Of a stretch of DNA of 64,000 nucleotides, positions 1-64,000 are shown in pieces. The DNA is from Tabrizicola sp. (GTDB lineage Bacteria > Pseudomonadota > Alphaproteobacteria > Rhodobacterales > Rhodobacteraceae). Positions within the stretch are counted from its first letter, which is position 1. Every line of letters starts with the position of its first letter. The position numbers and the translations under genes are program-made. The stretch covers positions 148,441 through 212,440 of the forward strand of contig NZ_JALHQD010000007.1 of assembly GCF_022842145.1 (NCBI RefSeq), read 5' to 3'. The notes under the pieces are model-generated. The model ran no database searches and was not told the origin of the DNA. It was given only the letters and a program-made list of their open reading frames with translations.

Positions 1-237
1 CGCCGCCAACCGCCACTTCGCCGCGACGCCGGGATTGCCCCGCGCGAAGATCTCCTCCACCAGCAGCGAGTGTTCCGCCACCGAATAGGGCCAGTCCCCC
101 CGCGTCTGCCCGTTCCACCGCGCGACGAAGGCCAGCCCATGCGCGATGTCCTCGATCTCGATGTCCACCGGCGTGGGGTCCAGGAGGTCCAGCCTGCGAC
201 CCGAAAGCATCCGTTGCCAGGCGCGGGGTTGTTTCAT
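1..237 (-). CDS. HD-family phosphohydrolase, N-terminal part (cut by window edge)
   Basis: Reading the minus strand from the ATG at 235-237 gives an open frame to the window edge beginning MKQPRAWQRMLSGRRLDLLD, followed by PTPVDIEIEDIAHGLAFVARW and a segment with YSVAEHS. This resembles the N-terminus of the short HD hydrolases common in Rhodobacteraceae, where the histidine of AEHS would be the first metal ligand. The family removes phosphate from small molecules such as nucleotides; the substrate here is unknown. The HD pair itself lies beyond the window. The start codon overlaps the stop of the upstream glycosyltransferase gene as ATGA, so the two are probably translationally coupled. A second in-frame ATG at 208-210 is an alternative start. 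Confidence 0.6.
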   Translation of the reverse strand, partial: MKQPRAWQRMLSGRRLDLLDPTPVDIEIEDIAHGLAFVARWNGQTRGDWPYSVAEHSLLVEEIFARGNPGVAAKWRLAA

Positions 238-1184
238 TTTGTTTCGTATGGATTTGGAAATCGGGACAAATAGCGCAAGATGCGCGGCCGAAGCGCAAGA
301 AAGCGCAACGCCATCCATGCCATGCGACGGGGTGAGTGCAATACGTTCGTTCCCATCGCACCTATTGCAATCACTTCCGGAAAGTGCTGCCGAAGGAATA
401 ACTCATAGGCCAGGCGGATTCGTTCCGGACAAAGGCGCATTGGATCATTCCAAGGTTTCACTCCGCCAAAGAAATGCAGGATCCGTGCACCTGACCAGTC
501 TGTGAAAAGCGGATACTTGGAGGGAAGCTGCCAGTTCCACACGGGAGACAATTCTGTCCAATCCCCAGCCAGACAAAGGTTGAGAAGCGACTGGTCGTGA
601 TGAATGATCAATTTTTCCGAATCTGACCCGATCTGCAGCGCGCGTTCCAGTACCTGATTTGACAGATAGTTCGAGATATCTATCAGAAGAAAACCAGCAT
701 TGAAGTACTTCTTAAACCCTTGATTAGAAGCCGAAAACTCTTCGACAACGCGCCGTGGATTGTACCACTGCTGGACATCGAGAACGGCCGCCAGGGGCTT
801 TCCCCTCATGTCTACCTCGAACAATTTCGATAAACCCCCGACATCTATGAACATGTCGCTGTCGAGATAAATCAGTCGATCATAATCTTTCGCGAGTAGC
901 CGGGGCGCCCACATTCGCAGATAGGTTGACTTGGCAAGGTGTGAAACGTGTAGTTTGTCGTATTCCTGATTTTCAACAGGCTCTGGCAAGATCAGGCGCA
1001 GTCGTTCAAATTCATCGGGGATCTTAAGCCTCGTGTCAGAGATAAGGCAAATATCATAATCCCGATCAACTTCGTTCTGGTGCAACTGGTTCGCCAAGAA
1101 TAGTGCATAAGGCAAGAATTGCTGATCTACACATAGCACCACCGCTTTCCGGAGGGCTGATTTAGGTGCTGTGCTAGGTTCCAT
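234..1184 (-). CDS. Glycosyltransferase family 8 protein
   Basis: The 316-residue product has the GT8 hallmarks: a nucleotide-sugar binding N-terminus, a DxD metal motif (Asp108-Ser-Asp110 in YLDSDMF), the later HHDQSLLN segment and a C-terminal HFFGGVKPW motif. GT8 enzymes are retaining transferases that use UDP-glucose or UDP-galactose, often on lipopolysaccharide core or other cell-surface glycans. The acceptor cannot be told. Base composition is clearly lower in GC than its neighbours (sampled 60-base lines of 37 to 52 percent against about 70 percent in ahcY), which suggests recent acquisition. It is divergent from ahcY, has no strong Shine-Dalgarno sequence, and its stop overlaps the start of the HD hydrolase gene. 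Confidence 0.85.
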   Translation of the reverse strand: MEPSTAPKSALRKAVVLCVDQQFLPYALFLANQLHQNEVDRDYDICLISDTRLKIPDEFERLRLILPEPVENQEYDKLHVSHLAKSTYLRMWAPRLLAKDYDRLIYLDSDMFIDVGGLSKLFEVDMRGKPLAAVLDVQQWYNPRRVVEEFSASNQGFKKYFNAGFLLIDISNYLSNQVLERALQIGSDSEKLIIHHDQSLLNLCLAGDWTELSPVWNWQLPSKYPLFTDWSGARILHFFGGVKPWNDPMRLCPERIRLAYELFLRQHFPEVIAIGAMGTNVLHSPRRMAWMALRFLALRPRILRYLSRFPNPYETK

Positions 1185-1253
1185 AGGAATCTTTCGGTTT
1201 GAGGCCTGGCCGAGATAGTGCTAAGGCCCCGCGGACTCTATGAGGGGACCATC

Positions 1254-2642
1254 ATGCCGAACGACTACATCGTCAAGGACATCGCACTGGCCGAGTTCGG
1301 CCGCAAGGAACTGACCATCGCGGAAACCGAGATGCCGGGCCTGATGGCGTGTCGTGAAGAATTTGGCGCCTCGAAGCCGCTGAAGGGCGCGCGCATCGTC
1401 GGCTCCCTGCACATGACGATCCAGACCGCGGCGCTAATCGAGACCCTGGTGGCGCTGGGTGCCGATGTCCGCTGGGCGTCCTGCAACATCTTCTCGACGC
1501 AGGACCACGCCGCTGCCGCCATTGCGGCCGCCGGCATTCCGGTCTTTGCCGTGAAGGGCCAGACCCTGACCGAGCATTGGGATTACCTCGACCGCTCTTT
1601 CATGTTCCCCGAAGGCGCGAACATGATCCTCGACGACGGTGGTGATGCCACGCTTTACGTCCTTCTCGGCGCCCGTGCCGAAGCGGGCGAGGAGATCATC
1701 CCCGTCCCGCAGTCTGAGGAAGAGGAAGTCATCAAGCTTCAGATCGCCAAGAGGATGAAGGAAACCCCCGGTTTCTTCACCAAAACCAAGGCGGCCATCA
1801 AGGGCGTTTCCGAGGAAACCACCACGGGCGTTCATCGCCTGTACGACCTGCACAAGAACGGCCAGCTGCCGTTCCCGGCGATCAACGTCAATGACTCCGT
1901 CACGAAGTCGAAGTTCGACAACAAGTACGGCTGCAAGGAATCTCTGGTCGACGGCATCCGTCGCGCGACCGACACCATGATGGCCGGCAAGGTTGCCGTC
2001 GTCTGCGGCTATGGCGACGTGGGCAAGGGCTCCGCCGCCTCGCTCCGTGGCGCCGGTGCCCGCGTCAAGGTCACCGAAGTTGACCCGATCTGCGCGCTGC
2101 AGGCTGCGATGGACGGCTACGAGGTCACGCTGCTGGAGGATGAAGTCGCCAGCGCAGACATCTTCATCACCACCACCGGCAACCGCGACGTGATCCGCAT
2201 CGAGCATCTGCGCGAGATGAAGGACATGGCCATCGTCGGCAACATCGGCCACTTCGACAACGAGATCCAGGTCGCCGCCCTGCGAAACCACAAGTGGACG
2301 AACATCAAGGAACAGGTCGACATGATCGAGATGCCCTCGGGCAATCGCATCATCCTTCTGTCCGAAGGCCGCCTCTTGAACCTCGGCAACGCCACCGGCC
2401 ACCCGTCCTTCGTGATGTCGGCCTCGTTCACCAACCAGGTGCTGGCGCAGATCGAGCTTTGGACCAAGGGCAACGAATACAAGCCCGGCGTCTACATCCT
2501 GCCGAAGGCGCTGGACGAGAAGGTGGCTCGCCTGCACCTCAAGAAGATCGGCGTGAAGCTGACCGAGCTTCGCAAGGACCAGGCCGACTACATCGGCGTC
2601 AAGGTCGACGGACCGTTCAAGGCTGAACACTACCGCTACTGA
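1254..2642 (+). CDS. ahcY: Adenosylhomocysteinase (S-adenosylhomocysteine hydrolase)
   Basis: This cytosolic enzyme splits S-adenosylhomocysteine into adenosine and homocysteine, which removes the inhibitory by-product of methyltransferases and feeds methionine recycling. The 462-residue product carries the family blocks: QDHAAAAIA near the N-terminus, the [10 protein letters not shown] segment, the NAD-binding stretch [13 protein letters not shown], and the C-terminal [11 protein letters not shown]. Length is normal. I place the start at the ATG at 1254, seven bases after a GAGGGG ribosome site, rather than at the in-frame GTG at 1218. The 69-base gap to the divergent GT8 gene shows no recognisable SAH or SAM riboswitch. 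Confidence 0.97.
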
Positions 2643-2651
2643 TCACGCGCG

Positions 2652-2680
2652 CCGGCCCGGGTCACACCGGGCCGGGCCTT
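2652..2680. terminator. Stem-loop between convergent ahcY and GT2 genes
   Basis: A perfect 9-bp stem (CCGGCCCGG at 2652-2660 with CCGGGCCGG at 2667-2675) and a 6-base loop sit between the stop codons of two convergent genes. There is no long T run, so strength is uncertain. Confidence 0.5.
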
Positions 2681-3881
2681 ACGCCTGCTGTACGGTCTCG
2701 ACGGTCTCGACGGTCTTGACCTCGGCCGCGGCCAGTGTGGGCGATTTCTGGGTCATCAGGCCCCAGAGGAAACCCCCGGTAAAGCTTTGCAGCCCCAGCG
2801 CCGACAGCACCGCGACAAGCGAGGCGGCGCGGGTGATCGTGCCGGGGTCGATCGGGCCGAACCCGTTGGACGCCCAGTGACCCACCGATGCGACGGTGGC
2901 CACCAGCGCCAGCGCCATGAAAATCGCGCCACCCTGACAGGCGGTTTCGACCGACAGGCGGGCGCGCAACCGCTCGAACCGGGGCGAGGTCGGCAACAGG
3001 TTCATCCGCACGGCGAACTGCCGGGCAAGGGCGTGGAACCACATCAACTGGAAGCCGGTGATTATGAAGGTTGCCGCGAAGATCATAGCGCCGGTGTCCA
3101 GCGTCAGCGCGCCCAGGTCCAGCGGTCCGAACAGCAGCGGCAGGAACAGCACCGATCCCAGCGTGAACAGCATCGCGCCCGGATACAGGAACAAGCTGAA
3201 TGGCGCGAAGGTGAGAAGCAGCTTCAGGTGCCGCCAGCCGTCATGCCATGTCCGCAGGTGCGGCTTGCGCGACCGGCCGTCTGGTTTCAGCGTTGTCGGG
3301 ACCTCGACGATCTTCAGACCCGCCATCGCGGCGCGCATCACCATCTCGGGGCAGAATTCCAGCTGCTCGGTGATCAGGTTCAACGCCAGAATCTTGTCAC
3401 GGTCAAAGCCGCGCAGGCCGCACTGAAAGTCGCCAACGGGCGCGCCGTACAGCACTCGTCCGACGAAGGACAGGACCGGGTTGCCCAGGTAGCGGTGCAG
3501 GAAGGGCATCGCCCCGGGCTCGATTCCGCCCCGGAAGCGATTGCCCATCACCAGGTCCGCCCCGCCGCGCAGCGCGTCGACGAAGGCATCGAGGCGTGAG
3601 AAGTCATAGCTGTCGTCGCTGTCTCCCATGATGACATAGCGGCCCTTTGCCGCCGCGATCCCTGTCGACAGCGCGATCCCGTTGCCCCGGCGCGGTGCAA
3701 GAACCACCCGCGCGCCATGCGCTTCGGCAATCTCTCGGCTGCCGTCAGTGGACCCGTTGTCAGAGATCAGCACTTCGCCCTTGATCCCGCTGCGCGCCAG
3801 AAAGCCCTTGGCCTTGTCGATGCAAGCAGCCAGCGTCTCGGCTTCGTTGAGACAGGGCATCAGGATGGTCAGTTCCAGCAT
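2679..3881 (-). CDS. Family 2 glycosyltransferase with C-terminal membrane segments (GtrB/dolichol-phosphate-mannose-synthase like)
   Basis: The 400-residue protein has a GT-A domain at the N-terminus (MPCLNEAETL, SDNGSTDGS, the DxD region GDSDDSYDF around residues 87-93) and several hydrophobic helices in the last 180 residues. This architecture is typical of enzymes that move a sugar from a nucleotide donor to undecaprenyl or dolichyl phosphate, as GtrB does in O-antigen modification. The start at 3881 is chosen because AGAAGGA lies eight bases upstream; the frame stays open further. It is divergent from a GT-C membrane glycosyltransferase gene that is followed by a GtrA-like gene, so the three could form one pathway. 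The sugar and final acceptor are not visible. Confidence 0.85.
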   Translation of the reverse strand: MLELTILMPCLNEAETLAACIDKAKGFLARSGIKGEVLISDNGSTDGSREIAEAHGARVVLAPRRGNGIALSTGIAAAKGRYVIMGDSDDSYDFSRLDAFVDALRGGADLVMGNRFRGGIEPGAMPFLHRYLGNPVLSFVGRVLYGAPVGDFQCGLRGFDRDKILALNLITEQLEFCPEMVMRAAMAGLKIVEVPTTLKPDGRSRKPHLRTWHDGWRHLKLLLTFAPFSLFLYPGAMLFTLGSVLFLPLLFGPLDLGALTLDTGAMIFAATFIITGFQLMWFHALARQFAVRMNLLPTSPRFERLRARLSVETACQGGAIFMALALVATVASVGHWASNGFGPIDPGTITRAASLVAVLSALGLQSFTGGFLWGLMTQKSPTLAAAEVKTVETVETVQQA

Positions 3882-4104
3882 TCGCCGAATCCTTCTGGAG
3901 CCTCTCGGTCCAAGAGGCATGCGTTAGCGCGCATTTCACCGGGCAACTGTGCCCGAAATGGGGCGAGATGCAGCAGGAAAAGCGGTTTTGCGGGCCAGGA
4001 AGTCTTGGAAGCGAAGGATTTTCGCCTTGAGGATGACTGTTTCCAGCGACAGAGATATCCCTGCCAATCCAATTGGCGGCAATCAATTGCGGAAACAACA
4101 CGTC

Positions 4105-5898
4105 GTGACCCCCCCGACCGACTCACGCCCGTCGCTGATCTGTTGGATCTGCCTCGGCGCCATTGCCCTCGTCCTTGCGAATGCCGCCCGGACCTGGCCG
4201 GAGACTGCCGCCCTTCTCTTTGCCACCGACAACGACGACCTGATGCGCCTGGTCCAGGTCCGCGACTGGCTCGGCGGGCAGGACTGGTTCGACACCCGCC
4301 AGTACCGCGTCCTGCCGCCCGAGGGCATCTCGATGCACTGGTCGCGCTATGTCGACGCCGGGATTGCGTCGGTAATGGTGCCTGCGTCCTGGCTGCTGCC
4401 GATGCCGCAGGCGGAACTGCTGACGGTGGTCGTCTGGCCCAGCCTGCTGGCCTGCCTCATGGTGCTGCTGATCGGTCTGGGGACCAACCGGCTGTTCGGT
4501 CCCCTCGCAGCCCTTGGCGCGCTGGTGGTGTTCTTCACCTGGGGCAAACTGCGAGGAGAGTTCACGCCACCGCGGATCGACCATCACAACGTCCAGATCC
4601 TGTGCGGCACGGCGCTCTTCTTCCTGGCCGCCCTGCCTGGCCGCGACCTGCTGCGCGGCGTTCTGGCCGGTGCGGTGACCGCCCTGTCGCTCGCCGTGGG
4701 GCTGGAGATGCTGCCGATCCTGGCGCTCGTCCCGGGTTACATGGCCATGCGCCACGCCTTCGACCAGCCCGGAGCCGGCGCATGGCTTCTCGGCTATGGC
4801 GGCGCACTGGCGGTAACGGCCCCGGCGCTGATGGTGGGACAGACGCCTGCTGCCGCCTGGGGCACGATGTATTGCGATGTCCTCGGGCCTCCGGTGCTTG
4901 CCCTTGCAGCGGCGGGAGTCGCGGCAACGCTGGTGCCGGTTCTTGCCGCGCGCGTGCTGAAAGGTCCGGTTTTCCGGATCCTGGCGATGGTGGTTGTGCT
5001 GGCCGCAAGTCTGTGGCTGGCCGCGCCCTTGCTGACGCCTTGCCTCGGCGGGCCCTTTGCCAATGTTCCGCCCGAGGTCCGCACCCTGATCGAAAGCCGG
5101 ATCATCGAGGCGCTTTCGGTGTCCGAACTGATCGGCATCATGCCCGCCATGCTGGGCAAGACCCTCCTGCCGCCGGTCGCAATCCTGCTTCTTGCCCTGG
5201 CTGCGTTGCTTCCACTTTGGCGACGGCTGGATGGGGCCCAGAGGTCTGCTCTCGTGCTGGCGTTCCTCATTGCCTTTGCGGGCTTGGGCATCACCCTTTT
5301 GCAGATCCGCGCGGCGACCCTGATGGTCCCAGGACTGCCCCTTCTGGCCGGTTTCCTGGTTCATGCCTTCCAGCAGATCCCGCGCTCCAGCGCCCTCCGG
5401 CTGCCCGCGCTTCTGGTGCTGGCGGCAGCGACCCCGACTGCCGTGGAAGAAGGCGTCGCATACGCCCTGAACCGTGCACCCACAGCCCCCGCGACCGCCG
5501 AGGCGCAGACGCCCCCCCGCTCCCCGGCAAACTGCCGAACCCCCGCCGCGATGGCCGAGCTTGCGGACCTTCCGCCGTCCACGCTGTTTGCCGCGCTGAA
5601 CCTGGGCACGACGCTGCTGGCCTATACGCCGCACGCCGTGGTGGCCGCGCCGTACCATCGCAGCTCTGACGCCTTCTGGAACGGTATCGCCGGGCTGGAA
5701 ACGGAAACGGACATGCGCCGCGCGCTGGTCTCGTCGCGCGCCGAGTATGTGGTGCTGTGCGCCGGCGACACGTCGAAACCCTTCGCGGCCGCCGTGCTGG
5801 GCGGCGCTGTGCCGGACTGGCTGACCGACATCACTGGCGACCGGCAGGCGCTTCGGGTCTACCAGGTCGATCCGGCGCGGCTGGCAGCGGCACCGTGA
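4105..5898 (+). CDS. Multipass GT-C-type membrane protein, putative glycosyltransferase
   Basis: From the GTG at 4105 the product is 597 residues with about ten or more hydrophobic segments and a soluble C-terminal tail. The segment after the first helix, DNDDLMRLVQVRDWL and then a proline-rich MHWSRYVD stretch, resembles the acidic first periplasmic loop of GT-C enzymes, which use lipid-phosphate-linked sugars. I did not recognise a named family. Position between a divergent GtrB-like gene and a GtrA-like gene supports a role in adding a lipid-linked sugar to a surface glycan in the periplasm. Starts at 4033 (ATG) or 3949 (ATG) are also open; 4105 is preferred because the hydrophobic part begins shortly after it, but the ribosome site is weak. 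Confidence 0.6.
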   Translation: MTPPTDSRPSLICWICLGAIALVLANAARTWPETAALLFATDNDDLMRLVQVRDWLGGQDWFDTRQYRVLPPEGISMHWSRYVDAGIASVMVPASWLLPMPQAELLTVVVWPSLLACLMVLLIGLGTNRLFGPLAALGALVVFFTWGKLRGEFTPPRIDHHNVQILCGTALFFLAALPGRDLLRGVLAGAVTALSLAVGLEMLPILALVPGYMAMRHAFDQPGAGAWLLGYGGALAVTAPALMVGQTPAAAWGTMYCDVLGPPVLALAAAGVAATLVPVLAARVLKGPVFRILAMVVVLAASLWLAAPLLTPCLGGPFANVPPEVRTLIESRIIEALSVSELIGIMPAMLGKTLLPPVAILLLALAALLPLWRRLDGAQRSALVLAFLIAFAGLGITLLQIRAATLMVPGLPLLAGFLVHAFQQIPRSSALRLPALLVLAAATPTAVEEGVAYALNRAPTAPATAEAQTPPRSPANCRTPAAMAELADLPPSTLFAALNLGTTLLAYTPHAVVAAPYHRSSDAFWNGIAGLETETDMRRALVSSRAEYVVLCAGDTSKPFAAAVLGGAVPDWLTDITGDRQALRVYQVDPARLAAAP

Positions 5899-6275
5899 AC
5901 ACCTTTCTCCGCTTTCTGCTGGTGGGGGGCGCACTGGCAATGGTTTACGCCGTACTTGCGGCGGTGGCGACATCGCAACTGCCTTGGCCGAAGGCGGTTT
6001 CGGCCGGGGCTGTCTGGATAGCCTGCATCCCCGTCGCCTTCTGGTGCCACCGCCGGTTCACCTTCACCGGCAGCGTCCGCCGACCCTTCGCCCTCGGCCT
6101 TTACGCCCTCACCCAACTCCTGGGTATCGGCATCGGCGCAGGAATGAGCTTTCTCTTCGCCACCGGCAGTTTCCGCCCCGACGTTCTGGTCCACCTGTCG
6201 GCCAACGGACTTGCAGCGATTGCCAGCTATGCCATCAACCGCACTGTGACTTTTCCGAAGGGCGGGTCCGCCTGA
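5895..6275 (+). CDS. GtrA-like family small membrane protein
   Basis: The 126-residue product has four hydrophobic helices (starting FLRFLLVGGALAMVYAVL), the basic CHRRFTFTG turn after the second helix and the closing NRTVTFPKG, all typical of the GtrA/DPMS family. Family members are thought to flip polyprenyl-linked sugars or assist the partner glycosyltransferase. The GTG start at 5895 overlaps the stop of the GT-C gene as GTGA, so synthesis of the two membrane proteins is probably coupled. With the GT2 gene at 2679-3881 it completes a Gtr-like set. No terminator with a clear T run follows. Confidence 0.8.
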   Translation: MNTFLRFLLVGGALAMVYAVLAAVATSQLPWPKAVSAGAVWIACIPVAFWCHRRFTFTGSVRRPFALGLYALTQLLGIGIGAGMSFLFATGSFRPDVLVHLSANGLAAIASYAINRTVTFPKGGSA

Positions 6276-6424
6276 CCTTGCCAGCCCGACCCTGCCAGTG
6301 ACGCCCAACACATGCGGCAACATCCCGCAGTTGAGCCGAAAGGACGGAAATTCCCCTTTCTTAACGCAAAAGCTGGCACTACGGTTCCCAAGTTAACGAT
6401 CACGTTCCAGTAAGGGAGAAGAAG

Positions 6425-6766
6425 ATGGGCAAGAGGGACGAACTCATCGCCAAATATGCCGATGATCTGAAGACCAAGTGCAAGGTAACGCCGGACATGG
6501 CGCTGCTGACGAAAGTCACGATCGGCTGCGGTCCGTCGATCTATGACAATGACGCGCAGACCGTTGCCGCCTCGGACAAGGACGAGCTCGAGCGGATCAA
6601 GAACAACTTCCTGATCAAGAAGCTGGGACTGAAAGAAGGCTCCAGCCTGATGGACGGCATTGGCGCTGCCGTCGAAACCTACGGCAAGTCCGAGCGCAAC
6701 AAATACCGCGCCGTCTTCTATTACTTGCTGGTCAAGCATTTCGGCCGCGAAGCCGCCTACAAATAA
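6425..6766 (+). CDS. DUF2853 family protein
   Basis: A 113-residue soluble protein beginning MGKRDELIAKYADDL with the conserved TIGCGPSIYDNDAQTV segment, matching the DUF2853 family seen in many alphaproteobacteria and some Bacteroidetes. The function is not known; the small helical fold is conserved in length. It stands alone, preceded by a good ribosome site (AAGGGAGAAGAAG) and a 149-base AT-richer leader, and followed by its own terminator, so it is probably monocistronic and well expressed. Confidence 0.85.
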   Translation: MGKRDELIAKYADDLKTKCKVTPDMALLTKVTIGCGPSIYDNDAQTVAASDKDELERIKNNFLIKKLGLKEGSSLMDGIGAAVETYGKSERNKYRAVFYYLLVKHFGREAAYK

Positions 6767-6790
6767 CCGTCCCCACCAGGGTGGTCATCA

Positions 6791-6815
6791 GGCCCGCGCC
6801 ACCGCGCGGGCCTTT
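6791..6815 (+). terminator. Rho-independent terminator after the DUF2853 gene
   Basis: GGCCCGCGC and GCGCGGGCC form a 9-bp stem around a CACC loop at 6791-6812, followed by TTTGT. Confidence 0.8.
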
Positions 6816-6961
6816 GTCGTCTTCGATTTGAAGCAAACCTTCCGCACTGCGCGCTTGCCCGACCGCCGGGATTCGGGGCACAACGGACAAGTCAGGGCAG
6901 GACGCCCGGGACCCTTATACTACAGATCACGTGCGGTGCTTGGGGTGTGCGCGTGGGGTGG

Positions 6962-7002
6962 ATGGAGGGTCCCGTAGGGGTGCGGGGCCCTCCATTCTTT
7001 TT
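6962..7002 (+). terminator. Strong orphan terminator, possible end of a small RNA
   Basis: A 12-bp stem with one G-U pair (6962-6973 with 6984-6995), a 10-base loop and then TCTTTTT. No plus-strand reading frame of note ends before it: the DUF2853 gene already has its own terminator 150 bases upstream. A TATACT hexamer at 6915-6920 could be a -10 element for a short transcript of about 75 bases, but no convincing -35 is visible. The rest of the 6816-7152 gap holds nothing else that I recognise. Confidence 0.65.
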
Positions 7003-7152
7003 CCGGCCGAATGCATTCCAACCGCCAGTGCAGCGCGCAGGCGCAGGGTCGGCAATGCGCCCACCATTCCCTCGGAATGTGTTCAGCACCGCGTCCGGGG
7101 TGGCGCAACCGACCACCGGACTCACGTGCTGTCAAAGCCGGTCCAGAAAACG

Positions 7153-8253
7153 TCAGCCGATCCGGCCGCGAACGCCGCCGGTCTGGCCCCGGTCCAGAAG
7201 CAGATGGTCCAAAAGAACACAGGCCATCATCGCCTCGCCCACCGGCACCGCCCGGATCCCGACGCAGGGGTCGTGGCGACCCTTGGTGATCAGGTCCGTC
7301 TCTTGCCCTGCTTGCGTGACGGTCTGGCGCGGGGTCAGGATCGACGAGGTCGGCTTCACCGCAAACCGGCACACCACCGGCTGCCCGGTGGAAATCCCGC
7401 CCAGAATCCCGCCCGCATGGTTCGACAGGAACTCTGGTCCGTCCAGGCCCATGCGGATCTCGTCTGCGTTCTCGACCCCGGTCAGCGCGGCCGAGGCCAT
7501 CCCCTCGCCGATCTCGACACCCTTGACCGCGTTGATCGACATCATCGCGGCGGCCAGATCGCTGTCCAGCTTGGCGTAAAGCGGCGCACCCAGGCCCGCC
7601 GGAACGCCGTCCGCCACCACCTCGATCACCGCCCCGACCGAATTGTGCGACAGGCGGAGCGCATCCAGGTAGTCCGCCCATTCCACCGCCGCCACCGCAT
7701 CGGGTACCCAGAACGGGTTCTGCTCGATCTCGACCGCATCAAACCGCGCCCGGTCGATCCCCTTCACCCCCATCTGCACCATGTAGCCGGTGATCTTCAG
7801 ACCCGGCACCAGCGCCGCCAGCGCCGCCCGCGCCACGCCACCTGCCGCGACCCGCGACGCTGTCTCGCGCGCCGAGGACCGACCGCCCCCGCGATAGTCA
7901 CGGATGCCGTATTTCTGGTGATAGGTGATGTCGGCATGACCCGGCCGGAACGCGCCTGCGATCTCGCCATAGTCCTTCGACCGCTGGTCGGTGTTCTCGA
8001 TCATCAGCTGGATCGGGGTGCCAGTGGTTTTGCCCTCGAACACGCCCGACAGGATGCGAACTTCGTCCGGCTCCTTGCGCTGGGTGGTGTACTTGTTCTG
8101 GCCCGGCTTCCGGCGGTCCAGCCAGGGCTGAAGGTCCGCCTCGGACAAGGTGACGCCGGGAGGGCAGCCGTCCACCGTGCAGCCGATGGCCGGCCCGTGG
8201 CTTTCGCCCCAGGTGGTGACACGGAAAAGATGTCCGAAGGTGTTCAGGCTCAT
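7153..8253 (-). CDS. aroC: Chorismate synthase
   Basis: The enzyme catalyses the last shared step of the shikimate pathway, eliminating phosphate from EPSP to give chorismate, using reduced FMN. The 366-residue product shows the family signatures in order: [18 protein letters not shown] at the N-terminus, [16 protein letters not shown] in the middle (about residues 125-140) and a conserved C-terminal region with [13 protein letters not shown]. Length is normal. The start at 8253 gives the standard [10 protein letters not shown] beginning with GCGAGGA upstream; nine extra codons upstream are open but not expected. It is transcribed alone, convergent with nothing close by on its 3' side except the orphan terminator. 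Confidence 0.97.
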
Positions 8254-8560
8254 GACGGATCCTCGCTTGGGCAAGGGCATACAGGCCGCGCGACCCCTGC
8301 GACAAGCCCTTCTCCTTGGGAAAATCGGCGTGCAAGCGCGTTCGACTCACGCTTCCGTGAAAATACAGCGGGCGCGGGGGTTGAAATGTCGCACCCCCGG
8401 CCCACTTACTCGAAGCGGGCCGGGCCCCTCTGACGATGCCGATTCCATTTTGGTTGTCGTGATGTCGGACCGCATCGAGAAATCGTGCTCGATGTCATGC
8501 CCGGCACTCTGCCCCTCAGAAGGCTGACCTCTCGACGCACCCGAATAGAGGTTAACGGGG
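8254..8560. other. Intergenic region between divergent aroC and terC-family genes
   Basis: A 307-base gap that must hold promoters for both genes. It contains a 7-bp stem with an 11-base loop (CGGGGGT at 8375-8381 with ACCCCCG at 8393-8399), followed by a second weaker GC-rich stem near 8399-8421. I looked for the manganese riboswitch (yybP-ykoY) that often precedes TerC genes and did not find its conserved loops. Confidence 0.4.
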
Positions 8561-9586
8561 ATGGATTTCCTCTTCGAACTGTTTGTGGGCAAGCCCGTCT
8601 GGCTGTGGCTGATGTTCCTTGGCATCGTCATCGCGCTGATGGCTTTCGACCTTGGCGTGTTGCACAAGGACGACCACGAGCTTGGCGTAGCCGAAAGCCT
8701 GAAGCTTTCTGCCTTCTACATCTTCATCGCTATCCTGTTCGGCGGCTACATCTGGTGGGCCTGGCAGAACGGCACGCTGGTGACCAGTGACGGCACCAAC
8801 CCGGTGGCAAGCTACTTCCAGGGCTACATCATCGAGAAGGTCCTCTCGATCGACAACGTCTTCGTCATCTCGCTGATCTTCGGCTACTTCGCCATTCCGC
8901 GGAAATACCAGTACCGGGCCCTCGTCTGGGGCATCATCGGTGTCATCATCCTCCGGGGAATCATGATTGCCGTCGGCGCCGAACTCATCTCGAACTACTC
9001 GTGGGTGACACTGGTCTTCGCCGCCTTCCTGGCCCTGACCGGCATCAAGATGCTGGTCGTCCCGGAAGGTGACATGGATGTGTCAAAGAACCCGGTGGTG
9101 AAGCTGACCGCGAAGTACATGAACGTGACCAAGGACCTGCACGGGCAGAAGTTCTTCGTCCGCCAGCCGCACCCGACAACGGGCAAGCTGGTCGTCTTCG
9201 CGACGCCGCTGTTCGTGGCGCTGATCGTCATCAACTTCGCCGACCTGATCTTCGCCGTGGACTCGGTGCCCGCGATCTTCCTGATCACCACCGACACCTT
9301 CATCGTCTACACCGCGAACATCATGGCGATCCTCGGTCTGCGCGCACTGTATTTCGCGCTGGCCGCACTGGTCCACCGCTTCCACTACCTGAAGTACGCG
9401 CTGGCCGTGGTGCTGATCTTCATCGGCATGAAGGGCTTCTACAGCTACTTCTTCGGCAAGTTCGACCCCTACCTGTCCCTCGCGATCACCATCGGCATCA
9501 TCGCGGCGGGCATCTTCTACTCGCTGTGGAAGACGCGCGACGGCGGTGACGACGGGCACGGCAAAGAGGCCAAAGCGGCCAAGTAA
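8561..9586 (+). CDS. TerC family integral membrane protein
   Basis: The 341-residue protein has about nine hydrophobic segments and the TerC/Alx acidic membrane motifs: FDLGVLHKDDHE near residue 30, the SIDNVFVISLIF segment near 95 and NFADLIFAVDSVPAIF near 230. Family members export manganese or other metal ions or help load metal on secreted proteins; earlier work named the family for tellurite resistance. Here the specific ion is unknown. The C-terminal tail is charged and cytosolic (DGGDDGHGKEAKAAK). The gene is monocistronic, with a TAACGGGG ribosome site and a stem-loop after it shared with the convergent sulfatase gene. Confidence 0.9.
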   Translation: MDFLFELFVGKPVWLWLMFLGIVIALMAFDLGVLHKDDHELGVAESLKLSAFYIFIAILFGGYIWWAWQNGTLVTSDGTNPVASYFQGYIIEKVLSIDNVFVISLIFGYFAIPRKYQYRALVWGIIGVIILRGIMIAVGAELISNYSWVTLVFAAFLALTGIKMLVVPEGDMDVSKNPVVKLTAKYMNVTKDLHGQKFFVRQPHPTTGKLVVFATPLFVALIVINFADLIFAVDSVPAIFLITTDTFIVYTANIMAILGLRALYFALAALVHRFHYLKYALAVVLIFIGMKGFYSYFFGKFDPYLSLAITIGIIAAGIFYSLWKTRDGGDDGHGKEAKAAK

Positions 9587-9613
9587 GGCCGTCCCTTTCG
9601 AAGACAGAACATG

Positions 9614-9641
9614 CGCCCGTCCCGAGAGATCGGGGCGGGCG
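9614..9641. terminator. Stem-loop between convergent terC-family and sulfatase genes
   Basis: An 11-bp stem with one G-U pair (9614-9624 with 9631-9641) and a 6-base loop lies between two converging stop codons. Only a short T-containing tail follows on the plus strand. Confidence 0.5.
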
Positions 9642-9644
9642 GTC

Positions 9645-11957
9645 CTATTCCGGCCCCTGCCGGATCTGTGTCCTCAGGTCGTGACCGTCCGGCACACCGC
9701 TGATGCGCAGCACCGACAGCCCCAGGGTGACATCGACCGCCCCATCCGCCCGACGCAAGACGTCCGGCGGCTGCGGCCAGGCGCTCAGGTCATAGACCTG
9801 TTCCGCCTGCCACTGGCCCACGTGGGTGACCCCGCCATAGGCCAGCACGAAGACCACCGCCCCCGGACCCGGCTCGATCAGGTTGACCCCCGTGCCCGCA
9901 TGCACCGTGTCGTTGCCACCCCCCAGCCGCACCCGGTTGCGGCCTGGCCCGGTCTGCACCAAGGATGATCCGTCGCCGTCGATGATCTCGTCATTGCCGT
10001 GCCCGCCGAAGATCCGGTTGCGCGCGGCCGTGCCGATGATCGTGTCGTCGCCGGTGCCCCCGTCCAGCACATCCCGCCCGCCGCCACCGACCAGCCGGTC
10101 GTTCCCCGCCCCGCCATAAAGGAAATGTCGCGAGCTTTCCGACACGGAAATCGCCCGCAGCAGGTCGTCCCCCTCGCCGCCATAAAAGGTCGCACCGCCG
10201 TACTTCGGCCCGATCATCACGTCGTCCCCGCGCGACCCGCGGACGTTGACCATCACCCGTTCCGTCGTCTCGAAGTGGATCGGACTGTCCGGATGCGCCA
10301 CGATCCGCAGCACCCGGCCAGACTGCTTGGCGGCCTCGGGATCTTCGTGTCGGGCCAAGACGGTGGCGATCCGGATATTCTCGACGTTCATCGGGCAATG
10401 CAGGACATAGTCGTCCGGGCCGCCCAGATACCAAAGCGTGTCGTTCCCGCCGTCCTTCGCCTCCCGGATCTTCTCGGCCTCGGCGCCGTAAGCCCAGTAA
10501 CTGTCGTTGCCCCGCCGCCCCTCCAGCACCACTGACCCGTCCACCGCCATCATCGCGTTGACCCCATCCGCCGGGTTTTCGAAGCCGCGCAGGTCCAGGC
10601 CCAGGTCCAGCGCGCCCTTCACCAACTCGCCCCGCAACATGTCCATCGGAGCCGTCGCAATCAGGTTCTGCGTCTCGCCCGGGTCGGCGACCACGTCGTA
10701 GACATGCTCTTCGCCGTTCGGATAGCGAAAGTAGCGGAACTGCCGGTAGCCCTCGACCGACGGGCGCACCGACAGGGTGCCAAAGACCGAAGTGACGGGC
10801 GATTTCGTCGCATCGAAATTGCCGAAACTGGGGTCGACCAACGGCAGCAGGCTCTGACCCGAGGTCCAGTCCGGCCGCGGCGGCAACCCGGCCAGCTGCA
10901 TCACCGTCTTCGGGAAGTTGTGCAACGACACCGGCAGATCGATCACCCGGCCCGCCGTCATCCGGGGCGACCAAAGCCCCAAAGGCACATGGGCAGCAGA
11001 ATCCCACTGGCTCATCTTGTGAAAGCTGTCGTGGTTCCCAAGGTTGAACCCGTTGTCCGACAGGAAGATCACCGTCGTCCGGTCGCCCAGCGGGGAAGCC
11101 TCCAGCGCGGTCAGAAAGCGCCCGATCTCATGATCCACATGGCTGATCGCCGCAAAATAGGCGCGGACGACCTGTCGCCAGCCGTCGTCGCCGCCCTTTT
11201 CCGGCGTCCAGTTGCCGTTGGCGATATAGGCGGCCTCATAGACCGCAAAGCCCGGCGGCGGGCCGTAATAGTCCTCGGGGGCGGCGATGTCGGGCCAGCG
11301 GATCTGCGCGGGGTCATAAAGCTGGTAGAACCGGTCCGGGCATTCCAGGTTGTAATGCGGGTGCTTGAAGCCAAGCTGGATCAGGTGCCTGCGACCCGGG
11401 TCGGCCCGGCCCAGAAAGTCGATCGCGTTCTGGGCGACGGTATAGTCGTAAAACAGCTTGTCCTGCGATCCGTCGTCGTCGGGATGGTTCACCCCCGCAA
11501 TACCCGGCCCCCGGTCAAGGTACAGCTTCACCTTCTCGCGCCCGCCACTGTCATAGGCCAGCACGTCCTCGTGAAACAGCATGCGCCGATAGCGCTCCGG
11601 CATCGGCTTGTAGGTCGCGTCCACCTTGCCGGTGGTGAAGGTGTAGAACCCCGCCCGCCGCAGGTCGTAGGCCCAGGCCTTCTGGGGCGGCAGGACCTGG
11701 CGCCAGAAGCGGTTCAGGTCCACGAGGCCCGTCCGGAACGGCGACAGCCCGGTCGCAAGCTCGGCCCGGCAGGGCGCGCACAGCGGGATCGTCGCGTATG
11801 CGTTCGAGAACCGCACCCCGCGCGCCATCAGCCGGTCAAGGTTGGGCGTCTGGATACGGATGCCGAAGGTCTCGCGCCAGGTGAAGACGTCGATCATGTC
11901 ATCCACCCAGATGACACAGACGTTGTCGTCCTTGATGCTGTCGGCGTCGAAGCCCAT
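9645..11957 (-). CDS. Sulfatase with C-terminal RTX (hemolysin-type calcium-binding) repeats
   Basis: The 770-residue protein joins an N-terminal alkaline-phosphatase-fold sulfatase to a C-terminal RTX region. The catalytic signature is Cys60-Ala-Pro-Cys-Arg64, where Cys60 would be converted to formylglycine; the preceding VDDM and the later SDNGFNLGNHD supply metal ligands. From about residue 590 several glycine-aspartate nonapeptides occur (GGEGDDLLR, GGAGNDRLV, GGTGDDTII, GGHGNDEII). RTX repeats bind calcium and usually mark type I secreted proteins; no N-terminal signal peptide is seen, which agrees. Expected action is removal of sulfate from an external polysaccharide or ester. It is the last gene of a coupled seven-gene run; its ATG overlaps the previous stop as TGATG. 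No type I secretion genes or formylglycine enzyme are in the window. Confidence 0.85.
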   Translation of the reverse strand: MGFDADSIKDDNVCVIWVDDMIDVFTWRETFGIRIQTPNLDRLMARGVRFSNAYATIPLCAPCRAELATGLSPFRTGLVDLNRFWRQVLPPQKAWAYDLRRAGFYTFTTGKVDATYKPMPERYRRMLFHEDVLAYDSGGREKVKLYLDRGPGIAGVNHPDDDGSQDKLFYDYTVAQNAIDFLGRADPGRRHLIQLGFKHPHYNLECPDRFYQLYDPAQIRWPDIAAPEDYYGPPPGFAVYEAAYIANGNWTPEKGGDDGWRQVVRAYFAAISHVDHEIGRFLTALEASPLGDRTTVIFLSDNGFNLGNHDSFHKMSQWDSAAHVPLGLWSPRMTAGRVIDLPVSLHNFPKTVMQLAGLPPRPDWTSGQSLLPLVDPSFGNFDATKSPVTSVFGTLSVRPSVEGYRQFRYFRYPNGEEHVYDVVADPGETQNLIATAPMDMLRGELVKGALDLGLDLRGFENPADGVNAMMAVDGSVVLEGRRGNDSYWAYGAEAEKIREAKDGGNDTLWYLGGPDDYVLHCPMNVENIRIATVLARHEDPEAAKQSGRVLRIVAHPDSPIHFETTERVMVNVRGSRGDDVMIGPKYGGATFYGGEGDDLLRAISVSESSRHFLYGGAGNDRLVGGGGRDVLDGGTGDDTIIGTAARNRIFGGHGNDEIIDGDGSSLVQTGPGRNRVRLGGGNDTVHAGTGVNLIEPGPGAVVFVLAYGGVTHVGQWQAEQVYDLSAWPQPPDVLRRADGAVDVTLGLSVLRISGVPDGHDLRTQIRQGPE

Positions 11958-13390
11958 CAGCCGCCCGTCAGTTTCAGCCGCGCCGGAAGCGCCCAACGCC
12001 GGACGGCACCCGCGCCGAAATCACCCCGCAAGGCCCCCCGGTTCGCCGAGTAGGGTCCCGGACCGGGCGCGGCAGCATGGGCGTAGGTGACGAACACCTC
12101 GCCCTCGGGTGGCTTCGAGCATGTCAGCACGACCACCTTGGCATCGGCCTTGTCGACGGCGACCCCGGTGATCTTCGCCCCGTTCGTCACCCCGTCCAGC
12201 GCAAAGCCCGCAAGCTTGCCAGCCCCAAAGGGATCGGCCCCGTCGATCACCAGCCCGTCCTGCGCTTCGCAGATCAGGCGGATGTCATTGCCAGAGCGTT
12301 CCGCAAGCTGGATCGTCGGACACAGCCACTTGCCGCCGCCCTGCACCGCCAGCAGCGCCTCGGCCAGCAGGACCGCCTTCTCGGCACGTCCGGCATCGGT
12401 CAACCGCCCGGTGTCATCAAGCTGGAAGGCGTAGGACGGCGCCGCAAAGACCAGCCGGTGGTCGGCGTGGTTCCAGGAAAGCTCCCACTGCCCCTCCAGC
12501 CCCGGGCCTTGGCTGACCATGTGCGTGCCGCAGTCGAAGGCGGTCAGGAAGATGGGCCGCGCCAGCCCCTCTTTCGCCATGCCCCGGGCGATGCGCTCCA
12601 TCAGCGCGATCATCCCGTCGCGGTAGGCATTGGGGTCGCCCGTCAGGTCCTCCAGCGTATAGTCCAGCACCACGGCCAGCACCTGCGCGCCCACGCCCAA
12701 CCGGCCCGCCGCGGCCTTCAGGTTGGCAAAGGTCCGGTCCAGGTTCGCCACCGCCGCTCCACCGCCCAGGTCATGCGCGCTGGCGGACGTGTCGGTTTCG
12801 GTCCTGACCAGCATCAGGGACAGCGACTGATGTGCCGCCCGCCTGCGTGCCAGAAGTTCGTCGGCAATCAGGGCCTCTATGGTCAACTCGCGCAACGGCT
12901 CCAGCGCGTCGGTTGCCACCGCCTCGCCCTCGCCGCCCTGACCCACGGCGCCGATGTCGTCGGCGGGGGCCATGACATGCCAGCGGAACCGCGCCGGACC
13001 GGGCGAGCCAAGTGCCGCCCGCGCCCCGCCGATCCCCAGGATCGCCAGCAGCGGTCCCCGAGTCTCGGCCAGGATCGCGCCGCCCTTGACATGCCGCCGA
13101 TAGCCCCGCGCCCCATCCGCGCCGGGCATGTTGGCCTGAAAGACCACCCAATTCCCTTCGCGGCGGGGAGCCCAGAGGTCGATGTCCTCGGGCAAGTCGG
13201 GCAAGTCGGGCAAGTCGGGCTGGGGCAGGGTCCCAGCCATCACGGTGGCTTGCGGCTTCAGCTCCAGCCGGGCGGCGATGTCGGCTATCACCTTGTCCGA
13301 CAGCCGCAGCACCAGCCCTGTCTCGTCATAGCGGATCACATCGCCGTTCTCGGCCCGGATGATCACACCTTCGGTCGGGATATCCGCCAT
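11957..13390 (-). CDS. Unknown 477-residue protein of the sulfatase cluster
   Basis: I do not recognise this protein. The N-terminal 60 residues are rich in short hydrophobic-charged repeats, followed by a PDLPDLPDLPED stretch made by a 9-bp tandem repeat. The middle part contains long helical charged segments, and the last 250 residues include VLDYTLEDLTGDPNAYRDGM and WELSWNHADHRLVF, which have a loose resemblance to sialate-esterase or SGNH-type folds but without a clear GDS motif. There is no signal peptide. It starts at the ATG overlapping the glycosyltransferase stop (TGATG) and ends in the same way against the sulfatase gene, so it belongs to the same operon and probably the same glycan pathway. 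Confidence 0.65.
   Translation of the reverse strand: MADIPTEGVIIRAENGDVIRYDETGLVLRLSDKVIADIAARLELKPQATVMAGTLPQPDLPDLPDLPEDIDLWAPRREGNWVVFQANMPGADGARGYRRHVKGGAILAETRGPLLAILGIGGARAALGSPGPARFRWHVMAPADDIGAVGQGGEGEAVATDALEPLRELTIEALIADELLARRRAAHQSLSLMLVRTETDTSASAHDLGGGAAVANLDRTFANLKAAAGRLGVGAQVLAVVLDYTLEDLTGDPNAYRDGMIALMERIARGMAKEGLARPIFLTAFDCGTHMVSQGPGLEGQWELSWNHADHRLVFAAPSYAFQLDDTGRLTDAGRAEKAVLLAEALLAVQGGGKWLCPTIQLAERSGNDIRLICEAQDGLVIDGADPFGAGKLAGFALDGVTNGAKITGVAVDKADAKVVVLTCSKPPEGEVFVTYAHAAAPGPGPYSANRGALRGDFGAGAVRRWALPARLKLTGG
13190..13220 (-). repeat. Tandem 9-bp repeat encoding Pro-Asp-Leu
   Basis: The unit GGGCAAGTC (plus strand) is present three times without change at 13190-13216 with a partial fourth. 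It encodes a PDL run in the unknown 477-residue protein and could vary in copy number by slippage without changing the frame. Confidence 0.85.
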
Positions 13391-14283
13391 CAGAACAGCA
13401 CCTTGAAACGTTCGGGCAGCCGGTAGACCCCCTTCGGCCGCGCGCCGCCGGGGGCGAAGTAGACCACCTTCTTCTCCCGCCAGCCTTCGACCATTTCCTT
13501 GCGAAACTCGGGAAAGTCCACCGTCTCGGCCCGGGGCTTTTCCTTGGACAGCGCCTTGTAGGTGTCCCATGCGGTATCCCACCCGGTCTTTTCCCGCTCC
13601 ACTTCCTCCAGCGCGCCGCTCTGGACCACCCGCTGGGCGCGGCGGGTCGCAAGGCGCGCTTCGGTCATGTCGTGGTCGATGAACCGCAGGTGGAAAAGGT
13701 AGAGATGCGGGTCGAGATGCAGCTTCGGGTGGTTGGCGAAATGCCCGCCCGGGGCCAGGTCGATCCTGTCGCAGGTGATGCAGGGCTTGGCGTAGTTGGC
13801 GTTCAGCCGGAAGATGCGCCGCACGTCCAGGATATTGCGGCCGTCGCTGATCAGCTCGGGCTCCAGGGACGGGTTGTGCACCATCTCGATGGCAAACGGA
13901 GTGATCACCCGCGGCCCGCCCTTCCGCGCCGAATACTGCGCAAGATAGTCCGGCAGGCTGTCCGACACGGCGGGATCGACGCAGACGATCTCGTCCACAT
14001 CGCCCACCAGCACCCAGTTGTAGAAGTTGGTGAACCCGGTCGTCAGCCGCGACAACATCTGCCAGCGCCGCTGGTTGAAGCAGTTCCGCGTCTCGTCCAG
14101 GGGCAGGTAGATGATGTTGCAGCCATCCGCGATCCGCTTGTGTTCGGGGTCGCCGCCGTGGCTCAGGACGAAGCAGTTTTCCCGGCCCAGCTGGCGGCCG
14201 TAATAGTCGACCCAACGGCCGAGGAAGAAGTGATCCCCCCCGACCATCGTCATCGCCATCATCCTGCCGCGCGTCTGGTCCAT
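13390..14283 (-). CDS. Glycosyltransferase (GT-A fold, GT2/GT92-like), paralogue of the gene at 36012-36926
   Basis: The 297-residue product has a GT-A-like layout: FFLGRWVDYYGRQLG and LSHGGDPEHKRI near the N-terminus, a DVDEI metal-binding motif around residue 95, then NANYAKPC and LDPHLYLFHLRF, ending RLPERFKVLF. The same blocks occur in the same order in the protein at 36012-36926, so the two are paralogues. Sugar donor and acceptor are unknown; the absence of a signal peptide or membrane segment suggests a cytosolic enzyme. The start at 14283 is chosen as the nearest ATG to the conserved region; ten more codons upstream are open. Its stop overlaps the next start as TGATG. Confidence 0.75.
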   Translation of the reverse strand: MDQTRGRMMAMTMVGGDHFFLGRWVDYYGRQLGRENCFVLSHGGDPEHKRIADGCNIIYLPLDETRNCFNQRRWQMLSRLTTGFTNFYNWVLVGDVDEIVCVDPAVSDSLPDYLAQYSARKGGPRVITPFAIEMVHNPSLEPELISDGRNILDVRRIFRLNANYAKPCITCDRIDLAPGGHFANHPKLHLDPHLYLFHLRFIDHDMTEARLATRRAQRVVQSGALEEVEREKTGWDTAWDTYKALSKEKPRAETVDFPEFRKEMVEGWREKKVVYFAPGGARPKGVYRLPERFKVLF

Positions 14284-14364
14284 TCCACCGTCCCTGCCCG
14301 TACCTTTCCGCATAGCATGAGGTCCGCAGCAGGGCCTAGGGCCTCCGTGGACCTGCGCCAGCCA

Positions 14365-15297
14365 TCAGTCCGGCACCACCTTGAGCGCATTCACCGCCGC
14401 CCGCCGCGCGCGCCGGATGAAGACCTTGTCCTCATCCGGCAGGTCGGCGCCCAGACGCAGCATCCCGTCCGCGGCCAAGACCACCAGCGCATGCCGCCCA
14501 CGGTTCGCCGCCGCCGCCAGCACTGCGCGCTGCCACTTGGTCACACCGCGACGCGCGCGGAAGGCGGCCCAGAACTCCGGCCCCACCTCATCGCGCTGTA
14601 GCAGCGTATCGATCAGCAGCGGGAAGGTCCCCGATTTCAGCACCACGCGGATCGCCTCATGCGTGGTGAAGGGCGCGCGCAGGAACTGCACGTTCGGCCC
14701 TGCCAACCGCGCGGCATGGGCGCGGTCCTCGGGGACGAAAGGGTCATACAGCACCACCGCCCGCCGGATGTAGGGCACGGCAGCCGCGGCATCCAGAAAG
14801 GGCACCGCCTCCCAGTTCGACTTGCGCACGGCGAAGGGAAACCGCTCCTCGAACGGAGCAATCACCTTGCTCATCGTCGATTGCGGGCTGAAGGCCAGCA
14901 CCCGCGCCTCGGGGATCAGGGGCGCGAAGTTCAGCGCCGCGAAGCCACCCATCGAGGCCCCTGTCAGCACCACGCGGCGGAAGCGGCGGAAGAAGCCCCG
15001 GTCCTCCAGGCCCTGCAACAGGGCCGGGGCCGTCGGCTGGCGAAACCAGTCCTTCGCATGACTCTGCACCCCCAGGACCGAATGGCCCAAAGGCGCAAGT
15101 CGCGCCCAGGCCCAGGGGGCGCGGGGCCAGCCTTCGTCGATCGTGGCAAGGTTGTCGAAGGATATGACCAAGGCATCGCCCGCACCTTCGAACCACAGGT
15201 TCGCATGGTCGCCCTTGACCAGAAACCGCCCCGACCGGGCGGCCTCGTCCAGCCCCATCTCGGGTGGCACATCCAGGGCTGGGGCAGGGGCGTCCAC
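14365..15297 (-). CDS. Alpha/beta-hydrolase-fold protein
   Basis: The 310-residue product contains the nucleophile elbow GASMGGF with Ser115 as probable nucleophile, preceded by strands of an alpha/beta hydrolase core (DALVISFDNL, HSVLGVQSH). A later FTTHEAI could carry the catalytic histidine. No signal peptide is present. In this cluster it could remove or transfer an acyl group on the glycan, but no substrate can be read from the sequence. The GTG at 15297 directly follows the TAG of the upstream gene, which suggests coupling. An 81-base gap separates it from the next gene, the largest gap in the run, leaving room for an internal promoter. Confidence 0.65.
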   Translation of the reverse strand: MDAPAPALDVPPEMGLDEAARSGRFLVKGDHANLWFEGAGDALVISFDNLATIDEGWPRAPWAWARLAPLGHSVLGVQSHAKDWFRQPTAPALLQGLEDRGFFRRFRRVVLTGASMGGFAALNFAPLIPEARVLAFSPQSTMSKVIAPFEERFPFAVRKSNWEAVPFLDAAAAVPYIRRAVVLYDPFVPEDRAHAARLAGPNVQFLRAPFTTHEAIRVVLKSGTFPLLIDTLLQRDEVGPEFWAAFRARRGVTKWQRAVLAAAANRGRHALVVLAADGMLRLGADLPDEDKVFIRRARRAAVNALKVVPD

Positions 15298-16044
15298 CTA
15301 GTAGGTCCAGCGATGATGACGCCGCATCGCGGCCAGCGCGGCAATATCCTCGGCGTCCGACGAGCCAAGCAGCGACCGGTCCGGCCAGAACAGCACCTCG
15401 TGCAACCGCGCCTGCCCCAGCGTCTTTGCCAGCCCGGCCCGGTTCGACCGGCAGCCGATGAAGAAATCCGCCTGATGCGCCAGACCCGGCACCTTGCCTG
15501 CGGCCTCGGCCGTCTGGCCGTCCATCTCCAGCAGCAGGGTGCGTCCGTTGAAGCTAAGGATCACCAGCTTCGCCCCTGTGCCCCCGGCCAGCGGCAGCGC
15601 CACCTCGACCGACGCGGCCTTGTCCTTGGCCAGCACCCGACCCTCGGCCTCGGCCAAGAAGATAAGGTTGTTGGTCTGTCCTGTAAAGATCGTCGCCAAC
15701 GTCCGCGCATCCCCCTCCGAGCGGTAGATCACCGCCACGGTGAAAGCCTCCACCTCGGGCGCAAAGCCCGGCAGGGTGAAGCCGCAGTTCAGCCCCTCCT
15801 GACAGGTCAGCGCGGCCGGTGGCCCCGGGTCCAGCCGACTGTTTCCACTGTTCGGAGTGGCGACCCCGGCCTCGACCGCCAGCACCGAATCCCGCCAGCC
15901 GGTGATCCGCCCGTCGGACCGGACCAGATCCGCCTCGCGCGCGATGAAACGCGCACCGCCGGTGGTCAGGACAGCTTCTGCCAGCTGGGCATCCTCGCCC
16001 CCGACCAGGGCGCCCGGCGGCAGTTTTGCGGCAATGTTCAACAT
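15298..16044 (-). CDS. Unknown protein, predicted beta-sandwich (LamG/concanavalin-like)
   Basis: The 248-residue protein has no signal peptide and is made of alternating short hydrophobic and polar stretches. A central part (FTVAVIYRSEGDARTLATIF, then LIFLAEAEGRV and KLVILSFNGRTLLLEMDGQ) and the C-terminal LHEVLFWPDRSL look like LamG or concanavalin-type jelly-roll domains that bind sugars, in which such phrases recur. This is a fold guess by eye. It sits between a SGNH-type and an alpha/beta hydrolase gene, with its ATG overlapping the previous stop as TGATG, so its role is likely tied to recognition of the glycan handled by this operon. Confidence 0.5.
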   Translation of the reverse strand: MLNIAAKLPPGALVGGEDAQLAEAVLTTGGARFIAREADLVRSDGRITGWRDSVLAVEAGVATPNSGNSRLDPGPPAALTCQEGLNCGFTLPGFAPEVEAFTVAVIYRSEGDARTLATIFTGQTNNLIFLAEAEGRVLAKDKAASVEVALPLAGGTGAKLVILSFNGRTLLLEMDGQTAEAAGKVPGLAHQADFFIGCRSNRAGLAKTLGQARLHEVLFWPDRSLLGSSDAEDIAALAAMRRHHRWTY

Positions 16045-16841
16045 CAGACCCCTGTCCCCCCGATCATTCTGCCGGGCGACGCCAAGGGTCGCACGCTGGC
16101 AGCGCCGACGTCCATCCCGTCCACCAGCGCCAGCGCCTGCGACAGGATCGCCGCGCCATAGGCGGCGTTGTGGTGTTCGTAATCCGCCTTCGCCTCGTGA
16201 TCCGCCACGGCATAGGCCGGATCGGTGAACATGCCGGCCGCCACCGTCTCATCGGGTTGCGCGATCAGGGTGATCCCGTCCGCCGCTGCGGCCTCGGACA
16301 GGACCGACCAGAACCACGGCAGACGGTCAGCGATCAGCCCGGCAATGACCGGGGTGATCGAGGCCGCAAAACGCTCCGGGTTCGCCGTGTAGAAGGCGAC
16401 CGGAGCCATAAGGACCCGCGCCGTTCCGGTCGCGGCAAGCCCCGACGCAAGTTGGTAGCCGTGATAGCCGCGCAGCCCGTCGGAAAGGATGCGCCGCTGC
16501 AGGCCCTCGCTGACGAAAGTGCCGTTCGACAAAAGCTGCAAAAGCCGGAAGAACACCCGCCAGGGATAGATCCGCGCACCCATGACCAGGATCGCGTCGA
16601 ACTCGGCGGCGGGTAGGAAGGTCCGGCCTTTGGCGTTGAACTTTGCGAAGCGGCTGGCAACAGCGTCATCCGGGGGATGGATCGCGCCGTCGCGGAATTG
16701 CAGATAGCGGAAGCGGCCGCCGACATTGCCCCAGTATTCCAGCGCGACGCCCGCGGTGTCGACCAGCCCTTGCGCCTCGGCCTGCCGGACGCAGGCGTAA
16801 TGGCTGTCACCAAAGACACAAAGGCGCGGCAGGTCAGCCAT
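16044..16841 (-). CDS. SGNH/GDSL-like protein
   Basis: The 265-residue protein begins MADLPRLCVFGDSHYACV, where Gly11-Asp-Ser13-His is a GDS-type block I motif with a probable nucleophilic serine. FDAILVMGARIYPW resembles the block with a conserved glycine, and the C-terminal DYEHHNAAYG could provide the catalytic histidine. SGNH enzymes remove or transfer acyl groups, often acetyl groups on surface glycans. There is no signal peptide. The start at 16841 lies eight bases inside the upstream GSCFA gene, so the two overlap and are probably coupled; an upstream in-frame ATG at 16859 exists. Confidence 0.65.
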   Translation of the reverse strand: MADLPRLCVFGDSHYACVRQAEAQGLVDTAGVALEYWGNVGGRFRYLQFRDGAIHPPDDAVASRFAKFNAKGRTFLPAAEFDAILVMGARIYPWRVFFRLLQLLSNGTFVSEGLQRRILSDGLRGYHGYQLASGLAATGTARVLMAPVAFYTANPERFAASITPVIAGLIADRLPWFWSVLSEAAAADGITLIAQPDETVAAGMFTDPAYAVADHEAKADYEHHNAAYGAAILSQALALVDGMDVGAASVRPLASPGRMIGGTGV

Positions 16842-17934
16842 GCCGCTGATCCGGCGCAAAGGTGGCCAGGATCTCCTCCTCGCAACGCAACTCCTCGGCC
16901 TCGGTCAGCTCGGGCTCCGCTGGCTCCTCGATGGTCGGAAGGGGCCGAGGCGGGGGCGTCACCGCCGCTGCCTCCCCGCCAAAGGTGGATGCCTGATCCT
17001 GGAAGAACTGGGTCATCACATGGTCCACCCCTTCGGGCAGGACCGACCGCAGGTTCGGCGCGAAGAACCGGCCCCGGTAGGCGGGATGGGTGATGATCTC
17101 GTAGGACGGAAAGTAATCCACCCGCGACTGCGCCGCTGTCAGTTCGGACGCCACCGCCCGCAGAAGCGACTTCGAGTGGCTGGTGGCCGTCAGCACATGC
17201 TGGCCCGAGGCCGTCGCGGTCAGCGGAACCGGCGAGACGGTAAGCAGCACCTTCAGCGCCCGGTTCGCGCGGAACATAAGCCGCAGTGCCGCCGTCATGT
17301 CCCCCATCAGCGCGCCGAAGCCATGGTTCACAAAGCCGTGCCGGTCCGCGTCGTACTGCCCCGCCAGCGTGCCGGGACAGACGGCATATTCCACGCCGGT
17401 CTCACGGCTATTCCAGGCTTCGGTCAGGCCCATCGTGAAGACAAAGACCTGCGCCCCCCGCACCGCCTCCGCAATGGCGGCCAGCGTCTCGGCACGAGAC
17501 GTCAGCAGTTCTTCGACCGACAGGAAGCCCCCCGGCTCCACCCCCGGGCGAAAGGGGTCGTAGAAGCGGCCGTCCTTCTCCCACACCTCGTCGGGAGGGG
17601 TGGCATCGGTCAGGGCCCAGGTCAGCCACTGCAACAGCATCCCGGGCGTGTAGATGTTGCCCGTCCGGAAGCTGAAGGTGCCGTAGTGGTAATCCTTCCG
17701 CTGTTCTGCCGTCAGGCCCGCCGGTCCCGGCTCGAAGTCCAGCCAGCGATAACGCCGCGCGACCAGCGCCTTCGAGAAATGCTGCGCAAAGCAGGACCCC
17801 GCCGTGACGATCCGCGTGCGCCGCTTGATCGGATACCTCGGCTGCCACAGCCCGGCGATCTCCAGCGCATCGCGTTCCGCCACGGCAGTGCGCCAGAAGC
17901 GGTCCTCGGGCAGGGTCTCGTAAGGCTGCGACAT
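16834..17934 (-). CDS. GSCFA domain protein
   Basis: The 366-residue protein contains the family-naming motif in TAGSCFAQHF (Gly46 to Ala50), followed by FTMGLTEAWN and LTVSPVPLTAT, typical of the GSCFA family, a relative of SGNH and PC-esterases thought to act on surface polymers. Ser47 is the probable nucleophile; HSKSLLRAV and the later SYEIITHPAYRGRFF are conserved family segments. It is the first gene of the seven-gene run and is divergent from dinB, separated by 116 bases that would hold both promoters. The last 60 residues are acidic and look disordered. Confidence 0.8.
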   Translation of the reverse strand: MSQPYETLPEDRFWRTAVAERDALEIAGLWQPRYPIKRRTRIVTAGSCFAQHFSKALVARRYRWLDFEPGPAGLTAEQRKDYHYGTFSFRTGNIYTPGMLLQWLTWALTDATPPDEVWEKDGRFYDPFRPGVEPGGFLSVEELLTSRAETLAAIAEAVRGAQVFVFTMGLTEAWNSRETGVEYAVCPGTLAGQYDADRHGFVNHGFGALMGDMTAALRLMFRANRALKVLLTVSPVPLTATASGQHVLTATSHSKSLLRAVASELTAAQSRVDYFPSYEIITHPAYRGRFFAPNLRSVLPEGVDHVMTQFFQDQASTFGGEAAAVTPPPRPLPTIEEPAEPELTEAEELRCEEEILATFAPDQRHG

Positions 17935-18050
17935 GCGCGGGATGGTCCTTGGTTTCGGTCAGGATAAGGCGGCAGTGGTTGCTCAGACGTCAACCGCTTT
18001 CCACGGGCGCACTCCACAGGCCCCGGTGGCCGTGGTAACCTCGCCCCATC

Positions 18051-19307
18051 ATGCCCAGCCTCTGCCGCGACTGCCTGACCCTGACCGACAGCCCGGCACC
18101 GCGCTGCCCGGCCTGCCGCTCGCCCCGGATGGTCGCGCACGCGGAACTGACACAGCTCTCCATCGCCCACATGGACTGCGACGCCTTCTACGCCTCCGTC
18201 GAAAAGCGCGACAACCCCGAACTCCGGGACCAGCCGGTGATCGTCGGCGGCGGCCAGCGCGGAGTCGTCTCGACCTGCTGCTACATCGCCCGCATCAAGG
18301 GCGTGCGGTCCGCCATGCCGATGTTCCAGGCCCTGAAACTCTGCCCCGAGGCCGTGGTGGTAAAACCGCGGTTCAGCGCCTACACTGAAGCCTCCCGCGC
18401 CATCCGCGCGATGATGGAGGACCTGACCCCCGCCATCGAACCCCTCTCCCTCGACGAGGCCTTCCTCGACCTCACCGGCACCGCCCGCCTGCACGGTGCA
18501 CCCCCCGCCGTCCTCCTCGCCCGCCTCACGAAACGGATGGAAGACGAACTGGGCCTCACCGGCTCCATCGGCCTGTCGCACAACAAGTTCCTCGCCAAGA
18601 TCGCCTCCGACCTCGACAAGCCGCGCGGCTTCTCGGTGATCGGCCGCGCCGAGACCGAATCCTTCCTGAAGCCCCGCTCGGTCCGCATCATCTGGGGCGT
18701 CGGTCAGGCCACCCAGACCGCCCTGGAGTCAGCCGGCATCCGCACCATCGCCGACCTCCTCCGCTGGGACCGCGCCGACCTTGGCGCGCGCTTCGGATCA
18801 ATGGGCGACCGGCTCTGGCATCTGGCCCGCGGGCTGGATACCCGGCGGGTCAACCGGGACGAAAAGCTTAAATCGATCTCGAAAGAGACGACCTTCTTCG
18901 AGGACACCTCCAATCCCGATCTCCTGGATGGCCACATCTGGCGGCTTTCCGAACAGGTCGCCGACCGCGCCAAGGCCAAGCGCCTGTCGGGCCGCACCGT
19001 GACGCTGAAACTGAAGCGCAAGGACTTCCAGCTCGTCACCCGCCGCCACGCCCTCAGCGACCCCACCCAACTCACCGACCGCATCTACCGCGCCGCCCGT
19101 GACCTGTTCGACCATGCTGGCACGCAAGGCCCCTTCCGCCTGATCGGCGTCGGCATCTCCGACCTCGCCCCCGAAGACCAGGCCGACCTCTCCCAAGACC
19201 TCCTCGACCCCAATGCCACCAAACGCGCCGCCGCCGAACGCGCCACCGACGCCATCCGCGCCAAGTTCGGGGCGGAAGCGATCATCAAGGGCCGCGCGCT
19301 GCGCTAA
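18051..19307 (+). CDS. dinB: DNA polymerase IV (Y-family translesion polymerase) with N-terminal zinc-ribbon-like extension
   Basis: This polymerase copies past damaged template bases at low fidelity. The 418-residue product has the Y-family motifs AHMDCDAFYASVE (about residue 39) and SLDEAFLDLTG, the helix-hairpin-helix region and a little-finger domain with RRHALSDPTQLTD. Before the catalytic core there are about 35 extra residues with Cys5, Cys8, Cys19 and Cys22 in a CxxC-x10-CxxC arrangement, which looks like a zinc ribbon. The ATG at 18051 is needed to include this extension; a shorter start would begin near MVAHAELTQ. No LexA operator was found by eye upstream. Confidence 0.92.
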   Translation: MPSLCRDCLTLTDSPAPRCPACRSPRMVAHAELTQLSIAHMDCDAFYASVEKRDNPELRDQPVIVGGGQRGVVSTCCYIARIKGVRSAMPMFQALKLCPEAVVVKPRFSAYTEASRAIRAMMEDLTPAIEPLSLDEAFLDLTGTARLHGAPPAVLLARLTKRMEDELGLTGSIGLSHNKFLAKIASDLDKPRGFSVIGRAETESFLKPRSVRIIWGVGQATQTALESAGIRTIADLLRWDRADLGARFGSMGDRLWHLARGLDTRRVNRDEKLKSISKETTFFEDTSNPDLLDGHIWRLSEQVADRAKAKRLSGRTVTLKLKRKDFQLVTRRHALSDPTQLTDRIYRAARDLFDHAGTQGPFRLIGVGISDLAPEDQADLSQDLLDPNATKRAAAERATDAIRAKFGAEAIIKGRALR

Positions 19308-19373
19308 CCCGCTCCTCGCCCGCGTCCCGCATCGCTCCTCGCTGACCCTCCGCGCCCCGATGCGGCCTCGTAG

Positions 19374-19391
19374 GGTGCGCTACAGCGCACC
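19374..19391. repeat. Short perfect hairpin of REP-like type
   Basis: GGTGCGC and GCGCACC pair around a TACA loop, preceded by GTA. Such GTAGGGTGCGC-type palindromes are often repeated between genes in proteobacteria; only one copy was noticed here. It could also serve as a terminator for dinB, though no T run follows. Confidence 0.4.
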
Positions 19392-19451
19392 ATCTTGCGT
19401 GCCGAATGTGGATACGATCCCGGCGCAAGGCGCGCACCAGTTTGGCGTTGC

Positions 19452-20170
19452 TTACCTGTAAAGCTCTGTCGAAAACGCGCTTGGGCCAAGCAGCTGAATT
19501 TCAGGGTTCTTGATGTCGGTGCTCAGCAAAGGCGGGTCAGGAATCAGTGTCCCTCTCGCCCGCCCGACCGCCGCAAGCCACCCCAACACCCGCTCAACCC
19601 GCCCCTCCGTCACCGCCTCCTCCGTGATCTCCAGCGTCACCGTCTGCAACCGCACCCCTTCCCCAAACACCGCCGCAAGGTCCGCCGGATCCACCTCCCG
19701 CACCGTCTCGGGCTTGGTGATGTCGTCGAACGCCACCAGCATCGGCCAGGCCTCACGCGGCAACTCCACTGGCGTGTCCTTCGGGAACCTGACAATCGCC
19801 CGCACGCCCTCCGCCGACTTCGCGAAATGCCCACGCGGCACCGCGATTGCGAACCCTGCGTTCAGCCCCGGCTCACCCTGCCACCCCTCGCCCCCTTCAG
19901 AAGCGCAAACAGCCAGCGCCCCGGCACCACCTCGACCGCAAGCGCCTCGCCCGTGACCCGAACACTGGCCGACGAGGGATCAACGCCACCGAACAGCGCC
20001 TTCCCGATGGCACCCGTTCCCTCCCAGTCGATGCGCTGAACCACCACCCCGCGCACTTCGCCCTGCGGGGTCTCGATCACCAGCGTCAGCCGCTGGTTCC
20101 AGGTCTCGCTTGGCGAGCAGCCCGTCAGCACCAGCAGAACGACGCTCAACAGACCCAGCAATCGCACCAT
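19452..20170 (-). pseudogene. Lipoprotein gene of unknown function, broken by a single-base frameshift
   Basis: The first part (20170 down to about 19896) starts with a lipoprotein signal, LLSVVLLVLTGCS, and runs to RWLFALLK. The reading then leaves frame at a run of five C (19891-19895 on the plus strand). Adding one base to that run continues the protein as GGEGWQGEPGLNAGFAIAVPR and on through the second frame to 19452, giving about 239 residues with no stop. The second frame has protein-like content throughout (ELPREAWPMLVAFDDITKPE). Either the gene is inactive or the base was lost in sequencing or assembly. The function of the intact protein is unknown; it would sit in a membrane facing the periplasm. 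Confidence 0.7.
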
Positions 20171-20437
20171 CAGAAATTCCTCACCGCAAACTCACCGGAA
20201 CCCCTACCCATTTCATGTCCCAAAGTATCCCCGCCGGAGGCACCTCCGAGCCGGTTGGCCGCAGGCCAGAGGCGAGACAAAAGGCTCGCGCGTCAGCGCT
20301 CAATTTCAAAACCGCCGCCACCAGCGACTCCGCCAGTCCCCCGGCGCCATTCCCTAACGCCCGGTAAACGCCCATAGCCAACCCCTTGAAATCCCTCACC
20401 CGAAATACCTGCCCACGCGTGGGCACCCCTCCGGCCC
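20171..20437. other. Intergenic region with a repeat-like palindrome
   Basis: A 267-base stretch between two minus-strand genes. It holds a CGGAG/CTCCG hairpin at about 20235-20248 and a GGCC/GGCC stem just after it. On the minus strand this reads as a CCTCCGGCGGGGATA-type sequence that I remember as common between genes in Rhodobacterales; that is memory, not a search result. A short open frame covers it on the minus strand but has no family resemblance and is not called. Confidence 0.35.
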
Positions 20438-21307
20438 CTACTCCGCCGCCAGCCGTTCCGCCGCCCCGGCCCCCGAGACCAGTTCCGCCACCACACCCGC
20501 GATCAGGTCCCGGAACCCGCCGAACCCCGCCAGCTTCTCGACCCGCACCTCGTCCATGTACAGCGCCCGGTCGATCTCGACCTGCACAACATGCACACCC
20601 CGCGATGGTCGCCCGTAAGCCTGCGCCACATAGGCCCCCGCAAAGGGCGCATTCCGACCAACCCGCAGGCCCGCGCCCGCAAAGGCCGCCTCGACCCGCT
20701 CCATCACCTCGCGCCCTGCCGTCGCCCCATAACGGTCGCCCAGCACGACCTCGGGCCGTGGCTGGCCGGGCCGCGTGTGGGCTTCGATCGCTTCATGCGG
20801 CATCGAATGGCAGTCGATCAGCACCGCCTGGCCGCATTCGGCCCGCACTTCTTCGACCAGACCCGCCAGTGCCTTGTGATAGGGATGCCAGAACCGCTTG
20901 AGCCGCGCATCCACTTCGCTCAGGCTCAGCTTGCCGCGATAGATCGACCGCCCGCCTGCCACCACGCGGGGAATCACCCCCAGCCCGGAGGAAATCCGCG
21001 GATTGTGCGGTGCTCGTGCGATTCCCTCGATCACCCCAGGGTCAAGCTCGTCGGCCGCGCGATTGAGGTCGATGAAGGCCCTGGGTGCCCGTGCCGCCAG
21101 AAGCGGAGCGCCCATCTCCGGCGCCATGCCGAACAGGTCATCGACGAAAGCATCTTCCGAAGAGCGGATCGCCTGGCGGTCCAGCACCGCCTGAGCCAGG
21201 AAATCGGCCGCATACTCGCGCCCCGAATGCGGCGATGCAAAGATCATCGGTCCGGACAGGGCGTCCGGACGGGTCAGGACATAGGCTTCGGTCTGGGTCC
21301 GCGCCAC
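20438..21307 (-). CDS. N-formylglutamate amidohydrolase family protein
   Basis: The 289-residue product matches the FGase family: FASPHSGREYAADF near the N-terminus, RAFIDLNRAADELDPG, then VLIDCHSMPHEA with metal-ligand histidine, and the C-terminal VQVEIDRALYMDE. These zinc amidohydrolases release formate from N-formylglutamate at the end of histidine breakdown in some bacteria; no other hut genes are here, so the true substrate may differ. I chose the GTG at 21307 because a GGAGG ribosome site stands six bases before it; an ATG at 21331 adds eight residues. It is the only gene in its unit and divergent from the tRNA gene. Confidence 0.85.
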   Translation of the reverse strand: MARTQTEAYVLTRPDALSGPMIFASPHSGREYAADFLAQAVLDRQAIRSSEDAFVDDLFGMAPEMGAPLLAARAPRAFIDLNRAADELDPGVIEGIARAPHNPRISSGLGVIPRVVAGGRSIYRGKLSLSEVDARLKRFWHPYHKALAGLVEEVRAECGQAVLIDCHSMPHEAIEAHTRPGQPRPEVVLGDRYGATAGREVMERVEAAFAGAGLRVGRNAPFAGAYVAQAYGRPSRGVHVVQVEIDRALYMDEVRVEKLAGFGGFRDLIAGVVAELVSGAGAAERLAAE

Positions 21308-21472
21308 GTTTCGCCTCCACTTCCATGCCACCGATATAGCGCCATAATCCGGAAAGCCAAAACCCCTTGCAGGCCTCCGCGCTTGTCAGTATAGACCCGC
21401 CCTGTCGACGCGGTTCGCCCCGCGTCCTTTTCGTTTCACCGGAAAGGGCCAAGGCGGGCCATTAGGCAAAGT

Positions 21473-21547
21473 GGGCGGTTAGCTCAGCGGTAGAGCACTA
21501 CGTTGACATCGTAGTGGCCACTGGTTCGATCCCAGTACCGCCCACCA
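21473..21547 (+). tRNA. tRNA-Val (anticodon GAC)
   Basis: A complete cloverleaf: acceptor stem GGGCGGT with ACCGCCC, D arm with AGCTCAGCGGTAGAGC, anticodon stem CTACG/CGTAG with loop TTGACAT, T arm with GGTTCGATCCC, and encoded ACCA at the 3' end. Confidence 0.97.
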
Positions 21548-21553
21548 TTCACC

Positions 21554-21577
21554 GCCCCCCGCAAGGGGGCACGTTTG
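21554..21577 (+). terminator. Terminator after tRNA-Val
   Basis: GCCCCC (21554-21559) pairs with GGGGGC (21565-21570), followed by ACGTTTGTTTTC. Confidence 0.7.
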
Positions 21578-21618
21578 TTTTCACTGGCGCAGACGCGCCG
21601 CGAACAAGGAGAAGATCG

Positions 21619-21744
21619 ATGAAGGTTGCGAACTCGCTCCGCTCGCTGAAGACGCGTCATCGCGATTGCCAGGTCGTGCGCCGCAAAGGCCGCGTCTATG
21701 TGATCAACAAGACGCAGAAGCGCTACAAGGCCCGCCAGGGCTGA
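21619..21744 (+). CDS. rpmJ: 50S ribosomal protein L36 (bL36), zinc-free type
   Basis: The 41-residue product begins [20 protein letters not shown] and is very basic, as expected for bL36. Only one cysteine remains and the usual Cys-Cys-Cys-His zinc set is missing, so it belongs to the zinc-independent type, which many alphaproteobacteria carry as the only copy. The ribosome site AAGGAGAAGATCG is strong. It lies between two terminators, so it is transcribed alone, 75 bases after tRNA-Val. Confidence 0.95.
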
Positions 21745-21768
21745 GCCGCTTCCGGCTGACGGAATCAG

Positions 21769-21798
21769 GGCCGCTGGGGGAAACCTCGGCGGCCTTTT
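21769..21798 (+). terminator. Terminator after rpmJ
   Basis: GGCCGC (21769-21774) pairs with GCGGCC (21789-21794) and is followed by TTTTCC. Confidence 0.75.
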
Positions 21799-21866
21799 CC
21801 ATTCCGGAATTGTGCCAACAGCGATTCTGTCGCTTGATGGGGCCACCCAATACGGCGGAATGGTCC

Positions 21867-22643
21867 ATGTTCGGCAAACTCTTCGGCAGGAAACCTTCGG
21901 CACCCACTGCCCCGACGCCTGCGGCACCCGTGCCGGAGACCTTTGCCTTGCCGGAAGGCCAGGTCTTCTGGGAAATCCGCCCGAGCCCCGCATTTGGCGG
22001 CAAGTCCAAGGGCTTTGGCGAGTTCGTCACGCTTGGGCCAGACTGGAACGCGCTTGCCCAAACCCGCCTCGCCGCCGCAGCAAAGGCCGCCCCCAAGCTG
22101 GCACACCTGCACAAGGCCTGGGGGATTCCTGCCTATGACTACCGCTTTCGTACCGATCAATATCCCCGACACCTGACCCTGAAGGGCAAGACGGCCAAGG
22201 GCCTGCCCGAATATGGCGTCATCGGGTCGGTTCCCGCCGCCTGGGTCGCTTCGGCACGGGTCGCGGCGATCATCGAGCAGTTCGAGCCCGGGCGTTTCAA
22301 TTTCCTGCCCTTCACGGTGGCACCCGAGTCGGGATCGCCGCAGCTTGATTACTGCTTCTGGCAGCCCGAAGAGTTCATCCACACCGCCACGGTGCTTTAT
22401 GACCGGTCCGGCTATCGTCAGGCCACGGCTCCAAACGGCAACCCCTATTGGGAGCAGCCCTTCCGTCTGGTCCAGCCTCCGGTGATCCTTGATGCCGGCA
22501 AGCTGCAAGGGCGGCACTGGATCACGACCGGAACCTTGGGAATGCCAAGCCACCGCCTGCTTTCGGACGCGTTGAAACAGGCGCTTGGGGATTTCCTGCC
22601 CCCGTATCTATCTTTGGTCGAAGCCCGCGCCGTTCAGACCTGA
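21867..22643 (+). CDS. Unknown protein, weak Imm11/DUF1629-like features
   Basis: The 258-residue product starts MFGKLFGRKPSA, then a low-complexity alanine-proline-threonine linker, then a folded domain beginning with QVFWEIRPSPAFGGKS. The segment SARVAAIIEQFEPGRFNFLPF followed by DYCFWQPEEF has the feel of the Imm11 (DUF1629) family, whose members often neutralise toxins, but the match is by eye only and no toxin gene lies beside it. There is no signal peptide. The ATG at 21867 is used; an ATG at 21838 adds ten residues. Its ribosome site is weak. Confidence 0.55.
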   Translation: MFGKLFGRKPSAPTAPTPAAPVPETFALPEGQVFWEIRPSPAFGGKSKGFGEFVTLGPDWNALAQTRLAAAAKAAPKLAHLHKAWGIPAYDYRFRTDQYPRHLTLKGKTAKGLPEYGVIGSVPAAWVASARVAAIIEQFEPGRFNFLPFTVAPESGSPQLDYCFWQPEEFIHTATVLYDRSGYRQATAPNGNPYWEQPFRLVQPPVILDAGKLQGRHWITTGTLGMPSHRLLSDALKQALGDFLPPYLSLVEARAVQT

Positions 22644-22734
22644 CCAAAGGGCGCGACCAATTTTTTTCGAAAAGATTTGCAAAGCTGTTCGGAGCGTTCT
22701 GACCTGCCCCGACGACGCGCCCGGAAAGAATCAG

Positions 22735-23358
22735 ATGCACCCCAATCCCGCCTTCCGTCAGGACCCCCTCGACCGGAACCTTGCCTTCGCCCGCGCGCGG
22801 GGCTTCGGCATCCTGTCCGTGAACGGCCCGGAAGGCCCCCTCGCGGCGCATGTGCCGTTCCTGCTGAACGACGACGCAAGCTTTGCCGAACTGCACCTCG
22901 CCCGGTCGAACCCCATCGCCCGCGCCGGACTTCCCCTGCCCGCGCTGATCGCCGTGGCGGGGCCGGATGCCTACATTTCCCCCGATTGGTACGGCCCGCA
23001 TGATCAGGTCCCCGACCAGGTCCCGACCTGGAACTACGTCGCCGTCCATCTGCGGGGCACCCTTGAACCCCTGCCCGAAGACGCGCTCCGTCCGCATGTC
23101 GATGCGCTTTCCGCCGAACACGAGGGCCGAATCGCGGACAAACGCCCCTGGACCAGCGCCAAGATGACCGAAGGCGCGATGCCCAGGATGATGCGGATGA
23201 TCCTGCCCTTCCGGTTCCATGTCACCTCGGTCGAGGGCACCTGGAAGCTGAACCAGAACAAGACCTCCGAGATCCGCGCCCGCGCGGCCAAGGCCCTGTC
23301 GCAGGGCAATGCCAACGCTCAGGAGATCGCCGCGCTGATCCAGCAGGATCTTGGCTAG
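22735..23358 (+). CDS. FMN-binding negative transcriptional regulator (PaiB family)
   Basis: The 207-residue product has the PaiB layout: MHPNPAFRQDPLDRNLAFAR at the start, LAAHVPFLLNDDA, then GPDAYISPDWYG, VPTWNYVAVHLRG and the C-terminal WKLNQNK. These are split-barrel FMN-binding proteins related to pyridoxamine-phosphate oxidases; the founding member represses protease and sporulation genes in Bacillus, but in proteobacteria the role is usually undetermined. The ATG at 22735 follows a GGAAAGAA site. The preceding 91-base gap is AT richer than the surroundings and probably carries its promoter. Confidence 0.88.
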   Translation: MHPNPAFRQDPLDRNLAFARARGFGILSVNGPEGPLAAHVPFLLNDDASFAELHLARSNPIARAGLPLPALIAVAGPDAYISPDWYGPHDQVPDQVPTWNYVAVHLRGTLEPLPEDALRPHVDALSAEHEGRIADKRPWTSAKMTEGAMPRMMRMILPFRFHVTSVEGTWKLNQNKTSEIRARAAKALSQGNANAQEIAALIQQDLG

Positions 23359-23424
23359 CGGAATTCATTGCCGGGCAGCGACCGGCATGGCAGTTTCCCC
23401 CCGATCCAGATCGACGGGTTGCCC

Positions 23425-23931
23425 ATGAAGGTCGTCCACCGTTCAGACCAGTTGCTTGTGATCGAGGACAGGCCCTGGTTCATCGGCATCGTCATGATCG
23501 GCATGACGCTGGTCTTCGTCTTTGGCAGCATGACGCTGGTGTCGGCGGGCGAGGTTCTTGGCGGTCTGATGATGCTTCTGATCGGCGGTGGTGTCCCGCT
23601 TCTGATTGCCGCGCTGATGGTGCGCCGGGTGCGGTTGACCTTCGACCGCGGTCAGGGGCTGGTGACCCGCACCAGCCGCTCGGTTCGCAGTCTGACGCGG
23701 CAGGACTATGCGCTGGACCGGCTGGAGATCGCGCAGCTGGGCATCAGCACGGACAGCGAGGGCACCACCTACCGGACCGAGCTGCGCCTGACGGCCCCGT
23801 TGGAGACGGTGCCCTTCACCACCTACTACACCAATGGCCGACGGCCCGAGCAGATGGTCCAGGCGGTGAACGACTGGCTGACCACACCCGAGGCGCGCCC
23901 GGCGGCGGATGTGCCGGTGGGCATCCGTTAA
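23425..23931 (+). CDS. Two-helix membrane protein of unknown function
   Basis: The 168-residue product starts MKVVHRSDQLLVIEDRPW and then has two adjacent hydrophobic helices at about residues 17-58 joined by SAGEVLGG. The remaining 110 residues are a soluble beta-rich domain (RLTFDRGQGLVTRTSRS, then YRTELRLTAPLETVPFTTYY). This pattern resembles bacterial PH-like membrane proteins of unknown role. It probably faces the cytosol. No neighbour gives a clear link; the next gene starts 133 bases downstream. Confidence 0.6.
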   Translation: MKVVHRSDQLLVIEDRPWFIGIVMIGMTLVFVFGSMTLVSAGEVLGGLMMLLIGGGVPLLIAALMVRRVRLTFDRGQGLVTRTSRSVRSLTRQDYALDRLEIAQLGISTDSEGTTYRTELRLTAPLETVPFTTYYTNGRRPEQMVQAVNDWLTTPEARPAADVPVGIR

Positions 23932-24064
23932 GTTTTCGTGACCGCCCGCGGGCAAGTCATTGAAATCGTTATCCCTGGCAAGCGCACCACGCGCGGGCAC
24001 TTGCCAGCCGGTTTACACCTGCCCCCGGTCCGCCCTACACTTCCCCATCTGTCCGGAGGTCCCC

Positions 24065-24370
24065 ATGCCCCTGCCCCTCGCCCCCCTGATCCCGCTGGCC
24101 GTCCGCCTCGGCCTCTTCGCCTCGACGACCTGGGCGGTGACCCGATGGGTCCGCTCTGCCGCCCATACGGGCCGCACCGACCAGCGCGCCGAGGATGCCC
24201 TGGACGAGCTTGGCGAGGGCCTGACGATCCACCGCCCCGCCGACCGGGCCGAGGATCGCCAGACCAACGCGACCGCGCGGGTCCGCCGGGTGGTCCGCTT
24301 CCGGGGCCGCAGCTACGAGGTCGACGCCGGCCTGATGGCCCGCTTCCGCCTGCGCGAGACCGACGAATGA
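24065..24370 (+). CDS. Small conserved hypothetical protein
   Basis: A 101-residue protein with one N-terminal hydrophobic segment (LIPLAVRLGLFASTTWAV) and a charged helical tail ending in RVVRFRGRSYEVDAGLMARFRL. I do not recognise a named family. The ATG at 24065 has a good GGAGG ribosome site. Its stop codon overlaps the start of the glutathione S-transferase gene as ATGA, so the two are made together. Confidence 0.65.
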   Translation: MPLPLAPLIPLAVRLGLFASTTWAVTRWVRSAAHTGRTDQRAEDALDELGEGLTIHRPADRAEDRQTNATARVRRVVRFRGRSYEVDAGLMARFRLRETDE

Positions 24371-24975
24371 AGCTTTTCCACGCCCCAGCCTCGCCCTTCG
24401 TCCGCAAGGTGATGGTCCTCCTCCACGAGGCCAAGGCCACCGACCGCGTGACCCTGGTGCCGGCGTCGGGCAGCCCGCTTGACCCCGGCACCCTGCCGGT
24501 CGACCGCAACCCCTTGGGCAAGATCCCGGCGCTGGAGCGTCCCGACGGCCCGACCCTCTACGACAGCCGGGTGATCAGCCGTTACCTCGACGACCTTCTG
24601 CAGGCCCGCCTCTACCCCGCCGCCCCGCGCCTGTGGGACACGCTGGTCATCGAGGCCACCGGCGACGGCATCGCCGAGGCCGCGGTCCTGATGCGGTACG
24701 AAGTGCATCTTCGCCCCGAAACCACCCGGTCGCCGGCCTGGGTGGATGCCCAGTGGCAGAAGATCGCCCGCGCCCTGGCCGCGCTGGAGGACCGCTGGAT
24801 GAGCCATCTCTCCGGTCCGCCGGACATGGGCCAGATCGCCGTCGCCTGCGCCCTCGGCTACCTGGATTTCCGCCACGCGGATCGGCCCTGGCGGACGACC
24901 CACCCCGTTCTCGCCGCCTGGTACGCCACCTTCGACGCCCGCCCGGCGATGCGCGGCACCGCACCGGACGCGTGA
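24367..24975 (+). CDS. Glutathione S-transferase family protein
   Basis: The 202-residue product has a thioredoxin-like N-terminal domain ([44 protein letters not shown] with the glutathione-binding cis-Pro and Asp-Ser) and an all-helical C-terminal domain with [15 protein letters not shown]. Ser9 or a nearby residue could activate glutathione. Such proteins conjugate or reduce electrophiles, with substrates rarely known. It is coupled to the preceding small membrane-anchored gene by ATGA. Another member of the family lies at 37752-38375 but is not closely alike. Confidence 0.88.
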
Positions 24976-25086
24976 CCCCCGCGCGACTGCCGCGCCACAC
25001 CGGATCAACCGCAGCACAGAAATGCGACCCTGCGCCCCTTTGTCCGCTGGACGAGGGGGAAAGCCTTGGCTAGATACACGCGCGGC

Positions 25087-25110
25087 GGGGCATGGGATAT
25101 CCATTGCCCC
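25087..25110 (+). promoter_or_regulatory. Stem-loop in the petABC leader
   Basis: GGGGCATGG (25087-25095) and CCATTGCCCC (25101-25110) form a stem with one bulged T, 50 bases before petA. No T run follows, so it is more likely a leader structure affecting RNA stability or translation than a terminator. Confidence 0.35.
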
Positions 25111-25159
25111 TCAAGTCATATGGGTCGGCATCCACCGGCCTGAAAGGGGAGAAGATCTC

Positions 25160-25732
25160 GTGTCCCACGCAGACGATCACGCAGGCACCGGCGAAGGCAC
25201 TCGGCGGGATTTCCTGTACTACGCAACGGCAGGCGCCGGGGCGGTGGCCGCTGGCGCCGCTGTCTGGCCGCTGGTCAACCAGATGAACCCCTCGGCCGAT
25301 ACCCGCGCCCTGGCCTCGATCATGGTCGACGTCTCGGCCATCGAGGTCGGCACGCAGCTGACGGTGAAATGGCTGGGCAAGCCCGTGTTCATTCGCCGCC
25401 GGAGTGCCGAAGAAATCGAAGCCGCCCGCGGCACTGCGCTGACGGACCTGGTCGACGCGAACTCGGAAAATGCCAACAAGCCCGGCACGGATGCCTCCGA
25501 CACGAACCGCACCCTGGACGAGGCCGGTGAGTGGCTGGTGATGATGGGCGTGTGCACCCACCTTGGCTGCGTGCCCCTGGGCGACGGCGCCGGTGAGTTC
25601 GGCGGCTGGTTCTGCCCGTGCCACGGCTCGCACTACGACACTTCAGGCCGCATCCGCAAAGGGCCCGCCCCGCGGAACCTGCCGGTGCCGATGGCGGCCT
25701 TCTTTGACGAAACCACGATCAAGCTTGGGTAA
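25160..25732 (+). CDS. petA: Ubiquinol-cytochrome c reductase iron-sulfur (Rieske) subunit
   Basis: The Rieske subunit of the cytochrome bc1 complex passes one electron from ubiquinol to cytochrome c1. The 190-residue product has a Tat-type N-terminus ([12 protein letters not shown]) whose hydrophobic helix stays as a membrane anchor. The [2Fe-2S] ligands are Cys132, His134, Cys152 and His155 (motifs CTHLGC and CPCHGSHYD), with Cys137 and Cys154 able to form the stabilising disulfide. The GTG at 25160 follows AAAGGGGAGAAG. It is the first of petABC, 11 bases before petB. Confidence 0.97.
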
Positions 25733-25743
25733 GGATCACAACC

Positions 25744-27081
25744 ATGGCCGGAATTCCGCACGACCATTACGAGCCCAAGACCGCCGGTGAGCGCTGGCTC
25801 TACAAGCGCCTCCCGATCGCGGGGCTCTTTTACGACACCATCATGATCCCCACGCCCAAGAACCTGAACTGGATGTGGATCTGGGGCATCGTCCTGACCT
25901 TCTGCCTTGCGCTGCAGATCGTCACCGGAATCATCCTGGCGATGCACTACACCCCGCATGTCGACAAGGCCTTCGCCTCGATCGAGCACATCATGCGCGA
26001 CGTCAACGGCGGCTACTTCCTGCGCTACCTGCACATGAACGGCGCGTCGCTCTTCTTCTTCGCGGTCTACCTGCACATCTTCCGCGGTCTCTACTACGGC
26101 AGCTACAAGGCCCCGCGCGAGATCACCTGGATCGTCGGCATGATCATCTACCTTCTGATGATGGGCACGGCGTTCATGGGTTACGTGCTGCCCTGGGGCC
26201 AGATGTCCTTCTGGGGTGCCACGGTGATCACCGGCCTCTTCGGCGCGATCCCGGGCGTCGGTGAATCGATCCAGACCTGGCTTCTGGGCGGCCCGGCCGT
26301 CGACAACGCCACGCTGAACCGCTTCTTCTCGCTTCACTACCTGCTGCCTTTCGTGATTGCGGCGCTGGTTGCCGTCCACATCTGGGCCTTCCACACCACC
26401 GGCAACAACAACCCGACCGGGGTCGAAGTCCGCCGTGGCTCGAAAGAAGAGGCCGAGCGTGACACCCTGCCGTTCTGGCCCTACTTCGTGATGAAGGACC
26501 TGTTCGCGCTTGCGGTCATCCTGGCGGTGTTCTTTGCCATCGTCGGCTTCATGCCGAACTACCTTGGCCACCCCGACAACTACATCGAGGCAAACCCGCT
26601 GGCGACGCCGGCACACATCGTTCCGGAATGGTACTTCCTGCCGTTCTACGCGATCCTGCGCGCCTTTACCGCCGACGTCTGGGTGGTGATCGCGGCCGAG
26701 TGGCTGTCCTTCGGCATCATCGACGCCAAGTTCTTCGGCGTGCTGGCGATGTTCGGTGCCATCGCCGTCATGGCTCTGGCGCCGTGGCTGGATACCTCCT
26801 CGGTGCGTTCGGGTCGTTACCGCCCGATGTTCAAATGGTGGTTCGCCCTTCTCGTGATCGACTTCATCGTCCTGATGTGGTGCGGCGCGATGCCGGCGGA
26901 AGAGCCCTATGCCACGATCTCGCTGATCGCCTCGGCCTACTGGTTCGCCTACTTCCTGGTGATCCTGCCGCTTCTGGGCGTGATCGAAAAGCCGTTGGCC
27001 CAGCCCGCGACCATCGAGGAAGACTTCAACGCCCACTACTCGCCGACCACCGGCGGGACCAAGACCGTCGCGGCCGAGTGA
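25744..27081 (+). CDS. petB: Cytochrome b subunit of the bc1 complex
   Basis: The 445-residue membrane protein carries both b hemes and both quinone sites of the complex. Heme-ligand histidines are seen in [23 protein letters not shown] and, later, SLHYLLPF and AVHIWAFH. The Qo-site PEWY motif is present in [16 protein letters not shown]. Eight transmembrane segments are expected and about that number are visible. It follows petA by 11 bases and precedes petC by 13, with a ribosome site at each junction, so the three are one operon. Confidence 0.97.
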
Positions 27082-27094
27082 GAGGATACCAGTC

Positions 27095-27889
27095 ATGATC
27101 CGCAACATCGCACTCATCGCCGCATCGGCTTTGACCCTGACCGTCGGCGGCGCCATCGCTGCCGGAGAGAGCGAACAGCACATCGAGGACGTGGCCTTCG
27201 CCCATGAAGGCCCGTTCGGAAGGTTCGACCAGTTCCAGCTGCAGCGCGGCCTTCAGGTCTATACCGAGGTCTGCTCGGGCTGCCACGGGCTGAAGTATGT
27301 CCCGCTGCGCACCCTGTCGGACGAGGGTGGGCCTGGTCTCCCCGAAGACCAGGTCCGCGCCTATGCCACGCAGTTCACGGTGACCGACAAGGAAACCGGC
27401 GAGGACCGCGAGGGCCTGCCGACCGACAACTTCCCGGCAAATACCGGGGCCGGCGCACCCGACCTTTCCATGATGGCCAAGGCCCGCGCGGGCTTCCACG
27501 GCCCTTATGGCACCGGGATGAACCAGCTCTTCCGCGGGATGGGTGGTCCGGAATACATCTACTCGCTCCTGACCGGCTATACCGGCGAGGAGAAGGAAGA
27601 GTTCGGCTCGTTCTTCTACGGAAACTCCGCCTTCCCCGGCGGCTGGATCGCGATGGCGCCACCGCTGTCGGACGACCAGGTCACCTATGCCGACGGCCAC
27701 CCGGCCACCGTGCATCACATGGCCGAGGACGTCGCGTCGTTCCTGATGTGGACGGCAGAACCGAAGCTGATGGACCGCAAGAACGCGGGCTTCGTCAGCG
27801 TGCTGTTCCTGGTGCTGCTGTCGACACTGCTGTACCTGACCAACAAGCGCATCTGGGCTGGGGTCAAAGGCAAGAAGCAGCACGCCTGA
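27095..27889 (+). CDS. petC: Cytochrome c1 subunit of the bc1 complex
   Basis: The 264-residue product has a cleavable signal peptide ([20 protein letters not shown]), one c-type heme site at Cys60-x-x-Cys63-His64 in CSGCHGLKY, a probable Met ligand in [10 protein letters not shown], and a C-terminal membrane anchor ([13 protein letters not shown]) followed by basic residues. It accepts electrons from the Rieske centre and delivers them to a soluble or membrane cytochrome c in the periplasm. It closes the petABC operon, which ends in a strong terminator 23 bases downstream. Confidence 0.97.
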
Positions 27890-27911
27890 TCTTCAGTCTG
27901 CATTCCAATGA

Positions 27912-27939
27912 AAACCCCGCCCTTGTGGCGGGGTTTTTC
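27912..27939. terminator. Bidirectional terminator between petC and thiQ
   Basis: AACCCCGCC and GGCGGGGTT form the stem, with AAAA on one side and TTTTT on the other, so it can act for petABC and for the converging thiBPQ. Confidence 0.9.
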
Positions 27940-27943
27940 GTTC

Positions 27944-28636
27944 TCAGCCCAGGTAGGCTTGCACGTCGGGTGGCGGGTGGGCCAGCAGCGCCCGGGTTTC
28001 GACAGGGGACTGGACCTGCCCGTCCGAGACAAAGGCAAGGTCTCCGCCAAGGGCCAATGCGTCCTGCGGGTCATGCGTGACCATCAGGACCAGGGCCGAG
28101 GTCTCGTCGGCCACCTCGCGCACCAGCTTCAGCATCTCTGCCCGAAGGGCGGGGCCAAGGGCGGCAAAGGGCTCGTCCAGTAGCAGGATCGGCCGCGCCC
28201 GCAGCAGCGCCCGCGCCAGGGCTGCCCGGCTGGCCTGACCGCCGGACAACTGGGCCGGGCGGCGGGGGCCCATACCTTGCAGTCCGACGCGGGCCAGGGC
28301 TTCGTCGACGCGGCTCCGGTCCTGCGGGGTCAGCCGCAGGTCGGCGCGCAGGCCGAGGCCCAGGTTCTGCGCCACCGTCAGGTGGGGGAAGAGGTTCTGA
28401 TCCTGGAACAGGATGGTTACCGGACGCTCGCCGGGTGGCACGTCGGTCAGATCCTCCCCCTGCCACCGTATGCGGCCTGAATTCGGCACCAGAAAGCCCG
28501 CGATGGCGGACAGAAGCGTGGATTTCCCGGCCCCCGACGGCCCCATGACCGCGATCCGGCTGCCCGGTTTGGCTGACCAGTCGGCGGTCAGGCGAAAGGC
28601 CCCCTGAGCAAGGGTCACGTGGTCAAGCTGCAACAC
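27944..28636 (-). CDS. thiQ: Thiamine ABC transporter ATP-binding protein
   Basis: The 230-residue ATPase drives uptake of thiamine and thiamine phosphates. It has the Walker A motif GPSGAGKST, the Q-loop in LFQDQNLFPHL, the ABC signature QLSGGQASRAALARAL, Walker B ILLLDEPFAALG and the switch histidine in VMVTHDPQDA. The GTG at 28636 is preceded by GGAGGTCGCC and overlaps the end of thiP by 14 bases; longer starts are open but lack a ribosome site. It is the last gene of the thiBPQ operon, ending at the shared terminator with petC. Confidence 0.93.
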   Translation of the reverse strand: MLQLDHVTLAQGAFRLTADWSAKPGSRIAVMGPSGAGKSTLLSAIAGFLVPNSGRIRWQGEDLTDVPPGERPVTILFQDQNLFPHLTVAQNLGLGLRADLRLTPQDRSRVDEALARVGLQGMGPRRPAQLSGGQASRAALARALLRARPILLLDEPFAALGPALRAEMLKLVREVADETSALVLMVTHDPQDALALGGDLAFVSDGQVQSPVETRALLAHPPPDVQAYLG

Positions 28637-30167
28637 GGCGACCTCCGGCGTCAAAGGCCCAGAAGAGGGCGAAGGAGAGGGTGACAAGGATCAGCGCCGC
28701 CGAGGCGGCCGCCTCGGTCCGGTAGGCGCCGGTCAACTGGCTGACCACAAGAGGCAAGGTCGCCTGCCGCTCTCCCGCGAACAACGCGATCACGCCCAGA
28801 TCGCCCATCGACAGGGCAGCGGCAATCCCTGCCCCGAAGCCAAGGGGGCGGGCCAGGCGCGGCAGGACCAGCCAGCGCAGTCGCGACCAGCCCCGCAGAG
28901 AGAGGCTGTCGGCCAGACGGCCGTAATCGCTGTGCAGGGCGCGGGTTTCGGGCAACAGGATGCGGTAAAGGTAGGGCAGCGACAGGGCCACGTTGACCAG
29001 GATGGTGACCGGCAGCGCCAGGGATATCGGCGGCGCAAATGGCTGGATCAACAGGAAAAGCCCGGTTCCCAGAACAAGCCCCGAGGTGGCCAGTGGCAGG
29101 GTTGCCGCCGCCTCGATGATCGGACGGGGACGGCGTGCAGCGGCCAAGGCCAAGATCAGCGCGGCGCTTGTCGCGATCAGAGCCGAGGTCAGGGCGACAA
29201 GGACCGAGCGTCCTGCGGCTGGCAGCACCGAGGCGGGAAGGTCGCTCAGCCCAGGCAATCCGCGCCACAGGACGGCGGCAAGGGGCAGGGCGAGGAAAAG
29301 GGCACTCAGGGTAAGCGCCACCCCGTCGATCCCACGCCGCCATCCGCGAGGCGTCGGCAGGGCCAAGGTGCGATCCAGCCCGGCCCCGAAGCCGGCCGGT
29401 CGCGTCAGTATCCATGCGGCCAGCGCGGCAACGCCCCCGACCATCAGCTGCAAGCCCGCCAACCCGGCCGCCCGCCCGAGGTCGAATTCGAAGCGCACCG
29501 CCTGGTAGATCGCCAACTCGATCGTGGCCGCCGACGGGCCGCCCCCCAGGGTGATGACCACGGCAAAGCTGGTCAGGCAGATCACCAGGATCACCAGGGC
29601 AACCCCCGGCAGCACCTCGCGCAGCATCGGCCATTCCAAGTGGCGAAAGGTCTCGGCCGGGCCGAAGCCCAGGGATTGCGCCAGCCGGATGCGCTCGGCT
29701 GGAATCGAGAGCCAGCCTTGCAGGATCATCCGTGTGGCCAGCGGCAGGTTCAGGAACACATGCGCCAGGACAACGCCGTGGAGGCCGTAGATCGAGATCG
29801 GGGGCAGTCCAACCGCGACGAGTGCTTGGTTCAGGACGCCCGACCGACCGAAGATCGCGAGGAGACCAATGACGGCGACCACTGCGGGAAGCAGGAAGGG
29901 TGCCCCCATCAAGGTGATCAGCGCGGCGCGGCCGGGAAAGCGGCGACGGGCCAGTGCGCGGGCGACGGGAATGGCGAGAAGGGTGGAAAAGGCCGCGGAG
30001 AGAAGGGCTTGGCTGACCGAAAATCGTACAGCAGACCAGTCGGCGGGGCCAAGCGAGATCCCTGCCCCCCGCCAGCCCACGGCGGCAAGAGGGGCAAGGA
30101 CCAGCGCCAGCAGCAGGACTGCCAGCGCCGGTGCAGTCAGGTTCAGCGGGCGAGCGCGGCTTGCCAT
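28623..30167 (-). CDS. thiP: Thiamine ABC transporter permease
   Basis: The 514-residue permease has about twelve hydrophobic segments arranged as two BPD-transporter domains, each with an EAA-type loop (ERIRLAQSLGFGPAETFRHLEWP in the first half, and HSDYGRLADSLSLRGWSRL in the second). It forms the channel of the thiamine importer with ThiQ on the cytosolic side and ThiB in the periplasm. Its start lies 25 bases inside thiB, so translation is coupled. Length matches the ThiP family. Confidence 0.93.
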   Translation of the reverse strand: MASRARPLNLTAPALAVLLLALVLAPLAAVGWRGAGISLGPADWSAVRFSVSQALLSAAFSTLLAIPVARALARRRFPGRAALITLMGAPFLLPAVVAVIGLLAIFGRSGVLNQALVAVGLPPISIYGLHGVVLAHVFLNLPLATRMILQGWLSIPAERIRLAQSLGFGPAETFRHLEWPMLREVLPGVALVILVICLTSFAVVITLGGGPSAATIELAIYQAVRFEFDLGRAAGLAGLQLMVGGVAALAAWILTRPAGFGAGLDRTLALPTPRGWRRGIDGVALTLSALFLALPLAAVLWRGLPGLSDLPASVLPAAGRSVLVALTSALIATSAALILALAAARRPRPIIEAAATLPLATSGLVLGTGLFLLIQPFAPPISLALPVTILVNVALSLPYLYRILLPETRALHSDYGRLADSLSLRGWSRLRWLVLPRLARPLGFGAGIAAALSMGDLGVIALFAGERQATLPLVVSQLTGAYRTEAAASAALILVTLSFALFWAFDAGGRRVAA

Positions 30168-31126
30168 TCGGCCAGTGCCGCATCGCGCGCGGCTTGCGCC
30201 TCGTCCGGGGTCAGGAGGAGCGACTTGGCCGGGCGGAATGCGTCGAACCCTTCCGGCAGGCCGGTCGCCGGGGTGACCGCCGGGTACATCCAGTTCGTTT
30301 GCGGGATCACCGACTGGAAGGCGTCGGTCAGCATGAAGTCCAGGAACTTGTCCGCCAGTTCGGGCTGGTCAGTTGCGGCCAGCTTTCCGGCAACCTCGAT
30401 CTGCATGTAATGGCCTTCGTCGAACAGCGCGGCACCTTTGGTGTCGTCGCTTTCCGCGATCAGGTGATAGGCGGGGCTGGTTGTATAGGACAGGACCATG
30501 TCCGCCTCGCCTTCCAGGAACAGCCCGTAAGCTTCGGACCAGCCGGGGGTGACGGTGACGATGTTGTCAGCCAGCCCCTGCCAGATCTCTGGCGCGCGGT
30601 CGCCGTAGGCCGCTTTCACCCACATCAGGAGGCCAAGGCCGGGGGTCGAGGAGCGGGGGTCCTGGATGACGATCTTCAGGTCCGAGGCGGCGAGAGCCTC
30701 GAAGGACTTCGGCGGCGCGGCCAGCTTGGTCTTGTCGTGAACGAAGGCGAACCAGCCCCAGTCAAAGGGCAGGAAGTTCGGGTCCGCGAAGTCGACCGGC
30801 AGGTTGGTCGCCGGCGTTTTCCCATGCGCCGCAAAAAGCTGCGTGGCCGAGGCGGCCGCCGTAAGGCTGGTGTCGAGGCCGAGGACGATGTCGGCGTCTG
30901 ACGCCGCGCCCTCAAGCTGGATGCGGGCCAGTAACGCCGCGCCGTCACCTGCGGGCACGAATTGCAGATCGCAGGCGCAGGTGGCTTCGAAGGCCTTCTC
31001 GACGGCCGGGCCGGGGCCCCACTCCGAGGTGAAGCTGTCGTAGGTCAGCACGGTAAGGACGGGAGTTTCGGCCAGCGCAGGCATCGCGATGGTCAGAAGG
31101 CCCGCAGCAAGGAGTTGTTTTTGCAT
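30143..31126 (-). CDS. thiB: Thiamine-binding periplasmic protein
   Basis: The 327-residue substrate-binding protein starts with a signal peptide (LLAAGLLTIAMPALA) followed by ETPVLTVLTYDSFTSEWGPGPAVEK, a typical ThiB opening. DADIVLGLDTSL, NLPVDFADPNFLPFDWGWFAF and VLSYTTSPAYH are family segments that line the thiamine site. The ATG at 31126 has GGAGAAAAACG upstream; an upstream in-frame start at 31174 would place the signal peptide too far in and falls in the riboswitch. It is the first gene after a TPP riboswitch, so expression should drop when thiamine pyrophosphate is plentiful. Confidence 0.95.
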   Translation of the reverse strand: MQKQLLAAGLLTIAMPALAETPVLTVLTYDSFTSEWGPGPAVEKAFEATCACDLQFVPAGDGAALLARIQLEGAASDADIVLGLDTSLTAAASATQLFAAHGKTPATNLPVDFADPNFLPFDWGWFAFVHDKTKLAAPPKSFEALAASDLKIVIQDPRSSTPGLGLLMWVKAAYGDRAPEIWQGLADNIVTVTPGWSEAYGLFLEGEADMVLSYTTSPAYHLIAESDDTKGAALFDEGHYMQIEVAGKLAATDQPELADKFLDFMLTDAFQSVIPQTNWMYPAVTPATGLPEGFDAFRPAKSLLLTPDEAQAARDAALAEWQAALAR

Positions 31127-31170
31127 CGTTTTTCTCCATGTTGCGACGGAATGGTCGGGGATGGAGAAAC

Positions 31171-31262
31171 CCATGCACCTTCCCTCCGCCGGTATGATCC
31201 GGTTCAGGTTCGACGGGTTCGCTTTCGCATCTCAGCCGGTAAGGGCTCCCCGAGGTAAGGGG
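31171..31262 (-). ncRNA. TPP riboswitch (THI element)
   Basis: The minus strand carries the conserved TPP-sensing core: a GGGGAGCCC helix, the CTGAGA loop, ACCCGTCGAACCTGA and the CCGGATCATACCGG hairpin, then GCGGAGGGA. It lies 45 bases upstream of thiB and should control thiBPQ in response to thiamine pyrophosphate, probably by masking the thiB ribosome site since no terminator is seen. Confidence 0.95.
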
Positions 31263-31361
31263 AAACATAGGGGAAGGGACGGCAGGTGCAAGGGGTGTTT
31301 CGGGACCTGGGCCGGTCCGCGTCACCAGCGACCTACGGCGGGTGGCGCGACCATCGGCGGA

Positions 31362-32156
31362 TCAGGGTACGCGCAGCTCCTGATAGTCGCCCCCCGTTCG
31401 GAGGGTCACGGTCACCGGCGCGTCGCTCCGGTTCCGCCAGAACCAGCCGTGATTGCCGGTGAAAGCGGCGGTCAGGTCTCCGGCCTGTTCGGGCACGGCG
31501 CGGCCCTGTTCGTAGCTGACCTTCTGCCCGCCGCCGTCGCCATGCATGTCGAAGTTCACCACGCCGCCATTGGCCGTCCATGCGTAGCGGGCGGTCTGGC
31601 CTTCCTCCATCGCCAGCTTCACCTCGATCCCCTCGCCCGCGGCCAGAGTGTAACTGACCTCGTCGCGCCATTCCGCGGTCGTGGCCTCGGCGACGGCGGC
31701 CTCGACGGGATCGGGAGCGGTCGCGATCTCCTCGGGTGCTGGCTCTGCCGTGGCCGGTGCCACCGGTACAGCTTCGGCCGGGGGCACCGTGCCGATGACG
31801 GCAGCGATTGCGGCAAGCTGGGCGTCGATCCGGTCAAGCCGCGCAAGGATTTCGGGTGCGGCGACACCGGGATCGGTTGGCGCGGCAACCTCGGTTTCGG
31901 CGGCGGCCCGGGCATCCGCCTCGGCCTCTGCGGCAAGCTGCTGCTTGATCTCGCCCATCTCGGTCAGGCCGGTCAGCCCGCCCACGCCGGTCGGGTCGAT
32001 CCCGTATTCAGCGGGCAGCCAGAACAGGACAAGGACCGCCCCCGCAGCGCCCGCAGCCAGCAGGGTGGACCGGATCAGGCCGCCGGGGGTGGCGGGCACT
32101 GTCTGGACGGCAACTCGGGGCACGGCCCGCAGCGAAGTGTCGTAGCGGTTGGTCAT
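31362..32156 (-). CDS. Membrane-anchored periplasmic protein with coiled-coil (transmembrane anchor protein)
   Basis: The 264-residue product has one transmembrane helix near residue 35 (AGAAGAVLVLFWLPAEYG), then an alanine-glutamate rich probable coiled coil (EMGEIKQQLAAEAEADARAA), a low-complexity proline-alanine linker and a C-terminal beta domain (VSYTLAAGEGIEVKLAME, GNHGWFWRNRSDAPVTVTL). It resembles proteins annotated as transmembrane anchor proteins next to HupE/UreJ genes. Role unknown; the C-terminal domain probably faces the periplasm. It follows the HupE/UreJ gene by 14 bases with a GAAGGGAGGG site. Confidence 0.6.
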   Translation of the reverse strand: MTNRYDTSLRAVPRVAVQTVPATPGGLIRSTLLAAGAAGAVLVLFWLPAEYGIDPTGVGGLTGLTEMGEIKQQLAAEAEADARAAAETEVAAPTDPGVAAPEILARLDRIDAQLAAIAAVIGTVPPAEAVPVAPATAEPAPEEIATAPDPVEAAVAEATTAEWRDEVSYTLAAGEGIEVKLAMEEGQTARYAWTANGGVVNFDMHGDGGGQKVSYEQGRAVPEQAGDLTAAFTGNHGWFWRNRSDAPVTVTLRTGGDYQELRVP

Positions 32157-32170
32157 GATGCGCCCTCCCT

Positions 32171-32896
32171 TCAGGCGACGAAATAGCCGGTGATCTGCAG
32201 GCCCATCAGGGCAAAGCCAGCCACCATCATCAGGACGTTCGCGGCATAGGCCTGCCGCGCGAAGGCGGAACGCGCCCGCCATTGACGCATCGCCAGCAGA
32301 ATCAGCGCCAGCGCCATCAGCTGTCCGAGTTCCACCCCGACGTTGAAGGCGATCAGGTTGCCCAGCAGCCCGTCCGGCGAGATGTCATAGTCCTGGATCT
32401 TCGTCGCCAGACCGAAGCCGTGCAAAAGACCGAAGATCAGCGTCGCGGCCTTGGTGTCGGGCTGGACGCCGAACCACAGCCGGAAGGCGCCTAGGTTGTC
32501 CAGCGCCTTGTAGACCACCGAAAACGCGATGATCGCGTCGATGAGGTAGGCATTGATCGCGATCTGCCACCAGACCCCGGCGATCATCGTGACGGAATGG
32601 CCGACGGCGAAAAGGCTGACATAGATGGCAATGTCCTTCGTCCGGTAGAGAAAGAAGATCACTCCGGCCAGGAACAGCAGGTGGTCGTAGCCCGTCACCA
32701 TGTGCTTGGCGCCGAGATAGATGAAGGCGATGGGGCGGAAGCCCGTGACCTCCTGCACATAGCCCGCGTCGCCTTCGGTGACGTTGTGGGCAAAGGCGGC
32801 TCCGGCGACGAGGATGGCCGCCGTGACGGTGGCAAGCGCCAACAGCGCCTGCCAGGGCAAGGGGGGACGCCACTGCGGCCGTTGGGTGGAAACCAT
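32171..32896 (-). CDS. HupE/UreJ family membrane protein
   Basis: The 241-residue protein has a signal-like first helix ending AFAHNVTEGDAG, then about six more membrane segments with HupE/UreJ features: GAKHMVTGYDHLLFLAGVIFF, VGHSVTMIA and FGLLHGFGLA. The repeated membrane histidines are thought to carry nickel or cobalt, and relatives act in metal supply for hydrogenase or urease; neither enzyme is encoded nearby. It lies between a His-rich exported protein gene and a membrane-anchored protein gene in the same direction, which supports a metal-related operon. Confidence 0.8.
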   Translation of the reverse strand: MVSTQRPQWRPPLPWQALLALATVTAAILVAGAAFAHNVTEGDAGYVQEVTGFRPIAFIYLGAKHMVTGYDHLLFLAGVIFFLYRTKDIAIYVSLFAVGHSVTMIAGVWWQIAINAYLIDAIIAFSVVYKALDNLGAFRLWFGVQPDTKAATLIFGLLHGFGLATKIQDYDISPDGLLGNLIAFNVGVELGQLMALALILLAMRQWRARSAFARQAYAANVLMMVAGFALMGLQITGYFVA

Positions 32897-32948
32897 GTGA
32901 ACTTTCCTGACGGATGAGAACTGTCGGACCGCCGCTTGGGGCAGTGGC

Positions 32949-33287
32949 TCAGGTCATCATCGGACGGGGTGGACGCCTGGGTCCGTCAGGGGGGGAACTG
33001 TCGGCCACCACCGCGCCGACAAACTCCAGTCGACCGGGCTTCGGGTGGACTCCGGCATCTTCGTGTCCCAGCAAGGCGACGCTGACATGGTCATGGTCGC
33101 TGGCGTCGTGGTGGGCCTCTGGATGGTGATGGCGCGAGTCCGCTGCGTGGTCATGGTGGTCCACCTCGGCGGCCAAAGGTCCCGGGCCGTGATGAGAAGC
33201 CTCGACCGCAGGGCCAAGCGCCAGTGCGAGCATCAGCGCCAGGCAAAGCGCCCTCCGGATGCCCAAACTGGTCAGGATCGCCAGCAT
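32949..33287 (-). CDS. Small exported His-rich protein
   Basis: The 112-residue product has a signal peptide (LCLALMLALALGPAVEA) followed by a stretch with many histidines and aspartates (HHGPG, then DHHDHAADSRHHHPEAHHD and SDHDH). Such clusters bind divalent metal ions. The C-terminus is proline-rich. It precedes the HupE/UreJ gene by 52 bases on the same strand, so it may hand metal to that membrane protein or buffer it in the periplasm. It belongs to no family that I can name. The start at 33287 is the one that gives a signal peptide at the right place. Confidence 0.65.
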   Translation of the reverse strand: MLAILTSLGIRRALCLALMLALALGPAVEASHHGPGPLAAEVDHHDHAADSRHHHPEAHHDASDHDHVSVALLGHEDAGVHPKPGRLEFVGAVVADSSPPDGPRRPPRPMMT

Positions 33288-33376
33288 TCCCTGCCTTTCG
33301 GGGATGGTTTCCCCTGTCGTTCTTTGCTTGGGGGAAGGTAGGTAGTGCCCGCACCTCCCGCAAGCCGGGCGGAGGA

Positions 33377-35167
33377 TCATTCCCGACGGAAGTAGATCGT
33401 GCCGTTCGGCTCGCCATTCATGTCCTCAGCGAAACCGAGCTCAGTCAGGATCGGAGCCAGTTTGGTCCGGGCGGCGGTCACTTCGGATGGGTCGAGGAAA
33501 GGAACCAGAATACGGCGAACGGCGGTAAGGGCTGCCTCGGTAAAGGCCTCGGACGGGAGAAGCGGGCCGGATAGGCGCAGGACCTCGGGACGGGTGTCTA
33601 GGATAAGCTTGTGCAGACCGGACCAGGTACCCTCGGGGTTCAGCGTCGCCTGCGACCAGGCGATGCCGGATGGGTCGGGAAAGTTCAGCGCGGTGATGCG
33701 GCGCGACATCAGCAGCAGCGATGGCCTTTCCTCGTGGATCGTCACCTGCAGGTCAGGGTTCGCGGCACGGGCGCGCAGGGCGACGAAGCCGATTCCGCAG
33801 TCGAGGTCGAGAAGCCTTGTGCAGCCGTTCAGGAAGCCCGCGATGTTGCGCGCATGGCGGCGGTCGAACTTGCCGGACTTCAGCACCTCCAGCGTGGCCG
33901 CGGTGAAGACGCGCGGGTCGAGCGGGACCTTCAGCGACTGGTTCTCCACCAGTTCCAGCGGGATTTCGGCGGACAGGTCCGCTTCGCCCGAGACATAGGG
34001 CGAAGCGAAGGGCGAGCCCCAGCCGGGCGGGGGCGGAGTGCGGCGTTCTTCCTTCGGCTGGGCGTTGCGGCGCTGTTCCAGCTTGGTCTGGACGGCTTTC
34101 ACCGCCTCGGGGTCGCGGGCCTTCGGCGGCTTGGCGACGACCTGGCTGATCGGCACGTTCGAGGCGGCGACAAGGTTCGCGACATAGGCCTGGTAGTCCG
34201 GTGACTGCTGGTATTCCGCCAGCCGCGCCTCGGCCCTTGCATGGGCGGCTTCGTGCAGACGGCGGACTTCGTCGTCCTTCAGCAACTCGGCCATGATCTC
34301 GGCCCGCCGCTCGCGGTGCCGGAAGATGCGCGTATCCTCGACCTCGTTGCGGTCCTGAAGCGACCAGTAGTCCGAGTTGTACTTGTCCTTCTTCAGGTTC
34401 GCGTTGCCACGGAACTTGCGCAGGGAATAGGCGTCCATCGACTTGATGGCATAGTGGTTGATCTGCGCCCAGTCGTAGCCCACCGTCCTGCGGATGGACC
34501 TCCAGCCGCGGAACTTGAACCAGTCTTCCAGCGGGCGGCCCGAGCCGTTCAGCCAGAGCAGCGTGTCGGGATAGTCGGTGTCCTTGAACTGCGACTTGAT
34601 GATCGGACGGTGCATGCCCAGCCGCAGGTGCTTGGGATCATAGCGCAGCATGGTCTTGGTGCCCCAGCCCTTGTTCCAGAACTCGGGCGCGGCGCGGGTG
34701 AACTGGTCGGTGATGGGTGCGCGAGACCAGTCGCGGATGCCGGACGACCCGAAGATGCGCCAGGTCAGGACAATGGCCTGCGCGTTCATCGCGTTCAGGT
34801 CGGTCACCATCCCGTCCAGCGTGGCGGAGGGGTGGTTGATGCACAGGAACTCGTCGGCATCCAGCACGAGGACCCAGTCGGAGTTGATGATCAACTCTTC
34901 CTCGCCGGCGCTTTTCAGCATCGAGGGGTGCGGCTTCATCCCTTCGGGGATCAGGTTTTCGCGGTGATGGACGCCGATGTCCATCGCCTCCAGCCTTTTG
35001 AGAAGGGTGTCGGTGCCATCGGTGCAGTCGTTGGTGTAGACCATCAGCTCCGTGAAACCGACGGCAAGGTGGTGGGCCACCCATTCCACCACGGTCGGGC
35101 CTTCGTCCTTCATGGTGGACAGCGCCACCAGCGACCCATGCGGGCTGGTCTGCTTCCTGAAGGTCAT
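33377..35167 (-). CDS. Glycosyltransferase family 2 protein with C-terminal methyltransferase-like domain
   Basis: The 596-residue product joins two domains. The first 300 residues are a GT2_4-type transferase: LVALSTMKDEGPTVVEWVAH, then VLVLDADEFLCI (DxD around residues 103-105) and NHYAIKSMDAY. A proline- and charge-rich linker follows (about residues 330-390). The last 190 residues contain LLDLDCGIGFVALRA, which fits motif I of a SAM-dependent methyltransferase. It may add and methylate a sugar on a surface glycan, but no donor can be read. The ATG at 35167 overlaps the stop of the upstream gene as ATGA. It is the last of three glycosyltransferase genes. Confidence 0.7.
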   Translation of the reverse strand: MTFRKQTSPHGSLVALSTMKDEGPTVVEWVAHHLAVGFTELMVYTNDCTDGTDTLLKRLEAMDIGVHHRENLIPEGMKPHPSMLKSAGEEELIINSDWVLVLDADEFLCINHPSATLDGMVTDLNAMNAQAIVLTWRIFGSSGIRDWSRAPITDQFTRAAPEFWNKGWGTKTMLRYDPKHLRLGMHRPIIKSQFKDTDYPDTLLWLNGSGRPLEDWFKFRGWRSIRRTVGYDWAQINHYAIKSMDAYSLRKFRGNANLKKDKYNSDYWSLQDRNEVEDTRIFRHRERRAEIMAELLKDDEVRRLHEAAHARAEARLAEYQQSPDYQAYVANLVAASNVPISQVVAKPPKARDPEAVKAVQTKLEQRRNAQPKEERRTPPPPGWGSPFASPYVSGEADLSAEIPLELVENQSLKVPLDPRVFTAATLEVLKSGKFDRRHARNIAGFLNGCTRLLDLDCGIGFVALRARAANPDLQVTIHEERPSLLLMSRRITALNFPDPSGIAWSQATLNPEGTWSGLHKLILDTRPEVLRLSGPLLPSEAFTEAALTAVRRILVPFLDPSEVTAARTKLAPILTELGFAEDMNGEPNGTIYFRRE

Positions 35168-35976
35168 TCTTCCAGCGCAGCGGTGGGGTCGATGTCCAGC
35201 TTTTCGCACATCCGGGCGATGTAGCTGCCTTTCAAGGGCGGGTTCTTCCGCCACCAGGGCCGGGCGGCGTTGGTGTAGATGTGGACCGACAGCGTCGCGT
35301 CTGTGAAGTGGCCTTCCACGTTGGAATGCGGGTCATAGAAGACGTCGTTCAGCTGGAACGGCACGGGATACAAAGTGTCGGCGGTCATCGCCTTGTCGAT
35401 GTCGCCCGTCACCTGCGCGAAGTGGGTAAAGGCCTGGGGTCCAAAGGCGGTGCGTTCGGTCTGGAAGATGCGGACGGCTTTCGGCAGTGACCGGTCCAGC
35501 TTGTCCATCTTCTTCTTCTGCCGGTTGCCCCACCAGGCCGGATAGTCCGGCAGGTTGTCGTAGTAGTCGAGCAGGCTTTCGATCAGCTTGCCCGTCTTCG
35601 GCATCGCCACCACGCCGCAATTCAACGCCCCACGCATGCCGTGGCCTGCATAGATATGCTCCTGCCCTTCCGCGAAGGGGCGATGGCAGTAGGCGTCGCA
35701 GTCGATCCAGATCGCGCCAGTCTTGGCGATCATCTTGTAGCGGAAGACGTTCGACAGGAACGAGGCCGAGGTTTCAGCGACGATGGCACGGTCGATCTCC
35801 ATGATCTCGGTCGCGGGGCGCACCTCGACCCCCTGCGGCACGTTCCGCACCGTGTCGGTGCAATACAGAGTCACCGGGTGGCCCATCACCAGATGCGACT
35901 TCAGGCAGAGCTGGTTGATGTAGTGCAGGCTTTCCCCGATCCAGAGCGAGGCGACGGGGCGGCGGTTGAGTTCCAT
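35164..35976 (-). CDS. Glycosyltransferase with DXD sugar-binding region (GT32-like)
   Basis: The 270-residue protein has SLWIGESLHYINQLCLKSHL at the N-terminus, a LSNVFRYKMIAKTGAIWIDCDAY segment with the Asp-x-Asp metal motif, and later NCGVVAMPKTGKLI, the pattern of the sugar-binding DXD glycosyltransferases related to capsular and Och1-type enzymes. No signal peptide or membrane helix is present. It follows the GT at 36012-36926 by 35 bases and overlaps the downstream GT2/methyltransferase gene by four bases, so the three form an operon for a surface polysaccharide or lipid-linked sugar. Confidence 0.75.
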   Translation of the reverse strand: MELNRRPVASLWIGESLHYINQLCLKSHLVMGHPVTLYCTDTVRNVPQGVEVRPATEIMEIDRAIVAETSASFLSNVFRYKMIAKTGAIWIDCDAYCHRPFAEGQEHIYAGHGMRGALNCGVVAMPKTGKLIESLLDYYDNLPDYPAWWGNRQKKKMDKLDRSLPKAVRIFQTERTAFGPQAFTHFAQVTGDIDKAMTADTLYPVPFQLNDVFYDPHSNVEGHFTDATLSVHIYTNAARPWWRKNPPLKGSYIARMCEKLDIDPTAALEE

Positions 35977-36011
35977 GATGGAGCCTTTGGCGATGGGGTC
36001 AGAACCCGAGA

Positions 36012-36926
36012 TCAGAAGACGTGGGCGAAACGTTCGGGCAGTCGGAAAAGCGACTTGGTGCGACCCCCGCCGAAAAAGGTGATCTTGCCGTCATGCAGGT
36101 GTTGCTGTTCTTCGACCATCTTCTTGCGGAAGTCGGGAAGCTCGGCATCCTCGCGCACGGCGACGCCTTTGGATAGCGCAAGGAAGGTTTCCAGATCCTT
36201 TCCCCAAGCGCGGCCAACCTCATCGGCGTTGCGGTCGCCGGCCATGATGGCGCGCATGTCCTTGCGGCCGGCCAGACGTTCCGTGACGCGGTCGAAGTCG
36301 AAAAAGCGCAGGTGGATCAGGTAGAGATGTGGGTCCAGCACCCGCGGTTGGTGGCTATTGGCGTGCCCGCCGATGGTAAAGCCGGTTTCCTTCCGCAAAA
36401 CGCAAGGCTTGGCGTAATTGGCGTTGGCCCGGAAGACGCGGCGGCGCGACAGGATCGGCTGGTCGTCAGCCAGCGGCTCGGGCTCGGCTTCGGGGTTGTG
36501 CACCAGTTCGATCCCGAAAGGACAGAGTGACGCCGGGGTCTTCTTCGCATGGGTGTAGCGGCCAAGGTAAGTCACCAGATCGGGCGCGACGGCGGGGTCG
36601 ACGATAACCACCTCGTCCACGTCACTGACGATGAACCAGTTGTAATACCGCAGCATCCCGGCCGAGAACTGGGTGTTGATGCCCCAGCGCCGCCGTTCCA
36701 TCCGCCACATCGTCGGGTCGCGCGGGAGGTGGATGACGTTGGCGCCTTGGCAGATGCGGTCGTGTTCGGAGTCGCCGCCGTGTGACAATATATAAAGGTG
36801 CTCGCGCCCGAACTGGCGGCCGTAATACTCGACCCAGCGCTGCAGGAAGTAATAGTCCTTGTAGACCATCGTCATGGCCCCGGCCGGCTTCTTGGTCGGA
36901 TCAAGCGAGGCGGGGGCGTCGGTCAT
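36012..36926 (-). CDS. Glycosyltransferase (GT2/GT92-like), paralogue of the gene at 13390-14283
   Basis: The 304-residue product shares an ordered set of motifs with the gene at 13390-14283: YYFLQRWVEYYGRQFG, LSHGGDSEHDRI, a DVDEV metal motif, NANYAKPC, LDPHLYLIHLRF and a closing RLPERF. It is a cytosolic GT-A fold transferase of unknown donor. The ATG at 36926 is used; 15 upstream codons are open. It starts the minus-strand glycosyltransferase trio, 51 bases below the YafY-type regulator gene. Confidence 0.75.
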   Translation of the reverse strand: MTDAPASLDPTKKPAGAMTMVYKDYYFLQRWVEYYGRQFGREHLYILSHGGDSEHDRICQGANVIHLPRDPTMWRMERRRWGINTQFSAGMLRYYNWFIVSDVDEVVIVDPAVAPDLVTYLGRYTHAKKTPASLCPFGIELVHNPEAEPEPLADDQPILSRRRVFRANANYAKPCVLRKETGFTIGGHANSHQPRVLDPHLYLIHLRFFDFDRVTERLAGRKDMRAIMAGDRNADEVGRAWGKDLETFLALSKGVAVREDAELPDFRKKMVEEQQHLHDGKITFFGGGRTKSLFRLPERFAHVF

Positions 36927-36977
36927 CTGGGTTCCCTGGACGTGCGGCGGGACGCTATCACGCGGTTCCAAAGGCTT

Positions 36978-37682
36978 TCAAGCGCGGGCGGGGCGGCGGC
37001 CCTCGGTGCGCAACTGGTCGATGAAGCTGCGCAACAGGGGCACGCGGCGGGGGCGGAAGCTTTCGTCGGTCAGCCGGATGTCGGTCATCTGCGCAACCTT
37101 GAAGCGGCGGAAATCCTGGCGCAGGCAGCAGAACGCGAGGCACTGCACCTCGCGGTCCAGAAAGACGGTGCCCAGGGGCCAGATCCGGCGGTGGGTCACC
37201 TGGCCGTTCAGGTCGCAGTAAGACAGGTCCAGCGCCCGCTCGTCCCAAGCCGCTTCGCGCAGGGTCTGCATGTGCGGCGGCAGGGGCGCACGGCGTTCGT
37301 GGCGGTAGGTCTGGGTCACCGCGTGGACTGCCTGACGCTGCACCCGGTCGGGCAATGAGGCGATGATCTTGGCCTGCGCTTGCGCTGCCGCCTTTGCCAG
37401 CGCGGGGTCGCCGGCCATCTTCACCTCGGCCAGACCCAGGATCAGCGCCTCGACTTCCAGTCGGGTGAACATCTGCGGCGGCAGGGCAGGGTCCTCGGTC
37501 AGGGTGTAACCCGCACCCGCCGCGCCGTCGATCAGCGCACCCGCCAGCCGCAAAGCCTGGATGTCGCGGTAAAGCGTGCGCTCTGACACGCCCATTTCCT
37601 CGGCCAGCCGGGCGGCGGTCACCGGCTGGGGCAGAAGCCGGAAGGTATTCAACAGGCGAAACAGGCGGTCGGACTTCGGCAT
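36978..37682 (-). CDS. YafY-type transcriptional regulator (HTH plus WYL-like domain)
   Basis: The 234-residue protein opens with a winged helix of the DeoR/HTH_11 type (MPKSDRLFRLLNTFRLL, then MGVSERTLYRDIQALRLAG) and continues into a WYL-like ligand-sensing region (ALDLSYCDLNGQVTHRRIWPLGTVF). Relatives regulate neighbouring genes, often for detoxifying enzymes, in response to unknown small molecules. The gene is divergent from a glutathione S-transferase gene, and the 69-base space between them holds a 9-bp inverted repeat, so it probably controls that gene and itself. Confidence 0.85.
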   Translation of the reverse strand: MPKSDRLFRLLNTFRLLPQPVTAARLAEEMGVSERTLYRDIQALRLAGALIDGAAGAGYTLTEDPALPPQMFTRLEVEALILGLAEVKMAGDPALAKAAAQAQAKIIASLPDRVQRQAVHAVTQTYRHERRAPLPPHMQTLREAAWDERALDLSYCDLNGQVTHRRIWPLGTVFLDREVQCLAFCCLRQDFRRFKVAQMTDIRLTDESFRPRRVPLLRSFIDQLRTEGRRPARA

Positions 37683-37686
37683 CTGA

Positions 37687-37707
37687 TCCTGACAGGTTCT
37701 GGCAGGA
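37687..37707. promoter_or_regulatory. Inverted repeat, candidate operator of the YafY-type regulator
   Basis: TCCTGACAG, three bases (GTT), then CTGGCAGGA: eight of nine positions pair across the centre. It lies between the divergent regulator and glutathione S-transferase genes, five bases beyond the regulator start codon. Confidence 0.45.
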
Positions 37708-37751
37708 GGCCGAGGCTAATCTGATCCCATCGACAATCAAAGGAGAAAGAC

Positions 37752-38375
37752 ATGCTTACCCTTTACCACTCCCCCGAAAGCCGCTCGGTCGCGATCCTGT
37801 CGCTGATTGAGGAGATGGGCATCCAGGACTGGGTCGAGGTGCGCACGGTGACGATCCCCCGCATGGACGGCTCGGGCGGACGCGACCCTGCGAACCCGCA
37901 CCCCGAGGGCAAGGTCCCGGCGCTGGTGCATGACGGCGTCGTTCTGACCGAGCGGGCGGCGATCATCCTGCACCTGACCAGCCTGTTCCCGGACAGAGCA
38001 ATGGCGCCAAAGGTCGGCACCCCGGAGTGGGGCGCCTTCGCCACCTGGATGGCCTGGTATCAGGGCGTGCTGGAACCGGCCTTCATCCTGGAAGGTGCCG
38101 GCGTCTCGCACCCGTGGCTGACTGCGGCGATCCGCGACCACAAGACGGCTGCGGCGCGGTTGAGGGCCGCGCTGGAGAAAGGCCCCTGGATCATGGGCGA
38201 GGCATTCAGCGCGGCGGATATCCTGCTGCACGGACCCTACGCCTGGTTCCCCGAGGGCACCCCGGACGATCCGCTGATCCGCGATTGGGTGGACCGATGC
38301 AAGGCACGCGCAGCAAGTGCCAAGGTTCGCGCAGAAGATGCGCAGCGGATGGAGGCTTTGCGCGCCGCGGCCTAA
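37752..38375 (+). CDS. Glutathione S-transferase family protein
   Basis: The 207-residue product has a thioredoxin-like N-terminus (MLTLYHSPESRSVAILSLIEE) with Ser8 or Ser11 as probable glutathione-activating residue, then NPHPEGKVPALVHDGVVLTERAAI, and a helical C-terminal domain. It is divergent from a YafY-type regulator and preceded by AAAGGAGAAAGAC, a good ribosome site. A strong terminator follows, so it is monocistronic. Its substrate is unknown; regulation by the neighbouring regulator is inferred from position. Confidence 0.85.
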   Translation: MLTLYHSPESRSVAILSLIEEMGIQDWVEVRTVTIPRMDGSGGRDPANPHPEGKVPALVHDGVVLTERAAIILHLTSLFPDRAMAPKVGTPEWGAFATWMAWYQGVLEPAFILEGAGVSHPWLTAAIRDHKTAAARLRAALEKGPWIMGEAFSAADILLHGPYAWFPEGTPDDPLIRDWVDRCKARAASAKVRAEDAQRMEALRAAA

Positions 38376-38392
38376 GATTGCGACCATGAATG

Positions 38393-38422
38393 GACCGGAG
38401 CCTCCGCATGGCTCCGGTCTTT
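38393..38422 (+). terminator. Terminator after the glutathione S-transferase gene
   Basis: GACCGGAGCC (38393-38402) pairs over ten bases with GGCTCCGGTC (38410-38419) around TCCGCAT, followed by TTTC. Confidence 0.8.
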
Positions 38423-38423
38423 C

Positions 38424-38486
38424 AGAATTCCTGTTTTTAAACTGCACTTTAGCTGGGCACATGCCGCCCTGTTCGCGCGGAATTCT
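38424..38486. repeat. Spaced inverted repeat upstream of the LuxR-type regulator
   Basis: AGAATTCC at 38424-38431 is mirrored by GGAATTCT at 38479-38486, 47 bases apart. It may be a protein-binding pair or chance. The rest of the 38423-38673 gap holds the TGGGAC repeats listed separately and the probable promoter. Confidence 0.35.
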
Positions 38487-38606
38487 GGCGGATCCAAAGC
38501 CGCGAAGACAGGATCGGCGGAAAGATGCTGCGGCGCTGCTGCATCGCGGCACTTGTGCGACTTCCAAGGGAACAATCCCGTCCGGACTGCGTTGATCAGC
38601 CGGAAG

Positions 38607-38635
38607 TGGGACTTGGGAACATGGGACGTGGGACG
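38607..38635 (+). promoter_or_regulatory. Four heptamer repeats TGGGACN before the LuxR-type regulator
   Basis: TGGGACT, TGGGAAC, (A), TGGGACG, TGGGACG are read in a row, ending 38 bases before the regulator start codon. Tandem direct repeats so close to a start often bind a regulator; here possibly the regulator itself. Confidence 0.45.
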
Positions 38636-38673
38636 CTTGGCATATGCACAGGCGCGTGCGCAGGAGGGCGGCG

Positions 38674-39339
38674 ATGAATGCGCCTGACCGACTGAGCATC
38701 GCGATTATCGACGCCAATCCGTTGCTTGCAGACGGAATTGCCGCCCTGCTGACGCAGGACGCCAGTTTTGCTGCGCGTACCGTTTTCCTTGGCTCCAACG
38801 CAGAGGAAACAGCACCTGGTGGGTTTGATGTCATCATCATTGATCCCGCCCAGGTCGACGTCGCTCCTGCCGAGCTTGCGCGTGAATTGAGCGGTCGCGG
38901 CACGGCGATGGTGGCCTATTGCAGTTCTCTGTCCGAAAGCCTGGCGCGTGACTGTATCCTTGCCGGGTTCCACGGAGTTCTGCCTAAAACCGTGTCATTC
39001 GACGTGCTGAAGATCGCCCTGGCCACGACGGCACGGGGCGGCATCTTCATCGACAAGGCCTTTGCGGCGGTGATCGCTCCCAGATTGGGAGCCGAAGACC
39101 CGTCCCCTGCGCCTGTCCAGGACCGTCGTCTGTCCGAACGTGAGTTGTTCGTGCTGAAATCGGTGGCACATGGCAAGTCGCTGAAGGAGATCGGCCGTGA
39201 GCTGGATCTCTCATCCAAGACGATCGAGACGTACAAGGCCCGCGGGACCAGCAAATTGAACCTGTCCGGCCGTCGTCAGATCGTGGAGTTCGCCATCGCC
39301 CAGGGTTGGGTTGACGGACCCTTGCTCACCGCCGGCTGA
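38674..39339 (+). CDS. LuxR/NarL-type response regulator upstream of the alginate-like operon
   Basis: The 221-residue protein has an N-terminal receiver-like domain and a C-terminal LuxR helix-turn-helix (LSERELFVLKSVAHGKSLKEI, then LSSKTIETYKARGTSKLNLS). In the receiver, Asp57 (VIIIDPAQ) is in the phospho-acceptor position and Lys105 is conserved, but the N-terminal acidic pair is reduced to Asp13 (IIDANPLL), so phosphorylation is uncertain. No partner kinase gene is adjacent. The ribosome site GGAGGGCGGCG is strong. It precedes the exopolysaccharide operon in the same direction with a terminator between, so it is an obvious candidate regulator of it. Confidence 0.8.
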   Translation: MNAPDRLSIAIIDANPLLADGIAALLTQDASFAARTVFLGSNAEETAPGGFDVIIIDPAQVDVAPAELARELSGRGTAMVAYCSSLSESLARDCILAGFHGVLPKTVSFDVLKIALATTARGGIFIDKAFAAVIAPRLGAEDPSPAPVQDRRLSERELFVLKSVAHGKSLKEIGRELDLSSKTIETYKARGTSKLNLSGRRQIVEFAIAQGWVDGPLLTAG

Positions 39340-39623
39340 GAAAAGCGCCGGCTTTCAATGGGATCTGAAAACCGCCGTTTCGGTGGCAGCGCCACCTTCG
39401 CACCTGCAGAAAGTCCTGACAGGAAAACCCTTACACCGACGGTTTAGTCCGTCAGGATCACCCTGCAATGTAGGGGGATCGCCTGACAAAAACCCCCGAA
39501 AACAGGGGTTTTTCCCTGACTTTTCGCAGGCTTCGGACCGTGCCTACCCTGTTTACGGGATGCTGCACTGCTGCATGCGGTGTGGGGAATTGCGGTCTGA
39601 CGACCGGGGAAAAGGAACGGGTA
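39340..39623 (+). promoter_or_regulatory. Promoter and control region of the alginate-like operon
   Basis: This 284-base gap contains a terminator (listed separately) and four copies of CCTGAC: forward at 39415, 39482 and 39515, and as its complement GTCAGG at 39451. The spacings are 36, 31 and 33 bases, close to three helical turns each. The last copy lies 104 bases before the algD start. The start codon is preceded by GGGGAAAAGGAACGGG. I could not assign a sigma factor. Confidence 0.5.
39488..39513 (+). terminator. Terminator or attenuator between the LuxR-type regulator and algD
   Basis: AAAAACCCC (39488-39496) and GGGGTTTTT (39505-39513) form a 9-bp stem with the T run built in. It ends transcripts from the regulator gene and, if the operon promoter lies before it, could also attenuate the operon. 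Confidence 0.8.
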
Positions 39624-40943
39624 ATGACACGTCTTGCAGTGTTTGGAATCGGCTATGTCGGGGTTGTCTCGGCTGCCTGTCTTGCCAGGGACGGCCATCA
39701 GGTCGTCGCGGTGGACGTCGATCCGGGCAGGGTGGCGGCAATCAACGAGGGGCGGTCGCCCATCGTCGAAAAGGGCCTGCCTGAACTGATTGAACATGTG
39801 GTGGCCGAGGGTCGGCTCACCGCCACGACCGATGCGCGCGCGGCGGTCCACGGGTCCGACGCCTCGTTCGTCTGCGTGGGCACGCCCAGTGCGGCGGATG
39901 ACTCGATTGGCCTAGACTATGTGAAAGCGGTCTGCGGCGAGATCGGTCGGGCGCTGGCGGACCATCCGGGTTTCCACTCGGTGATCATGCGGTCGACCAT
40001 CGTGCCGGGAACGATGGAGCGGGTCTGCATTCCCCTGCTGGAAGAAGCCTCCGGCAAAGTTGCAGGACAGGATTTCGGGGTCGGGTACTACCCGGAGTTC
40101 CTGCGCGAAAGCACCGCAATCCAGGATTACGCGGACCCCGGCCTGATCGTCTTCGGCGCGCTGGACGCAGGAACCGGCGCGCTGCTGACCGAGTTGAACC
40201 GCGACTTGCCGTGCGAAATGCACCTCGTGGACCTGCCGACGGCCGAAATGGTGAAATACACATCAAATGCCTGGCGGGCGGTGAAGGTCAGCTTCGCCAA
40301 CGAGATCGGGAACATTGCCAAGGCGGCCGGGTTGGATGGCCAGCGGGTCATGTCGATCCTGTGTTCGGATCACAAGGTTTCGATGAGCCCCTACTTCCTC
40401 CGCCCGGGATTCGCGTTTGGCGGGTCCTGCCTGCCGAAGGATGTCCGCGCGCTGCGGGCGTTCGCGGCCGATCGCAAGGTCGCCTCGCCTCTGCTGGATG
40501 CGGTTCTCGTCGCGAATGCGGCGCAGATCGCGCGGGCAGAAGAGATGATCCAGGCTTCGGGAAAGCGGCGGGTCGGAATGGTGGGCATCAGCTTCAAGCC
40601 CGGCACCGACGATCTGCGGGAAAGCCCGCTTGCCGAACTGGCAAGCCGGTTGATCGGCCGCGGCATGGAGCTGTCGGTCTATGACCCCTTCGTCCACGAG
40701 GCCTTCGCCAACGACAACACCTCGGTCGGCCGCGGGCTGGAGCAGGACATCGCTCTCGGCAGCCGTCTGGTCGGCTCGATCGACGAGCTGATCGAGGGGT
40801 CGGACATCGTTCTGGTGGGCAACCGCTATGACGAGACGATCCGTCCCTTGCAGGCCGCTCTGGGCAACCGCCCGATGATCGACCTGACCCGGATCAAGCC
40901 GGGCCAGCGGTCCGAAGGCACCTACGAGGGGATCTGCTGGTGA
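39624..40943 (+). CDS. algD: GDP-mannose 6-dehydrogenase
   Basis: The enzyme oxidises GDP-mannose twice with NAD to give GDP-mannuronate, the precursor of alginate-type polymers. The 439-residue product (Pseudomonas AlgD has 436) has the Rossmann motif FGIGYVGVVSAACL, the GVGYYPEFLRE segment and the catalytic Cys269 within GFAFGGSCLPKDVRAL, which is the AlgD version rather than the UDP-glucose one. VSMSPYFLRPG before it is also AlgD-like. It opens the operon and overlaps alg8 by four bases. The ATG at 39624 follows a purine-rich site; upstream codons are open but unlikely. Confidence 0.93.
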   Translation: MTRLAVFGIGYVGVVSAACLARDGHQVVAVDVDPGRVAAINEGRSPIVEKGLPELIEHVVAEGRLTATTDARAAVHGSDASFVCVGTPSAADDSIGLDYVKAVCGEIGRALADHPGFHSVIMRSTIVPGTMERVCIPLLEEASGKVAGQDFGVGYYPEFLRESTAIQDYADPGLIVFGALDAGTGALLTELNRDLPCEMHLVDLPTAEMVKYTSNAWRAVKVSFANEIGNIAKAAGLDGQRVMSILCSDHKVSMSPYFLRPGFAFGGSCLPKDVRALRAFAADRKVASPLLDAVLVANAAQIARAEEMIQASGKRRVGMVGISFKPGTDDLRESPLAELASRLIGRGMELSVYDPFVHEAFANDNTSVGRGLEQDIALGSRLVGSIDELIEGSDIVLVGNRYDETIRPLQAALGNRPMIDLTRIKPGQRSEGTYEGICW

Positions 40944-42415
40944 TGACCCGCCCGTCCGTCATCCTTGGTCACGTCCTGTACTTGGCGGTGCTGGCACTTC
41001 TGGTGCTCAGCATCCCGCCGGGTGCGTTGGGCCATGTCTCGGACGGGCTGATCGTCGTGGGTGTTGTCGGGGCCTGGCGGTATGGCTGGGCCCTGGTCAA
41101 CTACCTCCGGGCGTTGACCTACATCCATTTCTCCTATCCCCGGCTCAAGGCGCGGGCGCAGGCTGCCCATGCGGCAGAGCCGGTTCACGGCCACGCCTAT
41201 TTCCTGATCACCAGCTACAAGATCGACACCGACACCACGCGGCGGGTCTATCACGCGCTGTTCCGGGCGGCGGCAGCGGCCAAGGGCGGCGCGACGATCG
41301 TCGCCTCGGTCGTCGATACTTCGGACCTGCGGCTGATCCGGCGTGTCCACTCGCTGATGGACGTGCCGATGGGTGGGGTCGAACTGGTGATCGACCAGAT
41401 CCCCGGCACCGGCAAGCGCGATGCCCTGGCCCGGTCCTTGCGGCTGATCGGCCGGCAGGCGCCGTCGCCACGCGACATCCTGCTGCTGGTCGACGGCGAC
41501 AGCTGCGTGCCCGAAGATATCGTCGCGGCTTCGGCCCCGTTCTTCACCGACCCGACTGTCGGCGCCCTGACAACCGACGAAGCGGTCGAGATCAAGCCAA
41601 GCCTCTTTGGCGACTGGTTCGCCCTGCGCTTCACCCAGCGGCAGATGATGATGAGCTCGATGGGCCTGTCAGGCCGCGTCCTCACGCTGACCGGTCGCAT
41701 GTCGGTTTTCCGCGCCGACCTTGCGACCCAGCCAGAGTTCATCCGTCTGGTCCAGCACGACCACATCGACCACTGGCGGCTGGGGCGCGTCGATTTCCTG
41801 ACCGGAGACGACAAGTCGACCTGGTACTGGCTGCTGCAACGCGGCTACCGGATGCTGTACCTGCCCGACGTCACCTCGCTTTCGATGGAGACGCAGCCGC
41901 TGCCCGGCTTTGCCGACAGCGCCGTCACTCTGATGATCCGCTGGTTCGGCAACATGCTGCGCACCAACGGGCGCGCGCTGTCGCTGGGGCCGCGGCGGAT
42001 CGGGCTGTTCACCTGGTGGTCGATCCTGGACCAGAAGCTTGGCATCTGGACCACGCTGGCCGGGCCGATCTCGGTCGCCCTGACCGCCCTTTTCGTCGAG
42101 CCCCTGGTGCTACCCGCCTACATCGCCTGGGTGATGGCAACGCGCTACGTCTTCTGCTGGGTGCTTGCCACCGTGCGGGGCCGCGGCTTTCCGATCACCT
42201 ATCCGCTTCTGCTGTACTTCAGCCAGATCGTCGGCGCGGGGGTGAAAAGCTACGTGCTGTTCCGCCTCGATCGCCAGCGCTGGACCCGGCAGTCCACCGG
42301 CTTTGCAGCCCCCGCCCTTGGCGAGCGCCTGCGCGCCTTCGGCTCGACCTACGTGCATGTCCTTGCCCTCGGCTGGCTGACCTTCGGGGTCATGCTGCTG
42401 TCTGGGCTTGTTTGA
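40940..42415 (+). CDS. alg8: Alginate-type polymerase, glycosyltransferase Alg8
   Basis: The 491-residue inner-membrane GT2 enzyme polymerises mannuronate from GDP-mannuronate. It has hydrophobic helices at the start, a cytosolic GT domain with VDGDSCVPED (metal-binding acidic motif), TLTGRMSVFRA and GDDKSTWYWLLQRGYRMLYLPD, and then several C-terminal helices around WTTLAGPISVALTALF. The segments GDDKSTW, FGNMLRTNGRALSLGPRR and FRLDRQRWTRQ match Pseudomonas Alg8 closely in order and wording. Start is GTG at 40940, nine bases after GAGGG, or the adjacent ATG at 40943. It overlaps algD and precedes alg44 by 24 bases. Confidence 0.92.
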   Translation: MMTRPSVILGHVLYLAVLALLVLSIPPGALGHVSDGLIVVGVVGAWRYGWALVNYLRALTYIHFSYPRLKARAQAAHAAEPVHGHAYFLITSYKIDTDTTRRVYHALFRAAAAAKGGATIVASVVDTSDLRLIRRVHSLMDVPMGGVELVIDQIPGTGKRDALARSLRLIGRQAPSPRDILLLVDGDSCVPEDIVAASAPFFTDPTVGALTTDEAVEIKPSLFGDWFALRFTQRQMMMSSMGLSGRVLTLTGRMSVFRADLATQPEFIRLVQHDHIDHWRLGRVDFLTGDDKSTWYWLLQRGYRMLYLPDVTSLSMETQPLPGFADSAVTLMIRWFGNMLRTNGRALSLGPRRIGLFTWWSILDQKLGIWTTLAGPISVALTALFVEPLVLPAYIAWVMATRYVFCWVLATVRGRGFPITYPLLLYFSQIVGAGVKSYVLFRLDRQRWTRQSTGFAAPALGERLRAFGSTYVHVLALGWLTFGVMLLSGLV

Positions 42416-42439
42416 AACCCGCCTGGAAAGGACCTACCC

Positions 42440-43531
42440 TTGGACAAAGCGATCACCTCTTCCACGACCCGCAACAGTCCGGCTGCCGTCACCTGGGGCG
42501 GGCCGGCCGATCACCCGATGCTGGACATCCCGTTCCACGTCGAGATCGACGGGCGGCAGTACAAGGGCCGCGAGATCTCGTTGGTCCGGGCGACGATCAG
42601 CGGGCTGATCGATCCCCACATGCAGGGACTTGAACGCCTCGCCTGGGTGGTCTTCCGCTTTCAGGGCTATACCGTCGGCCTGTCGGTCGAAGTCCGGCTG
42701 GACGAGGTAGATGCGGCCAAGGGCACGGCGACGCTGGCGTTCCTGGAACCGATGGGCGAGCACCTGCCCCAGCTTCGGCACCTCTTGAATGCCTATATCG
42801 CCGGGGACGTGGTCACGCTGGGAAATGTCTTGACGGTGCGGTCCCCCGCAGGAGCCAAGCCCAAGGGCGTGGCCCCGGCGCGCCGGGTCCGGCGCTTCGG
42901 CGGGACGCTTCTGTTGCTGGCGCTGACGGCCCTGCTTCTGGGCCTGGTCGCCACCAAGGTCTACCAGCGGGTGTTCACGTATCAGCTTGTCAGCCCCGCA
43001 GTCGTGGGCTTCGAGGGTCGCGCCCTGGCTGCGACGGCCACGGGGCAGATCGACTTCCTCGACCCCGAAGCCAAGTCGGGCGACGTCGCTTTCGCGATCC
43101 GGTCGAATACCGGGCAGACCCTGTCCGTGGTGATGCCCTGCGACTGCCGGGTTGAGGTGCTGGGGGTCGAGGCAGGCTCGACCGTCTTTGCCGGCGATCC
43201 GGTGCTGCGGGTGTCGCAGCCCGATTCGCCTCTGGTCCTGACCGGCACGGTTCTGCCCGAGGAAATGCTGGCACTGGCGCAGTCCAGCGCGGTCGATCTG
43301 CGGTTCGCCGACGGCCGCGACGTGACGGCGCACCTTGCTCCCGGCGGCATCGGCACGGCTGCACCCGGTGAACCGGTTCCCGTTCGTCTGATCCCTGACC
43401 AGCCTTTGGCCGACGATCTCGTCGGTCAGCTCGCCGAAGTCACCCTGCGCCGCGCGGTTCCCGAGCTGATCCAGCCGGTCACCGCCTACGCCAGATCCCT
43501 CGTTTCCGAAGAAAAGGCAGACGCGCCATGA
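42440..43531 (+). CDS. alg44: Alg44-like polymerase co-subunit with degenerate PilZ domain
   Basis: The 363-residue protein has the Alg44 layout: about 110 N-terminal residues in a PilZ-like position, a transmembrane helix near residue 155 (TLLLLALTALLLGLVATKVY) and a periplasmic HlyD-like part with the characteristic PCDCRV sequence. In Pseudomonas the PilZ part binds c-di-GMP through RxxxR and DxSxxG and switches Alg8 on. Here the matching places read PADHPMLDIP and EISLVRATISG, so both arginines and the DxSxxG motif are missing. Start is a TTG at 42440 behind GGAAAGGA. It overlaps algA by four bases. Confidence 0.8.
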   Translation: MDKAITSSTTRNSPAAVTWGGPADHPMLDIPFHVEIDGRQYKGREISLVRATISGLIDPHMQGLERLAWVVFRFQGYTVGLSVEVRLDEVDAAKGTATLAFLEPMGEHLPQLRHLLNAYIAGDVVTLGNVLTVRSPAGAKPKGVAPARRVRRFGGTLLLLALTALLLGLVATKVYQRVFTYQLVSPAVVGFEGRALAATATGQIDFLDPEAKSGDVAFAIRSNTGQTLSVVMPCDCRVEVLGVEAGSTVFAGDPVLRVSQPDSPLVLTGTVLPEEMLALAQSSAVDLRFADGRDVTAHLAPGGIGTAAPGEPVPVRLIPDQPLADDLVGQLAEVTLRRAVPELIQPVTAYARSLVSEEKADAP

Positions 43532-44967
43532 CCCAACCCATCATTCCCGTAGTTCTTTGCGGTGGTATGGGCTCCCGACTCTGGCCGATGAGCCGGATTG
43601 AGCAGCCGAAACAGTTCCAGCCGACGCAGGGCAAGGGCAGCCTGACCTATTTTCAGGCCACTTTGCAGCGCCACCGTGGCCCTGATTTCGCTGAACCCAT
43701 CGTGGTGACGAATGCCGGCCAAGCCGCACTGGTCCACCGCCAACTGGCTGACCTCCAGCTTCAGGGCCAGGTCATCGGCGAGCCTGTCGGTCGCAATACC
43801 GGGCCTGCCGTACTTGCTGCGGCGTTGTGCGCCTACCGGCAGGACCCGGATGCGCTGATCCTGGTCCTGCCATCGGACCACATGATCAAGGGCGGGATCA
43901 ACCGGATCATCCGGTCCATGCGCCCGGCGGCCGAGGACGGACGGATCGTCAGCTTCGGCGTCATCCCGACCTATCCCGAAACCGGCTATGGTTACATCAC
44001 CGACGGCGGGGCGGTGCCGGACTATCCCGGCCTGCACCAGGTGGCGCAGTTCGTGGAAAAGCCGGGGTACGAGCACGCCCAGCGGCTGATCGAGGCGGGC
44101 GGCGTGTTCTGGGCTTCGGGCATCAGCCTGATGCGGGCGGCGACGCTGATCGACGAGTTCCGCCGTCTGGACCCGGTGACCCATTCGGCCGTCACCGCTT
44201 CGCTTGAAGGGGCCGAAATGCGGACCCTTGGCATCGTGCTGGAGGAGGCAAGCTTTCGCCAGGCCGCGAACGAGCCGACCGAGCGTCAGGTCTTCGAACG
44301 GACGCCCACAATTGCCATGGCCCCTTTGCACGGGGTCGAGTGGGATGACGTCGGCGCCTGGAACGCGGTCTACAAGATCGCGGACCACGACCAGGACGGC
44401 AACGTGCTGCATGGCGACGTGATCGCGATGAACACCCGCAACTCGCTGGTGCAAAGCGAGACGCGTCTGGTGGCGGTGATCGGTATGCAGGACACGGTGG
44501 TCATCGACACGCCGGATGCCTTGCTGGTGACGAAACGGTCGAACTCGCAGGACGTGAAACAACTGGTCGACCGGCTGAAGGCCAACCAGCGCCGCGAGGT
44601 GCGGACACACACCCTGCGCGAGATGCCCTGGGGCCGGGTCGAGACCATGCCGACGGACGTCGGCAACGACATGCGGATCATGACGGTGCAGAAGAAGGCA
44701 TCGCTGCAGGTCAATGGTACCGGTATCGGGCCCAGCCTGCTGACGGTCCTGTCGGGTGAAGGGCGTTGCATGATCGACGGGCGCGAGGTGACGGTGCGGC
44801 GCGGGCAGACCGTGGCCATCGAGCCGGATGAAGCCCTGCCTCTGTCGAACCCGACAGATGAAGAGCTGAAGCTGGTCCACCTCGTCTTCCGCGGCGGGAC
44901 CGAGGTCAGTGCCTTGCGGCGCGACCTCATGCTCCTGGCCTCGGAGCGGCTGCCGGAGGCGATCTGA
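43528..44967 (+). CDS. algA: Mannose-1-phosphate guanylyltransferase with degenerate phosphomannose isomerase domain
   Basis: The 479-residue protein is AlgA-like. The N-terminal 280 residues form the GDP-mannose pyrophosphorylase: CGGMGSRLWPMSRIEQPKQF, then LPSDHMI, FVEKPG and WDDVGAW. The C-terminal cupin-type half should convert fructose-6-phosphate to mannose-6-phosphate using the zinc site QxHxHRxEHW. At that place (residues 393-412) the sequence reads LQVNGTGIGPSLLTVLSGEG, without any histidine, and the usual C-terminal EDxYGR ending is absent. So the protein probably makes GDP-mannose only. It overlaps alg44 by four bases and the next gene as TGATG. Confidence 0.88.
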   Translation: MTQPIIPVVLCGGMGSRLWPMSRIEQPKQFQPTQGKGSLTYFQATLQRHRGPDFAEPIVVTNAGQAALVHRQLADLQLQGQVIGEPVGRNTGPAVLAAALCAYRQDPDALILVLPSDHMIKGGINRIIRSMRPAAEDGRIVSFGVIPTYPETGYGYITDGGAVPDYPGLHQVAQFVEKPGYEHAQRLIEAGGVFWASGISLMRAATLIDEFRRLDPVTHSAVTASLEGAEMRTLGIVLEEASFRQAANEPTERQVFERTPTIAMAPLHGVEWDDVGAWNAVYKIADHDQDGNVLHGDVIAMNTRNSLVQSETRLVAVIGMQDTVVIDTPDALLVTKRSNSQDVKQLVDRLKANQRREVRTHTLREMPWGRVETMPTDVGNDMRIMTVQKKASLQVNGTGIGPSLLTVLSGEGRCMIDGREVTVRRGQTVAIEPDEALPLSNPTDEELKLVHLVFRGGTEVSALRRDLMLLASERLPEAI

Positions 44968-46394
44968 TGCGCCTTGCGGCGGTCCTTCTGGCGGTCCTCG
45001 CTTTGGCCGGTCCCCTGCGGGCCGAGCCGGACGCGGTCCTGCACGGGGCCATCGCCCGCGTGCTGGACGGGGGCGCGGATGGCGAAGTGCTGGCGGTCCT
45101 GGCCGACCGGCTGGCCGGGGGCATTGTGCTTCCGGACGTGCCGCAGTCGGCAGCCCCGGCCGCCGGGCCGATGAAGGTGCTGGAAGGGGATGTCCAGGCG
45201 GCGCTGACGCAGTTGGCGATCCTTGCGGGCGGCAACGGGCACCTCTCGCTGCAACTGGCGCAGGCCAGCACGACGGATGTGATCTACATTCTGTCCGGAA
45301 CCGCGACCCTGCCCGAGCTTGAGGCTGCAGGCTACCTTCAGCGCCGCGCCAACGGTTGGCGCCTGTCGCGGCCCCTGGTCCTGTGGCCCGGCGCGGCGCT
45401 GGTGTTGACGAAGGGCCAGCTTCTGGAACTCGACACCGCTGGCGGAGCCTTCGTCCTCAGCTTCGGAGACGTGCGTGCAACTGGCGCGACCCTCAGGGGC
45501 GACGCCGGCCAGAACGCCCGGGTTCCCACCTTCCGCCCCTTCCTCCTTGTGACCGGGCAGGGCAGCTTTCGCGCGGAAAGATCCACTTTCGCCGACCTCG
45601 GCTTTGACGGGCCGGTGGCTTTCCGTGGAGTTTCGGTACTGACGGGCGGGCTGATGAAACCGGCCAGCCCGCCGGTGGTGGTCAGAAGCCGGTTCCAGAA
45701 TGTCTTCAGCCTGTCCTTCGAAGGCGCGGACGGGATGGTCGTGACCCGCAACCGCTTTTCCGGAGCAGGAGCTGCGGCAGTGTCGGTCAAGGACGGACGC
45801 CGCGTGGTGCTGGCCGGGAACCGCATCGCGGGCACCGACAGCGGGGCGGGCATCCGGCTTTCCGGTGTTCTGGAAGATGTGGTCATCGCGGGCAACGTGA
45901 TCGTCGAAGGCGGGCGCAACGGCATGCAGATCGACGGCAAGACCCAGCGCCTTGGCCTGCGCGGCAATGTCATTCTGGGCAATGCCGGGTCTGGCATCAG
46001 CCTTGGCCCGGCCACCTGCGTCGCTGTGCAGGGCAACATCATCGCCGGAAACGGCACCGCGGGCCTCCGCCTCACACGGACCGGCGCGGCGCGCATCGCC
46101 GACAACGCAATCCTGGACAACGCCTCGGCGGGGATCGAGGTCGAGGCGCAGGCTGGCCTGGGGCCGGTCCTGCTGTCGGACAACCTCCTGCGTGGCAACC
46201 GCGAGGGTCTCAGCGCCGCGAACCTGGGCGAGGTGCGACTGGCGGGCAATGACCTCTCCCGCCAGACCCCGCGCCAGTTCGCGGGCGACTTCTCGCCTTG
46301 GCTCGGGTCCTATCTTGCAGCCCACGACGCCTTTGTCATCCCGGCGGCCAACAGTGCCACGACTGCCACCCCCGATCCTTGTAAGCCGGAGTAA
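44967..46394 (+). CDS. AlgG-like periplasmic right-handed beta-helix protein
   Basis: The 475-residue protein has a signal peptide (LAAVLLAVLALAGPLRA) and, from about residue 235, parallel beta-helix repeats: VVTRNRFSGAG, VVLAGNRIAGT, VVIAGNVIVEGG, LGLRGNVILGNAG, VAVQGNIIAGNGT, IADNAILDNA and so on. In operon position and architecture it corresponds to AlgG, which converts mannuronate to guluronate residues in the polymer. The AlgG catalytic motif DPHD is not present anywhere in the helix. It may be an inactive scaffold, protect the polymer in the periplasm, or use other residues. It is coupled to algA by TGATG and followed by algI after four bases. Confidence 0.65.
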   Translation: MRLAAVLLAVLALAGPLRAEPDAVLHGAIARVLDGGADGEVLAVLADRLAGGIVLPDVPQSAAPAAGPMKVLEGDVQAALTQLAILAGGNGHLSLQLAQASTTDVIYILSGTATLPELEAAGYLQRRANGWRLSRPLVLWPGAALVLTKGQLLELDTAGGAFVLSFGDVRATGATLRGDAGQNARVPTFRPFLLVTGQGSFRAERSTFADLGFDGPVAFRGVSVLTGGLMKPASPPVVVRSRFQNVFSLSFEGADGMVVTRNRFSGAGAAAVSVKDGRRVVLAGNRIAGTDSGAGIRLSGVLEDVVIAGNVIVEGGRNGMQIDGKTQRLGLRGNVILGNAGSGISLGPATCVAVQGNIIAGNGTAGLRLTRTGAARIADNAILDNASAGIEVEAQAGLGPVLLSDNLLRGNREGLSAANLGEVRLAGNDLSRQTPRQFAGDFSPWLGSYLAAHDAFVIPAANSATTATPDPCKPE

Positions 46395-46398
46395 CCCG

Positions 46399-47826
46399 AT
46401 GGTATTTTCCTCGGAAACCTTTCTGTTCCTGTTCCTGCCCCTGTTCCTCGGGCTCTATTACATCACGCCCTTCCGCTATCGGTCGGCCCTGATCCTAGCC
46501 GGGTCGTGGACCTTCTACGGCTGGTGGCGGATCGACTTCCTGGGGCTTTTGATCCTGACGACGCTGTGGACCTACGGGTTCGGGCGGGTGATCGGGGCCA
46601 ACCTCGGCACGCGCCGGGCGACCTGGGCCTGCGCCATCGGCACCGCCGGGTGCCTCGCGGTGCTGGGGGTCTTCAAGTACCTGAACTTCTTCATCGACAG
46701 CTTTGCGGCGATGCTGGGCACCGATGCTGCAGGCCTCGGCGTCCACTGGCACCTGATCCTGCCGATTGGCGTGTCGTTTTACGTCTTCCAGTCGATCAGC
46801 TACCTGATCGACGTCTACCGCCGGGATGCCAGTCCCACCGCCAACTTCTTCGACTTCGCCGCCTTCATCTCGCTGTTCCCGCAACTTGTCGCGGGTCCGA
46901 TCCTGCGCTTCAAGGACCTGGAGGACCAGTTCCGCGACCGCACCCACACCGCTGACAAGTTCGCCGACGGCATGGCGCGCTTTACCGTGGGGCTGGGCAA
47001 GAAGGTTCTGATCGCCGACAGCCTGGCACCTCTTGCCGACCTGGCCTTCACCACGCCTGACCCCACCGCACCTTTGGCCTGGGTCGGCGCGCTGGCCTAC
47101 ATGATGCAGCTTTACTTCGACTTCTCGGGCTACAGCGACATGGCCATCGGCCTTGGCCTGATGATGGGCTTTCGGTTCATGGAGAACTTCGACACGCCCT
47201 ATATCTCGGGATCGATCACCGAGTTCTGGCGGCGCTGGCACATCAGCCTGTCGGTCTGGTTGCGAGATTACCTTTACATCCCCCTGGGCGGCAACCGGAT
47301 CAGCGAGGGCCGCACCTATGTCAACCTGATGACGGTCATGGTCCTCGGGGGCCTGTGGCACGGCGCCAACTGGACCTTCGTCCTCTGGGGCGCCTGGCAC
47401 GGCGGCTGGCTGGCGCTGGAACGCTGGACCGGTATGGCCCGTGCGCCGAAAAGCACCCTGAATGTGCTTCGGACGCTGCTTATCGTGCTGATCGGCTGGG
47501 TGGCCTTCCGGGCGACGGGCATGGGAACGGCCATGGACTTCTACGCCGGGATGTTGGGCCTGAACGGCTGGGCGCTGCCCTTCGAGATCGCCGTGCAGAT
47601 CACCCGCGAAAGCCTTGCCATGCTGATGGTGGCGATCCTGATTGCGGCGTCCGAGCCGTTTCTCAGCGACTGGCTGGGTCGGCGCTACCACGCGGTCCTG
47701 CCCTCGGGGAAGCTGGCCTGGTCCGGCACGGTCCTGCCCGCCTTTGCGACCACCGTGATCTTCGCGCTGGCCGTGATGCGGCTGGCTGAACAGAGCTTCT
47801 CTCCCTTCCTGTATTTCCAGTTCTAG
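46399..47826 (+). CDS. algI: AlgI-type membrane-bound O-acyltransferase
   Basis: The 475-residue MBOAT protein has many hydrophobic segments and the family motifs FFIDSFAAMLG, DFSGYSDMAIGLG, EFWRRWHISLSVWLRDYLYI and GGLWHGANWTFVLWG, where the histidine of LWHGAN is the catalytic residue. It moves acetyl groups across the inner membrane to the periplasmic acetyltransferases. The sequence is close to Pseudomonas AlgI through much of its length. It starts four bases after the beta-helix gene and is followed by the AlgJ-like gene after nine bases. Confidence 0.93.
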   Translation: MVFSSETFLFLFLPLFLGLYYITPFRYRSALILAGSWTFYGWWRIDFLGLLILTTLWTYGFGRVIGANLGTRRATWACAIGTAGCLAVLGVFKYLNFFIDSFAAMLGTDAAGLGVHWHLILPIGVSFYVFQSISYLIDVYRRDASPTANFFDFAAFISLFPQLVAGPILRFKDLEDQFRDRTHTADKFADGMARFTVGLGKKVLIADSLAPLADLAFTTPDPTAPLAWVGALAYMMQLYFDFSGYSDMAIGLGLMMGFRFMENFDTPYISGSITEFWRRWHISLSVWLRDYLYIPLGGNRISEGRTYVNLMTVMVLGGLWHGANWTFVLWGAWHGGWLALERWTGMARAPKSTLNVLRTLLIVLIGWVAFRATGMGTAMDFYAGMLGLNGWALPFEIAVQITRESLAMLMVAILIAASEPFLSDWLGRRYHAVLPSGKLAWSGTVLPAFATTVIFALAVMRLAEQSFSPFLYFQF

Positions 47827-47835
47827 GAGTCGACA

Positions 47836-48930
47836 ATGCAACCCATTCTCAGGGCCTCGCGCTTCGTGCTTCCCGTCGCCTTCTTCGGCTACACCGCCGT
47901 GGTGAATTTTGGTTACGCGCAGTTTCCGGGCCAAAGCGACCTGCCCAAGGACGTGGACGTGCTGCGGGGCGAGCTCACGGCAACCGTGGACAGCGTCTAC
48001 CGCAAGTCGCTTCCGCACCGGGAGCCGGCCATCGGCATGATCGGCGCTCTGCGCTATCTGGCGGTGGGTGAAGGCCGGAAGGGCGTGCTCGCGGGCGAAG
48101 ATGGCTGGCTTTTCACCGCCGAGGAAGTGCGGCCCCTGACTGGCGACCTTGATCTGTCCCTTGCCCGCATCGCCCGGGTCCGCGATCAGCTTGAGGCGGC
48201 GGGCGCGCGGCTGGTCGTGGTCCCGATCCCCGGCAAGCTGGACGTCATGGTGGCCCACAGCGACCATAAGGCGGCACAGGGGATCGCCACGCTTTACGAC
48301 GCTTTCCTGGCCGGACTGCGCAGCCACGACGTCGCCGTCCTCAACGCGCGCTCTGCACTAACGGGCGGTGCCGAGGCCGAACTCTCGTTCTTCCGCACTG
48401 ACACCCACTGGACCCCCGAAGGCGCCGAGGACGTGGCGCAGGCGCTGGCCGCCTCGGGCCTGGTCGATCTGGGCGACACCGAGTTCGATATCGAACGGTC
48501 CCCGCCGCACCAGTTCACCGGGGACCTTGTCGCATTTGTGACCAACGAGGATCTCGCCCCGTCAATCGGCCTGGAGCCGGAAGCGGCGTCTTCCTTCATC
48601 GCCACCGCGCGGGCGGAAGGCGACGGCCTGGACATCTTCGCGGGAACCGAGTCGGGCGGAACGCTGCTGATCGGTACCTCGTATTCCGCCAACCCGACCT
48701 TCAGCTTCGCAGAAGCGCTGAAGCTTGCCTTGCGCCGCGACGTCCTGAACCTGGCCGAAGAGGGCAAGGGACCGGCGCGGCCGATGCTGGACTATCTCGC
48801 ATCGCCCGACTTCCACGACGCCCCGCCCGAGGTGGTGATCTGGGAATTCCCGGTGCGCTACCTGACCGACCCCGCGCTGTGGGACGCGCAAGGCCCAATG
48901 AAGAATGGCCCGGTGAAAAGCGGTGCGTAA
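47836..48930 (+). CDS. algJ: AlgJ-like SGNH acetyltransferase
   Basis: The 364-residue protein has an N-terminal hydrophobic segment (FVLPVAFFGYTAVVNFG) that works as an uncleaved anchor, then an AlgJ/AlgX-type SGNH domain. The catalytic set is Asp189 and His191 in FFRTDTHWTPEGA and the nucleophile Ser282 in LLIGTSYSAN. In Pseudomonas AlgJ takes acetyl groups from AlgI and passes them on toward the polymer. The start is the ATG at 47836; its stop overlaps the next gene by eight bases. Confidence 0.85.
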   Translation: MQPILRASRFVLPVAFFGYTAVVNFGYAQFPGQSDLPKDVDVLRGELTATVDSVYRKSLPHREPAIGMIGALRYLAVGEGRKGVLAGEDGWLFTAEEVRPLTGDLDLSLARIARVRDQLEAAGARLVVVPIPGKLDVMVAHSDHKAAQGIATLYDAFLAGLRSHDVAVLNARSALTGGAEAELSFFRTDTHWTPEGAEDVAQALAASGLVDLGDTEFDIERSPPHQFTGDLVAFVTNEDLAPSIGLEPEAASSFIATARAEGDGLDIFAGTESGGTLLIGTSYSANPTFSFAEALKLALRRDVLNLAEEGKGPARPMLDYLASPDFHDAPPEVVIWEFPVRYLTDPALWDAQGPMKNGPVKSGA

Positions 48931-49696
48931 CGTCCTTCATATCGGGCTGATCCTCGCCCTTCTGTCCTCGGTGGCCCCGGTGGCGGCCGACGTGGTGTTG
49001 CCCCCGGCCATCGCGGGCAGTCCGTCGCTCAAGGCCCTGCGCAAGTCGATGCTTGCGGGGCGGGAGCTGTCGGAAGTCCAGCTTCGCACGCTTGCCGACG
49101 CAGGGGAGGGGCTGGCCGCTGCGCGCTTTGCCAAGCGGCTTGAGGAACGGGCCGACCCCGCCTTCATCGACGACGCGGCGCATTATTATTCAATCGCTGT
49201 CTACCAGGGCCGCGACTTCGCGATGCCCCGCCTTCTGGCCACCCTCACCGACAAGAAGGCCGAGTTCTCCCCCGCCCGACTGCGCAACATCCGCGGCGTT
49301 CTTGACCGCGCTGCACGACGCGGCGATGCCAAGGCTGCCGCAGGCCTGGCCCGGATGCTGATCCAGGGTGCCCCGTTCGAGACCGACATCCCGAAGGCGC
49401 GGGAATTGCTGCTTCTGGCCGCCCAGGCCGGGGACTCCAAGGCCGCGATGCAACTGGCACTCAGCCATATCCAGGGCGAGGCGGGCCTGCCGCCCGATCC
49501 CGAATCCGCCCGTCCGGCACTGGAGCTTGCACTCGCCAGCCCCGACCCGGGCGTTCAGGCAATGGCTCTGGCGCTTGCGCGGCAGATCCCCGGTGGCGAG
49601 GCGCTGCAGCCCGCCGTCCTGCCTGCCGGCTCGCCCGATCTTGACCGCAGCAAGCGCCCCCCCGTGCGCCCGCCCCTGGAAGGAGACGCCCCATGA
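48923..49696 (+). CDS. Small exported Sel1-like repeat protein
   Basis: The 257-residue product has a signal peptide (VLHIGLILALLSSVAPVAA) and helical repeats of the Sel1/TPR type: LADAGEGLAAARFAKRLEE, RAARRGDAKAAAGLARML and LAAQAGDSKAAMQLALSHI. Sel1 repeats mediate protein contacts. In the Pseudomonas alginate operon the only such protein is the outer-membrane lipoprotein AlgK; this one lacks a lipobox and is shorter. It may tether periplasmic enzymes to the secretion scaffold. GTG start at 48923, overlapping algJ; its end overlaps algX as ATGATG. Confidence 0.75.
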   Translation: MRNVLHIGLILALLSSVAPVAADVVLPPAIAGSPSLKALRKSMLAGRELSEVQLRTLADAGEGLAAARFAKRLEERADPAFIDDAAHYYSIAVYQGRDFAMPRLLATLTDKKAEFSPARLRNIRGVLDRAARRGDAKAAAGLARMLIQGAPFETDIPKARELLLLAAQAGDSKAAMQLALSHIQGEAGLPPDPESARPALELALASPDPGVQAMALALARQIPGGEALQPAVLPAGSPDLDRSKRPPVRPPLEGDAP

Positions 49697-51060
49697 TGCG
49701 CCCCATATTCGCCCTTTGCGTGCTGATGGCTCCGGCGGCCCATGCCGGCCCCACGCAGTTCGGCTGTGCCAGCACCCAGTTCGCCGCCTCGGCCAGCATC
49801 GAGGGCAAGGACGGTGTCTTCTACCGGGTGCAATCGGACCTTCGGCTTCAGCATCCGATGGACGATATCGCGGTAGCACAACTGGCCCGGTTGGCCCGCG
49901 TTCTGGAAGAACAGGGCACGACGCTGATCTATGTGAACGTGCCGACCAAGGGTCAGGCCATGCCGCAGTTCCTGCCCCCGGAAGCCGCTGCCTACGGCTA
50001 TGACCCGGCGGTGATGCAGGCGAACTACAAGGACGTGACCGACCGTCTCAACGCAGCCGGTGTGCCCGCGCCGGACCTGATGACCGCCATGCTTGCCGCA
50101 GAACCGGACGAGAAGGTCTTCTTCCAGGCCGACTTCCACTGGACCCCGGACGGTGCGCGGCTTGCGGCAAAGGCCATCGGCGAGATGATCCGCGGCCTGC
50201 CGGCCTATGCCGACGTCACTCCGGTGGAGTTCACGTCGCAGGAAGCCGCGCCGGAAGTAGCATTCTCCGGTCTTCGGCGCGAATTGCAGACCTACTGCAA
50301 GGAAACCCTGCCGCAGGTCCAAGCGACCACCTGGGTCACCACGCGCGCCACCGATGGCGAGCTTTCCGCCGCCGACATCTTCGCCGATGCAGCGCCCGCC
50401 GAACCGGCGGAAGCCACCGCGGAAGGCGAGCCGCTCGACATCTTCGGCTCCGGCAGCGACGAGGCCAGCCTGGTGCTGGTCGGCACCTCGTTCTCGGACA
50501 GCGGCATCAACAACTTCGCCGGCTTCCTCTCCGAATATGCCGGGATCGAGGTGGTCAACTACGCCATCACCGGCGGCAACCAGTTCGGCTCGATGACCTC
50601 CTACCTCACCTCGCGTGAATTCGCCGAGGACCGGCCGACCTTTCTGGTCTGGGAGAATCCGATCTACAACAGCCTTGCGCAATTCGGCCCCGTCCCGATG
50701 GACGAACTGATCGTCGCCGCCGGCCCGACCTGCGACATCGCCACCGAGACGACGGTCGAGGACAGCGCCCTCACCGCCAGCTTCCCACCCGGGCAGTTGA
50801 AGCCGGAGACGGCCTTCCTCTTTGACCAAGGTGGCGAAGGCGCGCGGATCGCCGACGTGACCTTCGAGACCAAGGCAGGCATCCGCCGATTTGTCCGCAT
50901 CGAGCGGTCAGACCGCCTGCGCGCCACCGGCCGCTTCTTTCTGAAGCTGGAACCGTATTGGCACCCCGATCTTGTCAAGGTGGCTGTCAGCTTCGATCGA
51001 CCGCTCACCGACACTTCAGCCCTTACCCTTTGTCCCATCCAGAAAGGAGACGCGTCATGA
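49693..51060 (+). CDS. algX: AlgX-type periplasmic acetyltransferase
   Basis: The 455-residue protein (Pseudomonas AlgX 474) has a signal peptide (FALCVLMAPAAHA) and a SGNH-like domain with Asp147 and His149 in FFQADFHWTPDGA and nucleophile Ser266 in VLVGTSFSDSG. The C-terminal 130 residues, after WENPIYNSL, occupy the place of the carbohydrate-binding module of AlgX. In Pseudomonas this enzyme performs the final O-acetylation of mannuronate and is part of the secretion complex. It overlaps its neighbours at both ends, ATGATG upstream and ATGA with algF. Confidence 0.88.
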   Translation: MMRPIFALCVLMAPAAHAGPTQFGCASTQFAASASIEGKDGVFYRVQSDLRLQHPMDDIAVAQLARLARVLEEQGTTLIYVNVPTKGQAMPQFLPPEAAAYGYDPAVMQANYKDVTDRLNAAGVPAPDLMTAMLAAEPDEKVFFQADFHWTPDGARLAAKAIGEMIRGLPAYADVTPVEFTSQEAAPEVAFSGLRRELQTYCKETLPQVQATTWVTTRATDGELSAADIFADAAPAEPAEATAEGEPLDIFGSGSDEASLVLVGTSFSDSGINNFAGFLSEYAGIEVVNYAITGGNQFGSMTSYLTSREFAEDRPTFLVWENPIYNSLAQFGPVPMDELIVAAGPTCDIATETTVEDSALTASFPPGQLKPETAFLFDQGGEGARIADVTFETKAGIRRFVRIERSDRLRATGRFFLKLEPYWHPDLVKVAVSFDRPLTDTSALTLCPIQKGDAS

Positions 51061-51686
51061 AACGCATCCATCTGACTTTGCCGTTCCTGATCCTTGCCGC
51101 TTCCACCGTGACTGCGCAGGATGCCAGCCTGTATGAAGATGTCGCCAACCCCAACTCCAGCTTTGTCCGGGTCGTGGACGCCACCGCCTCGGTCGCAGTG
51201 ATCCAGGCGGCCAGCTTCGACCGGGTCGAGAAAGGCGTGACACCCTATGTGGTGATCGATGGCGACAAGGAAGTCCGCATCACCTCGGGCGAGACTTCGG
51301 CCACCGAAGCCATCCAGCCCGCCACCTTCTATTCCTTCGTGGTCGGTGCCGACGGCACCTCCGCCCTCGTGGTGGACAAGATCACCCGCAACCCGGCCCA
51401 GGCCGACGTGACCTTCTACAACTTGTCGGACATCGCCTTGGCCAACCTTTACGTGCCCCAGGCCAAGGCCGTCGCCATCGAAGGCGTGGCCCCCAGCAGC
51501 GGCGGTGCCGTCGCGTTGAAGGCCCCGCTGACCCTGGATTTCGAAATCCGGGACGGTGAGACCGTGGTCGCCTCGGTCCCGGCCGTCGCGCTCAAACGCC
51601 GCGAAGGCGTCGCCATCGTCCTGTCCGGCACGGGCGGCACCTACACCGCCACCGTCTCGCCGAACGCCCTGGCCAAACAACCTTGA
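51057..51686 (+). CDS. algF: AlgF-type periplasmic acetylation protein
   Basis: The 209-residue product (Pseudomonas AlgF 216) has a signal peptide (LTLPFLILAASTVTAQ) and two beta-sandwich halves, with SFVRVVDATASVAVIQAASF and FYNLSDIALANLYVP as AlgF-like segments. AlgF has no catalytic site and is thought to bridge AlgJ and AlgX in polymer acetylation. The ATG at 51057 overlaps the algX stop as ATGA and is preceded by AAAGGAGACGC. Confidence 0.85.
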   Translation: MKRIHLTLPFLILAASTVTAQDASLYEDVANPNSSFVRVVDATASVAVIQAASFDRVEKGVTPYVVIDGDKEVRITSGETSATEAIQPATFYSFVVGADGTSALVVDKITRNPAQADVTFYNLSDIALANLYVPQAKAVAIEGVAPSSGGAVALKAPLTLDFEIRDGETVVASVPAVALKRREGVAIVLSGTGGTYTATVSPNALAKQP

Positions 51687-51697
51687 CCGGAGGGCAC

Positions 51698-54433
51698 ATG
51701 CCCATGCAGCGCATCCTCGCCACGCTTCTGATCCTGGCCCTGCCCACCGTGGCAGGAGCGCAGACGGTGGACCTTGTCTTCGAGCCGCCAGATCTCGAGA
51801 CCGGTCAGGTCTGCGAACCCCGTCCCTCGGACGAGGCCCTCGTGGCGAAATGGGAGGGCGTCGCTTTGGACGCCCTTCCCGAAAGCGATACCGCGCTTAT
51901 CAAGCGCGACTTCCGCCGCCTGATCGAACTGGACCCGCAGCGCTGGTTCGACACCGTCGACACCGTGCAGGCGAACTTCCGCAGCATCGACCCGCAGTAC
52001 TCCCTGGCCAACATGCTGATCGACCGGATCGAGCTTCTCCTGGCCGCCGGTCGCGTGTCCGAGTTGCAGCGCGAGCGGCTGGTCGAAGAACTTGCCGCCC
52101 TTGACCTGCGCCAAACACCCCGGGCGCAGCACCTCTTGGCGGGCTACCTGATCCGCGGCGTCGGGATCGACCGGGATGTCGAGAAGGGCGAGGAACTTCT
52201 GTTGCAGGCCGGTTTCGGCGGCAATGCCGACGCGATCCTGCAACTGGTGGAACGCGAAATTCAGGGCAACCCGGTCCAAGGTTGGGATGTCCCGCCCGAA
52301 CTTGGCGTCACGATGGCTTTCGGCGCGCTGGTCGGCAAGCTTGACCCCTTGATCTGTGACCGGGTGAACCGGATCGCGCGCGAATACATGAACGGTGACA
52401 TCGTCACCCGAAACACGGCCCTGTCGGAACGCTGGTACCGCTTTTCGGCGGACCTCGGCGATGCGCTGTCCGCTTGGCGGGTGGCTGAAATCCACATGCG
52501 CGCCGAAGACCTGCCCAAGGATAACGAGGTGCTCGTCACCTACCTGACCGCCGCCGCCGATGCGGGCCTGCCTTACGCGCAGGTCGCGCTGGGCAGGCTT
52601 TATGCGGACGGCGCGCTGGTGCCTCGCGACCTGGAAGTGGCGGATGCCCGCTACAGCGCGGCGGGCGAGGTCTGGGCCTCGGGCGAGGCAAGCCATGTGC
52701 TTTTCCTGCAGGCCCAGGCGCGGCGCAACCCGAACTGGTCAGAAGCTTATGTCGACGCCCTGTCCAACCTGGTTCAGACACCCGACGCCCCGGCCTGGGC
52801 CCTTATCGCGATGGCCGATCAGGTGCTCTTGTCCAAGGGCCGCTGGGCCGGCGAGGCCGAGGCGCTGGAGCTTCTGGAACGCGCCATCGCGCTTGGCGAA
52901 TACGCCGCGATGGAGAAGACCGCGCCGATGAAGTACCGCACGGCCCGCACGCCGCAGGACTTCTATGCGGTGACAGACCAACTGATGCAGGCGGTGGTGT
53001 CCTCGGGCGAGGTGGACCCGATGCAGCAGCTTTCCAGCGCCTTCATCTGCCGCGCCCCGGATGCGCCGCAGATCGAAGAGGCCGACTATTGGGTGCAGGT
53101 CGCCGACAGCACCGCCTCTGAAGCGGTGGATTTCACCCCGGAAGAACTGGCCCAGCTGGCCACCTCGCCGGACCCCATCGCCGAGGCTGAGATCCAGACC
53201 CAGGCCCTGACCGGACGGGTCACCGCCATTGCGCAGTACATGTATCTCCTTGAACAGCGGCAGGCCCCGGTCGAGATGCTGGAATTCTGGGAAAACTACG
53301 CCGCGCGTTTTCCCGGCGTGACCACTGCCCGCGCCTCGCTTGCGATGAAGGCCGCCCGCAGCCCCGCTGCCCGCAAGGCCGCGCTGGACCTGTTCCGCAA
53401 CGCCGTGGACCTGGGCGAGCCCTCTGCCGGCACCCAGTTCGCCGAAGCACTGCTCGAAGACGGTTTCGTGACGCCCGAAACTCAGGCCGAGGCGCTGGAA
53501 ATCCTGCTGCCGCTGGCTGAGCGTGGGGTTGGCGACGCCTTGGAGATGCTTCCCCTGGCGGACCCCGAGACTTTCCCGACAATGGCCGCCGTGATGGACC
53601 TCTACGGTGAAACCGTTGATGAGCGTGGCGATTTCGATGCGCTTCTCCTGGCCCTGCCCCTGATCAAGGATCGCACCGATTATGCCGACTACCTGACCCG
53701 GGCCACCTCGATCACTGCCTGCACCTTCAACGAGGCCCTGCGCCTGACCGAAGCCGTTGGCCGCGCCGGTGACCGGACGCTCTTCGAACGCTGGCTGCGG
53801 ATCTCGGACTATCTGTCGGCGGGCGAGGGCTATGCGCTGGCCGAACTGGCAGACGTCTACGGCCGCTACGGCACCGACGCCGACCAGCCGAAGATCCTCG
53901 CCTACTATCAGGCCGCCCGACAGGAAGGCAGCCGTATCGCGATCCACCGGCTTTTGAACATCTACTCGCGTCGATCATCGCCGCAATACGACCCCGCGCA
54001 ATCGGCGGCGCTGTTCGAGGACCTCGTCCGCTTCAGCGCGCCCGAGGATCTTCCGGGCACCCTCGCCCGGCTGCGCGCCGCGACGCCGGAAATCCGGGCC
54101 ATTGCCAGCCGGACCATCGACGAGACCGCGCTTTACCTCTCGGCCGCCGAATCCGGCAGCGCGGTCGCCATGCGCGAATACGCCGTGATCCTGCGCGAGG
54201 CCGCCACGACCCCAGCCGGCGTGCTGGAGTCGACCGACTGGCTGCGCCGTGCTGCCGAAGCCGGCGAGCCTGCCGCAATGGTCGACTACGCCGACGCTCT
54301 GGTCTTCGGCATCGGCGTCGATCCCTCGCGCGATGAGGCCTTGGTCTGGCTGCAAAAAGCTGCCGACCTGGGCAGCGAAGACGCCACGCAACGCCTGCGA
54401 TCCCTGCAACTCTCGACGGAGGTCAACCAATGA
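51698..54433 (+). CDS. Large exported Sel1/TPR-repeat protein, AlgK-like scaffold
   Basis: The 911-residue product has a signal peptide (ILATLLILALPTVAGAQ) without a lipobox cysteine and then Sel1-type helical repeats nearly throughout: GEELLLQAGFGGNADAILQL, LTAAADAGLPYAQVALGRLYA, DGALVPRDLEVADARYSAAG, and at the end WLRRAAEAGEPAAMVDYADA with WLQKAADLGSEDATQRL. AlgK of Pseudomonas is about half this size and assists the porin AlgE. This protein may fill the AlgK role, but no beta-barrel part or AlgE-like gene is present. Start at ATG 51698 after GGAGGGCAC; an upstream TTG at 51683 is open. ATGA overlap with the last gene. Confidence 0.75.
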   Translation: MPMQRILATLLILALPTVAGAQTVDLVFEPPDLETGQVCEPRPSDEALVAKWEGVALDALPESDTALIKRDFRRLIELDPQRWFDTVDTVQANFRSIDPQYSLANMLIDRIELLLAAGRVSELQRERLVEELAALDLRQTPRAQHLLAGYLIRGVGIDRDVEKGEELLLQAGFGGNADAILQLVEREIQGNPVQGWDVPPELGVTMAFGALVGKLDPLICDRVNRIAREYMNGDIVTRNTALSERWYRFSADLGDALSAWRVAEIHMRAEDLPKDNEVLVTYLTAAADAGLPYAQVALGRLYADGALVPRDLEVADARYSAAGEVWASGEASHVLFLQAQARRNPNWSEAYVDALSNLVQTPDAPAWALIAMADQVLLSKGRWAGEAEALELLERAIALGEYAAMEKTAPMKYRTARTPQDFYAVTDQLMQAVVSSGEVDPMQQLSSAFICRAPDAPQIEEADYWVQVADSTASEAVDFTPEELAQLATSPDPIAEAEIQTQALTGRVTAIAQYMYLLEQRQAPVEMLEFWENYAARFPGVTTARASLAMKAARSPAARKAALDLFRNAVDLGEPSAGTQFAEALLEDGFVTPETQAEALEILLPLAERGVGDALEMLPLADPETFPTMAAVMDLYGETVDERGDFDALLLALPLIKDRTDYADYLTRATSITACTFNEALRLTEAVGRAGDRTLFERWLRISDYLSAGEGYALAELADVYGRYGTDADQPKILAYYQAARQEGSRIAIHRLLNIYSRRSSPQYDPAQSAALFEDLVRFSAPEDLPGTLARLRAATPEIRAIASRTIDETALYLSAAESGSAVAMREYAVILREAATTPAGVLESTDWLRRAAEAGEPAAMVDYADALVFGIGVDPSRDEALVWLQKAADLGSEDATQRLRSLQLSTEVNQ

Positions 54434-55473
54434 CCACGCGATCCTTTGCCTTGCTTCTCCTCCTCGCCAGCCCCGTTGCTGCCGAAGAGGCCGCGAAATG
54501 CCCGATCGACACCAAGCCTGTCGTCACCCTGGGCTTCGGCAGCCGCTACACCGACGACAGCGAAAACCGCAGCGACTTCGACGAGGAAAGCGACAAGGCC
54601 GTGACTGAGGCTCTGAAGCCGATCGATGATTTCATCACCGATCTCGCCAAGCAGACCAACATCCTGAACGACACCGAGACAAAGCCCGAGGAGGCGCAGA
54701 AAGCCGCTGCCTGCGTGATGGAGAGCATCCTCGCCTGGGCCAAGGCCGATGCCCTCAGCGAGCTGACCACGCAGGGCGCGAACCTCTCCGCCCCCTCGCG
54801 GGTGGGCGGTGTCGCCTTCGCCTATGGCGCCGCGCTCAAGGTTGTCCCCCAGCCCGCGGGGAAAGCCGAAATCGAGGCTTGGCTGCGGGATCGGTCCAAA
54901 CAGACGATGGCCTTCTTCGACACCAAAGCCCCGCCCCGTGCCTCGCAGAACAACCTGCGCGCCTGGGCCGGTCTTGCCGTGACGCGCGTGGGCCTGGTGC
55001 TGGACGACCCGGCGCTGATCGACTGGGGCGCCGAGACGCTGCGCCTGGTCGCCTGCACAGCCGAGGCGGACGGCAGCCTGCCGAACGAGATGTGGCGCGG
55101 CAAGCTGGCGCTCCACTACCAGCTGCACGCCGTGGCACCCCTGGTCACCACCGCCGCCCTTCTGCAGGACGAACGGCCCGGGCTTTTCACCGACTGCGAC
55201 GGCGCCTTGCGGCGCATCGTGGCGTTCACGCTGGACGGTCTGGACGACCCTGCGGCGGTCGAGAAGATCACCGGCAAGAAGCAGACCGTGGGCGGCACCC
55301 GCAAGGCGCGTGACTTCGAACTTGCCTGGATCGCGGCCTACCTGACGCTTGACCCCGACCCCGGCATTGCCGCACGGGTGGAAAAGGTGAAGGAACTGGG
55401 CAACTCGAAGCTTGGGGGCAACCAGCGGCTCCTGTGGCCGGTCGCAGTTGCGGACGATCCGGTGGATGGCTGA
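54430..55473 (+). CDS. AlgL-like (PL5) protein with altered catalytic motif
   Basis: The 347-residue protein has a signal peptide (SFALLLLLASPVAAEE) and reads like alginate lyase AlgL over most of its length: GSRYTDDSENRSDFDEESDKA, LAWAKADAL, and SLPNEMWRGKLALHYQLHAV. In AlgL the signature NNHSYW carries the catalytic histidine. Here the same place (residues 174-179) reads NNLRAW, so the histidine is leucine and the tyrosine is alanine. AlgL degrades polymer that stays in the periplasm. This protein may be inactive, act on another linkage or only bind polymer. It is the last gene of the operon, with the start overlapping the scaffold gene as ATGA. Confidence 0.8.
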   Translation: MTTRSFALLLLLASPVAAEEAAKCPIDTKPVVTLGFGSRYTDDSENRSDFDEESDKAVTEALKPIDDFITDLAKQTNILNDTETKPEEAQKAAACVMESILAWAKADALSELTTQGANLSAPSRVGGVAFAYGAALKVVPQPAGKAEIEAWLRDRSKQTMAFFDTKAPPRASQNNLRAWAGLAVTRVGLVLDDPALIDWGAETLRLVACTAEADGSLPNEMWRGKLALHYQLHAVAPLVTTAALLQDERPGLFTDCDGALRRIVAFTLDGLDDPAAVEKITGKKQTVGGTRKARDFELAWIAAYLTLDPDPGIAARVEKVKELGNSKLGGNQRLLWPVAVADDPVDG

Positions 55474-55629
55474 CGCCTTGGGGGTTTCCTTTCCATATGG
55501 GTTGGTCTATAGGCCGCCCCACATGCGCGTGGGCCCGCTTAGGCAAGAATCAGATCCATCCCTTCGGATGGGGCCTTCTGGTCTTTCGTGCGACAGAATT
55601 GAAACCGATAGACCGCAAGGAAGCCACCA

Positions 55630-55905
55630 ATGGCAAACACTGAACAGTCCAAGAAACGCGCCCGCCAGTCGGAAGCCCGCTACGCCATCAACAAGGCCCG
55701 CCGTTCGCGTATCCGCACCTTCCTCCGCAAGGTCGAAGAAGCCATCGCTTCGGGCAATGGCGAAGCCGCTCAGGCCGCGCTGAAGGCCGCCCAGCCGGAA
55801 CTGGCCCGTGGCGTGACCAAGGGCGTTCTGCACAAGAACACCGTCGCCCGTAAGATGTCGCGCCTTGCCTCGCGCGTGAAAGCCGCTGGCGTCGCCAAGG
55901 AGTGA
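55630..55905 (+). CDS. rpsT: 30S ribosomal protein S20 (bS20)
   Basis: The 91-residue basic helical protein begins [21 protein letters not shown] and ends in [15 protein letters not shown], as bS20 does; it binds the 16S rRNA 5' domain. The ATG at 55630 follows AAGGAAGCCACC. A 156-base gap after the exopolysaccharide operon holds its promoter; a stem-loop follows the gene. The gene lies directly before dnaA, as in other Rhodobacterales. Confidence 0.96.
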
Positions 55906-55944
55906 TCCGGCCCTGACGGCCCGGACGGACCGAATCCAGAACAC

Positions 55945-55985
55945 GAAGGGCGCGCCCGCAAGGGTTGCGCCCTTCGGCATTTTGG
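55945..55985 (+). terminator. Stem-loop after rpsT
   Basis: GAAGGGCGC (55945-55953) pairs with GCGCCCTTC (55967-55975) over nine bases, followed by GGCATTTTGG. Confidence 0.6.
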
Positions 55986-56424
55986 CGCCTTCCGGATGAG
56001 CGTTTTCGGCCCCCCGTTGCCGATTTGCCAGAGCCTCCGGATTCGGGTTTGGGGAATCTCTGTCAAGCGCGTTGTTCGGTTGCAGAGCCTGCGCGGGGGT
56101 TGTTACCGTGACGCTGCGATTCACTTCGTCTTGGGGGACATAACGGGTCGCAAAGGGAAAGCTGCTGCACGGGGCGGGCGACCAAAAGGCCGTCAAACCC
56201 GAGTTTTCCATTTGCGATCATAGGGTTGGAGGCAGCATTCAAGCTGTCCCGTCTGTACGGCAGGAACCGGCAAGCCGGGTCAGCCTGTCGTGCGTTGTTC
56301 TGTCCTACCTGACCAGTCCGTCCGCGAACGTCCGAAAGGGTGGCGCGGTGGCATGGGCGAAGTGGCTCGTGGCGGAGAAAGGACCGACAAGCCTGTTCGG
56401 TCCGAGGATATTGGCAGGTTAAGA
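55986..56424. other. Leader region of dnaA
   Basis: A 439-base gap before dnaA. I read it on both strands for DnaA boxes (TTATCCACA and near matches) and for AT-rich 13-mers and found none that is convincing, so I do not call an origin here. It holds the dnaA promoter, but no clear -35/-10 pair stands out. Confidence 0.4.
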
Positions 56425-57786
56425 ATGACGAATGAAGCCTGGGGGCAGGTTCGGGAAGAGTTGATCAAGCGGGTTGGCAAGAACAACTATACGACCTGGA
56501 TCGAACCGCTGAAGCTTTCGGATCTGAAGAACGGCGTCGCACGCTTCGAAGTGCCGACGATCTTCTTCGGCGACTGGGTTCAGCGCAACTACGCCGACCA
56601 TATCCGCACCCAACTGGCCAGCACCGGGGCCACGGTGGACCGCATCGAATTCGCCGTTGGCACCGCTCCGGTCGTCGCCCGCCCCGTTGCGGCCGCCGCC
56701 CGGCCAGCCGCCAAGGCCAGCCGCCCGCGCGCCGCGGACGAAGAGCTTCCGGGTGCCCCGCTGGACGCCCGCTTCACCTTCGACAGTTTCGTCGTCGGCA
56801 AGCCCAACGAACTGGCCCATGCCGCCGCCCGCCGGGTGGCCGAGGGCGGGCCGGTGACGTTCAATCCGCTGTTCCTTTACGGCGGCGTCGGTCTGGGCAA
56901 GACCCACCTTATGCATGCCATCGCGCATGAACTTCAGGCCCGCCGCCCCGAGCTGCGCGTGCTGTACCTGTCCGCAGAACAGTTCATGTACCGCTTCGTG
57001 CAGGCCTTGCGTGACCGTCAGGTCATGGATTTCAAGGAACTGTTCCGCTCCGTCGATGTCCTGATGGTGGATGATGTCCAGTTCATCGCCGGCAAGGATT
57101 CCACCCAGGAGGAATTCTTCCACACGTTCAACGCCTTGGTGGACGCAAATAAGCAGATCGTCATTTCCGCCGACCGCGCCCCGGGCGAGATCAAGGATCT
57201 TGAAGACCGCATCAAGTCGCGCCTGCAATGTGGGCTTGTCGTCGACCTGCACCCGACGGACTACGAACTCCGTCTTGGCATCCTGCAGCAGAAGGTCGAC
57301 TTCTACCGCTCGCAGTACAAGGGCCTGGTGCTCGCTGCCGGCGTGCTGGAATTCCTTGCGCACCGCATCACCACCAACGTCCGCGTGCTTGAAGGCGCTC
57401 TGACCCGGCTTTTCGCCTTCGCCAGCCTCGTGGGCCGCGAGATCACCTTGGACCTCGCCCAGGACTGCCTGGCCGACATCCTGCGCTCCTCGGACCGGAA
57501 GCTTTCGATCGAGGAAATCCAGCGCAAGGTGGCCGAGCATTACAACATCCGCCTGTCCGACATGATCGGGCCGAAGCGGCTGCGCAACATCGCGCGGCCC
57601 CGGCAGGTGGCGATGTATCTGTCCAAGCAGCTGACCCCGCGCTCGCTTCCCGAGATCGGCCGTCGCTTCGGGGGCCGCGACCACACCACGATCATGCACG
57701 GCGTGCGCAAGATTGAAGAGCTGATGACCATCGACAGTCAGTTGGCCGACGATCTGCAGCTTCTGCGCCGCCTTCTGCAGGGCTAA
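56425..57786 (+). CDS. dnaA: Chromosomal replication initiator protein DnaA
   Basis: The 453-residue initiator binds DnaA boxes at the origin and opens DNA with ATP. Domain I starts MTNEAWGQVREELIKR; a short alanine-rich linker (domain II) follows at about residues 90-115; the AAA+ domain has Walker A GGVGLGKTHLMHAIAHEL and Walker B VDVLMVDDVQFIAGK; the C-terminal DNA-binding domain ends with the signature GGRDHTTIMHGVRKIEEL. The start at 56425 gives the normal N-terminus; 45 upstream codons are open but not expected. Confidence 0.97.
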   Translation: MTNEAWGQVREELIKRVGKNNYTTWIEPLKLSDLKNGVARFEVPTIFFGDWVQRNYADHIRTQLASTGATVDRIEFAVGTAPVVARPVAAAARPAAKASRPRAADEELPGAPLDARFTFDSFVVGKPNELAHAAARRVAEGGPVTFNPLFLYGGVGLGKTHLMHAIAHELQARRPELRVLYLSAEQFMYRFVQALRDRQVMDFKELFRSVDVLMVDDVQFIAGKDSTQEEFFHTFNALVDANKQIVISADRAPGEIKDLEDRIKSRLQCGLVVDLHPTDYELRLGILQQKVDFYRSQYKGLVLAAGVLEFLAHRITTNVRVLEGALTRLFAFASLVGREITLDLAQDCLADILRSSDRKLSIEEIQRKVAEHYNIRLSDMIGPKRLRNIARPRQVAMYLSKQLTPRSLPEIGRRFGGRDHTTIMHGVRKIEELMTIDSQLADDLQLLRRLLQG

Positions 57787-57789
57787 TCG

Positions 57790-57810
57790 GGGGCCGCACT
57801 TGACGGCCCC
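57790..57810 (+). terminator. Stem-loop after dnaA
   Basis: GGGGCCG (57790-57796) pairs with CGGCCCC (57804-57810) around a CACTTGA loop. No T run follows, so it may reduce rather than stop transcription into dnaN. Confidence 0.45.
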
Positions 57811-57839
57811 GTGAAACCTTCGCACAGTCCATCCAACAC

Positions 57840-57867
57840 TTGTGAACCGGTAAAACCCGGATAAATT
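57840..57867 (+). promoter_or_regulatory. Candidate dnaN promoter
   Basis: TTGTGA (57840-57845), 16 bases, then TAAATT (57862-57867), 36 bases before the dnaN ATG. A fair match to the housekeeping consensus. Confidence 0.4.
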
Positions 57868-57903
57868 CGTCGTCCCTTCAAAGGGTCGGCAGGGGGAAGC
57901 CAG

Positions 57904-59022
57904 ATGAAGCTCAGCATCGAACGCGCCACGCTGTTGAAAGCGCTCGCCCAGGCGCAGTCCGTGGTCGAACGCCGCAACACCATCCCGATCCTCGCCAACG
58001 TCCTGATCGAGGCCGAGGGGGCGCAGGTTTCCTTCCGCGCCACCGACCTCGACATCGAGGTCGTGGACCGCGCCCCCGCGATGGTGGAACGCCCCGGCTC
58101 CACCACCGTCTCGGCCGTCATGCTGCACGAGATCACCCGCAAGCTGCCCGACGGGTCGCTGGTCAACCTGACCGAAGACGCCGCCTCGGGCCGCCTGACC
58201 ATCGCGGCCGGCCGCTCGACCTTCAGCCTTGCAACCCTGCCGAAGGAAGACTTCCCGGTCATGGCGACCTCCGAGTATTCCTCGAACTTCTCGGCCCCCG
58301 CGCCAGTCCTGCGCAGGCTGTTCGACAAGGCGAAGTTCGCAATCTCGACCGAGGAAACCCGCTACTACCTGAACGGCGTCTACATGCACGTCTCCACGGG
58401 CGAATCCGGCAAGGTCCTGCGCTGCGTCGCGACCGACGGCCACCGCCTGGCCCGCATCGACGCCCCCCTGCCCGAAGGCGCCGACGACATGCCCGGCGTG
58501 ATCGTCCCGCGCAAGACTGTCGGCGAACTGCGCAAGCTCCTCGACGATGACGAGGCGACCATTGCCGTCTCGGTCTCCGAAACCAAAGTCCGCTTTGCGA
58601 CGCCCGTCATCACCCTGACTTCCAAGGTCATCGACGGGACCTTCCCCGACTACACCCGCGTCATCCCGACCGGGAACACGCGCAAGCTGGAAGTCGATGC
58701 CTCGGAATTCGCCAAGGCAGTTGACCGGGTGGCCACCGTCTCCTCCGAACGCTCCCGCGCCGTGAAGCTGTCGCTTGAGGAGGACCGGCTGGTCCTGTCC
58801 GTAAACTCGCCCGACAGTGGTGCCGCCGAGGAAGAACTGGCCGTGGCTTACGGCGACGAACGGCTGGAGATCGGCTTCAACGCCAAGTACCTTCTGGAAA
58901 TCGCCAGTCAGGTCGACCGCGAGAATGCCGTTTTCCTGTTCAACTCCGCCGCCGATCCGACCCTGATGCGCGAAGGCAACGACCTCTCGGCAGTCTATGT
59001 CGTCATGCCGATGCGGGTCTGA
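57904..59022 (+). CDS. dnaN: DNA polymerase III beta subunit (sliding clamp)
   Basis: The 372-residue clamp encircles DNA and holds the polymerase. Family features: MKLSIERATLLKALAQAQSV, then RRNTIPILANVLIEA, LNGVYMH, and the C-terminal hydrophobic pocket residues in LMREGNDLSAVYVVMPMR with the typical MPMR end. Length is normal. The ATG follows GCAGGGGGAAGCC. recF begins 36 bases downstream. Confidence 0.98.
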   Translation: MKLSIERATLLKALAQAQSVVERRNTIPILANVLIEAEGAQVSFRATDLDIEVVDRAPAMVERPGSTTVSAVMLHEITRKLPDGSLVNLTEDAASGRLTIAAGRSTFSLATLPKEDFPVMATSEYSSNFSAPAPVLRRLFDKAKFAISTEETRYYLNGVYMHVSTGESGKVLRCVATDGHRLARIDAPLPEGADDMPGVIVPRKTVGELRKLLDDDEATIAVSVSETKVRFATPVITLTSKVIDGTFPDYTRVIPTGNTRKLEVDASEFAKAVDRVATVSSERSRAVKLSLEEDRLVLSVNSPDSGAAEEELAVAYGDERLEIGFNAKYLLEIASQVDRENAVFLFNSAADPTLMREGNDLSAVYVVMPMRV

Positions 59023-59057
59023 TCCACTTCAAACGTCTGGACTGAAAGGACATTCCG

Positions 59058-60149
59058 GTGGGCGGTCTCGCGATCGAAACCCTCGCGCTGACGCATTTCC
59101 GCAGCCACCGGTCCACCCGGCTGGCCTTTGACGGCCGCCCCGTCGCCATCACCGGCCCCAATGGCGCGGGCAAGACCAACATCCTGGAAGCGGTGTCCCT
59201 TCTTTCCCCCGGTCGCGGCCTCAGACGTGCCGCCGCCGAGGATTTGGCCCGCCGACCCGAATCCCTTGGCTGGAAGATCACCGCCACCGTCCAGGGCCTT
59301 TCCGCCGCGCATGAGCTGGAAACCTGGGCCGAACCCGGCGAACCGCGTCAGGTGCGCATCGATGGCAAGGCTGCCACGCAAGCAAGCCTCGGCCGCATCC
59401 TCCGCGTCCTCTGGCTGGTCCCGGCGATGGACCGGCTCTGGATCGAATCCGCCGAGGGCCGCCGCCGGTTCCTTGACCGCATGACGCTGTCCTTCTTCCC
59501 CGAGCATGCCGAACAATCGCTCACATACGAAAAGGCGATGCGCGACCGGAACCGGCTGATCAAGGATCAAGTGACCGACGCGCACTGGTATGCCGCCCTC
59601 GAAGCCCAAATGGCCGAGGCGGGGGAAGCTATCACCCGGCACCGTCGCGCCACCATCGCCCGCATCGCCACCGCCGCTGACCCGACCAGCGCCTTCCCCT
59701 CGGCCGACCTGACCCTCACCGGGCCCGAGGGCGCCGACGAGCCCGCCGATCTTGCCTTGGCCCTGTCCGAGGGCCGCCGCCGTGACATCGCCGCCGGCCG
59801 AACGCTTGTCGGCCCGCACCGCGCCGACCTCCTGGCCCGCTACAGCGCCAAGAACGTCCCCGCTGATCAATGTTCCACCGGCGAACAGAAGGCGCTTCTC
59901 ATCAGCCTGATCCTCGCCAACGCCCGCGCCCTGGCCCAGGACCTGGGCCGCGCGCCGATCCTCCTGCTCGACGAAGTCGCCGCCCACCTGGACGAACACC
60001 GCCGCGCCGCGCTCTATGACGAGATTTGTGCGCTCGATGCCCAAGCCCTGATGACCGGAACCGAGTCCGAGCTTTTCACGGCATTGGGCACCCGGGGGCG
60101 GAGCCTTCCTATCCTGGAACAGGACGGCATCTCCGAGGTGAAGCAATGA
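59058..60149 (+). CDS. recF: DNA replication and repair protein RecF
   Basis: The 363-residue SMC-like ATPase loads RecA at single-strand gaps. It has Walker A GPNGAGKTNILEAV near the N-terminus, the QASLGRILRVLWLVPAMDRL segment, the ABC signature STGEQKALLISLILA and Walker B ILLLDEVAAHLD. The GTG at 59058 follows GAAAGGACATTCCG. Its stop overlaps the next start as ATGA, so a GNAT gene is coupled to it. Confidence 0.96.
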   Translation: MGGLAIETLALTHFRSHRSTRLAFDGRPVAITGPNGAGKTNILEAVSLLSPGRGLRRAAAEDLARRPESLGWKITATVQGLSAAHELETWAEPGEPRQVRIDGKAATQASLGRILRVLWLVPAMDRLWIESAEGRRRFLDRMTLSFFPEHAEQSLTYEKAMRDRNRLIKDQVTDAHWYAALEAQMAEAGEAITRHRRATIARIATAADPTSAFPSADLTLTGPEGADEPADLALALSEGRRRDIAAGRTLVGPHRADLLARYSAKNVPADQCSTGEQKALLISLILANARALAQDLGRAPILLLDEVAAHLDEHRRAALYDEICALDAQALMTGTESELFTALGTRGRSLPILEQDGISEVKQ

Positions 60150-60673
60150 CTATCGAGACAATACCTGAACACTTGCTCACAAATGCTGACGAGGTTGCGA
60201 TTGCGGCCCTGCTGGCGCGCTGCTTCACGACCGATTTCGGCGGCCGCAGCTACTTCCAGACCCGACACAGCTGGCGTCACGTGATCCGCAACGACGGCAT
60301 CGCGGCCCACCTCGCCGTGCAGCTTCGCGCAGTGCGACTCGGGGCGGAAATCGTCACCATCGCCGGCATCGCTGACGTCGCCACCGAACCCGACCACCGG
60401 GGGCAGGGCCACGCCGCGAGCCTTCTGCAGGCGGCCCTGCAAACTGCGCGCCAGTCCCCGGCCCAGCATGTCCTGCTGTTCGGGACCGCCAAGCTGTATC
60501 CCGCTGCCGGGTTCCGCCCCATCGCGAACCCCCTGACCTACATCGACCTGACCGGCGCCAGCACCGGCCCATTGCATCGAAACAGGCCCGAGGACCACCT
60601 GCAAGTGCTTGACCTGAAAGACCAACCCTGGAACTCAGCCAAGCCCCTCGACCTCCTCGGTGGGCTGTTCTAA
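60146..60673 (+). CDS. GNAT family N-acetyltransferase
   Basis: The 175-residue protein has the acetyl-CoA-binding core of GNAT enzymes: TIAGIADVATEPDHRGQGHAAS, where RGQGHA matches the R/QxxGxG/A loop, then a following helix LLQAALQTAR and HVLLFGTAKLYPAAGFRPI. The target is unknown. It is coupled to recF by ATGA, as part of the dnaN-recF transcription unit. Confidence 0.85.
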   Translation: MTIETIPEHLLTNADEVAIAALLARCFTTDFGGRSYFQTRHSWRHVIRNDGIAAHLAVQLRAVRLGAEIVTIAGIADVATEPDHRGQGHAASLLQAALQTARQSPAQHVLLFGTAKLYPAAGFRPIANPLTYIDLTGASTGPLHRNRPEDHLQVLDLKDQPWNSAKPLDLLGGLF

Positions 60674-60682
60674 AGCTGGCAC

Positions 60683-61303
60683 ATGACCGTCTCCCTGCAC
60701 GAACTCCTCCTTTACGCGCTTGGCATGGCCGGCCTCTGGGCCGTCCCCGGCCCGGTCTGGGTCGCACTGACCGCCCGCGCGCTGTCGGGCGGTTTCGCCT
60801 CGGCCTGGCCGCTGGCCGTCGGCGTCGCTTTGGGCGACCTGATCTGGCCCCTCGCCGCGATCCTGGGGCTGACCTGGATCGAAAGCAGCTACGGCGATTT
60901 TCTCAGCATCCTCCGCTGGGTCGCCGCCGCGATCTTCGTGGTCATGGGGGTGCTGCTGATCCGCAAGCCCGCAGCCACGATGAACGCCGATAGCCGGCTC
61001 ACAAGACCCGGCATGCTGGCAGGCTTCACCGTCGGCGTGGCAGCGGTGATCGGGAACCCCAAGGCAATCCTGTTCTACATGGGCGCGCTGCCGGGTTTCT
61101 TCACGCTTGAGGCCCTGACCGCCCCCGACATCGCCGTCATCATCGCACTTTCGGCGCTGATCCCGGCGGCGGGAAACCTGGGGCTTGCGCTCTTCCTCGA
61201 CCGGGCAAGGCAGCTTCTGTCCAGCCCCGAGAGCGTGCGCAAACTGAACGTCGGATCGGGCATCCTGCTGATCGGCGTCGGACTGGTCATCCCCTTCCTC
61301 TAA
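60683..61303 (+). CDS. LysE family translocator
   Basis: The 206-residue membrane protein has six hydrophobic helices with the LysE/RhtB pattern: WAVPGPVWVALTARALSGGF with the conserved Pro-Gly-Pro early on, ALGDLIWPLAAILGL, and AAVIGNPKAILFYMGALPGFF. Family members export amino acids such as lysine, homoserine or threonine; the substrate here is unknown. The ribosome site before 60683 is weak, and it probably shares the transcript of recF and the GNAT gene, ten bases upstream. Confidence 0.87.
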   Translation: MTVSLHELLLYALGMAGLWAVPGPVWVALTARALSGGFASAWPLAVGVALGDLIWPLAAILGLTWIESSYGDFLSILRWVAAAIFVVMGVLLIRKPAATMNADSRLTRPGMLAGFTVGVAAVIGNPKAILFYMGALPGFFTLEALTAPDIAVIIALSALIPAAGNLGLALFLDRARQLLSSPESVRKLNVGSGILLIGVGLVIPFL

Positions 61304-61326
61304 CTACCAAATCTTGTGGGCAAGGG

Positions 61327-64000
<2,674 letters not shown>

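Follow-up and report, generated by a model that had tools for sequence, protein, structure and literature searches.

An alginate-type operon beside dnaA in a Tabrizicola relative, and an alphaproteobacterial lineage of such operons that may make polymannuronate

The window analysed here is a 64-kb stretch of DNA from the genome of a Tabrizicola relative, and all coordinates are positions within it. Between 39624 and 55473 it carries an alginate-type operon of 12 open frames, all on the plus strand, in the order algD, alg8, alg44, algA, algG-like, algI, algJ-like, small Sel1, algX, algF, large Sel1/AlgK-like and algL-like (Table 1). Adjoining genes overlap by 1-8 bases at 7 or 8 of the 11 junctions, the count being 8 with the TTG at 51683 as start of the large Sel1 gene and 7 with the ATG at 51698. 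The dnaA frame starts at 56290, 0.8 kb beyond the operon end, and is followed by dnaN-, recF- and gyrB-like frames; a consensus scan of the algL-dnaA gap found neither promoter nor terminator. A sequence-only reading of this DNA had described twelve consecutive plus-strand genes, most overlapping by a few bases and adjoining the dnaA region, in an alphaproteobacterial host and in an order unlike that of Pseudomonas, and it is borne out on these points. In Pseudomonas and Azotobacter the order is algD-8-44-K-E-G-X-L-I-J-F-A.

Table 1. Features of the operon and its upstream neighbour (window coordinates)
Feature	Position	Strand	Identity to Pseudomonas	Evidence
LuxR-type response regulator	38644..39339	+		GerE domain; receiver domain below cut-off; may regulate the operon
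algD, GDP-mannose 6-dehydrogenase	39624..40943	+	48%	PDB 1mfz/1muu/1mv8, 440 bits; ends EGICW
alg8, GT2 polymerase	40943..42415	+	40%	DGD, HWRLGR..FLTGDDKS and RWFGN motifs
alg44, co-polymerase	42440..43531	+	23%	PilZ-fold domain, TM helix, HlyD-like part; c-di-GMP motif lost
algA, mannose-1-P guanylyltransferase/mannose-6-P isomerase	43528..44967	+	36%	TIGR01479 374.2 bits, cut-off 372.95
algG-like right-handed beta-helix	44967..46394	+	23%	weak NF038177; PDB AlgG/AlgE4 matches; without DPHD
algI, MBOAT acyltransferase	46399..47826	+	55%	MBOAT; WHGANWTF kept
algJ-like SGNH protein	47836..48930	+	38%	ALGX 210 bits; DTHW, GTSYS; catalytic residues intact
small Sel1-repeat protein (S)	48923..49696	+		Sel1 below cut-off; weak AlgK match
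algX, O-acetyltransferase	49693..51060	+	31%	ALGX 162 bits; PDB AlgX 4knc, 7ula; DFHW, GTS intact
algF	51057..51686	+	25%	PF11182 39.2 bits, cut-off 34.4
large Sel1-repeat, AlgK-like protein	51683..54433	+		Sel1 match
algL-like PL5 protein	54430..55473	+	28%	PF05426 94 bits; PDB PL5 lyases; Leu at His202

The genes had also been matched to the parts of the alginate system, and both family profiles and tblastn agree. Profile matches were to GDP-mannose/UDP-glucose dehydrogenase, GT2, MBOAT, ALGX (twice), AlgF, Sel1 and Alginate_lyase; in tblastn against seven Pseudomonas-type operons the window's D, 8, 44, X, I, J, L and A proteins found counterparts in all seven, G in five and F in three. A closer kinship to cellulose, Pel or acetan systems had been named as grounds for refutation, and in the family libraries no such family was matched by the proteins scanned (all 12 against Pfam, 10 of the 12 against NCBIfam). 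Alg8 matched the NodC profile weakly (17.7 bits, cut-off 550) and AlgI matched the DltB profile below its cut-off. The gene order, for which a conservation check had been proposed, recurs in other genera, so the operon is not a chance assembly. It is alginate-type, and its gene identities, order and residue losses are shown by the sequence itself. It is like the Pseudomonas/Azotobacter system in its GDP-mannuronate supply, Alg8/Alg44, AlgI/J/F/X parts, AlgG- and AlgL-like proteins and Sel1 scaffold, but differs in gene order, in that AlgE was not found, in AlgK-like proteins mostly without a lipobox (by a simple pattern), and in an AlgG without DPHD, an AlgL with Leu202 and an Alg44 without RxxxR.

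These operons form an alphaproteobacterial lineage of 86 counted loci, whose Alg8 clade (85 rows) has an SH-aLRT of 100. Before counting we dropped L006 and L036, using their twins L125 and L130 instead, and six loci repeating L031, L039, L042, L043, L047 and L049. Two operon types occur, type A (acetylation-type) and type B, in which algI, algJ and algF are missing together; six ingroup loci are untyped, and L152 was reassigned by hand from type B to A, its algI match being split in two. The small Sel1 protein is found in both types. Eight alphaproteobacterial outgroup loci were tallied separately: Rhizobium nepotum (L190), Chthonobacter (L192), L193, L196, Microvirga (L197-L199) and Devosia psychrophila (L200). 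The outgroup operons have related Alg8 and Alg44 but, unlike the ingroup, keep D-x-H-D and the Arg in AlgG (7/7 read), the His in AlgL (2/2 read) and RxxxR in Alg44 (8/8); three of them were examined for frame length, and there AlgG forms part of a frame of 1246-1292 aa. Defining residues had been said to be lost in some parts and kept in the polymerase and acetylation parts. This stands, and by comparison of the sequences the losses in AlgG, AlgL and Alg44 are common to the lineage and not one genome's peculiarity, while the references keep these residues wherever read.

GDP-mannuronate supply is represented by AlgA and AlgD, the latter matching GDP-mannose dehydrogenase in the PDB at 440 bits versus 230 for the next, a UDP-glucose enzyme. 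The AlgD residues are intact, and the active-site motifs of Alg8 match those of Pseudomonas. Other Alg8-like GT2 proteins of the family score 250-309 bits to the window Alg8 and Pseudomonas Alg8 proteins 317-343, and such similarity alone would not fix the substrate. Alg8 might take another sugar nucleotide too, or instead, yielding a mixed polymer or some other uronan, as its mere 40% identity to Pseudomonas would allow and as would fit the lyases beside type B operons, which are PF14099 and not PF05426; however, algD and algA lie within the operon with GDP-mannose pathway signatures, and HWRLGR and FLTGDDKS are common to the window and Pseudomonas Alg8, so that we regard this as quite unlikely. 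The Alg8 column taken as T457 holds Thr in 16 of 86 ingroup proteins versus 15 of 15 references. The column taken as H323, a residue likewise tied to c-di-GMP activation, is non-His in the alphaproteobacterial outgroups too.

Neither Alg8 nor Alg44 gave a useful match to the PDB by sequence. The AlphaFold model of Alg44 (pLDDT 85) has as its best Foldseek match the Alg44 PilZ domain 4rt1 (TMt 0.82), and by this model the PilZ fold is kept despite the loss of RxxxR, the c-di-GMP motif. That motif is replaced in the window and found in none of 85 readable ingroup proteins, against 15 of 15 references; the replacement, [D/E]HP, is nearly invariant across the ingroup. The lineage bears on how synthesis could proceed with an Alg44 that has no c-di-GMP ligands.

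The AlgG-like protein reaches 31.5 bits against NF038177 (cut-off 700), with SVKD in the DPHD column and Gly in the R345 column. DPHD is present in 0 of 81 ingroup proteins, whereas D-x-H-D stands in 12 of 12 references read (no AlgG could be read in two of the seven from Pseudomonas); the R345 column is Arg in six ingroup rows. In the AlgL-like protein Leu202 replaces His202, and Arg249 and Tyr256 are kept. Position 202 is Leu in 35 of 36 ingroup proteins (one gap) and His in all 9 references that were read, Arg249 and Tyr256 persist in 34 of 36 (two gaps), and the replacement motif N-L-R-x-W is nearly invariant. A missing motif is no proof of missing activity, as P. aeruginosa AlgL H202A illustrates: it is reported to have no activity in vitro, but growth was as wild type (PMC8829089). 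Ordinary alginate could still be made if the AlgG-like protein epimerised with different residues, or another epimerase did so, and AlgL worked with Leu202. The retention of the beta-helix gene in 81 ingroup loci, the kept Arg249 and Tyr256 and the normal growth with H202A would agree with this; the DPHD column, however, is unconserved, with at least 60 different tetrads in the ingroup, NF038177 has no match in this genome at E<=1e-20, and the AlgL-like protein is its sole PF05426 match. We find ordinary alginate improbable. The AlgL-like proteins bear in turn on why H202A, inactive in vitro, is yet harmless in vivo.

Since several catalytic motifs are gone, the operon might be a decaying alginate operon whose polymer is no longer made. 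Against this, many genera preserve the gene order and, for the most part, full-length frames, the replacement motifs in AlgL and Alg44 are nearly invariant and the polymerase motifs are kept, and decay seems very improbable.

The acetylation parts AlgI, AlgJ, AlgF and AlgX are all present in the window, with catalytic residues intact in I, J and X. Type A AlgX proteins keep D-H-S in 47 of 47 readable cases. In type B the catalytic His of AlgX is lost in 30 of 30 and the Ser in 28 of 30. A single origin of type B is rejected (p-AU 5e-11), and type B arose at least twice; the test of association between I/J/F loss and AlgX residue loss gave p 0.5 with just two independent pairs. Of 11 type B genomes searched, 10 have a PF14099 polysaccharide lyase adjoining the operon, which fits a uronan product. 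AlgG, AlgL and AlgX have each been kept after loss of catalytic residues, AlgX in two independent branches where AlgI/J/F are missing, and the lineage offers a natural test of structural versus catalytic functions in the alginate machine.

The large Sel1 protein is all-helical in its AlphaFold model (pLDDT 89), its top three Foldseek matches being Sel1-type proteins, and on this model a barrel hidden within it is rejected. A simple pattern picked up a lipobox-like motif in 2 of the 75 S proteins and 3 of the 74 K proteins.

The operon had been called complete, and this does not hold: the outer-membrane porin AlgE was not found, PF13372 giving no match in the operon or elsewhere in this genome. 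Of the 19 ingroup genomes searched (G021 and G159 left out), 18 had no PF13372 match; 3 of 3 Pseudomonas had one. The absence is not clade-specific, because the outgroup genomes searched (five, from those of the eight loci) gave 0/5. This points to an outer-membrane exit other than AlgE.

Taken together, we think it likely that the operon specifies a synthase-dependent machine of alginate-system descent, whose product is a mannuronate homopolymer and not alginate. The polymer here would probably be O-acetylated, all-mannuronate and under control unlike that of textbook Pseudomonas; the GDP-mannose dehydrogenase, Alg8 motifs, acetylation residues and lack of an epimerase motif favour acetylated polymannuronate, which the sequence-only reading had offered as a possibility, without proving it. 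AlgA and AlgD, with AlgC presumably encoded elsewhere, would supply GDP-mannuronate, which Alg8 and Alg44 would polymerise across the inner membrane. Because Alg44 has lost its c-di-GMP ligands, we infer independence of c-di-GMP in the cell, with control that is probably transcriptional, perhaps via the upstream LuxR-type regulator, or via another ligand. A LuxR-type homologue is found on the 5' side at 40 of 50 type A loci, 4 of 6 untyped loci and none of 30 type B loci, one repeat having been taken out. AlgI, AlgJ, AlgF and AlgX would O-acetylate the chain in the periplasm, where the AlgG-like, AlgL-like and Sel1 proteins may hold or guide it without epimerising and probably without cutting it; in type B, acetylation would have been given up and AlgX retained as a non-catalytic part. 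These may thus be bacteria that make pure, optionally acetylated, polymannuronate. More tentatively, and as a possibility on the doubtful side, we propose a c-di-GMP-independent polymannuronate machine with non-catalytic AlgG and AlgL (and AlgX at least twice), whose product leaves by a new porin or is kept in the periplasm or envelope.

Bundalovic-Torma et al. (2020) described atypical alginate operons in deep-sea bacteria (PMC7112194) which, in the part of the paper available, are likewise rearranged and without outer-membrane transport genes or some acetylation parts; that part mentions neither this lineage nor the residue losses, and the word alphaproteobacteria is absent from the text, "alpha-proteobacterial" being used there for cellulose. 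The paper also relates the WssH/WssI parts of acetylated cellulose to AlgI and AlgJ/X, but WssH/WssI act on cellulose and the window proteins match no cellulose synthase family. In the available portions of two further papers, the exopolysaccharide of Yangia ND199 is mostly neutral sugars (PMC7892980), and alginate appears for Pseudotabrizicola formosa only as a hydrolysis substrate (PMC9698765). Among the literature matches listed (titles and abstract starts, mostly open-access, supplements apart) the lineage is undescribed.

Nine other loci have a secreted beta-helix/RTX protein close to the operon. It is not a classical epimerase, as the 12 frames of its cluster have no DPHD; eight copies checked for D-x-H-x have no DPHE, and one copy searched in Pfam matched RTX repeats only. 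With this protein nearby, extracellular epimerisation is conceivable at those nine loci.

The twelve consecutive plus-strand genes proposed by the sequence-only reading are indeed present (table below), overlap at 7 or 8 of their 11 junctions, and are followed on the 3' side by dnaA-, dnaN-, recF- and gyrB-like frames. Ten of them are related to alginate genes in Pfam, NCBIfam and tblastn comparisons, the last against seven Pseudomonas-type operons, each with an AlgG above the NCBIfam cut-off. AlgD scores 440 bits to GDP-mannose dehydrogenase versus 230 for the best UDP-glucose enzyme, and the closest named Alg8 among the matches listed, at 92% identity, belongs to a metagenome assembly of Tabrizicola. 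Sequence searches with Alg44 gave no usable match; its AlphaFold model (pLDDT 85) combines a small barrel with a long helix and a part resembling HlyD, the architecture of Alg44 in the available part of PMC8461298. Foldseek ranks the PilZ domain of P. aeruginosa Alg44 (4rt1; TMt 0.82, 18% identity) first among the matches of this model and also lists membrane-fusion proteins.

Features of the window operon and of related loci
Feature	Position or loci	Strand
Alginate-type operon, twelve consecutive genes	39624-55473	+
algI start	46399	+
algF start	51057	+
Large Sel1 gene start	51683 (TTG) or 51698 (ATG)	+
LuxR-type regulator, upstream of operon	38644-39339	
PF14099-type lyase loci	L039-L046, L048, L050, L150, L163, L164, L168, L169, L185	
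Beta-helix/RTX protein loci	L031, L034, L126, L127, L137, L139, L145, L152, L187	
Second-kind Alg8-like operons (L114 outside the window's family, the others within it)	L052, L054, L055, L057, L058, L114	
Long outgroup frame with AlgG-like domain, L190	12756-16634	
Long outgroup frame with AlgG-like domain, L197	14175-17915	
Long outgroup frame with AlgG-like domain, L200	12635-16375	

Of 295 genomes in the window's family, 41 have an Alg8 match at E<=1e-30; in 21 a copy reaches 53% identity or more, and 20 have only a 30-39% copy; G191, the other genome listed for the genus, had no match at this threshold. The neighbourhoods of the close copies hold a single operon in two forms. The window order, whose conservation the sequence-only reading proposed to test, recurs in other alphaproteobacterial genomes as type A (D-8-44-A-G-I-J-S-X-F-K-L, where S and K are the small and large Sel1 genes); type B (D-8-44-A-G-S-X-K-L) has none of the three genes I, J and F. 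A GTDB contig scan gave 580 relatives, and the best 80, which were kept, include Tabrizicola, Gemmobacter, Salipiger, Marinovum, Phaeobacter, Rhizobium, Agrobacterium albertimagni, Devosia, Martelella and Roseibium. Our counting set comprised 86 loci of the Alg8 clade holding the window operon (the ingroup): 50 type A, 30 type B and 6 too short to type, with L152 reassigned by hand. The 10 kb flanks cut off many type A loci before algL, so AlgL could be read in only 36. Both types occur together in genome G183 (L047 and L040) and in strain CCMM004 (L165 and L167), the type A copy in each being without algD and algA, as is the type B locus L180 from Martelella.

In a quick-search Alg8 tree of 100 rows the ingroup forms a clade of 85 (SH-aLRT 100, stem 1.01), outside which lie eight alphaproteobacterial (outgroup) and seven Pseudomonas rows; the program issued a long-branch warning where L162, the first ingroup branch, meets the outgroup. 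Type B has at least two separate origins, one in a Rhodobacterales clade of 28 rows (27 of type B plus the untyped L158) and one in three Martelella rows whose AlgX substitutions differ from those of that clade. A test on 61 of the 100 rows (30 of type B, 24 of type A and 7 from the outgroup) rejected a single origin (p-AU 5e-11).

AlgX D174, H176 and S269 are needed for O-acetylation, according to the available text of PMC4148444. This triad is intact in 47 of 47 type A proteins with all three columns readable, the rest of the 50 being one truncated protein and two loci whose stretch holds no AlgX. Type B proteins have lost the His in 30/30 and the Ser in 28/30 (L172 and L185 retain it), with the Asp kept in 29/30. 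Outside Martelella the His/Ser pair is replaced by Arg with Glu or Asp in 22 of 27, which could form a salt bridge. A single residue accounts for 90% or more of type A proteins at 73 AlgX columns; 32 of these reach that level in type B too, and the four columns most different between the types include the catalytic His and Ser. An association test of I/J/F loss with AlgX residue loss had two pairs (p 0.5); because two independent events are too few for statistics, the co-loss rests on complete agreement and not on a p-value.

Catalytic losses elsewhere were inferred from alignment columns; the AlgG and Alg44 alignments are weak (23% each), and of these two Alg44 is backed by a predicted fold and AlgG is not. 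With AlgG columns fixed on the reference sequences (Pseudomonas and outgroup), none of 81 ingroup proteins has the DPHD motif (L130, one of them, ends short of the column), versus D-x-H-D in 12/12 references read (5 of 7 Pseudomonas, 7 outgroup). At the R345 column the window protein has Gly, and six ingroup rows (L048, L050, L149, L168, L169, L185) have Arg; this second loss is therefore not complete. Both Arg of the Alg44 RxxxR are present in 0/85 ingroup proteins (one gap) versus 15/15 references, the ingroup reading EHP (65), DHP (14), EYP (3), DHA (2) or EHA (1); by inspection, D-x-S-x-x-G is kept in 8/8 outgroup proteins. The Alg8 column taken as T457, assuming an offset of one, is Thr in 16/86 ingroup versus 15/15 reference proteins; at the column taken as H323, His is confined to Pseudomonas. 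Judging from these residues, the known mode of c-di-GMP use should not apply to this lineage. At AlgL residue 202, 35 of 36 ingroup proteins have Leu (one gap) and 9/9 references have His (7 Pseudomonas, 2 of 8 outgroup); the ingroup retains Tyr256 and Arg249 in 34/36 (two gaps).

The system is probably a c-di-GMP-blind machine making acetylated polymannuronate, in which AlgG and AlgL would be non-catalytic parts. The accessible portion of PMC8829089 reports that P. aeruginosa AlgL H202A is inactive in vitro with growth like wild type, and that R249A, R249E and Y256F strains fail; in PMC5099689, as far as available, H202A overproduced in an algL mutant gave a three-fold higher alginate yield. 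The AlgL proteins of this lineage have lost His202 but not Arg249 or Tyr256, which makes a residual or non-lyase role a testable reading.

AlgE (PF13372) had no match in the window's genome, in 18 of 19 ingroup genomes of one set or in 8 of 9 of another, the exceptions being G279, with matches on contigs other than the operon's, and a Salipiger mucosus genome with a partial match; the Pseudomonas controls matched in 3/3. There was also no match in the 5/5 outgroup genomes searched or in genome G398, and the absence is therefore a trait of a wider set. Pseudomonas AlgK is an outer-membrane lipoprotein and partner of AlgE, in the available part of PMC9734138. The large Sel1 protein has an all-helical AlphaFold model (pLDDT 89) with Sel1-type proteins as top Foldseek matches, and lipobox-like motifs occur in 2/75 S and 3/74 K proteins.

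With repeats removed, 40/50 type A, 4/6 untyped and 0/30 type B loci have a LuxR-type gene 5' of the operon. Of 30 distinct type B loci, 16 carry in this position a polysaccharide lyase of PF14099 type (one copy scanned); Martelella is not among them, and some of the other 14 have short upstream stretches. The lyase gene is mostly divergent, roughly 1.2-1.35 kb upstream of where the operon starts, and in whole genomes adjoins the operon in 10 of 11 with type B. The eight type A-only genomes show weaker matches elsewhere in two, one of which, G171, also has a sub-threshold match about 3 kb from alg8. A lyase beside type B operons fits replacement of AlgL function and a uronan product. Near some type A operons, about 2.5-4.5 kb 5' of their start, is a beta-helix-like protein with RTX repeats that is not in the window; six copies read carry an RDINFHGG motif, and in the one copy scanned with Pfam the RTX part alone was recognised.

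A second kind of Alg8-like synthase (HWLWG[RK]FRFLSGDDKS) adjoins a GDP-mannose-type dehydrogenase ending GI[GA]W, possibly as another mannuronate polymer system. In the outgroup loci L190 (Rhizobium nepotum), L197 (Microvirga) and L200 (Devosia psychrophila) the AlgG-like epimerase domain sits towards the C-terminal end of a 1246-1292 aa frame, whose long N-terminal part has a weak TPR match in L197 only. At L104, in another alphaproteobacterium, the alginate-type genes F, I, 8, D, J, X and L form a rearranged cluster that runs in both directions, and its AlgL has an NNH motif.
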